Below, one piece after another: positions 1 through 36,504 of a DNA stretch of 36,504 nucleotides (the first letter of the stretch is position 1; each line of letters opens with the position of its first letter). Source of the DNA: an uncultured Porphyromonadaceae bacterium (lineage in GTDB: Bacteria; Bacteroidota; Bacteroidia; Bacteroidales; Muribaculaceae). The DNA is taken from contig CAMWNP010000029.1 in NCBI GenBank assembly GCA_947175645.1, positions 1 to 36,504 on the forward strand, given 5' to 3'. The translations under genes and the position numbers were made by a program. A model generated the notes under the pieces. That model did not search any database and was not told the DNA's origin. It was given only the letters and a program-made list of their open reading frames with translations.

Positions 1-113
1 GTTCACAATTCGATGTCAACCATGTGTTGACAGCTCTATGTTCACAATTCGATGTTGACCTATGTTGCGAACAGCTCTATGTCAACATACATTATTCACA
101 CACTCGTTGACAC
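1..113. repeat. 13-bp-unit intergenic repeat array (cut by window edge)
   Basis: The stretch is built from short units such as GTTGACAGCTCTA and GTTCACAATTCGA, joined at ATG or CATG dyads. It is the same degenerate repeat seen in the other intergenic spaces. It lies directly downstream of the minus-strand metallophosphoesterase. No TATTTTTG-type 3' motif is seen here, unlike after most other genes in the window. Confidence 0.75.
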
Positions 114-1499
114 TCATATATTCAATGTGTTTTTGACCCTTCTAGTCTTACCATCATATACAACCATTCCATACTTATCCTTATTCAGACAGTACTTGAA
201 CGCATCCAAATCAGTAACCTCGAAACCCTTCGCAGTAGTGAATACAAAGTCTGGTCTACTAATCTCATCACGGTCATAACCTGCAGACACTCCGAAGTCA
301 AAGTACCATAGCTTACAATTGTTATTAACAAATGGTTCTAACTTCCTAATTCTCTCATCGTTGTACTGACTAAGTCCAGGGTTAGCACCAATGTCACGAA
401 ACCAACCACCAGGAGTATGGCCAACCACTTGATTCAGACATGCTTTATCAACTACTCGAGTATACGTAATGTTGTTCTTACACATGAACTTGTTCGAACG
501 TGTGAAGTATAGTTTGTTCATATTACTGATTAGATTTGAAACTTCACCATTGGGTATCTTCGAGTTATAGTTACCCAACTCTCTCAGAATCAGTTTCATA
601 AATGCAACATCGTAACTACTTCCGTTGATTGCAACAGGTTGACTCTGTATGGGAAGATTATCATGTTCGCGATTGGTTTGCGTTGTTCTTGGTACATCAT
701 TGACAAACTTCTCGATTGCACCAGATAACCATACAGTATGTGATATAACCACTGGTTCATCATTGATGAAACATACTTTCGCAAGCTGTGAGTGATATCG
801 AAATATGTGATATATCTCTTCGAACAATGGGGTAACATACTCAGTTACAAAGTCTGTGTCAGCCTTGTTCTTGTACATGAGTGTGTTGCCAATAATGCGG
901 ACATTCGGGTAAGCACGCAATTCTCGCTTCATAGTCTCCCATGTTGTTGGTAAGTCATTCGGGATTGATATAAGATGTTTGCGAAACATTGCATACCTTC
1001 CGATGATACCCAAGTCATGATTGCCGAAGATTGTTATGAGGTTTTTGTGAACTTCTGGATGTGTATATAGTGATGACAACATACATATGATGTTTCTACT
1101 GTACACCCATTCGTCGACAAAATCACCTAAGAATATAATGGTTGAGTTACATTTTGAGTTGATTGTGTACTCAGGTATGTACACCTCACATTCTTTATAC
1201 TTCGGTGTGAATATGGTATGTGAAGTGAGTGGCGACTGTTCTGAGTTGAACTTAGTTGGTACCTTAAAATCACTTTCGTTGATTGGATAGATATGTTGTT
1301 CAAAGTTGACTATCTTACCTGTAAGTGTAACAAGACCTGATAGCACTAATGGCGCAAGGAATTGGTGAAAATCCCCGTGAATATCCCCGACGAACATGAC
1401 TGACTTATCAGGTATTGTTGAACGTTGTGCTGACCAGTACTGTGTTATGAGTTTGATGCCATCAATTTGGTTAATATCCAATATGTTACTACCCTTCAT
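114..1499 (-). CDS. Calcineurin-like metallophosphoesterase
   Basis: The protein has 461 residues and carries the full set of metallophosphoesterase motifs in order: GDIHG (D39, H41), GDFVD (G125-D129), GNHD (G159-D162), SHT (H254) and GHT (H361). In this family these residues bind a two-metal centre that hydrolyses phosphoester bonds, as in Ser/Thr protein phosphatases and diadenosine tetraphosphatases. The substrate cannot be read from the sequence. The frame stays open upstream to 1583, but those 28 extra codons are translated intergenic repeat (residues such as VCQQCIICMSGQHC). I therefore start at the ATG whose complement is at 1497-1499. The order and spacing of motifs suggest a full-length enzyme. 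No promoter motif is visible upstream on this strand. Confidence 0.9.
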   Translation of the reverse strand: MKGSNILDINQIDGIKLITQYWSAQRSTIPDKSVMFVGDIHGDFHQFLAPLVLSGLVTLTGKIVNFEQHIYPINESDFKVPTKFNSEQSPLTSHTIFTPKYKECEVYIPEYTINSKCNSTIIFLGDFVDEWVYSRNIICMLSSLYTHPEVHKNLITIFGNHDLGIIGRYAMFRKHLISIPNDLPTTWETMKRELRAYPNVRIIGNTLMYKNKADTDFVTEYVTPLFEEIYHIFRYHSQLAKVCFINDEPVVISHTVWLSGAIEKFVNDVPRTTQTNREHDNLPIQSQPVAINGSSYDVAFMKLILRELGNYNSKIPNGEVSNLISNMNKLYFTRSNKFMCKNNITYTRVVDKACLNQVVGHTPGGWFRDIGANPGLSQYNDERIRKLEPFVNNNCKLWYFDFGVSAGYDRDEISRPDFVFTTAKGFEVTDLDAFKYCLNKDKYGMVVYDGKTRRVKNTLNI

Positions 1500-1750
1500 T
1501 TCGAAGTTGTTACACACAAGTGTCGACATACAATGCTGACCACTCATGCAAATAATACATTGTTGACATACAATGCTGACCACTCATGCAAACAACACAT
1601 GCGAACAATGTGTCAACCTATGTTGTGACAGCTCCATGTTCACCAGTACATGTGAATCATGTGTCAGCATACAATGTTCACCAGTACATGCGAACAACAC
1701 ATGCAGCATACAATGTTCACCAATACATGTTCACCATCTCGTGACATACC
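1500..1750. repeat. 13-bp-unit repeat array between two minus-strand genes
   Basis: The array contains near-duplicated blocks, for example GACATACAATGCTGACC at about 1528 and 1565, followed by CACTCATGCAAA. Units are about 13 bp and meet at CATG or CAATG dyads. One frame is open through the whole array and extends the metallophosphoesterase frame by 28 codons. I see no gene in it. Confidence 0.8.
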
Positions 1751-1763
1751 ATGCAAAAATATA
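1751..1763 (-). terminator. Putative 3' end motif TATATTTTTGCAT
   Basis: On the minus strand the motif begins four bases after the TAA of the upstream gene (1768-1770). The same TRTATTTTTG motif follows most stop codons in this window. Its role as a transcript end signal is inferred from position only. Confidence 0.5.
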
Positions 1764-1767
1764 CTTA

Positions 1768-2928
1768 TTACTTCTTCGTGCTGACCATGAAGAAGCCATC
1801 ACCCATGACGTACATCTTATTTTTGACATTCTTGATACTTCTGATGTTCATCTCGAAGTTAGTCAAATAGTTGTTACATACATTAACACCATCATCGTTG
1901 TACACCAATATAACAGATGTGTAATCAATACTATTCTCACCATCGAGTTCAGCATAACCAGGTGAACTTCTATATGTTACATAACTGAACTTACCACAAA
2001 CGTATACATTAGTGGCGTTGCAGAAGTGTTCGAAATAGTATTTGTTAGGATTCTGAACAACATTGAAACCATTGTCAAAATCAAAACATATGTCAGCATC
2101 AGGTTTGATGATATGATACTTATCATTGAATCTAACTATCTCGGTGAAGCTTGTTAGTTCAACAGGAAGCTTATCATATGTTTCAAAATCGTGTGTTCGC
2201 ATGATGTTGTAAATACCATTATTATAATCAACAATGACGAACCCGACTTGTTTGAAATAGTACAACTTAACAATCTTCGCAAACTCAGTATTGTGATGCT
2301 TATAGAGTGCTCTCCCGTCGTTAGTAACGTAGATATTATTATCAGCATCAGTAGCAACAATTCTGTTCTTAGATTGTGCGAACTGAATCATTTGCACTTG
2401 AACATCAATATGAGATTCAAGTGTCTCAAAATCAGTTGTAGTTAAGATGCATGTCTTCGATGAGTTGTTACATATGATTGCATATTGGTTGACATTGTTC
2501 ATGTAGAAGATTCGGCTAACATTCGAAATGTTAGGTACATTGTAATCCTTCGAGATGGTCTTGAACACATAACCTCTATTGTTGTTATCAATTTTCAAGA
2601 CAACTCCAATTGGCTCTTCGATGTAGTCAGCATGGTAACTACCATATGCTAATATGACATCTTTACTGAATTGGATAATACCGTTGATGCTGAAGTTCTC
2701 TGATGCATGTTTGTTGTTGTTCATAATCACACCATCGAATGTGCGAATCAATCTATTCTGAAATTGAGATGTTTGTTTTTGGTCAACATCTTTGTCGGAA
2801 GACCTTGATATCCTAATGTTGTTACATCGTTGGTGAGTATTCTTGTTCAGATACTGTTTGCCTTGAATGCTACGTTGTTGGTGAGCATGTGTGTTCATGA
2901 TAGTGCTTGATTGTGAAATAATAGTCAT
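1768..2928 (-). CDS. Hypothetical protein with beta-propeller-like repeats
   Basis: The protein has 386 residues and belongs to no family I can name. After a polar, low-complexity N-terminus (residues 1-65, rich in Q, N, S), it consists of alternating short hydrophobic strands and polar turns. Recurrent phrases include TTDFETLESHIDV and RTHDFETYDKLPV, about 90 residues apart, and each follows a strand ending in a Thr or Arg turn. This pattern resembles a beta-propeller of the sialidase or fibre-repeat type. The 518-residue gene at 9469 has a similar strand-rich style, but I see no clear sequence match between the two. The chosen ATG at 2928 has no promoter motif. An ATG at residue 11 (2898) lies about 25 bases after a TTATTTCAC stretch and is an alternative start. 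A 3' motif follows the stop. Confidence 0.7.
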   Translation of the reverse strand: MTIISQSSTIMNTHAHQQRSIQGKQYLNKNTHQRCNNIRISRSSDKDVDQKQTSQFQNRLIRTFDGVIMNNNKHASENFSINGIIQFSKDVILAYGSYHADYIEEPIGVVLKIDNNNRGYVFKTISKDYNVPNISNVSRIFYMNNVNQYAIICNNSSKTCILTTTDFETLESHIDVQVQMIQFAQSKNRIVATDADNNIYVTNDGRALYKHHNTEFAKIVKLYYFKQVGFVIVDYNNGIYNIMRTHDFETYDKLPVELTSFTEIVRFNDKYHIIKPDADICFDFDNGFNVVQNPNKYYFEHFCNATNVYVCGKFSYVTYRSSPGYAELDGENSIDYTSVILVYNDDGVNVCNNYLTNFEMNIRSIKNVKNKMYVMGDGFFMVSTKK

Positions 2929-2944
2929 TTATCAACTTCGTACG

Positions 2945-3340
2945 TATACGATAAGGTGGTGAGCCATATGTCGACATGTACTGTCAGCATACACTGTACA
3001 CATGTGGTCAGCAGTATTGTTCGCATGACTGGTGAGCATTGTATGTCGACACATGGGTCAGCATAGTATGTTCGCATTCGATGGTCAACATGTATTGTTC
3101 GCATTCTATGTCGACACATGGGTCAACATATGTACTTCGCATGGAGCAGTCGCAACATAGGTCTGCACTTGTATGTCGACATATACATATCGCGATATGG
3201 TGAGCATGGAGCTGTCGGAACATAGGTGAGCATAGAGCAATCGGAACATGGTCAACACATGTACTTCGCATGGGTGGGTGACCCATATATGTAAGCACTA
3301 CTGCTCACCACCCACTCGCATACTCATTCACACAGTGCGA
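2945..3340. repeat. 13-bp-unit repeat array, reverse orientation
   Basis: This 572-base gap without a gene (2929-3501) begins with units read in the reverse sense: GGTCAACATGTATTGTTCGC, GTCGACACATGGGTCAACAT, GGTGAGCATAGAGC. These are complements of the TGTTGACC and TGCGAACA units found elsewhere. Open frames across it (for example 2925-3119 and 3008-3298, minus) are only translated repeat. The rest of the gap is the duplicated hairpin module at 3343-3501. Confidence 0.8.
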
Positions 3341-3342
3341 TG

Positions 3343-3501
3343 CAAAAATATGCTGGGAAGCCAAACAAAATCACACTATCCATGTTTGGGGTTGTTTTAA
3401 TTGCTTTTCCTTGCAACGCATTGAAAACAAAAATATGCTGGAGCGCCAAATGTTAACACACTATCACATTTGGGGTTGATTTAATTGGTTTTCCTTCCAA
3501 C
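3343..3501 (+). promoter_or_regulatory. Tandemly duplicated hairpin leader, two copies
   Basis: Two diverged copies of a module of about 80 bp lie in tandem at 3343-3421 and 3428-3501, directly before an ATG. Both contain CAAAAATATGCTGG, an inverted repeat, then GGGGTTG, TTTAATTG and TTTTCCTT. In copy 1 the stem is CCAAACA (3361-3367) with TGTTTGG (3383-3389). In copy 2 it is CCAAATG (3446-3452) with CATTTGG (3467-3473). Two positions change and both are compensated, so pairing is kept. This gene has no TTATTTTTRTY box. The module is therefore a candidate alternative promoter or leader structure, which is an inference. Confidence 0.6.
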
Positions 3502-4350
3502 ATGGCCTATATAAAAATCACTTATTTCTGGGATTCTGTTTTAGGTGATTATTTTCGTATACAAATGTTTGCCCATATACGAGCATATAAGGATGCATTA
3601 GCACAGTATCTCACACAGTACAACGAGAATATTGACTGGTTCGACTTCATCAATCAGCAGGTCATCAACACTGTCGACTCGGATATGCCTGACAATCCCA
3701 ACATAGACACACCTGCTACCCCTCGAGACATCAAGATTCTCAAGCTGATTCGGTCGAGACTATGGACTGACAAGCAGCTGATGAACATCGAACAGCAGCT
3801 CAAATGCTCACGAGTTGATTATAACCTATACTACACAGACCTACTAGGCAAGTGGGAGGTCTACAGCAATGACTTGATACACTTCTTCCCTGTGTTCATC
3901 CTCGATATTAGTCCACAAACACAGCTACCTGAGGAGTTAATCAATGATGTTAGACTGAAGATTGATGTGTTACAGTCGATTTTGAAGTTGAGAGGCGTAG
4001 AATCGATGGTTGTGAGTGCTGATGAACTGAAGGGTCTAGATGAACCTAAGTACTGCCTATTCTCGACAGGTTCCGTTACATACGAGGATAACAAGGGCTT
4101 AGTCACCAATGATGTTAACAAGCTACTAATCATAGATGACTACTTCAACTTCGCGGCAAAGGAATATGAAGATGAGTTTGATAGAATATGCTTGGTAATC
4201 CGATGCATGTTGATGAATCCTGGTGAAGTTGAAGAGCTTGCCAAGTTGAAGTTTGGGATATTATACACCCAACCTGCGAGCATAGATTTCAAGCTTCATA
4301 GTCCATACTATGGTGAGGCATTTATGGATGAGAATGGAATGATTGACTAA
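3502..4350 (+). CDS. Hypothetical protein, 282 residues
   Basis: I do not recognise this protein. It is mostly soluble-looking and mixed alpha/beta. Its N-terminus is aromatic-rich (MAYIKITYFWDSVLGDYF), its central segment is helical and charged, and there is a hydrophobic stretch near FFPVFILDI. I see no metal-binding or nucleotide-binding motif and no signal peptide. The start is the ATG immediately after the second copy of the duplicated hairpin leader; no earlier in-frame ATG exists near it. A GTATTTTTGC 3' motif follows the TAA directly. It lies just upstream of rpb1 on the same strand, but 500 bases of repeat and hairpin DNA separate them, so a shared transcript is unlikely. Confidence 0.8.
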   Translation: MAYIKITYFWDSVLGDYFRIQMFAHIRAYKDALAQYLTQYNENIDWFDFINQQVINTVDSDMPDNPNIDTPATPRDIKILKLIRSRLWTDKQLMNIEQQLKCSRVDYNLYYTDLLGKWEVYSNDLIHFFPVFILDISPQTQLPEELINDVRLKIDVLQSILKLRGVESMVVSADELKGLDEPKYCLFSTGSVTYEDNKGLVTNDVNKLLIIDDYFNFAAKEYEDEFDRICLVIRCMLMNPGEVEELAKLKFGILYTQPASIDFKLHSPYYGEAFMDENGMID

Positions 4351-4360
4351 GTATTTTTGC
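4351..4360 (+). terminator. Putative 3' end motif GTATTTTTGC
   Basis: The motif abuts the TAA of the preceding gene. It fits the TRTATTTTTG pattern seen after most stops in this window. Confidence 0.5.
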
Positions 4361-4628
4361 ACATGTGTCGAAGATGTACATGCGGACCCATGTTGCGACA
4401 CCTATTGCGAACAGTACATGTCGATACATATGTTGACCACATCGCGACTGCTCCATGCGAAGTACATATGTTGACCACATCGCGACTGCTCCATGCGAAG
4501 TACATCGCGACTGCTCCATGCGAAGTACATATGTTGACCACATCGCGACTGCTCCATGCGAAGTACATCGCGACTGCTCCATGCTCACCACACATGCGAA
4601 GTACACATGTGACTGCTCCATGCACGTA
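4361..4628. repeat. 13-bp-unit array with higher-order tandem blocks
   Basis: This is part of a 500-base gene-free stretch (4351-4851). Three building blocks alternate: TGTTGACCACAT, CGCGACTGCTCCAT and GCGAAGTACAT. They form near-identical tandem blocks of about 25 and 38 bases between 4430 and 4580, a sign of recent slippage or unequal exchange. Antisense frames here encode only repeated peptide. Confidence 0.85.
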
Positions 4629-4735
4629 CGATGAGCAAGCTCAACTCAGACGTAGCCTGCGACTTGCTTGCGAGGGATTCAAAGAATCCTGCTCGAGCTT
4701 CGCTCGCGCAAGGCTCCTTCTCTGATTGCGATGGT
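4629..4735. repeat. Hairpin island A (three-base-loop hairpins)
   Basis: A GC-richer island sits inside the repeat array. It holds GGATTC-AAA-GAATCC (4675-4689) and CGAGC-TTC-GCTCG (4694-4706), both perfect with three-base loops. It also holds the 17-base element CTCAGACGTAGCCTGCG (4645-4661). The left edge GCACGTACGA and right edge TGCGATGGTGAGCA are nearly the same as in the island at 14137-14213. No coding content is seen. Confidence 0.7.
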
Positions 4736-4783
4736 GAGCATACATGTGAACATATGAACAGCATCTTTCTCAGTAACCCGAAA

Positions 4784-4835
4784 TTTTAACACTCTATTTT
4801 TGTACCAAATTTGCAATCAAAGCTTATTTTTATTC
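4784..4835 (+). promoter_or_regulatory. Two-box upstream region of rpb1
   Basis: Box 1 is TTTTAACACTCTATTTTT followed by GTACC. Box 2 is TTATTTTTATTC at 4824-4835, ending about 17 bases before the ATG. After box 2 comes CT..ATAAAC..AAT and then ATG. rpb2 has the same two boxes with nearly the same spacing (29072-29130). Box 2 matches the common TTATTTTTRTY motif. Box 1 appears only before these two polymerase genes. Confidence 0.7.
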
Positions 4836-4851
4836 TTCTCATAAACACAAT

Positions 4852-7800
4852 ATGTTCGATATTGAGAAGTACCAAGTTTTTAATTCTAATGCTGCTTACC
4901 AACTTCGGTTAGCACCTGATGAGGAGATTCTCAATCGAGCCGAAATTGTCTATGATGCTCAGCGACTCATATCCAAAAACAACACACTTGACTCAGGTCT
5001 GTTCGGTTCTACAATCATGAATCCTATCTGTGACATATGTTACAATCGAGTTGAGGAGTGTAGTGGACACTTCGCAGTCATTCAACTACCATTCCCGATA
5101 GTTCGAATGATTTGCATCAAGGACTTCAAACTACTGTTACCAATCATATGTCCAATATGTTCAGCATTACTATGCGAACATGTGGAGAACTCATTACGGT
5201 TAGAACCAGATGCAAGACTTGATTGGATTCGCAAAGAGGTTGATAAGTTCACGAAATCAGGTGAAGCGTCAGTCAAATGTCCGCGATGTAATCACACAGT
5301 TGTTCCAATTCGCATCATACAGCAAGAACCAATGTTTCGCATTGGATTGATTAACATCTCGACGAACACAGCGGAGCAAATGAATCCTATCTACATTCAA
5401 ACCATTCTCCAGAACTTCAACCAACTGGATGAAATTGGATTCTCTCGCAACTTCCATCCGAAGAACTTCATGACATCCATCATACCAATCATTCCGAACA
5501 AGTTAAGGCCAAAGACCCTTACATCATCGGAGTCAACATTGACATCGTACTATCGCGTCATTGTCGAAGAGATATGTCCGGAACTTGAAAAGGTTTACAA
5601 GACTGTTTCATCTAGATTCACACCAATCATTGAGCGCGGTGATATTGCAAACACATTCAACAAGTTCTATGATCGCCTCATGGCTTACTACCTACTCATT
5701 ACTGATATAGGTACAGACAAGACGCGCGAGACTGAACTCACATTGATTGAGAAGCGTGATCGCAAACATGTAGACATACACAACTCACTCATCGGTAGAT
5801 TCAAAGATAAGGAGAAGTCAATCTTCACCAAAGGAATCATCGACAGTCGTGTTAACATATCAGTGCGATCAGTACTTGGTGGCACTGTTGATAGCGGTGT
5901 TCAGTGTGTCAATGTTCCTTACCATATTGCGAACAAGCTCACAATGCTATATCCGGTGTACACTCAGAACATCAAACTTATGAAGCAAATGGTTGCTGCT
6001 ATGTCGGATGTTAGCATAGTGAAGAACATTAATATTCCACATGTGTTGGCAATCCTTGATTCGCGAACCAACAAGCTGACAAAAATAACTGTCAAGAATG
6101 CGCTGACCATTGCATCAACACTTCGACCTGGTGACAAAGTTGCTATTACATTGTTGAATGGTGACCTTGTTATGCAGTCCAGATTTCCAGCGATTCGTGA
6201 AGAATCATGGGGTTCGTTCCAAGTTGTGAAGGACAACAACACAATCGTCACAATCCCGCTATCAGTATGTAAGATGAAGATGGCTGACTTCGATGGTGAT
6301 GAAGCACAGATTTATGTATTAAGTTCTCACGTCACAGATGTTGAAGCACTATTGCTACATAGTGCATATCAACAACTCATTGCTTACAAAGATGGTAATC
6401 CGGCGATTTGGTACAGTGCTGATGCACCATTCGGGTTAGCAAAAGTCAAGCCAGGTGCTAAGTCATACACATACAACGGCAAGGCTGTCAATCCACCTAT
6501 TGACGTTGTACAAGTTGCTGAGTCATACTTCCCGAAGGACTTCAGATATAAGGATAAGAAGACTCATATCATTGATGGTAAGTTCGTCGATGGTAAGACA
6601 TCAATTGACAATAAGGAGATGCATAAGTACATGTGTTCACTATATGGTGCACAGACTACAGAAGCATTTATGGACAAATGCATTCAGCTCGCATATGATC
6701 TTAACCATGATTATGGTACTACTCTCGGGTTTGAGATGCGTGTCTACGGTAAAGATGCACAAGAACGAATCAAGTCATTGGTGCGAACCATGTATGAAGA
6801 CATGAAGAGAGTTGAACAATCCAACATCAAGCATAAGGATATGATTCAAATCAACATTACCGAGAAAGGTAAAGCTGAAATCAAACAAATCTTGTTCGAT
6901 TCTGCGAAAGGTACTAATGTTGACAAACTCGGGTTCACCGTTGAGAGACAGGATGAGTACTACCAGATTGTTGTCATGTTGGATCACATTACTAGTGACG
7001 GCATGAGAATCAAACCAGTATTGGCTGAAGGTACAAGAGTGAACTGTGCATTTCCACGTGATTCGATTGACCCATGTGCTTACGGATTTGTGAAGTGTGG
7101 ATATGATGGTGACAAGAGTCCAATCGTTGAGTTCTACGAGAGTAAGCAACAACGATATAGCTTGTTCGTCAAGGGTAAAGGTACTGCTAAGCAAGGATAT
7201 ATGAGCAAGAAGTTGTGCGTCACATATGGTAACAACTTCGTTGACTATAATGGTCAACTCATTAATAATTTCAAGATTGTCAGCACTCAGTACGGCTGTT
7301 GTGGTCTCAATCCGAGGTTGTATGTATTGCAACAAATGCCTGACATCTTCATGGGTAGAAGTGAGTTCGTGAAGAAGTATAGCGACAAGAGACTTGTTGA
7401 GTGTTATGACAAGATTCATGAGTACATGGATAGGTATGCAACATTTACGAACTTCACGAAGTTGGAAGCAGTCAAAGATACATTTGTTGCAGGTGTCAAT
7501 TACAAAGAGTTCATCGAGAATCATGCTGAGAAGGGTAAGACTGACCAGAAGCTGATTGACAAGTTTGTGAGCGACATATATGAAGCATTCTGTCCACCAG
7601 CATATAGCGAACAGTATATCAAAGAGAATCTTGTTGAACATGAGTACTTCTTCCGTGCGAAGATGCAAGAGTACAAGTGTAGTGATGAGGTTTGTCAGAA
7701 GTTATATGAGTTGTTCATCTGGAGTCTTGTTGACGGTGGTGACCCTGTGGGAATGAAAGCAAGTATTGCCACATCTGAACCACTCACGCAAGCTACATTG

Positions 7801-8844
7801 CATGCCATTCATCACCTAGGTGGTGGAGGTGTTGATGAAGACAGACTGAACAAAGTTGTTGGTGTTGACAGATTCGAAGAGCTATTGGGTGGGAATAAGA
7901 GTAAGGCTACCATCATCACGTTCACATTGTATGATGACAGCAAAGAAGCATGCTATGCCTTTGCGAACGAACAGGAGACCTTCCATTTCAACAACATCTG
8001 GACAAGGTTGGAGATTGGCATTTGTGAGAAGATTCCTCAGAAGATACTTGACTTACATCCGAATGTGAACCTGAAGGATGCTGAAATCAATAACTACTTC
8101 GTGAAGAGCATATGGAATGTTAGCACGATTGCAGCATATAAGATTCACGTTGTTGATGTGATCAATGCGTTGATGAAGAACTATAGCGAGATTATGTTCA
8201 TCACAGGGTTTGTGTTGAATTCGACTGAGTTCATGGCTTACATATTCTTTAAGCCAACTGTCAAGGCTAGTCAAATCAACAACATTATCGAAGACTGGAA
8301 CTTCGAGAATAGTAGGACAATCATACACGGCAAGTACTTGAAGAACTGCTTCGTCAGTGAGAATAAGAACAGACCTGGTCATTATATCATCGAAGCGAAC
8401 GAAGTTGTACCTAATGTTATGGCTTTGCAGAATCTTATTTACGACCCAAGAGTTGACCCATATGGTTGCAAGACTACTAATCCGGATGTCTACTTTAAGA
8501 TGTTTGGTGTGTTCGAAGCAAGTGCGAGACAGTATGAGGAATTAATATATACTGCTATCAATCTCAGTGACACAAATGGTGTACTTCATAGACATTACAA
8601 GGTGCTTGCCGATGCTACTTACAGCACGGGTGAACCACGATATGCAAGCAGGAATAGCTTACGACATGATCGTGAGATGGATACGTTAAGATTGGTTCAG
8701 TTCGAAACTGCTAAAGATATGATGCAACAGGCGTTGCGATTCGGGGATATTCAACCTGTTGCTGACCCTGTGAGTGCACAGGTGTTTGGTGAGTTACCTA
8801 ATTTGGGTACTGGTGCTAGCAAGGTAAGTCTATATGTTGAGTGA
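4852..8844 (+). CDS. rpb1: DNA-directed RNA polymerase subunit 1 (Rpb1-like)
   Basis: The protein has 1330 residues and is the largest subunit of a Pol II-type RNA polymerase. The N-terminal clamp has a zinc site, CDICYNRVEECSGHF (C60, C63, C70, H73), then CPICSALLCEH near 100 and CPRC near 142. The catalytic Mg-binding motif is ADFDGDE with D479, D481 and D483, close to the family NADFDGDE. The bridge-helix and trigger-loop region, around residues 967-1010, reads SIATSEPLTQATLHAIHHLG, where cellular enzymes have GEPSTQMTLNTFH. The C-terminus ends in FGELPNLGTG and has no heptad CTD, as is usual for viral Rpb1. The size is near that of poxvirus RPO147. rpb2 lies about 20 kb downstream on the same strand and shares its upstream boxes. 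Virally encoded transcription of this virus's own genes is the expected role. Confidence 0.96.
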   Translation: MFDIEKYQVFNSNAAYQLRLAPDEEILNRAEIVYDAQRLISKNNTLDSGLFGSTIMNPICDICYNRVEECSGHFAVIQLPFPIVRMICIKDFKLLLPIICPICSALLCEHVENSLRLEPDARLDWIRKEVDKFTKSGEASVKCPRCNHTVVPIRIIQQEPMFRIGLINISTNTAEQMNPIYIQTILQNFNQLDEIGFSRNFHPKNFMTSIIPIIPNKLRPKTLTSSESTLTSYYRVIVEEICPELEKVYKTVSSRFTPIIERGDIANTFNKFYDRLMAYYLLITDIGTDKTRETELTLIEKRDRKHVDIHNSLIGRFKDKEKSIFTKGIIDSRVNISVRSVLGGTVDSGVQCVNVPYHIANKLTMLYPVYTQNIKLMKQMVAAMSDVSIVKNINIPHVLAILDSRTNKLTKITVKNALTIASTLRPGDKVAITLLNGDLVMQSRFPAIREESWGSFQVVKDNNTIVTIPLSVCKMKMADFDGDEAQIYVLSSHVTDVEALLLHSAYQQLIAYKDGNPAIWYSADAPFGLAKVKPGAKSYTYNGKAVNPPIDVVQVAESYFPKDFRYKDKKTHIIDGKFVDGKTSIDNKEMHKYMCSLYGAQTTEAFMDKCIQLAYDLNHDYGTTLGFEMRVYGKDAQERIKSLVRTMYEDMKRVEQSNIKHKDMIQINITEKGKAEIKQILFDSAKGTNVDKLGFTVERQDEYYQIVVMLDHITSDGMRIKPVLAEGTRVNCAFPRDSIDPCAYGFVKCGYDGDKSPIVEFYESKQQRYSLFVKGKGTAKQGYMSKKLCVTYGNNFVDYNGQLINNFKIVSTQYGCCGLNPRLYVLQQMPDIFMGRSEFVKKYSDKRLVECYDKIHEYMDRYATFTNFTKLEAVKDTFVAGVNYKEFIENHAEKGKTDQKLIDKFVSDIYEAFCPPAYSEQYIKENLVEHEYFFRAKMQEYKCSDEVCQKLYELFIWSLVDGGDPVGMKASIATSEPLTQATLHAIHHLGGGGVDEDRLNKVVGVDRFEELLGGNKSKATIITFTLYDDSKEACYAFANEQETFHFNNIWTRLEIGICEKIPQKILDLHPNVNLKDAEINNYFVKSIWNVSTIAAYKIHVVDVINALMKNYSEIMFITGFVLNSTEFMAYIFFKPTVKASQINNIIEDWNFENSRTIIHGKYLKNCFVSENKNRPGHYIIEANEVVPNVMALQNLIYDPRVDPYGCKTTNPDVYFKMFGVFEASARQYEELIYTAINLSDTNGVLHRHYKVLADATYSTGEPRYASRNSLRHDREMDTLRLVQFETAKDMMQQALRFGDIQPVADPVSAQVFGELPNLGTGASKVSLYVE

Positions 8845-8851
8845 ATGTAAG

Positions 8852-8902
8852 ATATATTTTTGAGACTGCGCAAGCTCGTCTCTCCGAGCTACGCTCGTTG
8901 CG
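8852..8902 (+). terminator. 3' motif plus nested hairpin after rpb1 (island B)
   Basis: ATATATTTTTG begins seven bases after the rpb1 TGA. It is followed by a nested palindrome with an outer stem CGCAA (8869-8873) and TTGCG (8898-8902). The inner perfect hairpin is CGAGC-TAC-GCTCG (8885-8897). The inner stem is identical to one in island A at 4694-4706. Motif plus hairpin resembles a transcript 3' end, but this is inferred. Confidence 0.55.
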
Positions 8903-9165
8903 TATGTGGACAATACATGTGTGACAATGCATTTCAAAAATATATGCTCACCAATACATGCGAACCATATATGTTGACCATGTCGTGACAGTACATGTGA
9001 ACCACATTGTGAATCACATCGTGACACACTATTCTCACCTCGAGTTGTGAACAGTATATGTCAACATCAAGTGCGAACGATACATGTGAATAGTATATGT
9101 CAACATCAAGTGCGAACAGTATATGTATCAACATAGCATCACAAAAATAACAATGATACATATGT
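8903..9165. repeat. 13-bp-unit repeat array
   Basis: Together with 8845-8902 this fills a 348-base gene-free gap. Units include TGCTCACCAATACA, TGCGAACCATATA and TGTTGACCATGTC. The block GTATATGTCAACATCAAGTGCGAAC occurs twice (about 9052 and 9089) as a tandem copy. Two CAAAAATA stretches (8936 and 9143) face the minus strand. I see no gene for them to serve. Confidence 0.75.
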
Positions 9166-9192
9166 ATGAAATTGTTACTTTGTAAGAATAAA

Positions 9193-9375
9193 ATGAGTAC
9201 AGTCAATCCAATCGTATTAGAGATGGAAGTACAGAAAATATTGTACATGCAGGAACGATTGCAAAAGGAGATTGAAACTATCAATGCTACATTGAACAGC
9301 ATTAATGCTCAAATCGGTCGTTCAGCACAACCTGTTGTTGCTCAAACGATACAAACTATTCCGCAAAATGGTTAG
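9193..9375 (+). CDS. Small coiled-coil protein, 60 residues
   Basis: The frame begins at the ATG after AAGAATAAA. Nine further upstream codons are open, but they lack an ATG start. The protein is nearly all helix, with heptad-like spacing of hydrophobic residues in VLEMEVQKILYMQERLQKEI and TINATLNSINAQIG, followed by a short polar tail. This suggests a small oligomerising protein. The pattern resembles the N-terminal coiled coils of some BspA genes here, for example at 11346. Evidence that it is a gene includes the coiled-coil bias and a TGTATTTTTGTG motif 10 bases after the TAG. No promoter box is visible. It converges on the 9469 gene. Confidence 0.55.
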   Translation: MSTVNPIVLEMEVQKILYMQERLQKEIETINATLNSINAQIGRSAQPVVAQTIQTIPQNG

Positions 9376-9384
9376 AAATACATT

Positions 9385-9461
9385 TGTATTTTTGTGATGT
9401 TAACCATAACCATGACACACTTATGGTCAACTAATAATAGTACTTCTATATCAAAAATATA
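9385..9461. terminator. Convergent 3' region with two facing motifs and a hairpin
   Basis: Two convergent genes end here. TGTATTTTTGTG (9385-9396, plus) and CAAAAATATA (9452-9461, minus-strand TATATTTTTG) face each other. Between them lies an 11-base inverted repeat: GTTAACCATAA (9399-9409), then a loop of 11, then TTATGGTCAAC (9421-9431), with one mismatch. The layout suits a shared bidirectional terminator. Confidence 0.55.
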
Positions 9462-9468
9462 GATATTA

Positions 9469-11025
9469 TTACCAATTCTGATATATGAAACATAAACCAT
9501 TAGAATAGTATCCGAATCCCCACATATTATTACTGAATTCTGGTGTGTAACAATTATGGTCGATTGTAAAGCTTGTATCGATATTATTAACAGTATTTCC
9601 TACAATATTGTAGAAGCCTATAGGTTTGCTCAATGCCCATATATTATTGGCATAACATGGAAGGTTTTGCTGTCCTGTTTGCGTGCTAGTACTTGTCAAT
9701 GGGGTTACTGTTGTACCACTTATTCTAAAGAATCGCACACCATGATTATTGGAAGATGTGATGCACCATACATCATCACCAATTACTAGTCTCCACCAAT
9801 GTCCATCAGATACACCAGTTGCAGTAGTATCGACACGAGTGATTGTATCATTGTTGATAATGAAGAATTGTATGCCCTCACCAGTTACTGATAATATGTT
9901 TTCATTTAGCCATATTGTTGTATATGATATTATTGTAAATTCTGGTGAATATGTAACTTCTCGTGCACTAGTTTCGTCGATATATAGAAACTTCAATGTA
10001 TTACCTTCAATTATCCACATATATCCATAATTTCGGACAAAATTCCATTTACCTGATGTTGGTATTATATCTGAATTAACAATGGTAATGTCAGTTCCGT
10101 CGATACGATAGAATACAAGACCCTTAGATGACAAATTGTGATCACTGAAACAAAACACATTATTGTAAGCATTAACATTCCAGTTTCCAATCTTTGTTTC
10201 ATCAAATAATGATAGTTGTTGTACATTACCATCTTGACTTATAAATAATATATAGTAACCACCATTTCTAAAACCAATTCCCCATGCATCATTAGATGCT
10301 GCTGAACTATAATAATCTCCAGTAGTTGGTATCATTGGTGAATCAATCTTTCGAACAGTTGAATTGTTAACATAATATATTTCTATTCCATTCGAATCAC
10401 TGCGTGCAAGCAATAATAGATTTCCATTTACTGCATCAGCATGATATATGGTTTTATAACTATTGCTTGATGAATATATCTGTGTTAACTCCGAATTGTT
10501 GACAGTAAAGCATACAAATCTGTCAGTACCAATTAAACACAATATATTGTTGACAATTAAGAATTCATAATATCCATCTGTATCAATAGTATATACTTCT
10601 GTTACGATTGTCCCGATGACCTTAAATATTTTTGCACGCTGTCTACCAAAACACCACAGATTGTCAATTATGACCGGAGGTGAATAGTCACGGTTTGAAC
10701 GTATATGCAACGAATATATTGGCTTCACTAATGAACCATTAACACTAAAGAACTTGATACCATCGCCTCCGAATCCCCATATGTTACCTTTTACAACAGG
10801 ACTATCCCATAAACCACTCGATACTTGATATACAAGTGAAAACTGTTCTGATGGATCATTTGGAATTGCAGTTCCAGTATCATCATCGATTACATTGCCA
10901 TTTATCGTTTCAACGATGTTTTTCACTTCAGTATTAGCAGCCTGAACTTGCTGTGCGATGGATAATGTTTTATACTTAGCTTGTTGAAGTATTTGTTGTA
11001 GTTTATACGTGTTGTTCACAATCAT
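9469..11025 (-). CDS. Beta-propeller-like tandem-repeat protein, 518 residues
   Basis: The N-terminus (residues 1-45) is a helical segment, KLQQILQQAKYKTLSIAQQV, likely a coiled coil. The rest is about eleven repeats of roughly 45 residues on the pattern N-x-W-x-x-G ... G-I-x-F-F-x-I-x-G-x-x-V-x-x-I. Examples are NIWGFGGDGIKFFSVNGSLV, DVWCITSSNNHGVRFFRISG and NNVFCFSDHNLSSKGLVFYR. Such blade-like strands with a Trp and a Gly suggest one or two beta-propellers, perhaps a surface or host-binding protein. No signal peptide or membrane segment is present. The start ATG follows a run of A on the coding strand. A TATATTTTTG motif follows the stop. It could instead be a fibre-like repeat protein. 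Confidence 0.75.
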   Translation of the reverse strand: MIVNNTYKLQQILQQAKYKTLSIAQQVQAANTEVKNIVETINGNVIDDDTGTAIPNDPSEQFSLVYQVSSGLWDSPVVKGNIWGFGGDGIKFFSVNGSLVKPIYSLHIRSNRDYSPPVIIDNLWCFGRQRAKIFKVIGTIVTEVYTIDTDGYYEFLIVNNILCLIGTDRFVCFTVNNSELTQIYSSSNSYKTIYHADAVNGNLLLLARSDSNGIEIYYVNNSTVRKIDSPMIPTTGDYYSSAASNDAWGIGFRNGGYYILFISQDGNVQQLSLFDETKIGNWNVNAYNNVFCFSDHNLSSKGLVFYRIDGTDITIVNSDIIPTSGKWNFVRNYGYMWIIEGNTLKFLYIDETSAREVTYSPEFTIISYTTIWLNENILSVTGEGIQFFIINNDTITRVDTTATGVSDGHWWRLVIGDDVWCITSSNNHGVRFFRISGTTVTPLTSTSTQTGQQNLPCYANNIWALSKPIGFYNIVGNTVNNIDTSFTIDHNCYTPEFSNNMWGFGYYSNGLCFIYQNW

Positions 11026-11094
11026 TTTTTTTTGTTAAATTGGAAATACGTATATTCTTAATGTTATTTATTTTTGCATTGGATATGATACTAG

Positions 11095-11320
11095 CATATG
11101 TATAAATTTTGTTATCGAGTGCGAGCGTACACATGCGAACGGTGTATGTCAAAAATATATGCTTACCTCGAATGTTAAACAATATAGTATTGACCGTATG
11201 TTGTGACATACATATGTTGACCATCTCGTGACACATATGCTCACCAGTACATGTGAACCATGTTGTGACATACATATGCTCACCAGTACATGTATACTAC
11301 ACAAGTGCGACCAAATACAC
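11095..11320. repeat. 13-bp-unit repeat array
   Basis: The array separates two divergent genes. Units include TGCTCACCAGTACA (twice), TGTGAACCATGT and TGTTGACCATCTC. A CAAAAATATATG stretch at 11149 faces the minus strand about 120 bases before the 9469 gene. It is too far away to be its promoter by the spacing seen elsewhere. An open frame through the array extends the next gene by 31 codons of repeat peptide. Confidence 0.75.
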
Positions 11321-11321
11321 C

Positions 11322-11333
11322 TGTATTTTTGTA
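11322..11333 (+). promoter_or_regulatory. Promoter-like motif TGTATTTTTGTA
   Basis: It lies 24 bases before the chosen ATG, at the same distance as TTATTTTTRTY boxes before other genes. It supports starting the BspA gene at 11346. Confidence 0.5.
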
Positions 11334-11345
11334 TGTAGTCTAAAC

Positions 11346-12524
11346 ATGCAATCCGATATTGCTAAAATCATATGTGGGCTTAATCAGTTACAGAGTAAGT
11401 TTGACAAACTTGCGAACATAGTTGATCGCATTGAATCGAAACTGAATATGCATGGAACTATAATAGACAATGTATTAACATTGACTGAATTCCCATTGTC
11501 GTACAACATTCAGGATATCAATCGATACGAACAATTGACTATTATAAATGTAAGTGGTTGGAACTTTAATCACATCTCGAATTTAAGTGGAATGTTCAAG
11601 CAACTGGTGAACATTTCTAATATCATCGGATTGGAAACATGGAATGTGTCAGGTATTGCAAACATGAGTTGTTTGTTCTATGGTTGCAAGTCATTGAAAC
11701 ATATCAATCTCACAGGTTGGGACACATTTAATGTAACAGATATGTCTCACATGTTCGATGGCTGTACATTGTTAGAGAGTATTGTTGGAATAGAGAATCT
11801 TAACATGGGTAACGTCACAAATATAGAAGCAATGTTCAACGAATGTAGTTCACTAAAAGAGTTGAACCTCACATGTTGGGATACTAGTGAAGTCATTAAT
11901 GCTAAAGAAGTGTTTCGTTGCTGTGAATTGTTGACTAGTCTTGATGTTTCGACATGGAACACAAGTAATGTCAAAAGTACTGAAAGTATATTCTGTGGTT
12001 GCACATCATTGTCTGAGATTGATGTCTCAAAATGGAATGTAAGTAATGTTTATACTATGAGGTTCGCATTCTGTAACTGTACATTGTTGAAGAGTATTGA
12101 CTTGCATGAGTGGGACATGCATAATGTTGGCACTCTATTCCGCATGTTCTACGAATGTACAATGTTGAAGAATGTGAGCTTAGCAGGATGGGATACTCGA
12201 AAGGTTACTGTCATGAGTGAGATGTTTCTTCGTTGCGAAGTGTTGGAAGAGATCGATCTACATGATTGGAATACCAGGAATGTGAACGATATGCATAACA
12301 TGTTCTATGGATGTACAATGTTGAAGAATGTGAGCTTAGCAGGATGGGATACTCGAAATGTTGTATGGATTGAAGGCATGTTTGAAGGTTGTGATTCATT
12401 AGTGAAGATTGATGTGACTAGATGGAAGTATAACAATGAAAATGCTACATCATATGCTTACATAGAATCGTTGAAGGATAAGGTTATTATTGTTGGTAAC
12501 GATGAGGTGATACACATATGTTGA
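11346..12524 (+). CDS. BspA-type leucine-rich-repeat (DUF285-like) protein, 392 residues
   Basis: The N-terminal 45 residues form a likely coiled coil (LNQLQSKFDKLANIVDRIES). About ten repeats of 26 residues follow, with the BspA signature W-N/D-T-S-x-V-x-x-M-x-x-M-F-x-x-C-x-x-L. Examples are WDTFNVTDMSHMFDGCTLLE and WNTSNVKSTESIFCGCTSLS. The last 25 residues form a cap ending in VIIVGNDEVIHIC, similar to ends of other family members in this window. BspA repeats are known from surface proteins of bacteria and protists and are common in some giant viruses; the function here is unknown. I start at 11346 because upstream codons are repeat DNA and a promoter motif lies 24 bases away. A 156-bp segment is duplicated internally. 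No 3' motif is visible. Confidence 0.9.
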   Translation: MQSDIAKIICGLNQLQSKFDKLANIVDRIESKLNMHGTIIDNVLTLTEFPLSYNIQDINRYEQLTIINVSGWNFNHISNLSGMFKQLVNISNIIGLETWNVSGIANMSCLFYGCKSLKHINLTGWDTFNVTDMSHMFDGCTLLESIVGIENLNMGNVTNIEAMFNECSSLKELNLTCWDTSEVINAKEVFRCCELLTSLDVSTWNTSNVKSTESIFCGCTSLSEIDVSKWNVSNVYTMRFAFCNCTLLKSIDLHEWDMHNVGTLFRMFYECTMLKNVSLAGWDTRKVTVMSEMFLRCEVLEEIDLHDWNTRNVNDMHNMFYGCTMLKNVSLAGWDTRNVVWIEGMFEGCDSLVKIDVTRWKYNNENATSYAYIESLKDKVIIVGNDEVIHIC

Positions 12525-12668
12525 CCACTCATGCTGACATCAAGTGCTAGACATATGTTGACCACTCATGCTGACCCATGTTGCGGCATCAAGTGCTAGA
12601 CATAAGTGCTGACCTACATCGCGACATACAAATGCGGACAGTACATGTTGACCACACACGCACACCAG
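12525..12668. repeat. 13-bp-unit repeat array
   Basis: The block ATATGTTGACCACTCATGCTGAC is present twice (about 12517 and 12550), each with CATCAAGTGCTAGACATA nearby. It fills the space between a BspA gene and dut. Confidence 0.75.
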
Positions 12669-12669
12669 A

Positions 12670-12680
12670 TTATTTTTGTC
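12670..12680 (+). promoter_or_regulatory. Promoter-like motif TTATTTTTGTC
   Basis: The motif lies 24 bases before the dut ATG. It matches the TTATTTTTRTY consensus that precedes at least a dozen genes here. Confidence 0.6.
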
Positions 12681-12693
12681 CTTCGTGCAACAT

Positions 12694-13137
12694 ATGAATA
12701 TGAACATTAATGTCAACATTCAACGCTCACATCCAAATGCAATCATTCCAACATTCGGAACAGAATATGCTGCTGGTTGTGACTTGTACAATAATGATTG
12801 CGAGGTGGTGATCCATCCGAATGAGAAAGCGTTCATCAATACCCATATCAAGTTCGAGATACCAACAGGATATGCTGGCTTTGTATTTGCTCGCAGTAGT
12901 TTGGGGTGCAAAAATGGAGTCGTTCCTTCGAACTGTGTTGGTGTAATAGATTCTGACTACCGTGGTGATGTCATTGTATGTTTGCACAATCATGGTAATG
13001 ATACATTCATTTCAAATGTTGGTGACCGCATTGCTCAGATGGTTATATTACCAACCCCGAAAGTTACATTGAATGTCGTCGATGATTTGACATGTACTGA
13101 TCGCGGTACTGGTGGATTTGGATCGACTGGCAAGTGA
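12694..13137 (+). CDS. dut: dUTP diphosphatase (dUTPase)
   Basis: The protein has 147 residues, a normal length for a trimeric dUTPase. All five family motifs are present. Motif 1 is AAGCDLYNN (D30). Motif 2 is ARSSLG (R67, S68, S69). Motif 3 is GVIDSDYRGDV (D86, Y89). Motif 4 is GDRIAQ (G110-Q115). Motif 5 is RGTGGFGSTG (R137-G146), the flexible P-loop-like tail. The enzyme hydrolyses dUTP to dUMP and pyrophosphate, keeping uracil out of DNA and feeding thymidylate synthesis. It is common in large DNA viruses. The frame is open six codons earlier from a TTG that lies inside the promoter motif. I start at the first ATG (12694); an ATG two codons later is possible. A TATATTTTTGC motif follows the stop. 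Confidence 0.96.
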   Translation: MNMNINVNIQRSHPNAIIPTFGTEYAAGCDLYNNDCEVVIHPNEKAFINTHIKFEIPTGYAGFVFARSSLGCKNGVVPSNCVGVIDSDYRGDVIVCLHNHGNDTFISNVGDRIAQMVILPTPKVTLNVVDDLTCTDRGTGGFGSTGK

Positions 13138-13148
13138 ATGTAAGATGT

Positions 13149-13300
13149 ATATATTTTTGCAATGTGTGTCGACACTTGGCTTACATGTGTACGTCGCAAC
13201 ATAGGTCAACATTGTGTGTCGCAATGCGGTAAGCATGGAGATGTCGCAACATAGCTTACATTCGATGGTCAGCAATATGTGTCAGCATACACGTAAGAAT
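13149..13300. repeat. 3' motif followed by 13-bp-unit array, reverse orientation
   Basis: TATATTTTTGC (13149-13160) follows the dut stop by 11 bases. After it come reverse-sense units: GTCGACACTTGGCTTACATG, GTCGCAACATAGGTCAACAT, GTCGCAACATAGCTTACATT. No gene is seen. Confidence 0.7.
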
Positions 13301-13304
13301 TATA

Positions 13305-13315
13305 TTATTTTTGTC
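13305..13315 (+). promoter_or_regulatory. Promoter-like motif TTATTTTTGTC
   Basis: The motif is 28 bases before the ATG of the next gene and identical in core to the one before dut. Confidence 0.6.
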
Positions 13316-13332
13316 TGTGCATTCAACGTTAT

Positions 13333-14082
13333 ATGCGACATATTGATACACTCAATGAGTTAGCAAACAATATCGTCGAATACATTGACAAGTATAGTAA
13401 CGATGCTAATGCCATCAAAGAATACATTCAAGCATTGAAATCAGTTGAGTTTGTAACGAATGGTGTACATCCATTGATACTTCAACAGTTTACAAATCAT
13501 GCTAACTTCGATGGTTTCATTCAAATGCTGAATGAACGATGCAACATTAGTGATTATGATATTTCGAAATGGAACGTGGTTAATACTGATTGCGAAACAA
13601 TTAATAGTTCAATACCATATGAGTATGAGATTCCTGACTACCTAGACTTAACAGCATGGAATGTTTCGAAATATGTTGACATGAGTTGTATGTTCAGAGG
13701 ATGGGAATTTGAACATGTTAATGTCTCTAACTGGAACACTTCAAGCGTTACAAATATGAGTTGCATGTTCGAAAATAGCAATGCTGTCAATCTAGACCTA
13801 TCAACATGGGATGTTAGTAATGTTGTAGACATGCATTGGATGTTCAAACACGCAAGAATAACTGGTACTCTTAATTTATCGACATGGGATGTTAGTAACG
13901 TTGTAGATATGCATGGGATGTTCGAAAGTTTGCAACGTATGCATACATTGAATGTTAAACACTGGATTATCAACAAGAATTGCAATACTTCAGATATAAT
14001 GCATGACGCTAACAGGGATGTGAATATAATATGCGATGACGAAACATCCAAAAATATATTAGTAACATCATTGTTAGGATAA
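13333..14082 (+). CDS. BspA-type repeat protein, short (249 residues)
   Basis: The N-terminal 75 residues are helical (NELANNIVEYIDKYSNDANA). About five BspA repeats follow, such as WNVSKYVDMSCMFRGWEFEH, WNTSSVTNMSCMFENSNAVN and WDVSNVVDMHWMFKHARITG. The usual Cys in MFxxC is missing from most of them, so this is a diverged member. Two consecutive repeats share the block TCGACATGGGATGTTAGTAA at the DNA level (78 bases apart), so a recent tandem copy is likely. The C-terminal cap DVNIICDDETSKNILVTS matches the cap style of other members. The promoter box sets the start. The 3' side shows only a weak GTTTTTG. Confidence 0.88.
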   Translation: MRHIDTLNELANNIVEYIDKYSNDANAIKEYIQALKSVEFVTNGVHPLILQQFTNHANFDGFIQMLNERCNISDYDISKWNVVNTDCETINSSIPYEYEIPDYLDLTAWNVSKYVDMSCMFRGWEFEHVNVSNWNTSSVTNMSCMFENSNAVNLDLSTWDVSNVVDMHWMFKHARITGTLNLSTWDVSNVVDMHGMFESLQRMHTLNVKHWIINKNCNTSDIMHDANRDVNIICDDETSKNILVTSLLG

Positions 14083-14094
14083 TTGTTTTTGTAT

Positions 14095-14345
14095 GTACTG
14101 GTCGACATATAGGTCAACATATGTTGTTAGCATTCGAGCACGTACGAATCGTAGATTCGCAGGATCGCGAAGCGATCTTAGTGCACTCAGGCTTTGTCTG
14201 CGATGGTCAGCAATGTATGTTCCGACATGAATAGTCAACACTTGTGTGTCGACACATAGGCGAGCATCGAACCATCGCAATTTGGTCAGCATGTACTGTT
14301 CACATCATTGTGACCCATGTATGTCAACACACAATATTTACCAAT
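14095..14345. repeat. 13-bp-unit array containing hairpin island C
   Basis: This 329-base gap (14083-14411) starts and ends with repeat units such as GGTCGACATATAGGTCAACA. The core, 14137-14205, is a hairpin island with CGAATC-GTA-GATTCG (14145-14159) and GATCGC-GAA-GCGATC (14163-14177). It also has the 17-base element CTCAGGCTTTGTCTGCG (14186-14202). All loops are three bases. Its edges GCACGTACGA and TGCGATGGTCAGCA match those of island A. Confidence 0.75.
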
Positions 14346-14355
14346 CATGTGCATC

Positions 14356-14412
14356 TCGGAGGTTGACTGAATCATTGTATTTTATCGATTCATCAAAACT
14401 GAAGCACTCCGA
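14356..14412 (+). promoter_or_regulatory. Promoter-like motif inside nested palindromes
   Basis: TGTATTTTATCG (14376-14387), a variant of the common box, is enclosed by two inverted repeats. The inner pair is TGAATC (14368-14373) with GATTCA (14387-14392). The outer pair is TCGGAG (14356-14361) with CTCCGA (14407-14412). The outer arm overlaps the start codon of the next gene. Confidence 0.45.
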
Positions 14413-14756
14413 TGTACGATAACGACGAGGAAGCAAAACCGTTTGTAAATATGTGTGCATTCTGTGGCAAACCTATACAGTTATCACCGATGAAGTGCAT
14501 TGATTCGAATCTCACATTCTGTGACATATGTTGTGCGAAGTTGTACTATGACAATATTGATAAGGCTGTTATTGACTACCAAGACTATCACGAATGTTAT
14601 AGAACAAACCAACTTTCGACATTGGCGCGAAGAATCTATGAATCAACAGAATCATGCTTGTTCGAGATGTTACCAATTTGCAAAGTTGATATGACTACAG
14701 AGAACTTTGACCCACAAATTGTTAAGAATAAGTACTTAAACATCTACATGCATTGA
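14412..14756 (+). CDS. Small putative zinc-binding protein, 114 residues
   Basis: I do not recognise the family. The N-terminal half has two paired cysteines, CAFC (C15, C18) and CDIC (C37, C40), with C29 and C41 nearby. The spacing fits a zinc ribbon or treble-clef finger. The C-terminal half is helical and charged, with no further motif. Small zinc-finger proteins in large DNA viruses often act in transcription or protein-protein contacts, but nothing here proves that. The start is set by the promoter variant 36 bases upstream and by the absence of any other nearby ATG. TATTTTTAC follows the TGA by five bases. Confidence 0.8.
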   Translation: MYDNDEEAKPFVNMCAFCGKPIQLSPMKCIDSNLTFCDICCAKLYYDNIDKAVIDYQDYHECYRTNQLSTLARRIYESTESCLFEMLPICKVDMTTENFDPQIVKNKYLNIYMH

Positions 14757-14760
14757 GTTG

Positions 14761-14932
14761 TATTTTTACATACGTATGTCAACCACTCATGTCCGCACAT
14801 GACCAACACAACATGGTCAAACATACGTTATTGCACAAGTGTCCACATGAGTGGACAGCACATCGGGTCTGCATATGTATGTCGCAACATGGTCAACCAC
14901 ACCATGTCGACACTTATGTTAGCCACACATGC
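14761..14932. repeat. 3' motif and 13-bp-unit array
   Basis: TATTTTTAC (14761-14769) comes first, then units in mixed orientation: TGTCAACCACTCA, TGTCCGCACATGACC, TGTCGCAACATGGTCAACC. A frame through the array is open and joins the next gene, adding 55 codons of repeat peptide that I exclude. Confidence 0.7.
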
Positions 14933-14936
14933 TAGT

Positions 14937-14948
14937 TTATTTTTGTTC
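14937..14948 (+). promoter_or_regulatory. Promoter-like motif TTATTTTTGTTC
   Basis: The motif lies 27 bases before the ATG at 14964 and decides that start over the upstream in-frame ATGs in repeat DNA. Confidence 0.6.
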
Positions 14949-14963
14949 ACCATCAAATCAAAC

Positions 14964-15365
14964 ATGTACTTCTCAATCGAATTGTACTTCGAAATTGTTC
15001 ACCTTCCAGCAGACAAGATAGTTGTTGAAGATTCTGACTTCAAGACATCTCGATTCAAATCTGGTAGTTACACATTCTTTACATCGAAAGGTGAATCAAA
15101 CTCCGACGCATTCACATACGAAAATTCCGATGGTGAACCATTACTCATTTGCAATCTCAAGACAGGTGTATGTAAGTGGCACAGTGCAGCATTTCGGATT
15201 ACCGACAAATTCATTGTACTACGTCAGAAGAAGGGCAAAGAACTTCCATTGACACAATACACATTAGCATATCAGCTTACGCATGACTTGAAAAACTTAA
15301 TTGCAATGAATCAATATGACTGTCTGATGGAGAATGATGTTATGTATCGAATTCTCAAGTGTTAG
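14964..15365 (+). CDS. Hypothetical protein, 133 residues
   Basis: I do not recognise this protein. The N-terminus alternates hydrophobic residues in a strand pattern (MYFSIELYFEIVHL). Several further strands follow, including SGSYTFFTSKG, EPLLICNLKTGVCKW and KFIVLRQ. The C-terminal 40 residues look helical (TLAYQLTHDLKNLIAM). This would suit a small beta-sandwich or barrel with a helical tail. There are no zinc pairs, signal peptide or membrane segment. Upstream in-frame codons back to 14799 are translated intergenic repeat. A TATATTTTTTTGC motif follows the stop by eight bases. Confidence 0.78.
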   Translation: MYFSIELYFEIVHLPADKIVVEDSDFKTSRFKSGSYTFFTSKGESNSDAFTYENSDGEPLLICNLKTGVCKWHSAAFRITDKFIVLRQKKGKELPLTQYTLAYQLTHDLKNLIAMNQYDCLMENDVMYRILKC

Positions 15366-15373
15366 TCGTGAAT

Positions 15374-15475
15374 TATATTTTTTTGCGTATGTTGCGACAG
15401 TACATGTTGACCCACATCGCACCACACAATGCTCACCACACTCGTGACACACCTTCACCATAGAAGCCTCAGCAT
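15374..15475. repeat. 3' motif and short 13-bp-unit array
   Basis: TATATTTTTTTGC (15374-15386) is followed by units TGTTGCGACAGTACA, TGTTGACCCACATC, TGCTCACCACACTC. It is one of the shortest arrays in the window. Confidence 0.65.
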
Positions 15476-15476
15476 G

Positions 15477-15488
15477 CTATTTTTATCC
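15477..15488 (+). promoter_or_regulatory. Promoter-like motif CTATTTTTATCC
   Basis: It lies about 27 bases before the ATG at 15505 and matches the TTATTTTTRTY box except for its first base. Confidence 0.55.
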
Positions 15489-15504
15489 TTCGAGTAACAC
15501 TCAA

Positions 15505-16605
15505 ATGGGTAAGAAGAACAATGCTAAACCCAGGGAAATTAAGAAGAAAGAGCCAAAAATAGACTTGCATAACTCGTTCGCAATATACTCGATAGATTTG
15601 AAACTATTTGATTCCTCACTCGAGTTGCTATTCGATTTCGAGAATGTATTTGATGAACATTTTGACGAGATATTTTGTGTGTTCAATCTGTTCAACATCA
15701 CCAAAGTCTCGCCGAAATTGTCAGCAGTGTATCCTTTACTCATCAAGTTGAACAATAAGGATTCACCATCAGACATTCACACATATACACTCACTGACAT
15801 TGTTGACCTACTTGAGTACATTCCAATCATAATCATTCATGATTCAAGAGTATCATCGTCAATGTGTTGTGTCGACATAAACAACAAAGTCTATGATGTG
15901 AACAAGTTTGTTCGCACTCATGTACTACCATCGACTGAAACAATCATGGACAACATCAACACGTTCATCACCGAAACGCGATCCAAAGACCAAGCAACAC
16001 TTGCTAAGCAGAAACTCGACGATGAACTTGAACATCTACGATTACGCAAAGAGTTAGGATATGAGCCAATCATTACATCCGACACAGAGACTGATTCGAA
16101 TGAGGTAGACAAGCTTATTAACATACTGGATATGTATGACTTGCAACATACTACATTCGACAAGTATGTTGTTGTATATGGTTTGCAACCCGATGCAAAC
16201 ATATATACTCAACAACATGTTGACATGAATGTGGATAACAATGAATTTATATATACCGAGCTAGACCAATTTGGTAAGTTCGTATGTGAACTTGATATTG
16301 TCGACAGATATGTAATCATAACTGATCGCAATCTACCATCAACATCGGAAGGGTTAGAACTAATTGCTAAGTCGAAGAATGTCATTATCATGAAACTAGA
16401 CAGGTTCAAACATGACAAACGTTACCTCGATGATGAAGATAATAAGACAATCATATTGGGTAGCTATTGCAAGTTCAACAATAAATCTTCGAATAGTGTG
16501 TATGACTTCTGTGTGTTGAAGATGTGTAACAAGTGTTTCAAGTCAAGTATTGTTCGATACACAATGAATAACCACTTATGCATACATTGTAAGGCAAAGA
16601 TATAA
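15505..16605 (+). CDS. Hypothetical protein with C-terminal zinc ribbon, 366 residues
   Basis: The N-terminus is very basic (MGKKNNAKPREIKKKEPK), perhaps nucleic-acid binding or a nuclear signal. A middle segment, about residues 150-190, is a charged helix (TLAKQKLDDELEHLRLRKEL) likely to form a coiled coil. The C-terminus has CNKC (C341, C344) and CIHC (C359, C362), a classic zinc-ribbon arrangement with a 14-residue loop. The overall layout of basic tail, helix and zinc ribbon fits a transcription- or replication-associated protein. I cannot match it to TFIIS or VLTF-type families by eye. The promoter box fixes the start. A TATATTTTTG motif follows the TAA by five bases. Confidence 0.8.
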   Translation: MGKKNNAKPREIKKKEPKIDLHNSFAIYSIDLKLFDSSLELLFDFENVFDEHFDEIFCVFNLFNITKVSPKLSAVYPLLIKLNNKDSPSDIHTYTLTDIVDLLEYIPIIIIHDSRVSSSMCCVDINNKVYDVNKFVRTHVLPSTETIMDNINTFITETRSKDQATLAKQKLDDELEHLRLRKELGYEPIITSDTETDSNEVDKLINILDMYDLQHTTFDKYVVVYGLQPDANIYTQQHVDMNVDNNEFIYTELDQFGKFVCELDIVDRYVIITDRNLPSTSEGLELIAKSKNVIIMKLDRFKHDKRYLDDEDNKTIILGSYCKFNNKSSNSVYDFCVLKMCNKCFKSSIVRYTMNNHLCIHCKAKI

Positions 16606-16610
16606 TGTGT

Positions 16611-16780
16611 TATATTTTTGCAATCATCGTGGTGAGCATATGTGTGTCACGAGTGTGGTTCACATGAGTATGGTGAACATATGTGTGTCACGATGTGGTT
16701 CACATGAGTGGTGAGCAATGTACGTCGCAATATAGGTCAACAATGTACGTCGCAACATGCATACAAGCATATACCCAACC
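16611..16780. repeat. 3' motif and 13-bp-unit array, reverse orientation
   Basis: TATATTTTTG (16611-16620) precedes two near-identical blocks of GTGAGCATATGTGTGTCACG type followed by GTGGTTCACATGAGT (about 16631 and 16673). Units such as GTCGCAATATAGGTCAACAA come next. No gene is seen. Confidence 0.7.
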
Positions 16781-16797
16781 CATATTGCGAATAATAA

Positions 16798-18957
16798 ATG
16801 CATGCCGAAGCGAATAGACAAATAGTGTATGATTTTGATATATTGACACTGCTGTATCGAACAAAAGACTTACTCGAGAATATCGACCTATCATTGAAAA
16901 ATATAAATGTTAACTATTCAAATGTTCCAGCATCTATGAACTTCCAAACTGTATCGCAAGAAGTTCTAAACGAAAATAGTTATAAGGTGTTTGACATTCA
17001 GAAACTGATAAGTTCACAACTCACACCTTCATTTGCTGACCTATTTCGTAACAACACCAAGGTCAATGAGTTGATGCTAAGCAACTGGAATGTTTCAGGT
17101 GTTACTAATATGAGTTACATGTTTGGTAACGATGTGATTATTCCGGAGATACCATATGAGCATGGTCAGGTGGATGTCGAGTCAGCACCTTCACCCGACG
17201 GGCAGACAGTCATGTTAGCAGCCACCTCGCAAACACCTCAGCCGTATGTACATAACAGTAATATCTCATCAATCAGTCTCGCAAATTGGGACACCAGTAA
17301 GGTCACCAATATGAGTTACATGTTTGCTGGATGTACATCGTTACAAATCATTAACATCCAGAGCTTTGACATGTCGAAGGTAACAGATGTGTCAGGCATG
17401 TTTGCTTACTGTTCGATAGTAACCAGCATACTTTCACCATCTGATACTCCACTAGATTTGGTTACAAGTTTCGCAAACATGTTCTATGACTGCTACACGT
17501 TGAACGATATTGACATGTCATACTTATCAACCAATAGCATCGAAAATATGTCAAAAGTATTCTGTAACTGTTCATCGTTGAAATATGTATCTTTACCGAA
17601 GAGCATCAAAAATAATGTTAACCTAACAGGTTTATTCTTCTTTTGCCTATCACTCGAGTCAATCAACATGGTAGGTTGCTTTTCTAGTGTGACAGCACAA
17701 TCATACAATATGACAGCAATGTTCTATGGTTGCAAGTCACTCAAATACATTAATTTCTCGGATTGTTCATTACCAGCTGGTACCATAACGTTGAACATGT
17801 TTCTGAATACTCCATCACTCACAACTATCAACGTTACTAACTGCGATTATGTTACGATAGACATACTGCAAAAAACATTGGTTAGCAATGGACATACTGC
17901 AAACTTAGTTACAAATGAGGAGTCGAATGATGAGAAGATACTAATACAAGTTGGTCTTGCACTCAATATGATTGAACCTGAAACTCTCGACATCAGTACA
18001 GCAACACAATCCGAGTTAGATGACATACCATATTACCGTATTAGAACGCTTAATCAGATGAATAAGCATGATAAGCTATTCTCTGGCAATACCAGCATTA
18101 CGAACCTAATACTAACCAATCTGTACACTCGAAACATGATAACATTAGAGTCAGAGTTTGAAGGCTGCACGAACTTGTTAGTATTAGACTTATCCAATTG
18201 GAACACATTTCGAGTTGAATCAACAAAGTCAATGTTCAAGGATTGCACCAAATTGTTCAAGATAGAACCGTTCACATCTGGGCTAGCATTGAACAATGCA
18301 CTAGATTCATGGAACACACAACAGCTAACAGATATGTCAAACATGTTTCAAAACTGTGTGGCATTGACACGACTCTACCTTAAAACGTTCAACACATCTC
18401 GAGTCAAAAATATGGATCACATATTTGATGGTTGCATATCATTGTTACAAGTATCTTTATCTAGTTGGATCACCTCGAATGTTATAAGTTTCAATAGCAT
18501 GTTCAATGATTGCAAAGGATTGACGACACTTGACTTATCCAACTGGGATGTTTCGAACATTCAGGATATGAGTAACATGTTTGCAGGTTGTAGTTCATTA
18601 CATACGTTGGACTTATCAGGTTGGAATATCAGTAGTGTTCAGGATATGAGTAACATGTTTGCAGGTTGCACATCATTGCAAACATTAGACTTATCAGGTT
18701 GGAACATATCTAATACTGACAAATTCGATAGTCTATTCAATGGTTGCACATCATTGCAAACATTAGACTTATCAGGTTGGAACTTGTTGAATGCTACCAG
18801 TTTCGAAAACATATTTGCAGATTGTAGTTCATTACAATCTATTACGATCACAGGATGTTCAACATTTACGATTTCGAAGTTAATTGAAGCATTGAGTAAG
18901 CAACAATTCCAGTTTGCCAGGCTTGGTAATGTTATAAGTATAGTTAAGCTTACATAA
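16798..18957 (+). CDS. Large two-module BspA-type repeat protein, 719 residues
   Basis: The protein contains two complete BspA modules in tandem. Module 1 (about residues 60-375) and module 2 (about 410-719) each open with a short leader and continue with 26-residue repeats such as WDTSKVTNMSYMFAGCTSLQ and WDVSNIQDMSNMFAGCSSLH. Each ends with a similar cap (TINVTNCDYVTIDILQKTLV and SITITGCSTFTISKLIEALS). This suggests a fusion or duplication of a whole gene. Residues about 118-156 (17150-17265) interrupt a repeat with a Pro/Ser/Gln-rich insert whose DNA partly resembles the intergenic units. The start is the first ATG of the frame and has no promoter box near it. No TATTTTTG follows the stop. 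Confidence 0.9.
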   Translation: MHAEANRQIVYDFDILTLLYRTKDLLENIDLSLKNINVNYSNVPASMNFQTVSQEVLNENSYKVFDIQKLISSQLTPSFADLFRNNTKVNELMLSNWNVSGVTNMSYMFGNDVIIPEIPYEHGQVDVESAPSPDGQTVMLAATSQTPQPYVHNSNISSISLANWDTSKVTNMSYMFAGCTSLQIINIQSFDMSKVTDVSGMFAYCSIVTSILSPSDTPLDLVTSFANMFYDCYTLNDIDMSYLSTNSIENMSKVFCNCSSLKYVSLPKSIKNNVNLTGLFFFCLSLESINMVGCFSSVTAQSYNMTAMFYGCKSLKYINFSDCSLPAGTITLNMFLNTPSLTTINVTNCDYVTIDILQKTLVSNGHTANLVTNEESNDEKILIQVGLALNMIEPETLDISTATQSELDDIPYYRIRTLNQMNKHDKLFSGNTSITNLILTNLYTRNMITLESEFEGCTNLLVLDLSNWNTFRVESTKSMFKDCTKLFKIEPFTSGLALNNALDSWNTQQLTDMSNMFQNCVALTRLYLKTFNTSRVKNMDHIFDGCISLLQVSLSSWITSNVISFNSMFNDCKGLTTLDLSNWDVSNIQDMSNMFAGCSSLHTLDLSGWNISSVQDMSNMFAGCTSLQTLDLSGWNISNTDKFDSLFNGCTSLQTLDLSGWNLLNATSFENIFADCSSLQSITITGCSTFTISKLIEALSKQQFQFARLGNVISIVKLT

Positions 18958-18974
18958 CGTAGAGGTAATTATGT

Positions 18975-19300
18975 CATATTGACCACTCATGCGAAGTACA
19001 TATGTTCACCGATGTGCTCACCATCGTATGCGGACAGTGCATGTTCACCGATGTGTTCACTATCGTATGCGGACAGTGCATGCGTACAATACATGCGAAG
19101 TACATATGCTGACCACTCATGCGAACAGTACATGTTCACCGATGTTGTAAGCAGGTGTGTGTCAACATATACATGTAACTAGTCATATCAACTCGATGGG
19201 AACAAAGTCCACTCAGCCTTTGGCTGCGGTGAGCAGGTGTATGTGAACACTTATGTCAGCACATATGGTATGCATATGTATGTGAACAATGTATGTAACC
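18975..19300. repeat. 13-bp-unit array with hairpin island D
   Basis: This lies in a 406-base gap (18958-19363). The left half has forward units (TGTTCACCGATGTG three times, TGCGGACAGTGCA twice, TGCGAACAGTACA). After the hairpin island the units run in reverse (GGTGAGCAGGTGTATGTGAA). The island holds CAGCC-TTT-GGCTG (19214-19226), a perfect three-base-loop hairpin inside the 17-base element CTCAGCCTTTGGCTGCG (19212-19228). The array changes orientation close to the hairpin. Confidence 0.75.
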
Positions 19301-19302
19301 AA

Positions 19303-19316
19303 ATATTTTTACATTC
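19303..19316 (+). promoter_or_regulatory. Possible promoter motif ATATTTTTACATTC
   Basis: It resembles the common box but sits 43 or 61 bases before the two candidate ATGs (19346, 19364), farther than for other genes. Its role is uncertain. Confidence 0.35.
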
Positions 19317-19363
19317 GAATCAGCAAAAATATTGCATGTAAAGCTATGCTTTATTTTATCAAA

Positions 19364-20317
19364 ATGGACACATATACTGACCTACAGGTCAAGAAAATAC
19401 AATTCAAACTCATTGATGCTAACAATCGAATCTCACAATTGGACAACATGATTGGTGACAAGATTGATATACCATTTGCAACATATAATGAACTTCTCGA
19501 ATTTACACAAAATGCAACTGATGAAGATCTTAATAAAGCAAACTATACTAATTGGAACGTCAACCCATTAGCACAGTATGAAGAACTCGATCCATATTAT
19601 ACACCATCACTCTTCTATCATAACACCAAAGTAACAACTCTCGATTTGTCGAAATGGAATACACAGAATTGGACTAATTTTGGAGCATTACTAGCTGGTT
19701 CAGCATTAACATCAGTAAATATTACTGGTATGAACACATCAAAAGCCAAAAATATGACTGCTTTATTATCTGGTACGAAGTTACAAACTGTAGATATTAG
19801 CACACTTGATACATCGAATGTTACAGATATGTCAGATATGTTTAATACTTGTAGAGAATTAATTACAATCACTGGTATCAACACTCTAAACACATTGAAT
19901 GTTATTACTATGTACAGAATGTTTAAAGATTGTATGGCATTAACATCACTCGATCTATCTGGATGGAACGTTAGTAATGTAAACAATTTCTCAAACATGT
20001 TTAAAGGTTGTTCTTCGTTAGAAACAATATATTTATCCGGATGGTTGTTAAATGAATCTATTGATGTTGATTCGATGTTTAGTGGTTGTACCGCATTACA
20101 AAATATCCATCTAGAAAATACGCAATTTCCAGATGATGTTAGTAATATTACGAATACATCAACTATGTTTAATAACGCTTCAAATACAATAACACTTTAT
20201 TATGATGGTGGAAATGGTAATGATATAATAGGACCACTATTAGTAAATCTAGGATATTCAAAATCAGGAGAAACCAATATTCCACCTTCTATCACTTATA
20301 CTAAATCAACTTCATAA
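19364..20317 (+). CDS. BspA-type repeat protein, 317 residues
   Basis: The N-terminus is a coiled-coil helix (VKKIQFKLIDANNRISQLDN). BspA repeats follow from about residue 60: WNTQNWTNFGALLAGSALTS, LDTSNVTDMSDMFNTCRELI, WNVSNVNNFSNMFKGCSSLE. The end is a cap of the same kind as other members (TITLYYDGGNGNDIIGPLLV). Base use is more AT-rich than in neighbouring BspA genes, with many TTA and ATA codons, which may mean a different age or origin. The frame is open to 19289. Starts at 19346 or 19364 are possible, and I choose 19364 because MDTYTDLQ begins the helix. A TTATTTTTGCC motif lies 17 bases after the stop. Confidence 0.87.
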   Translation: MDTYTDLQVKKIQFKLIDANNRISQLDNMIGDKIDIPFATYNELLEFTQNATDEDLNKANYTNWNVNPLAQYEELDPYYTPSLFYHNTKVTTLDLSKWNTQNWTNFGALLAGSALTSVNITGMNTSKAKNMTALLSGTKLQTVDISTLDTSNVTDMSDMFNTCRELITITGINTLNTLNVITMYRMFKDCMALTSLDLSGWNVSNVNNFSNMFKGCSSLETIYLSGWLLNESIDVDSMFSGCTALQNIHLENTQFPDDVSNITNTSTMFNNASNTITLYYDGGNGNDIIGPLLVNLGYSKSGETNIPPSITYTKSTS

Positions 20318-20333
20318 ATAGGTAATATTTATA

Positions 20334-20344
20334 TTATTTTTGCC
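20334..20344 (+). promoter_or_regulatory. Motif TTATTTTTGCC between two genes
   Basis: The motif is 17 bases after the stop of one gene and 46 bases before the ATG of the small membrane gene. It may be the 3' signal of the first, the promoter of the second, or both. Confidence 0.45.
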
Positions 20345-20379
20345 AATTCTCGAAAACACTTGATGTTAACCAGTCTTAA

Positions 20380-20541
20380 ATGGATAATCGTACAAAAATA
20401 CAAGTGTGTATTGGATTCGGTGTGCTTATTCTGTTCGTCGGGGTAATAGCATTATCTGCATGGCGAAAGGGAAAGTGTGAAGAGAAACAACAACTAGCTT
20501 ACGATTGTAATGACGAACATACTGGCAAGAGTCATAAGTAA
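20380..20541 (+). CDS. Small single-span membrane protein, 53 residues
   Basis: This short frame reads MDNRTKIQ, then a hydrophobic segment VCIGFGVLILFVGVIALSAW (residues 9-28). RKGK and a polar tail rich in Glu, Asp and Lys follow. The basic residues right after the helix suggest that the tail faces the cytosol or virion interior, by the positive-inside rule. It is likely a minor virion membrane protein, as small single-span proteins are common in large DNA viruses, but no homologue is recognised. Support for a real gene is the clear membrane segment, the upstream TTATTTTTG and a TGTATTTTTGA motif six bases after the TAA. Confidence 0.65.
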   Translation: MDNRTKIQVCIGFGVLILFVGVIALSAWRKGKCEEKQQLAYDCNDEHTGKSHK

Positions 20542-20546
20542 GTATA

Positions 20547-20557
20547 TGTATTTTTGA
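20547..20557 (+). terminator. Putative 3' end motif TGTATTTTTGA
   Basis: It lies six bases after the stop of the 53-residue membrane protein. Confidence 0.45.
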
Positions 20558-20559
20558 AC

Positions 20560-20815
20560 ATGTAATGGTGAGCAATGCATGTCGGAACATACTTGTGAGC
20601 AATGCATGTCGGAACATACTTGTGAGCAATGCATGTCGACATCGGAGTGAACAGTACATGTTGACCAGTCATGTCAACATCGAGGTGAACAAGTATATGT
20701 AGACACATGGTTTACATATAAGTGCGAACAGTACATGTTGACCAGACATATCTACATCGGAGTTGACAGTGCATGCAAGCCACACATGCAAGCCACACAT
20801 GTAACATTACGCATA
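20560..20815. repeat. 13-bp-unit array with 27-bp tandem copies
   Basis: A 27-base block, TGTGAGCAATGCATGTCGG plus AACATACT, is repeated about two and a half times at 20573-20640. Forward units follow: TGTTGACCAGTCA, TGCGAACAGTACA, TGCAAGCCACACA (twice). An open frame through the end of it adds 17 codons to the next gene, which I exclude. Confidence 0.75.
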
Positions 20816-20823
20816 TTAAAATC

Positions 20824-22956
20824 ATGAATGATATTTATCAATTTAATCCAAGCATAGCTGCTACCTTCTTCAGTAACAAATTCCTGCAAACATTCGGTAT
20901 TGACAAATCTAATGTCATCTCGGAACTGAAGGAATGTGTTGTTGACTCAAACTTTCCCGAAATTATGTACGGATTCATGCATGCATTATATGTTAACGAG
21001 TTCAATGAGACATCTTCAACTGTCGACATTATAAATAAATATGCGAATGCTTACGCTGTGTATGAACATGGCAATAATGACGTTACATATTTTCACAATC
21101 AGCTCACCACTACTTTCGAATATATGTATGTCACATGTCTGTACTTAGCCCAACACCTGAACCAATACCCGACATTGATGCAGTGTTTCAATCTCACATC
21201 CACTTCATCCATACCCCTCGATCCAAACAATGAACCACCGCTGTCATCAACTCTTGTAGTTGCATATACATTGTTCATCATTCTGTTCGTCTCGGGTATG
21301 GACAAGAAGAAGTTCACAGTCATTATGCGCAAGTTTGTTGATACCAGTTTCAATGTATTCTTCTCGAATGATCAGAAGGTTCGCGATCGTGCTGCTAGCA
21401 TGTCCAAAAACATAAATGAAACAAACATTCATGCTATCCATGTTGTGTTCGAGAACTACTTACGCATATTGTCGAAAGCTGAGGATAAGATTCGGCACAT
21501 CATCACTGCGAGCTACTACATATTGCGATCATTGCACATCATATACTTTGGCTATTCGAACAACCTAGGTAAGTCAAACTACATCAACATTACCGAGATT
21601 ACCAGAGACTTGATTGACATTGACCGTGAAGATGGTATATGCAAAGCATTTGATGCAGTCATACATGCTCGCATGTGGACACAAATGATGTTTATGCATG
21701 AACTTGACTACCGTCATGATCGCAATCTCACTGACAATATAATATATGCACATCAATGCTCACATCGAATGTGGGTTGATAATGTTAGCCGAATGTACTA
21801 CGATGTGAAGAGTAGTGCTGCGTTCCTCGCATCTAAAGACACCATGTTGAGTGGAGGTGTACGAGTGGCTCATCAGACTGCTCACACAGACTGCCAGCAA
21901 GAATGCTCACCAGTGGGCAAACAATGTAGCTCGCAAGTATGTGGACAATGTATGTCGACATGTAACTCACATGTATGCTCACCAGACTGTCCGCATGTAT
22001 GTGGGCAATGTAGCTCACCCGATGTGTCGACCACATGTGTACGTGATGGTGCACTCAAAGGCGGACAGTCTGGTGATGACACACCTGAGTCACTCAGTAA
22101 TGCAACCAATGTCCGCAACACATATGATGTTACTGATTCGGTTGACAATAGGACTTACGATGAAAATGTTACAATATGGGACAACAGTGGTATGTCGAAC
22201 AATGAACATATCAATAATGTCATCTCCGATGTGAAGGAAGTTGATGATAATGTTCTAACTCTGCATGAACAGCAACCACAACCTGAACATATAACTGTCA
22301 ATACCGAAGATGTTCGCATGAATGCAGACATACTTGCTGACACTACTGACACCAGTCTATGCATACCATATGGGTTAGCATTCGTGTATGCACTACTGTT
22401 CACCATATCTCCGAACAAGACTCAAATCTTACAACCTCAGGCAGAAGTTACATATGTACAATCCATTGACCACGGAAAGAGTGTTTATGACACATTTCGG
22501 AATGATGATAACCCATTGTATGACATTGATAATGTTGGCAATACTAGTAACCTAAATGATTCACTATTCGAGAGTAACAACAATGTCGTAATCATCGGGG
22601 ATAGCAAGACAAACAAACAGATAGTTGTAACTAGGTTCCGCGAACAGTATAGTGTTTTCTGTGTTGATTCTAACAAAGAGAACAACTTCGTACTGCACAC
22701 CAACAGCATCGCAGATTTAAAGGTTAAGATTCTAGAGTTCTACAACATCACTAGCAAGAAGATGACTGTTGTTGAAACGCGAACGAAGGACTTGACAGAA
22801 CAAATCAACATGTTGCATAAGAAGTGGTGGATATTCTGTGCTTGCATGGTGGTGATCATGGCACTGATTGTCTCAGTCATTGTCGTGCTATATTACAAGA
22901 AGAGTTGCGGTAATTTCGACAAAAATATGAAGATCATACAAGGTTTGTACGCATGA
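20824..22956 (+). CDS. Large membrane-anchored protein with repeat-derived Cys-rich segment, 710 residues
   Basis: I do not recognise the family. The first 340 residues are mostly helical with one hydrophobic stretch (SSTLVVAYTLFIILFVSGMD, about residues 139-158). Residues about 345-417 are unlike the rest: very rich in Cys, Ser, Pro and His (CSPVGKQCSSQVCGQCMSTC). They are encoded by DNA of the intergenic 13-bp repeat type (about 21858-22075). Next is an acidic region, then a hydrophobic stretch at LCIPYGLAFVYALLFTI. A strong membrane helix lies near residues 668-690 (WWIFCACMVVIMALIVSVIV), followed by YYKKSC and a short tail. A C-terminal anchor suggests a membrane or virion surface role. 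The start ATG follows immediately after the repeat array. No promoter box and no 3' motif are seen. Confidence 0.8.
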   Translation: MNDIYQFNPSIAATFFSNKFLQTFGIDKSNVISELKECVVDSNFPEIMYGFMHALYVNEFNETSSTVDIINKYANAYAVYEHGNNDVTYFHNQLTTTFEYMYVTCLYLAQHLNQYPTLMQCFNLTSTSSIPLDPNNEPPLSSTLVVAYTLFIILFVSGMDKKKFTVIMRKFVDTSFNVFFSNDQKVRDRAASMSKNINETNIHAIHVVFENYLRILSKAEDKIRHIITASYYILRSLHIIYFGYSNNLGKSNYINITEITRDLIDIDREDGICKAFDAVIHARMWTQMMFMHELDYRHDRNLTDNIIYAHQCSHRMWVDNVSRMYYDVKSSAAFLASKDTMLSGGVRVAHQTAHTDCQQECSPVGKQCSSQVCGQCMSTCNSHVCSPDCPHVCGQCSSPDVSTTCVRDGALKGGQSGDDTPESLSNATNVRNTYDVTDSVDNRTYDENVTIWDNSGMSNNEHINNVISDVKEVDDNVLTLHEQQPQPEHITVNTEDVRMNADILADTTDTSLCIPYGLAFVYALLFTISPNKTQILQPQAEVTYVQSIDHGKSVYDTFRNDDNPLYDIDNVGNTSNLNDSLFESNNNVVIIGDSKTNKQIVVTRFREQYSVFCVDSNKENNFVLHTNSIADLKVKILEFYNITSKKMTVVETRTKDLTEQINMLHKKWWIFCACMVVIMALIVSVIVVLYYKKSCGNFDKNMKIIQGLYA

Positions 22957-22959
22957 AGT

Positions 22960-23182
22960 GGTTGGTGTATATGCTGATACTAGGTGAACATATGTTGTTT
23001 GCATGTATTGTCAGCATTGTATGTCGACATATGGGTGAACATGATGTGTTACTGGTTATGTCGACATATGGGTGAACATATAGGTAACAAGATATATTGA
23101 CACATAGGTAGCCACACATATGTTGATATAGACACATGTAACTACTTCGAGGTGAGCAATGCATGTCAACACATGGTGAACA
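22960..23182. repeat. 13-bp-unit array, reverse orientation
   Basis: Units include GTCGACATATGGGTGAACAT (twice, about 23021 and 23061) and GGTGAGCAATGCATGTCAAC. They run up to the promoter motif of the next gene. Confidence 0.7.
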
Positions 23183-23184
23183 TA

Positions 23185-23195
23185 TTATTTTTGTC
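23185..23195 (+). promoter_or_regulatory. Promoter-like motif TTATTTTTGTC
   Basis: It is 21 bases before the ATG at 23206 and identical to the boxes before dut and the 13333 gene. Confidence 0.6.
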
Positions 23196-23205
23196 ATTTA
23201 CTCAA

Positions 23206-24144
23206 ATGTTGGACAATACTATTAACTGTGTACTTGTAGATGATCGACCACCCGATTACAGCACAATTCACACACTCGAGATTGAAAATGAAACATTGAC
23301 ATATCCTGAGTTACAAGCAATATTGTCAAATATGTGTAACCTTACAACTCTCAAACTTAACAACATAACAATAGTTGGTTGTGATGCATTTAAAGGTATG
23401 TTCATACGAAATCGTAAGCTCGTACATGTCGAAATCACAAATCTACATGCTCCGAATCTAGAAACATGTAGATACCTATTTTGTAATTTGAGTTCTCTCG
23501 AATATGTTGATCTATCAAATTGGGACACACCAAAGCTTACAAATCTCTCGAAACTATTCAAGAGTTGCAGTAATTTGCAAAAAGTATGCTTGTCAAATAT
23601 TGTTACATCGAACATTACGATTATGGATGGAATGTTCGATAGTTGCGCTAGATTGAAACATATTGATGTAACAAACTGGGACACCTCGAATGTGAAAGAT
23701 ATGTGTGATTTGTTTTGTGGCTGCAAAGCGTTAGATACAATTATAGGTTTCGATAGGTTGGACATGAATAAAGTAACGAACATATCTTATATGTTTTGTG
23801 GTTGCAAGTCATTGTCGCATATATGTCTGAACTTCGATTTGTCGAGGTTTCAAGGTATAGATGAATTTGTTGATGGAGTTATTGTCAGATATGACAATTA
23901 TCCAAACAACATTAAAGGGTTGTTTATGTGTTGTGATGCATTGGTATCGTTAGAAGTTTCATGCAAACAGTTGTGTTTCGAACAAGCGAAGTACTTGGTT
24001 GAACATCTATTTGATGATTTTGATTATGACGATCCTGATGATTACTTGGTACATAACACAATTATAGAAGTACATTGCAAAGATGAAACATTCGTTATTA
24101 ATGGTATCACGACATGGTCACCATACCATGAATTTGACCCGTGA
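23206..24144 (+). CDS. BspA-type repeat protein, 312 residues
   Basis: There is no long helical leader. A short N-terminal region (about 35 residues) leads directly into LRR-like strands such as NLTTLKLNNITIVGCDAFKG. BspA repeats then follow: WDTPKLTNLSKLFKSCSNLQ, WDTSNVKDMCDLFCGCKALD, LDMNKVTNISYMFCGCKSLS. The C-terminus has an acidic stretch (DDFDYDDPDDY) and then the family cap IIEVHCKDETFVING. I start at 23206 rather than in the repeat-derived codons upstream because the promoter motif sits 21 bases before it. A TTATTTTTTTGCG motif follows the stop. Confidence 0.88.
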   Translation: MLDNTINCVLVDDRPPDYSTIHTLEIENETLTYPELQAILSNMCNLTTLKLNNITIVGCDAFKGMFIRNRKLVHVEITNLHAPNLETCRYLFCNLSSLEYVDLSNWDTPKLTNLSKLFKSCSNLQKVCLSNIVTSNITIMDGMFDSCARLKHIDVTNWDTSNVKDMCDLFCGCKALDTIIGFDRLDMNKVTNISYMFCGCKSLSHICLNFDLSRFQGIDEFVDGVIVRYDNYPNNIKGLFMCCDALVSLEVSCKQLCFEQAKYLVEHLFDDFDYDDPDDYLVHNTIIEVHCKDETFVINGITTWSPYHEFDP

Positions 24145-24145
24145 G

Positions 24146-24280
24146 TTATTTTTTTGCGATGCATGCGTGTCTACCATACTCGTGACAGCTCATGCGAACA
24201 TTCGATGTGACATACATATGCTGACCATACTCGTGACATACATATGTTGACCATCTTGTGAACAATGTATGTGATATTAC
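24146..24280. repeat. 3' motif and 13-bp-unit array
   Basis: TTATTTTTTTGCG (24146-24158) is followed by a block CATACATATG(C/T)TGACCAT present twice (about 24212 and 24237), with CTCGTGACA or CTTGTGAACA between. It runs up to the next gene. Confidence 0.65.
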
Positions 24281-24292
24281 AACATCAAAAAT

Positions 24293-24622
24293 ATGTTTAA
24301 ATCAACACGTACAACATCCGAAGATAAATTTACATATATCGCATGGTTAGAAACATTAACACTTCGCGAGATAGTGGTACATATGCAAGAGTCACCAGAG
24401 AAAGCTCAACAGTTCTATGATAACATCTCGAATGAGTTTGATATAAGCTTCAAAGTCAAAGCTGCTGCATTGATATATCTGATTAAGACTCAGTACAAGA
24501 ATGAGCCTGAAGTTATAAGTTTTGACTATGACTTTCAAACACTGCTCAACAAGTCATATGTACCCGAATATGACTATGTTATTATCAAACAATTGTATCA
24601 GACATTGTATGAACGACCATGA
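24293..24622 (+). CDS. Hypothetical protein, 109 residues
   Basis: I do not recognise it. The protein looks all-helical: segments such as FTYIAWLETLTLREIVVHMQ and VKAAALIYLIKTQYKNEPEV carry amphipathic patterns, ending in YVIIKQLYQTLYERP. There is no membrane helix, zinc site or signal peptide. The start ATG overlaps a CAAAAATATG stretch, the same string found before the leader hairpins at 3343 and 3428. The usual promoter box is absent and there is no 3' motif. It precedes two related small genes (24815 and 25708), but I see no similarity to them. Confidence 0.7.
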   Translation: MFKSTRTTSEDKFTYIAWLETLTLREIVVHMQESPEKAQQFYDNISNEFDISFKVKAAALIYLIKTQYKNEPEVISFDYDFQTLLNKSYVPEYDYVIIKQLYQTLYERP

Positions 24623-24624
24623 GA

Positions 24625-24790
24625 TGTTGACATACAAGTGTGAACAACATATGGATTACATGTCCTCGCGAACATATGGTTGACATGTGTGTGTGAACAA
24701 TACACAACTTACATGTCCTCGCGAACATATGGTTGACATGTGTGTTTGAACAATACACAACTTACATGTCCTCACGAACATATGGTTGAC
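24625..24790. repeat. 53-bp tandem repeat within 13-bp-unit array
   Basis: A 53-base period is clear: TTACATGTCCTCGCGAACAT starts at 24656 and at 24709, and again with one change at 24762. The unit continues ATGGTTGACATGTGTGTGTG and AACAATACACAAC. The copies are almost identical, so the expansion is recent. Confidence 0.85.
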
Positions 24791-24805
24791 ATATATTTTT
24801 GCATC
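24791..24805 (+). promoter_or_regulatory. Promoter-like motif ATATATTTTTGCATC
   Basis: It begins 24 bases before the ATG at 24815 and supports that start over an upstream open frame in repeat DNA. Confidence 0.5.
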
Positions 24806-24814
24806 GATGCAAAC

Positions 24815-25309
24815 ATGACTGATTTATTATATTCAAGTCTTGCAGCGGATGAGTTGACTAAGAAGACAATCAAAAACCTAGTGCCATACTTCCAATGCAA
24901 TCCATCGGAATATGACATGTTCAAATGTATGGTCGAAGGTAAAATGTATTATGATGTGATTTGTGAAACTGACATCGAGAATATTCTAAAGGTTGATAGA
25001 CAAAAAGATTATGTAAGAGCTGTTTCGCAATATGAGAGTAATGAACAGTTAAAACAAGATGTTTTAGATGGGTATTGTTTCGCATTGCATGTACTTGGGT
25101 TTAGGTATGTCCATTTGTGTAGTCCACGAACTGATTACATTCAGTACAAACTCGGATTGATGTTGTTGATGCTTGCATATGGATATGACAAAGCTAACAA
25201 TGTACTGAAACTATACTTCAAGAATATTGACCTGGAAGAGATTGCCAAACTCAAAACATTCGCAGATATGTCGAAGTTTGTAGATGAACATGCCTGGAAA
25301 GGTAACTGA
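24815..25309 (+). CDS. Hypothetical protein, 164 residues (paralog of the 25708 gene)
   Basis: The function is not recognised. The protein is helical and acidic. Its N-terminal half matches the gene at 25708: LVPYFQCNPSEYDMFKCMVE aligns with IAEYFQDNQDDYNLFRCKVE. VLDGYCFALHVLGFRYV also aligns loosely with ALDGDAAARYKLGVRLL. The two are therefore diverged copies. The second alignment has the look of a Sel1- or TPR-like helical repeat, which I regard only as a possibility. Upstream in-frame codons from 24740 are repeat DNA. CATATTTTTGTTC follows the stop at 25316-25328. Confidence 0.75.
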   Translation: MTDLLYSSLAADELTKKTIKNLVPYFQCNPSEYDMFKCMVEGKMYYDVICETDIENILKVDRQKDYVRAVSQYESNEQLKQDVLDGYCFALHVLGFRYVHLCSPRTDYIQYKLGLMLLMLAYGYDKANNVLKLYFKNIDLEEIAKLKTFADMSKFVDEHAWKGN

Positions 25310-25460
25310 TTTTGTCATATTTTTGTTCAACTCCCGAGTTCGAGGTAGTTGTGAAACTTTTTGAAAATTGAAGTTAACCATGTCCTGGACAGGTGTTGAT
25401 TACATGAGTGGTCAACATGTGGTTCGCATGTATGTGTCGATATATGTACTTCACATGGAG
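25310..25460. repeat. 3' motif, partial third copy of the inverted-repeat element, short 13-bp array
   Basis: This is the first part of a 398-base gap without a gene (25310-25707). CATATTTTTGTTC comes first. GTTGTGAAACTTTTTGAAAA and then AAGTTAACCATGTCCTGGAC (25349-25390) form a shortened copy of the element at 25461-25620, apparently deleted between two GAAAATTG strings. Reverse-sense 13-bp units follow. Confidence 0.65.
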
Positions 25461-25620
25461 CTGTCGGAACATAGGTCAACAATTGAATCTTACTATGTCC
25501 TGGTCATGACAAAAATGAATTCTCGAGATGTGTCAGAAACTCGAGAGTTGTGAAACTTTTTTGAAAATTGGTCTTCGACATGAATTTTGAAAATTGAAGT
25601 TAACCGTGTCCTGGACAGGT
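25461..25620 (+). repeat. Left arm of an inverted repeat of about 150 bp
   Basis: The arm runs from TGTCGGAACATAGGTCAACA to CCGTGTCCTGGACAGG. Its reverse complement, with few differences, is at 27251-27405. It contains an internal hairpin TCTCGAG (25520-25526), loop of 12, CTCGAGA (25539-25545). In the other arm the stem sequence differs but still pairs. The two arms enclose the 25708 and 26383 genes. Confidence 0.8.
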
Positions 25621-25707
25621 ATTGATGCAAGCCATGTTGTGACATATATGTTGGCATATCATGCGAACTACTTACGTCAACACCACTCTTCTTTATCGTA
25701 CGTGTAA

Positions 25708-26178
25708 ATGCATAATATCAACACAGGACTGTTGGACTCGATTGCTGAGTACTTCCAAGACAATCAAGATGACTACAACCTATTTCGTTGCAAAGTCGAG
25801 AAGAAGATGGTTGCAAACAATATATGTGAATATGACCTTTATGTCATGTTCGAAGTTGACCAGAGGAACATCAACCATTTGGAGAACATCGAGAATGAGA
25901 ACAATGCTGTATTGAAACGTTATGCATTGGATGGAGATGCTGCTGCAAGATATAAGCTTGGAGTTAGATTGCTATGGGAGTACAGACAATGGCATGAAGT
26001 TTCGAAGTTTCTCATAGGGTTTGCACTACTATGTTTGTCTAATACGTTATGGGATTGTAAGCAGTACATTCGTGACAATTTTGATGATGAGGTATTGAAA
26101 TCCACTATGTCGAAAGGATTCACTGTCGAACATATGTTCAACCTTGCTCGAACATGTATGAAGCGCGTACATTGGTGA
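25708..26178 (+). CDS. Hypothetical protein, 156 residues (paralog of the 24815 gene)
   Basis: The protein is a diverged copy of the 24815 gene (matching segments YFQDNQDDYNLFRCKVEKKM and LDGDAAARYKLGVRLLWEYR). The phrase A-A-A-R-Y-K-L-G-V-R-L-L resembles the A-x-x-x-L-G-x-x-Y pattern of Sel1-like repeats, but there is only one, so this is weak. The second half is helical (EVSKFLIGFALLCLSNTLWD) and ends in a basic tail. No promoter box is seen. The ATG at 25708 is chosen because the paralog starts at a matching place. A CATATTTTTGTTAC motif lies at 26203-26216. It lies inside the inverted repeat. Confidence 0.72.
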   Translation: MHNINTGLLDSIAEYFQDNQDDYNLFRCKVEKKMVANNICEYDLYVMFEVDQRNINHLENIENENNAVLKRYALDGDAAARYKLGVRLLWEYRQWHEVSKFLIGFALLCLSNTLWDCKQYIRDNFDDEVLKSTMSKGFTVEHMFNLARTCMKRVHW

Positions 26179-26202
26179 ACGATATGCTCACATGAATAGT
26201 AA

Positions 26203-26370
26203 CATATTTTTGTTACTTTCGACACATAGTCAACATATGTACTTCGCACTGTACGTCGACACATACGTTGTTCATACGACTGGTCAACATAGTACCTTTA
26301 CACATAGGTCAACATACAATGCTCACCACCCCATGAACCAGACAATGATAAATCATTATTATCTCGATAT
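26203..26370. repeat. 3' motif and 13-bp-unit array
   Basis: CATATTTTTGTTAC is followed by reverse-sense units (GTCGACACATACGTTGTTCA, GGTCAACATACAATGCTCAC). The stretch ends about 20 bases before the next ATG, with no promoter box visible. Confidence 0.65.
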
Positions 26371-26382
26371 GTAACTACACAT

Positions 26383-27147
26383 ATGTCACAAGATTCATAT
26401 GAATGGACCAATGAAGAACTACGAACCATTAACAGATTTGTTACATTCTTAGAGTCAACCCAAATTATACAGAATGATTCATTGAACACTAACGAGCGAA
26501 TAGATATGTTGAACGCACTTAGATTCATTAAGTATGATTACAACAATCTTAACATGGACCTCGAAACATTGAGTTTGCTATTGAATAGTAACGACTCATA
26601 TGACGAAGGTCTATTGAATGAATGTGCTAATATTGACCGCAATGACCTAACCGAAAATGAAGACCATGCATTTGTTACAAAAATAGTTCGAATGATGAAG
26701 AACAGCTTAGATGCTGAAGACCTTATTCAATACAACATTACACTAGATGATATTGTTCGATATAGAGATTACATCAATCTCGAGCGAATTGAATATGTTA
26801 ACATGCCTAATCAAACAATATACTCATCAGATTCATTGCGAGGATTCTTTATGAACTGTGAATCATTATGTGAGGTTAACATTGCTGGCTTAACATCGAA
26901 ATGTTTGACAGATATGAGTGAAATGTTCAGTTGTTGCTATAACCTCAAATATGTTAACATCTCGAATATGAAGATTCCGAATGTCAAGCACATGGAATCT
27001 ATGTTTGAGAATTGCGGAATGTTGGAAATAGTGAATATGACAAACATATTTGCATCGCGAGGATGCAACACAAGTAATATGTTTATATTCACAAACAGCA
27101 ACATATCTATTGACACAAGTTTCTCGAACGTTCGCTGCGGAGCATAG
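26383..27147 (+). CDS. BspA-type repeat protein, 254 residues (shares N-terminus with the 27662 gene)
   Basis: The N-terminal 130 residues are acidic and helical. They begin YEWTNEELRTINRFVTFLES, which aligns with IEWSYAELETIDKFIKQMRS of the 27662 gene, so the two form a subfamily. Only three or four BspA-like repeats follow: DSLRGFFMNCESLCEVNIAG, CLTDMSEMFSCCYNLKYVNI and NVKHMESMFENCGMLEIVNM. The end is short and lacks most of the usual cap, so the gene may be C-terminally truncated. A TGTATTTTTGA motif occurs about 40 bases after the stop. It lies within the inverted repeat with the 25708 gene. Confidence 0.85.
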   Translation: MSQDSYEWTNEELRTINRFVTFLESTQIIQNDSLNTNERIDMLNALRFIKYDYNNLNMDLETLSLLLNSNDSYDEGLLNECANIDRNDLTENEDHAFVTKIVRMMKNSLDAEDLIQYNITLDDIVRYRDYINLERIEYVNMPNQTIYSSDSLRGFFMNCESLCEVNIAGLTSKCLTDMSEMFSCCYNLKYVNISNMKIPNVKHMESMFENCGMLEIVNMTNIFASRGCNTSNMFIFTNSNISIDTSFSNVRCGA

Positions 27148-27185
27148 TTGAACTTTGACTCGTCACGTTCATTGAATGATGTGAG

Positions 27186-27250
27186 TGTATTTTTGACATA
27201 CTCGAGTGAATAGTATGCGAACCACATGTTAACCATTCATGTAATAAACA
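27186..27250. terminator. 3' motif TGTATTTTTGA and short repeat tail
   Basis: The motif (27186-27196) is farther from its stop than usual. About 50 bases of forward 13-bp units lead to the right arm of the inverted repeat. Confidence 0.4.
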
Positions 27251-27405
27251 CATGTCCAGTACATGGTAAGATTCAATTTTCAAAATTCATGTCGAGAACC
27301 AATTTTCAAAAAGTTTCACAACTCTCAAGTTTCTGATACATCTTGAAATTCATTTTTGTCATGACCAGGACATAGTAAGATTCAATTGTTGACCTATGTT
27401 TCGAC
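27251..27405 (-). repeat. Right arm of the inverted repeat of about 150 bp
   Basis: This is the reverse complement of 25461-25620 with scattered differences. The internal hairpin is TCTCAAG (27323-27329) with CTTGAAA (27342-27348), loop of 12. One pair is switched from G-C to A-T and one is a wobble, so pairing is kept. Inside the arm, CAAAATT strings mark the slippage points seen in the shortened third copy at 25349. Confidence 0.8.
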
Positions 27406-27630
27406 ACATACATGTTGACCACTCATGTGAAGTACATATGTTGACATACACATGCTCACAAGTCATGCGAGTCATACATGCTCATGCGTAGCTCTGAAGG
27501 ATTCTTTGAATCCCTGAGTCGTCTCACGAAGGATTGTTTCACAATCCCGCGACTTCGTCGTACGAAGCGCATAGCGCTCACCACTCATGTGAAGTACATA
27601 TGTTGACATACACATGTGAACAACACTCAT
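27406..27630. repeat. 13-bp-unit array with hairpin island E
   Basis: The island (27483-27580) holds four perfect hairpins, all with three-base loops. They are GGATTC-TTT-GAATCC (27499-27513), GGATTGT-TTC-ACAATCC (27531-27547), CGAC-TTC-GTCG (27550-27560) and AGCGC-ATA-GCGCT (27566-27578). Its left edge, CATGCTCATGCGTAGCTCTG, is identical to that of island F at 34631. The flanks are forward units such as TGTTGACCACTCA and TGTGAAGTACATA. With the inverted-repeat arm this fills 27148-27661. Confidence 0.75.
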
Positions 27631-27634
27631 CAGT

Positions 27635-27646
27635 TTATTTTTGTTC
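27635..27646 (+). promoter_or_regulatory. Promoter-like motif TTATTTTTGTTC
   Basis: It is 27 bases before the ATG at 27662 and identical to the box before the 14964 gene. Confidence 0.6.
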
Positions 27647-27661
27647 GCACTTCAATTCGCA

Positions 27662-28669
27662 ATGAATATCGAATGGTCATATGCTGAACTTGAAACAATT
27701 GACAAATTCATTAAACAAATGCGTAGTTACATTAATACCTATCGACCCGACGAAGATAATTATACTGCTGAGCATCTTGTGACAGAGCTTGAACAGCTTC
27801 GAAGTGTAAACTATAACGTGAGCAATATCAACCTACCAATCAATATCTATTTCTATTTCAACGGAGGTTATTACAATGATGATATATACTACGATACTGA
27901 AACCATTGATTTCAACATCCATCATGACCATCTCATGAATGACAATTTTGAACTCATCAGCACACTCACATTATTACAGAATGACATCAAAGATGTAAAC
28001 CTTCATGATATGCATGTACCTGCGAATGTACTGACAAACATACTCAGTAACCACGTGATTACAAAAATAGTATTAACAAATGTAACATCCGAAATCACAA
28101 CCTTCGTAGGAGTTGCAAAATGTTCGAACATTGAATATGTTGAATTTGTGAATTTCAATACTCCGAATCTAATCTCATGTGCGGAAATGTTCACAAATTC
28201 TAATCTTAGATATGTAAACATCACTGGTTGGAATGCACCTAATCTATTGGATGCAAGCTATATGTTCTCAGAATGTTATCATTTAAAACAAATAGTAGGT
28301 AGTAATAACTTTATTAAATCACGAGTGAGAACACTTGAAGGCATGCTATCAGAATGTGAAGATTTGCAAACATTCGATGTAACAGGATGTGATATCTCAA
28401 ATGTCACAAACATGAGTAACATGTTCTATGGTTGCAAGAATCTGCTACATATTCGAGGTTTAGAACATCTGATTCTGTTCAGTGTAATCAATATGAAGAT
28501 GATGTTCTGCGGCTGTGATAGATTGAACAATGTCACTATTACATTCGGAGATGATACTGAAGTTGATAAAGAAAAGATAACATCCATGTTCGGTGATAAT
28601 GATGATGAATGTAATTTGTATGTAATGGTCAACACTAAATGCGAGAAGTTTGCGATAGGTCTATCGTAA
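27662..28669 (+). CDS. BspA-type repeat protein, 335 residues
   Basis: The N-terminal 130 residues are acidic and helical. They share the opening motif (IEWSYAELETIDKFIKQ) with the 26383 gene. BspA repeats follow: FNTPNLISCAEMFTNSNLRY, WNAPNLLDASYMFSECYHLK, CDISNVTNMSNMFYGCKNLL. The C-terminus (CNLYVMVNTKCEKFAIG) is a family-type cap. Seven extra upstream codons could be read from a TTG inside the promoter motif; the ATG at 27662 is the better start. AAATATTTTGCA after the stop is a weaker form of the 3' motif. Confidence 0.88.
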   Translation: MNIEWSYAELETIDKFIKQMRSYINTYRPDEDNYTAEHLVTELEQLRSVNYNVSNINLPINIYFYFNGGYYNDDIYYDTETIDFNIHHDHLMNDNFELISTLTLLQNDIKDVNLHDMHVPANVLTNILSNHVITKIVLTNVTSEITTFVGVAKCSNIEYVEFVNFNTPNLISCAEMFTNSNLRYVNITGWNAPNLLDASYMFSECYHLKQIVGSNNFIKSRVRTLEGMLSECEDLQTFDVTGCDISNVTNMSNMFYGCKNLLHIRGLEHLILFSVINMKMMFCGCDRLNNVTITFGDDTEVDKEKITSMFGDNDDECNLYVMVNTKCEKFAIGLS

Positions 28670-28679
28670 GAAAATATTT

Positions 28680-29065
28680 TGCACTGGATGGTCAACGTAC
28701 GTCGCGATGCATTAGTGCCGAAGTATGTTACGACTGCTTCATGTTGACCATGTTGCGACAGTTCTATGTGAAGTACATATGTTGACCATGTTGCGACAGT
28801 TCTATGTGAAGTACATATGTTGACAATGTTGCGACTGGCGCCATGCTCACCACATCTTGTAACATATACATGTTCACCATGTTGCGACAGTTCTATGTGA
28901 AGTACATCGCTTACATGTATTGCTTACCATCTCGTGATATACAAGTGTGGACAGTACACATGTCTTGACATACATGCGAGTCATACAAGTGTGGACAACT
29001 CCATGTTCACCAGCTTGCTCACAACACACTGTTCACATCATCCATCACTCATCATCTCGTCAACA
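28680..29065. repeat. 13-bp-unit array with 38-bp tandem copies
   Basis: This occupies most of the 477-base gap before rpb2. A block of about 38 bases, TGTTGCGACAGTTCTATG then TGAAGTACATATGTTGACCA, is repeated at about 28754, 28792 and, partly, at 28881. Other units are TGCTCACCACATC and TGCGAGTCATACA. No hairpin island and no gene are seen. Confidence 0.8.
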
Positions 29066-29071
29066 TAGATT

Positions 29072-29130
29072 TTTTAACACTCTATTTTTATACCTCGTGT
29101 GAGCACTTCGAGTCCACATTATTTTTATTC
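29072..29130 (+). promoter_or_regulatory. Two-box upstream region of rpb2
   Basis: Box 1 is TTTTAACACTCTATTTTT (29072-29089), then ATACC. Box 2 is TTATTTTTATTC (29119-29130), 28 bases before the ATG. Then come ACTACATAAACCGAAT and ATG. rpb1 has the same boxes and nearly the same final leader. The intervening sequence is not conserved, so the boxes themselves are probably what is selected. Confidence 0.7.
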
Positions 29131-29146
29131 ACTACATAAACCGAAT

Positions 29147-32100
29147 ATGTCTAGCCTTACCAAAGACCTTTACAATATGACTCAAGACAAAATCGCTGAC
29201 GAGAATGACGAGCGATACATGAACAACGCTCTTCTATACCCTGTAGCGAAAGCATTCCTTGAGAAGTTCCCACAGTACTACGACATCATTCGCACATATG
29301 AATTCTCAATGGATGCAATCCCGAATGTGGTAGGCAAGACTGCTGTCTGCAAAGAGTACATCACAATTGACAAAACAACATTCATTGTGTTTCAATGTAA
29401 TGTTGAGAATGTTCGCATATACTCACCTGACACAATTGAGGCTTACCAATATTCTAACTTCGGATATGTTCCTACTCCAAATGTAGCACTGTCGAAGAAA
29501 GGTTTATACTCCGCCGTACTGGTCGGAGATATATGTTACACATATTCCATCTACCACAAGTCTTCAGCATTCGAAGGTTACAGTGATATAGTCAATACTG
29601 TAAATAACTCCGCAACTACAACAACGTTCTCCAATAAGGTTCCAAATGGGTATTGCGTCAATATTCCAATCCCGATTGGTTGCAAATACTGTTCACTCAA
29701 TCACTATGACGAAGCAACGCTAATCAAGTCTGGTGAAGAACTTCGTGAACTGTATGGTTTCTTCATTGTTGACGGGTTTGTTCGTTACATCCTTCCAATC
29801 TACAAGAAGCCATTCAACAAACCAATCATCTACAAAGAGAACTACGAAGAACGTCTGTCACAGACACAGACAATCTACACGAAGGAATATGAGTATGAGA
29901 ATTCATATTACATCGTCGGTGCAATGGTTGCACCCAAGAATGCTCACAGTGGTCGTGGTGGACAGATTGCGAACATTCCTGATTTTGGATTCTCGTTGCA
30001 ATTGAATCATCCAACTATGAACACTGATTCGAACTACAGTGGGAAGAAGTCAAAAAAGCTTATCAACTTTGTGCCAATCAAGTACTTGTTCGCAGCATTT
30101 GATTGCGTTACTGATGAAGACATGATGAAGTACATATGTCCGCAGATGGACAACTTTGGTTGTATCAATGCGATTCGCCAGGCATGTCTACAAGGATATA
30201 AGCATAAGGAGATTATCAAGAATGCAGCTATTAAGTTGCGAAGTTCAGGTGAATACATATTGTACGCAGAACCAATTACATCATACACTGCGAAGTACAT
30301 CATCGGCACTGCGATATTGTCACAGAAGACTAAAGATGATTTGCTCGAGAAGTGTAATAAGAATGAACAGGAGTACAAGACATTAGTAGTCAATACTGTC
30401 TCCGAGATTCTTGACACAAGATTCATGCCAGGTATTGGTTGCACAGGAAATGTTGACGTTGATCGTAACACTGCTGTCTGCACCGAGATTGGCAACATTG
30501 TGAAGTCATTATATGAAATTGGATATGGTCTTGAAGCATCGCAAGACAAGACTAGTTTGACCAACAGGCGAATACGAAATGGTCAACAGATGATTCAAGA
30601 ATTTAAGACGTTCCACAACGTGCGAATGAGGGAGTTGTTCGCAGAAGTCAAACCACTGTTCCAAACATCTAAGGACCCCAGACACATCAACGAGAGACTC
30701 AAAAATATGATGCTCACCATTGCGAAGAATATAAGCATAGCTCAATCCAAATCGTTGATCAACTCATTCAAAGGTACAAGTAAAGAGCAAAGTAAGATTC
30801 GAACTGACCTAATCAAATTGAAGAATCAAGCATTCGTGTGGAACAAGTTGCGCGAGATTGTGATTAGCAGTGATACTAAGCAAGTTGGTGCAACTGTCTC
30901 ATGGGAACATAGAACTGTTCACCAGTCTGAGTTGTTCTTCATATGTCCGACACAGACACCTGAGAGTGGTGCGAACACAGGTAGGTTCAAGACTCCAACA
31001 CTATACACATATTTGACATTGTCGAGTAGTGGGAATAAGTTGATGAACATCATCAAGAAGAGTGAGACTTACATCAACAATATCAGGTTGTCCGAACATC
31101 CGGAGTTGATGTACACCATACGGTTGAACGGGAATATTTGCGGATATGTTGAACAGTATGGTCATGTCGAAAAGTTGTATAAGGATTTGATGCAAGCTCG
31201 TGCTGACGGAAGGGTTGAAATTGATGCTAGCATCATACTTAATCACAATTTGGGTAGACTTGACTTGTGGACCGATACTGGTAGAATCGTAAGTCCATTC
31301 GTAAATGTTGCCAATGCTTTTGAGATTGAGATTGTCGGGAGTGATGCGAAGAGTGATGTTGAACATAGTGTGCAGAGTACTATGCTGACTGGTGGTGGAC
31401 AGTGTGGTGAGCATGATGTTGACCACACTGGTGACCACGCATGCGGACATACATCTCTCGCAGGTTCATCAACCAACTCAGGCAACCTATCACTCAAATG
31501 TATCGTGAAACCAAAGCAGGCATTCAAGGATTGGTTGTCCAAATGTACAACATCAGTCAATACATTCGATGATGGTTTCAAACAAGGGTTCATCGAGTAC
31601 TTTGACCCGGAGATGTGTATCAATAATGCTGTTATAGCTCCAAGCATGAAGGAGTTCCTCGAGAATGCAACAATGTACACACACTGTGCATTACCAGGAC
31701 ATATTCACGGAATTATTGCTGCGATGGTGCCAGGCATGAACATGAACGCATCTGTACGAACAGCACTGATGACCAACCATGTCAAGCAAGCTATTGGACC
31801 TGTACTTCGATACCCACAGCTCAAGTACATCGATGATAATAACATTCTCATCTCACCACAAGTGCCAATCATAAGACCTTGCACATATGACTTCCTACAT
31901 ATGAACGAGACACCATGCGGTCAGAATGTAATTGTCGCATTCATGCAAGAGAAGTACAACCAAGAGGATGCTATCATAATGAATCGCTGTAGTGTCGAAC
32001 AAGGACTGTTAAAGATTGATTCGTTGTGCATGAAGGAGTACAAGATTGACCACAACGATGAAGCTTTCAAAGTGCCATCAGGTAACATCACATTGAATGG

Positions 32101-33157
32101 CAATCCGGATAGTTACAGCAAACTTGATCCGGCGACAGCACTGCCAAAACGTGTTGGCGATACATTCTTCGAAGGTGATGTGTTGATTGGTAAAGTCAAT
32201 ACTTCGCATGAAGGTGAGACTGATACGTCAATACTGAATGATAGACCGGATGGTAAGTATCCAATCAGTGCAACCACTAGACCTTTGCGATGTATTGTCA
32301 AAAATAAGGTCCACACTGAGGACAACATTATGAAGAAAGTCATGTTTGGTCAATATCGTGTTCCCATTGTCGGTGATAAGTTCAATAGTGAACATGCACA
32401 GAAAGGCACATGTGGTATCGTAATGGATCCGGAACAGATGCCTTACAATTCAACAGGTATCAGGCCGGACATCATCTTCAACGCAAGCAATATCTTCAAG
32501 CGTAAGACATTCGGACACATCTACGTCCCGATGATACAGAAGATTGCTGCATTGTTGGGTTGCCCATTGGATTGCACACCATATCATACTGCGAGGACAA
32601 CAGAGGACATTGTGAAGTTGTTTGCTAAAATGGGATTGGATGACTGCGGATTTGAAACAATGTATGACCCAATCACTGGCAGACCATTCCAGATGAGAAT
32701 CTTCATGGCATCGCACTATTGGGAGCGTCAGAGTCATCTTGTCGAGCAGAAGTTGAATGTTCGAAATGGTGGTCCGCGAGTACCTGAAACAGGTCAGCCA
32801 ATGAAAGGACGTAAGCATCATGGTGGTCAATCAATTGATAGAATGACATTTGATTGCCATATTGCGAGCGGTATATGTGAAATGATTCGAGACATACACT
32901 TGAATCAAGGCAGTAAAATCAGAGTTGGTATTTGCAACAGATGCAAGACTACCATGGGTTATTACCACGGTGATAGACGTGAATATGTTTGCCCATGCTG
33001 TGGTGCACATAAGGACTTTATCATTCGTGAGATACCACCAGCGTCTGCATTGATGTTTCACATATTCAATGGTTTGCATATTGCAATTGACTACTTCGAG
33101 AATCCTCGAGAGTGGAGGAAGGAAGAAGAGATGATGAAAGCTATCAGTAATATGTAA
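29147..33157 (+). CDS. rpb2: DNA-directed RNA polymerase subunit 2 (Rpb2-like)
   Basis: The protein has 1336 residues and is the second-largest polymerase subunit, which pairs with Rpb1 to form the active site. Conserved blocks appear in order. They include IPIGCKYCSLN with LYGFFIVDGFVRYILP (protrusion), WEHRTVHQSELFFICPTQTPESG (fork) and YNQEDAIIMN (about 938). VGDKFNSEHAQKGTCG (GDKF at 1076) carries active-site lysines. The C-terminal clamp has QPMKGRKHHGGQSIDRM and a zinc site CNRC...CPCC. The usual HNQSPRN motif reads MNASVRT, which is odd. Residues about 739-775 (EHSVQST to AGSSTN) form a low-complexity Gly/His/Asp insert coded by intergenic-type repeat DNA. I start at 29147, not at the GTG 48 bases earlier. 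TATATTTTTGC follows the stop. Confidence 0.96.
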   Translation: MSSLTKDLYNMTQDKIADENDERYMNNALLYPVAKAFLEKFPQYYDIIRTYEFSMDAIPNVVGKTAVCKEYITIDKTTFIVFQCNVENVRIYSPDTIEAYQYSNFGYVPTPNVALSKKGLYSAVLVGDICYTYSIYHKSSAFEGYSDIVNTVNNSATTTTFSNKVPNGYCVNIPIPIGCKYCSLNHYDEATLIKSGEELRELYGFFIVDGFVRYILPIYKKPFNKPIIYKENYEERLSQTQTIYTKEYEYENSYYIVGAMVAPKNAHSGRGGQIANIPDFGFSLQLNHPTMNTDSNYSGKKSKKLINFVPIKYLFAAFDCVTDEDMMKYICPQMDNFGCINAIRQACLQGYKHKEIIKNAAIKLRSSGEYILYAEPITSYTAKYIIGTAILSQKTKDDLLEKCNKNEQEYKTLVVNTVSEILDTRFMPGIGCTGNVDVDRNTAVCTEIGNIVKSLYEIGYGLEASQDKTSLTNRRIRNGQQMIQEFKTFHNVRMRELFAEVKPLFQTSKDPRHINERLKNMMLTIAKNISIAQSKSLINSFKGTSKEQSKIRTDLIKLKNQAFVWNKLREIVISSDTKQVGATVSWEHRTVHQSELFFICPTQTPESGANTGRFKTPTLYTYLTLSSSGNKLMNIIKKSETYINNIRLSEHPELMYTIRLNGNICGYVEQYGHVEKLYKDLMQARADGRVEIDASIILNHNLGRLDLWTDTGRIVSPFVNVANAFEIEIVGSDAKSDVEHSVQSTMLTGGGQCGEHDVDHTGDHACGHTSLAGSSTNSGNLSLKCIVKPKQAFKDWLSKCTTSVNTFDDGFKQGFIEYFDPEMCINNAVIAPSMKEFLENATMYTHCALPGHIHGIIAAMVPGMNMNASVRTALMTNHVKQAIGPVLRYPQLKYIDDNNILISPQVPIIRPCTYDFLHMNETPCGQNVIVAFMQEKYNQEDAIIMNRCSVEQGLLKIDSLCMKEYKIDHNDEAFKVPSGNITLNGNPDSYSKLDPATALPKRVGDTFFEGDVLIGKVNTSHEGETDTSILNDRPDGKYPISATTRPLRCIVKNKVHTEDNIMKKVMFGQYRVPIVGDKFNSEHAQKGTCGIVMDPEQMPYNSTGIRPDIIFNASNIFKRKTFGHIYVPMIQKIAALLGCPLDCTPYHTARTTEDIVKLFAKMGLDDCGFETMYDPITGRPFQMRIFMASHYWERQSHLVEQKLNVRNGGPRVPETGQPMKGRKHHGGQSIDRMTFDCHIASGICEMIRDIHLNQGSKIRVGICNRCKTTMGYYHGDRREYVCPCCGAHKDFIIREIPPASALMFHIFNGLHIAIDYFENPREWRKEEEMMKAISNM

Positions 33158-33166
33158 GAGTGACAA

Positions 33167-33177
33167 TATATTTTTGC
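33167..33177 (+). terminator. Putative 3' end motif TATATTTTTGC
   Basis: It lies nine bases after the rpb2 stop and is the same motif as after dut. Confidence 0.5.
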
Positions 33178-33370
33178 GCATGTGCTTACATATATGCGGA
33201 CAGTATATGTTCATTGTATATGTACATTGTACATGCGGACATACAAGTGCGGACATAGTATGTCGACACATGGCTCACATACATGTGAACAATACATGTC
33301 GACACATATGCGGACAGCTCCATTCAACCCACTCATGCGAAGTACATGCGAAACTCATCGACCTAGCATG
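33178..33370. repeat. 13-bp-unit array
   Basis: Units include TGCGGACAGTATA, TGCGGACATACAAG, TGCGGACATAGTA and TGTCGACACATGG. The string CATGCGGACATACA also occurs inside rpb2 at about 31439, linking the coding insert to this array. Open frames here are translated repeat. Confidence 0.75.
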
Positions 33371-33437
33371 ACTTTTAGCATCTAATGTCAAAAACATATG
33401 ACATAGTGATATGTTACTTTTATGTACATCACCAATT

Positions 33438-34595
33438 ATGATGTACAGACCTGAAGATGAATATGAGTTACTCGATATTATCAAAGAACTTGTTGAACAA
33501 AACAACACAACAATAGATGTTACCAATATTGATATCAGTGATGTTGATTGTTTATTGAACACATTCTCTGATTTGACAGAATTGGAAAACATAATAGGAA
33601 TTGACACATTGAACACATCGAATGTAGAAGATATGTATGACATATTTAGAGGTTGCAAGTCATTGCAACAACTTGACTTATCACATTGGAATACATCCAA
33701 TGTAACTAATATTGTTAACGTGTTCGAAGAATGTGAATCGTTAACCAATCTCAACCTATCACATTGGGACACATCAAAGGTAAATAGTATGAACAGCGTG
33801 TTTAGAAGATGTGTTTCGTTAGTATATCTCAACCTATCACATTGGAATACATCGAATGTAAAAGATATGCGAGACATGTTCAGTCATTGTAAATCATTAA
33901 CCAATCTCAACCTATCACATTGGGACACATCCAACGTAAAAGATATGTCTTACATGTTTGAAGGTTGCAAGTCATTGCGAACACTCAATGTAACAGGATG
34001 GAACACATCAAAAGTCAAGTATATATCGTTTATGTTTCGTAACTGCAAATCGTTGGAAACCATTATTGGTATTGAATCATTCGACATATCTAATGTAACA
34101 GACATTAGTTACATGTTTTGTAACTGTGAATCATTGAAATCACTTGACTTATCGAAGTGGAACACAAGCAAAGTTGATAACATGAAATGCTTATTTCTTA
34201 AGTGTGCAAGCTTGGTAAATCTGAATGTTAGCACATGGGACATATCGAATGTTAAACTGATGGATTACATGTTTGATGAATGTGAATCATTAATCAAACT
34301 CGATTTGCATAATTGGGAACTAATACAAGGTTACCGAAAGGATAAGTGGTGTTTCGCACGTTGTGCATATAGAATGTTTGGACACCTAATGCATTCTAGA
34401 CATTCACATAACAAAACATGTAAAAACTACGATGTTAAACATATATGGCTGAAAGCGCTTGATTATGACAAGAGTGGTAAAGAAAGATTGTTCGGAGAAT
34501 CGGAAGTAGTAATACACTTACCAAATGATGAAAGCATTTATGTGAACTGTATCGGTACAGATAGATATTACTCAGATGATTACTCAGATTATTAA
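33438..34595 (+). CDS. BspA-type repeat protein, 385 residues
   Basis: A short acidic leader (YRPEDEYELLDIIKELVEQN) precedes about ten very regular 26-residue repeats. Examples are WNTSNVTNIVNVFEECESLT, WDTSKVNSMNSVFRRCVSLV and WDTSNVKDMSYMFEGCKSLR. The phrase LNLSHW recurs with nearly identical DNA, showing recent internal duplication. After the repeats comes a basic segment with His and Cys (YRMFGHLMHSRHSHNKTCKN), not seen in the other members. The end is the cap VVIHLPNDESIYVNC and an acidic tyrosine-rich tail (YYSDDYSDY). Starts at 33411, 33438 or 33441 are possible; I take the middle one. A TTATATTTTTACA motif follows the stop. Confidence 0.88.
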   Translation: MMYRPEDEYELLDIIKELVEQNNTTIDVTNIDISDVDCLLNTFSDLTELENIIGIDTLNTSNVEDMYDIFRGCKSLQQLDLSHWNTSNVTNIVNVFEECESLTNLNLSHWDTSKVNSMNSVFRRCVSLVYLNLSHWNTSNVKDMRDMFSHCKSLTNLNLSHWDTSNVKDMSYMFEGCKSLRTLNVTGWNTSKVKYISFMFRNCKSLETIIGIESFDISNVTDISYMFCNCESLKSLDLSKWNTSKVDNMKCLFLKCASLVNLNVSTWDISNVKLMDYMFDECESLIKLDLHNWELIQGYRKDKWCFARCAYRMFGHLMHSRHSHNKTCKNYDVKHIWLKALDYDKSGKERLFGESEVVIHLPNDESIYVNCIGTDRYYSDDYSDY

Positions 34596-34597
34596 GA

Positions 34598-34610
34598 TTA
34601 TATTTTTACA
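34598..34610 (+). terminator. Putative 3' end motif TTATATTTTTACA
   Basis: It lies two bases after the TAA of the 33438 gene. Confidence 0.45.
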
Positions 34611-34611
34611 T

Positions 34612-34985
34612 CATTCGTTGTCGATGCATACATGCTCATGCGTAGCTCTGAAGTATTCTACGACAAGCGAAGCTTGGCTGGACTACGTCCCGAAGGCTCA
34701 GGCTCCGCCTGCGAAGCGATCACCATTCATGTGAAGTACATGTCGACACATATGCGGGCATACAAGTGCTGACAGTACATGTTGACATGTACTTTCAACC
34801 TACGTTGCGACACACTATGTCGACCACCCATGTAAGCCATGTGTCGACAGCTCCATGTCGACCACCCATGTAACCTATGTTGCGACATACACATGTCAAC
34901 ACTCATCGCAACACACTATGCAAACATATAGCTTACATACATGCTTACCATTCATGCTACATATGTATGTGAACACTACTGTTGC
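34612..34985. repeat. 13-bp-unit array with hairpin island F
   Basis: This is a 425-base gap (34596-35020). The island (34638-34720) holds CAAGC-GAA-GCTTG (34664-34676), GGAC-TAC-GTCC (34680-34690) and CAGGC-TCC-GCCTG (34699-34711). The last is inside the 17-base element CTCAGGCTCCGCCTGCG (34697-34713). All loops are three bases. The left edge CATGCTCATGCGTAGCTCTG equals that of island E. Forward units and a duplicated block, TGTCGACCACCCATGTAA (about 34827 and 34856), follow. Confidence 0.75.
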
Positions 34986-34989
34986 TATG

Positions 34990-35000
34990 TTATTTTTATC
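34990..35000 (+). promoter_or_regulatory. Promoter-like motif TTATTTTTATC
   Basis: It is 31 bases before the ATG at 35021 and decides that start over 13 upstream in-frame codons. Confidence 0.55.
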
Positions 35001-35020
35001 ATCGTGTCAACCTTCAAAAT

Positions 35021-36358
35021 ATGACCAGTTTCGAAACATTGATGCTTGAGACTGATAATCTCAAAAATATTGATTACGATGATTTGTACGCAATATTCAA
35101 ATCAATACTGGTATACAAGTCACTGAATGGCTTAGCTTTAATACCTGATTCTGAAATAGATATTATTAGACCTTTCTCTTCGGAACTATTCACGTTAATA
35201 TCGGATGATGAACTGATTCATATTAACATGGAACTTATGCGTTCAACTATCAAAACATTCTCGGAATCATACGACATATACAACGATAAGGTAACAAAAC
35301 CTGATAAATATGATGCAATACTACAATATAACAGAAATGCAGCTATACTTTGTTCACTTGAGTTTCGAACATTCAAGCTTATACAAACACTTTCACTTAA
35401 CAATGTCGATACATCAAGCATAACAAGTATGTCGAATATGTTCAAAGACATGATAATGCTAGAACATCTTGATATCTCAAATTGGAATACTTCGAATGTA
35501 ACCTGTATGCGTGGCATGTTTATTAACTGTTCGTCATTGCAACACATTGATGTCGCAAATTGGGATACTTCGAATGTAATCAGTATGTATTGTATGTTCT
35601 ATGGTTGTCGTTCATTGGTAACATTGGATTTGAACAAATGGAACATTCATAATGTTCGCGATATGTGTTATATGTTTGGTTACTGTTTCAATGTAACTAC
35701 AATTGATTTACAATGTTGGGATACCCATAATGTTCGCAATATGTCGGACATGTTTAATAACTGTTTGTCATTACAACACATTGATGTCGCAAATTGGGAT
35801 ACTCATAATGTTCGCAATATGAGTGGTATGTTCCACAAATGTTCATCATTACAACATATTGATGTTGCAAATTGGAATACATCTCATGTCGAATATATGA
35901 GTGGTGTGTTCTGTGGTTGTAAAGCATTGAGAGAGATTGATTTACAATACTGGGATACCCATAATGTTCGCAATATGTGTAACATGTTCTTTCTATGTTC
36001 TTCATTAACATCTATTGATGTACGTAATTGGGACGTGCGTAATGTAACTAATATGTCAGACATGTTTGCTTACTGCGAATGTATTAAGCATATTGATATG
36101 AGTAATTGGGTCAACAATATTGTTGATAATATTTCATTTATGTTCTCCTTCTGTTACGGGTTGAAAGAAGCTGATATGCAGCATATGAGTTTTCACAATG
36201 TTATTAACTCATCATACATGTTCGCCGACTGTAATAAGTTGAAAGTGATAAGACTACCTGCAATGAATATACATGCGCATATTGATATATTCAAAGACTG
36301 TAGCAAAGGATTGACTGCATTCGTTGGTGATGATACTGTAGTTAACTTCGACTTGTAG
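35021..36358 (+). CDS. BspA-type repeat protein, 445 residues
   Basis: The N-terminal 110 residues are acidic and helical (MTSFETLMLETDNLKNIDYD). About eleven 26-residue BspA repeats follow: WNTSNVTCMRGMFINCSSLQ, WDTHNVRNMSDMFNNCLSLQ, WNTSHVEYMSGVFCGCKALR. Several repeats share DNA such as CATAATGTTCGCAATATG exactly 78 bases apart (35726 and 35804), so duplication is recent. The cap is AHIDIFKDCSKGLTAFVGDD plus TVVNFDL. The Cys in MFxxC is present in most repeats. No TATTTTTG motif follows the stop before the window ends. Confidence 0.9.
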   Translation: MTSFETLMLETDNLKNIDYDDLYAIFKSILVYKSLNGLALIPDSEIDIIRPFSSELFTLISDDELIHINMELMRSTIKTFSESYDIYNDKVTKPDKYDAILQYNRNAAILCSLEFRTFKLIQTLSLNNVDTSSITSMSNMFKDMIMLEHLDISNWNTSNVTCMRGMFINCSSLQHIDVANWDTSNVISMYCMFYGCRSLVTLDLNKWNIHNVRDMCYMFGYCFNVTTIDLQCWDTHNVRNMSDMFNNCLSLQHIDVANWDTHNVRNMSGMFHKCSSLQHIDVANWNTSHVEYMSGVFCGCKALREIDLQYWDTHNVRNMCNMFFLCSSLTSIDVRNWDVRNVTNMSDMFAYCECIKHIDMSNWVNNIVDNISFMFSFCYGLKEADMQHMSFHNVINSSYMFADCNKLKVIRLPAMNIHAHIDIFKDCSKGLTAFVGDDTVVNFDL

Positions 36359-36504
36359 ATACATGGTGAGCTACTCATGTCGACCATCGGGTGAACAATG
36401 CATGTTGCTAGTATGTTGACCGTATATGCGAGCAATGTATGTTGCTAGTATGTCGACCATCGGGTGAACAATGCATGTTGCTAGTATGTTGACCGTATAT
36501 GCGA
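36359..36504. repeat. 13-bp-unit array with 38-39-bp tandem copies (cut by window edge)
   Basis: Blocks of three units (about 38-39 bases) alternate: TGTTGCTAGTATGTTGACCG with TATATGCGAGCAATGTA, and TGTTGCTAGTATGTCGACCA with TCGGGTGAACAATGCA. The same triplet structure (3 x 13 = 39) explains why one reading frame can stay open across such arrays. Confidence 0.8.

Follow-up and report, generated by a model that had tools for sequence, protein, structure and literature searches.

Hairpin islands in a giant-virus-like genome appear to be mostly piles of self-nested mobile double-hairpin elements

Introduction

The mitochondrial genomes of fungi (Allomyces, Schizosaccharomyces) carry double-hairpin elements (DHEs), paired GC-rich hairpins that are short, mostly intergenic and potentially mobile (PMC10085805, PMC4618339), and the excerpts of the DHE literature cited here offer no explanation of the mechanism by which they move. 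Several other families are comparable in part, as the excerpted sources describe them. The GC clusters of yeast mitochondria (GC42) are palindromic, GC-rich and mobile, fuse to form larger clusters, and vary more in their loops than in their stems (PMC4478555). In Rickettsia, palindromic elements (RPEs) lie in frame within unrelated genes (PMC10969869, PMC6649704), and in the mitochondria of Magnusiomyces capitatus many short inserts, the byps, occupy 81 positions in protein genes (PMC5009743) and have been called palindromic (PMC6649704). PARCEL is palindromic coding DNA of DUF285 genes (PMC2996958), and the REP/BIME repeats associated with RAYT carry an end tag of GTAG or CGTC type (PMC3733652). 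Finally, Pithovirus M1/M2 and the pandoravirus MITEs are palindromic repeats spread across giant virus genomes (PMC10664404).

The elements that we describe here behave like the DHEs, with which they share two adjacent stem-loops and, at the level of paralogues only, optional presence. Unlike the mitochondrial DHEs, as the excerpts describe those, they lie on virus-like contigs, their stems have little sequence in common, and they are set apart by R-N-A triloops, by a spacer and a YCR duplication of 3 nt each, and by lengths that are mostly multiples of three. They also differ from the other families, again as the excerpts describe these. GC42 is a single 42-nt sequence whose target is AG, whereas the present elements have variable stems and duplicate YCR. 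They resemble RPEs in their in-frame insertion into unrelated genes; however, RPEs are about 150 bp long and form families with a conserved peptide, whereas the present elements measure 30-42 nt and have no universal peptide. Byps break frames and are skipped in translation, whereas the present elements mostly keep the frame. PARCEL is the DUF285 repeat itself, which the present elements interrupt, and the REP/BIME end tag is absent from the invariant columns of A1, which covers the 33-nt class only. M1/M2, which are intergenic, have terminal repeats of 54 and 47 bp, 37 bp inside and a putative TA duplication, all unlike the present elements, and MITEs need terminal inverted repeats common to their copies, whereas here each end has its own hairpin and the stems differ. 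An earlier note on this DNA had likened the hairpins to mobile GC clusters and double-hairpin elements, a likeness now supported by paired hairpins, a 3-nt duplication, presence or absence in paralogues and self-nesting. It had also remarked that no such class was known in a large DNA virus; we found none in the open-licence literature, with the qualification that palindromic MITE-like giant-virus repeats are on record in the excerpted source (PMC10664404).

Results

The window, that is, the whole stretch of 36,504 nucleotides that was analysed, belongs to a set of 59 virus-like contigs (437 kb) inside an assembly deposited as a bacterial genome. These contigs encode Rpb1/Rpb2-type RNA polymerase subunits, DNA polymerase B, a capping enzyme and ribonucleotide reductase, and the genome that carries the hairpin elements looks like that of a giant virus. 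The DUF285 family is abundant in this assembly. RNA polymerase subunit 2, ribonucleotide reductase and a conserved 51-residue stretch each returned no virus relative when used as queries, with a method that reaches close relatives only. DNA polymerase B had no match among solved structures, and the capsid family PF16903 gave no match, its control being equally without a match anywhere. The window contains no tRNA, and one island compared with a phage collection gave no match.

The six hairpins quoted in the earlier note were all found where it had placed them, and its claim that perfect hairpins concentrate in six islands with three-base loops holds. In these islands (425 bp), there are 15 perfect hairpins with a stem of at least 4 bp and a loop of 3, against a shuffled mean of 1.57 and at most 6 in any of 200 shuffles; the counts for loop lengths 2, 4, 5, 6, 7 and 8 are 2, 1, 0, 2, 0 and 0, which is the level of chance (shuffled means 1.4-1.7). 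Over the whole window with AT-rich stems counted, the triloop excess is modest: with stems of at least 5 bp, loop 3 occurs 57 times against 38.9±5.8 shuffled and loop 2 occurs 55 times against 41.5, and with stems of at least 4 bp loop 3 occurs 157 times against 142.9±12.1. Loop-length statistics were then taken over the 45 non-duplicate contigs of the virus-like set, with at least three G/C per stem. Here loop 3 is the sole excess (217 against 116 in 20 shuffles or 125 in 3 shuffles), and the suggestion that loop 3 might prove no commoner than other lengths genome-wide fails for GC-rich stems, since loops of 1, 2 and 4-10 all fall under their shuffles (ratio 0.62-0.94). When distinct hairpins are counted once, 144 have a loop of 3, and loops of 1, 2 and 4-10 have 74-104.

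The rule proposed in the earlier note was one of length, and length 3 mostly stands, with one hairpin of the 33-nt class having a 4-nt loop; the rule is nevertheless more specific than length, as 180 of the 217 GC-rich triloops on the 45 contigs are R-N-A or its complement. R-N-A loops with C or G in the middle are hardly or not enriched (ACA, 12 against 11.6; GCA, 4 against 4.7; AGA, 9 against 5.3), GGA being the exception. R-N-A triloops are unusually stable in DNA.

The earlier note, which counted single hairpins, also needs amending on the basic unit, which is chiefly a pair of hairpins with 3 nt between them. The exact unit (3-nt target duplication, hairpin, 3-nt spacer, hairpin, repeated 3 nt) occurs at 30 places against a mean of 0.0 in 8 shuffles, and these represent 25 distinct bodies by our own count. 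Among spacers of 0-8 with repeats of at least 3 nt, every other combination occurs at three places or fewer. With two GC-rich hairpins 3 nt apart as the sole criterion, 26 pairs were obtained, of which 14 have identical flanking triplets, 8 have triplets one base apart and 4 have neither; in 19 of the 26, spacer and flanks have C/G/G or G/C/C as their middle bases. The flanking duplications are TCG/TCG (22), TCA/TCA (7) and CCG/CCG (5), so that one of these three triplets makes up the duplication in 34 of 35 exact 3-nt cases. The duplication is thus YCR, the spacer is mostly RGY, and no correlation between them is visible beyond this class; as the duplication varies with the target, it does not represent a constant end of the element. 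A rarer type combines a 5-nt spacer with a 5-nt duplication. Elements are 30-42 nt long, with stems of 4-7 bp, and 4-bp stems with 4- or 5-nt loops were left out of the catalogue because of their high shuffle counts. Stem sequences vary between copies yet stay paired: across 13 elements, 99.2% of cells pair, with 31 double-change cells against 8.3 shuffled. Six elements folded as DNA gave z of -1.2 to -3.5, and L013:12321 is predicted to fold as DNA into one hairpin. The 3-nt type does not account for everything, since other hairpin spacings are also enriched (gap 5, 20 against 3.6; gap 1, 15 against 3.0; gap 2, 11 against 3.5). In pairs with a CTG/CAG spacer (window 14145, L009:15072, L048:2662), the hairpins are present and the target rule is absent.

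A covariance model (R1), built without any window sequence, found at least 50 matches in the assembly at E≤0.01, every one of them on a virus-like contig; this count includes the 13 training copies and some matches on contigs that are duplicates, and it comes from the scoring of 150 out of 590 first-look candidates. On 437 kb of other contigs, R1 had no match at E≤0.01, and among 197 other genomes one had a match, of 25.9 bits. A search of public collections with exact patterns, which represented a few element bodies, gave one match, on the phage-like contig L123, which we took as chance because the double hairpin is absent there; further such searches with few bodies gave none.

Within the window, a perfect element lies on the minus strand at 34661..34693, recovered by the exact-unit scan as a 30-nt insertion (TCG-GGAC gta GTCC-agc-CAAGC ttc GCTTG-TCG). 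Its body equals that of L020:3608-3634, with partly similar flanks. It lies in the sixth island of the earlier note (34638..34720, no strand assigned), together with an overlapping element-like match on the minus strand (34675..34714; R1, 26.3 bits) containing the hairpin CAGGC-tcc-GCCTG (34699-34711). At 14135..14203 (minus strand) there is a probable outer element of the 30-nt class, CGA-GCAC[loop]GTGC-act-CAGGC ttt GTCTG-CGA, with one stem mismatch; R1 matches 14173-14203 (18.6 bits, E 0.0094). Reading by eye, a second hairpin pair is probably nested in its first loop, and automatic peeling of this island found nothing. The inner pair (14145..14177, plus strand), CGAATC gta GATTCG-cag-GATCGC gaa GCGATC, has the geometry without the target and spacer rule, because its flanks GTA/TTA are one base apart and its spacer CAG is not RGY. 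A degenerate element with CGA on either side occupies 4629..4662 (minus strand; R1, 32.5 bits, E 8.4e-7), and the hairpins GGATTC-aaa-GAATCC and CGAGC-ttc-GCTCG at 4675..4706 (no strand assigned) form a possible degenerate element, weakly parsed at peeling cost 2. Another degenerate element, at 19194..19229 (minus strand), has the hairpin CAGCC-ttt-GGCTG (19214-19226) and spacer act (R1, 18.7 bits, E 0.0093; peeling cost 2). The lone hairpin CGAGC-tac-GCTCG at 8885..8897 (no strand assigned) yields no element on peeling. The remaining island, 27483..27580 (no strand assigned), is compound, of the GGATTC/GGATTGT family with spacers of 2-5 nt, and peels at cost 2 only; a stretch of it, about 27497-27565, has further copies in C38 (L010) at 91% and in C75 (L020) at 87%.

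The hairpin islands appear to be mostly piles of self-nested mobile elements. Elements lie within the loops of other elements, up to three deep, and L013, L072, L009/L092 and L010 form a ladder; the outer element in L018:2907-3004 has a twin at L057:3950 with nothing nested in it. Going by raw costs, peeling yielded a unit at cost 0-1 in nine of 17 islands and only at cost 2 in five, with no unit in three (window 8840, window 14120, L018:690). The ladder and the twin count as empty sites, of which there are others among paralogues. L029:599, L029:5488, L029:5536 and L031:767 interrupt a DUF285 repeat, and the flanks rejoined without the insert restore the uninterrupted repeat. The tandem paralogues of L013 differ by 23 amino acids, that is, by 69 nt, the size of the 36 nested in 33 found there, a parse that carries 3 mismatches in all. 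Movement itself and its direction (insertion, not loss) are what we infer, movement from paralogues in one assembly because neither a second strain nor a relative turned up. The polymorphism between strains that the earlier note had proposed to look for did not appear among near-duplicate contigs (3 pairs aligned and 10 compared at their ends), whose differences sit at contig ends and by eye are mostly tandem repeats. The family lists of 128 ORFs (the best 25 families for the 49 longer ORFs) contain no transposase, and the only assembly match of Y1_Tnp (PF01797) is on contig C12, where R1 lists no element.

These data also bear on an origin in place, in which non-mobile pairs would be made by polymerase snap-back or template switching and their arms homogenised by arm-to-arm copying. 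Such a process would account for diverse stem sequences with near-perfect pairing and for the excess of spacers other than 3; it is also in keeping with loops that occur as reverse complements in copies otherwise nearly the same (TAAA/TTTA in L009 against L092, gaa/ttc in L009 against L010), as hairpin-mediated inversion expects. However, it does not predict that paired hairpins should come with both a 3-nt spacer and a flanking repeat of 3 nt (30 against 0), nor that L030:1623 and L048:4683 should have identical bodies between unrelated flanks, and we regard it as unlikely. Loop flipping may act later on the elements.

The earlier note had placed the hairpins in intergenic repeat DNA only, which is correct for the window and incorrect genome-wide: 25 of 47 catalogued elements are inside ORFs of at least 500 nt, a few of which are maybe not real genes. 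In-frame elements occur in ribonucleotide reductase, in DUF285 repeats and in two tandem paralogues. All 25 catalogued inserts in these ORFs are multiples of three, against 11 of 17 intergenic ones, a count that is biased because a frame-breaking insert would terminate the ORF; at 21 hand-picked sites with an ORF, the insert is a multiple of three in 20 cases and breaks this rule in the other. The insert at L018:753-784 parses as 35 nt inside a 1,419-nt ORF. No peptide is common to all elements, some copies sharing one, and stop-codon avoidance is weak evidence of translation, since 168 of 240 element frames (70%) are open anyway. Stops within elements break two DUF285 genes (L012:8343, L025:425-503). 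These two cases, with their flanks still recognisable, and the very presence of hairpin inserts in genes would suit translational bypass, in which the ribosome skips genic inserts as with the Magnusiomyces byps; as bypass needs no multiple-of-three length, the 25 of 25 (ORF bias included) and 20 of 21 make it very improbable. A functional role as RNA or regulatory signals under selection, such as terminators or processing sites, would explain the paired stem differences and the higher element density outside genes (0.285 against 0.081 per kb inside). Nevertheless, elements sit within ORFs, in both orientations, and are present or absent between paralogues, none of seven bacterial-type terminator-like sites (window 16600-36504) is at an island, and the window has no Rfam match at gathering threshold, so that this role seems very improbable.

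Discussion

Our results make it highly probable that the islands mostly accumulate very small mobile double-hairpin DNA elements that insert with a target duplication. Mobilisation of such elements would read the shape of the hairpins and not their sequence. The form recognised would probably be folded single-stranded DNA, given that the stems have little sequence in common and that R-N-A triloops are unusually stable in DNA. Insertion would proceed where an exposed YCR is cut with a 3-nt stagger. Islands would then grow as every element supplies fresh targets, since the loops C-TTC-G and C-TCC-G and their complements contain TCG or CCG. Most copies would persist, tolerated inside genes, because element plus duplication comes to a multiple of three. 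The putative mobilising enzyme could be viral or host.

More tentatively, and with somewhat less than even confidence, we propose a transposable element that only its shape defines, with conserved sequence limited to the 3-nt target, the RGY spacer, the C-G loop-closing pairs and the R-N-A triloops, which would move as a folded hairpin pair, target triloops like its own and have its length tuned to pass through the protein genes of a giant virus. Such an element would possibly be a tiny dumbbell, with its RGY spacer opposite the YCR target, where R.R and Y.Y mismatches would flank a single G-C pair, and each jump would add 10-14 amino acids.

In conclusion, we describe a rule-bound set of double hairpins in a virus-like genome, DHEs having hitherto been reported from mitochondrial genomes. 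The matching duplications, paralogous empty sites and three-deep nesting make the insertion rule directly readable. The finding suggests a route by which very small selfish DNA may add peptides to essential enzymes and leave them unbroken.

Results

The six hairpin clusters of the window (4629-4735, 8866-8902, 14137-14205, 19205-19235, 27483-27580 and 34638-34720; 425 bp, hereafter the islands) hold 15 perfect hairpins with a loop of three bases against 1.57 in 200 shuffles, with loops of 2 and 4-8 at chance, which bears out the three-base-loop rule proposed for them in the earlier note.

The window is contig C29 of assembly G000 (3.17 Mb, 139 contigs, filed as a prokaryote genome) and carries genes for Rpb1- and Rpb2-type RNA polymerase subunits, dUTPase and DUF285 repeat proteins. 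We compared it with 114 stretches (C1, C26-C28 and C30-C139, larger contigs to 20 kb only, with C2-C25 left out), excluded the 19 that were masked, and grouped the others by signature 7-mers and tetranucleotide profile. Fifty-eight contigs resemble the window, with 4.6 or more signature words per kb; the 37 that do not have at most 2.5 per kb and are taken as bacterial. Adding the window brings the virus-like set to 59 contigs and 436,832 bases; removal of near-identical duplicates gave a working set of 45 contigs and 367,698 bases. The Pfam families listed for 128 further ORFs include DNA polymerase B, topoisomerase II, mRNA capping enzyme and helicases, and also class III ribonucleotide reductase, C5 methylase, ThyX and serine hydroxymethyltransferase, and we infer that the set represents a divergent member of the nucleocytoplasmic large DNA viruses, whose host would be a protist, probably an anaerobic one. 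Searches with its conserved proteins, which reach close relatives only, found no relative. Class I (contig stretch L016) and oxygen-sensitive class III ribonucleotide reductases occur in the set together with ThyX and serine hydroxymethyltransferase, a combination that suggests an anaerobic host. G000 is rated 99.94% complete and 0.35% contaminated, a rating blind to the approximately 437 kb of virus-like DNA inside it. DUF285 leucine-rich repeats are hugely expanded (172 matches in G000, duplicate contigs included, on C29, C37, C66, C91 and others), and one ORF, approximately 3,460 codons long, spans L052:231-10610, on a contig of slightly different composition.

In the intergenic DNA of the 45 contigs, stems of at least 5 bp with at least 60% GC enclose three-base loops 39 times, as compared to 2-11 for loops of 2 and 4-10 and 9-11.5 in shuffles. 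Over all sequence, with at least three G/C per stem, there are 217 three-base loops against 116-125 in shuffles, and every other loop length from 1 to 10 falls below its own shuffles. When the GC condition is dropped, intergenic stems of at least 5 bp number 142, 137 and 111 for loops of 2, 4 and 5 and 117 for loops of 3 (shuffles about 80); we attribute the excess at 2, 4 and 5 to palindromes in the repeat DNA around the hairpins. Intergenic DNA in the window consists of degenerate tandem units in which ATGTTGACC, GTGAACA and words like them occur, and arrays of such units end many near-duplicate contig pairs.

The rule goes beyond loop length to the type of loop sequence. Loops of the form R-N-A (purine, any base, A) or its complement T-N-Y make up 180 of the 217 GC-rich triloop hairpins versus 50 of 116 in shuffles, and 110 of 144 when only distinct hairpins are counted. 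The excess over shuffles is 8.8-fold for GAA/TTC, 9.2 for GTA/TAC, 5.9 for AAA/TTT, 3.1 for GGA/TCC and 2.2 for ATA/TAT; AGA loops occur 9 times versus 5.3, and the frequencies of ACA and GCA match chance. In DNA, a GNA triloop on a closing C-G pair gains exceptional stability from a sheared G.A pair.

These hairpins form a defined unit, hereafter the element. Neighbouring GC-containing hairpins lie 3 nt apart 32 times versus 4.1 in shuffles, with smaller peaks at 5 nt (20 versus 3.6), 1 nt (15 versus 3.0) and 2 nt (11 versus 3.5) and less at some other spacings. Pairs with a 3-nt spacer whose flanks repeat exactly 3 nt occur at 30 places (25 distinct bodies, counted by hand) versus 0.0 in shuffles, and other combinations at no more than 3. 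A scan that made no demand on flanks or spacer composition returned 26 hairpin pairs 3 nt apart, whose flank triplets are equal in 14, differ by one base in 8 and do neither in 4; in 19 of the 26, a central G (or C) in the spacer goes with a central C (or G) in each flank. We then catalogued 47 elements in ten geometries picked after earlier scans. One mismatch at most was accepted across stems and flanks, stems had to be 40% GC or more, and the 3-nt type needed G as its middle spacer base and C as the middle base of its left flank. Left flanks are TCG (28), CCG (8), TCA (7), CCGAA (2), ACT (1) and CCA (1), and spacers AGT (25), AGC (9), GGC (4), GGT (4), AGG (2), AAGGT (2) and CGA (1). In the 3-nt type (45 entries, 38 distinct bodies) the flanks are exactly equal in 35 of 45, with TCG on both sides in 22, TCA in 7 and CCG in 5, a concordance that is selected by the mismatch rule; without that selection, 22 of 26 pairs have flanks that match or differ at one base. 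Because left and right flanks vary together, the flank looks like a target duplication and not a fixed end. A rarer 5-nt type (L012:560-590 and L033:870-906) has spacer AAGGT and duplication CCGAA; here, as in the 3-nt type, spacer and duplication are of equal length.

The stems pair yet have little sequence in common. In an alignment of 13 elements of the 33-nt class, 8 of 36 columns are invariant, 99.2% of cells pair, double-change cells number 31 versus 8.3 shuffled, and the covariation score is 0.682 versus 0.179 shuffled and 0.003-0.137 in slid versions; since the elements were found via their pairing, these figures describe diversity under pairing and are no independent test of it. Six elements, each folded by itself as DNA, have z-scores of -1.2 to -3.5; five adopt the double hairpin and L013:12321 does not. 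A covariance model (R1) trained on the same 13 aligned elements, none from the window, gave 64 matches to E=1 over the 367.7-kb set, 50 of them at E<=0.01, 13 of which are training copies; the others include window 4629-4662, 34675-34714, 19194-19229 and 14173-14203. In 437 kb of other contigs it gave no match at E<=0.01 and two weak ones. Across the whole assembly, duplicates included, at least 50 hits reached E<=0.01, all on virus-like contigs, with 150 of the 590 first-look candidates having been scored. When the model was run with stricter filters on 197 further genomes of the phylum, a single one matched (25.9 bits).

Within the window, a perfect element lies at 34664-34690, and the R1 matches at 4629-4662 and 19194-19229 are degenerate elements. 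Read by eye, 14135-14203 is an element of the 30-nt class with a hairpin pair inside its first loop (14145-14177; geometry 6/3 + 3 + 6/3, spacer CAG, flanks GTA/TTA). Hairpin pairs with CTG/CAG spacers also occur at L009:15072-15106, L092:2388-2422 and L048:2662-2694; this family often lies next to TAA or its complement, and the TCG/TCA/CCG duplication is absent from it. Islands 8866-8902 and 27483-27580 gave no clear standard element. The second of these, which is found again for the most part in L010 and L020, belongs, with L016:9861-9892 and L018:753-784, to a GGATTC family that appears to follow a differing rule (spacers of 4-5 nt, flanks GAA(G)/TTC).

Paralogous sites are found with and without the double hairpin and its 3-nt flanking duplication. 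Inserts of 33 nt cut into the DUF285 repeat at L029:599, L029:5488, L029:5536 and L031:767, and the flanks joined without the insert read as ordinary repeat (e.g., LNLS-NWDTSNVTDM, WNTS-KVTNM). The tandem paralogues of L013 share 50% identity, and one has 23 residues that the other lacks; at that gap, 36 nt nested in 33 nt make up 69 nt (parse costs, in mismatches accepted per unit, of 2, then 1). The L016 ribonucleotide reductase has 48 extra residues between positions aligned to E. coli 40 and 58, an alignment with a weak N-terminal anchor (1.2 bits; Pfam ATP-cone E 2e-4, below its cut-off); the extra region contains two elements parsed at cost 0, one of 36 nt and one of 33 nt, plus hairpins not parsed as elements. 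A ladder of copies begins with L013:8070-8165, in which the triloops are intact; L072 has 33 nt inserted into the triloop of TCAATC-ttc-GATTGA, L009 and L092 have a further 36 nt in that of CATTCAC-NNN-GTGAATG and a further 39 nt too, and L010 has more than these two. We infer that the ladder runs by gain and not by loss. At L018:2907-3004, 36 nt (cost 1) lie in 33 nt, which occupy the triloop CAGGC-tcc-GCCTG, within 32 nt (both cost 0); L057:3950 is the outer element without nesting, with similar flanks. An identical body stands between unrelated flanks at L030:1623 and L048:4683. Stepwise removal of nested elements from 17 islands, run without a shuffled control, yielded a first unit at cost 0-1 in 9, at cost 2 only in 5 and none in 3.

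The proposal that the hairpins lie only in intergenic DNA holds within the window but not across the genome, as 25 of the 47 catalogued elements lie in ORFs of at least 500 nt; density is 0.285 per kb outside genes and 0.081 within. Insert length is a multiple of three in all 25, some of which are mutual copies and a few of whose ORFs may be unreal genes, and in 11 of 17 intergenic elements; five further elements lie in short ORFs. At 22 hand-picked sites it is so in 20, the others being L018:753-784 (35 nt, with boundaries uncertain because it adjoins another element) and L012:8343, which has no spanning ORF and whose element itself carries a stop. The frame count is biased, as a frame-breaking insert would end its ORF and so escape counting.

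Discussion

The elements probably move between sites; their mobilisation would recognise hairpin shape, and the intermediate would be single-stranded hairpin DNA. Insertion would use a break staggered by 3 nt, for which exposed loops would be favoured targets. Among near-identical copies (L009, L010, L092; alignment A5) loops are flipped (TAAA/TTTA, gaa/ttc), which suggests that the hairpins extrude or get copied through; such reverse-complemented loops resemble the minute inversions of chloroplast DNA. No mobilising enzyme stands among the families listed for the 128 ORFs (at most 25 families for the longer ones), and many ORFs match no family; a Y1 transposase search matched contig C12 alone. 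The element works like the double-hairpin elements of fungal mitochondria; we do not class it with them because the setting differs. For giant viruses, a search of open-licence literature turned up MITE-like pithovirus repeats and no double-hairpin elements.

Loops of the form C-TTC-G and C-TCC-G hold TCG or CCG, and their complements CGA or CGG. Joining the flanks reveals four insertion hosts with such loops, TCAATC-ttc-GATTGA, CATTCAC-gaa-GTGAATG, CACATC-tcc-GATGTG and CAGGC-tcc-GCCTG, as well as GACTCC-gtt-GGAGTC, a fifth host, whose loop is gtt; no clear host hairpin was seen for other peeled elements, e.g., window 34664, L020:3557 and L020:3608. Lengths of 30, 33 and 36 nt prevail in intergenic DNA as well, a pattern suggesting that the family has been shaped by passage through genes. 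Judging from these positions, elements would supply targets for further elements, and the islands would grow through targets carried in by the elements' own loops.
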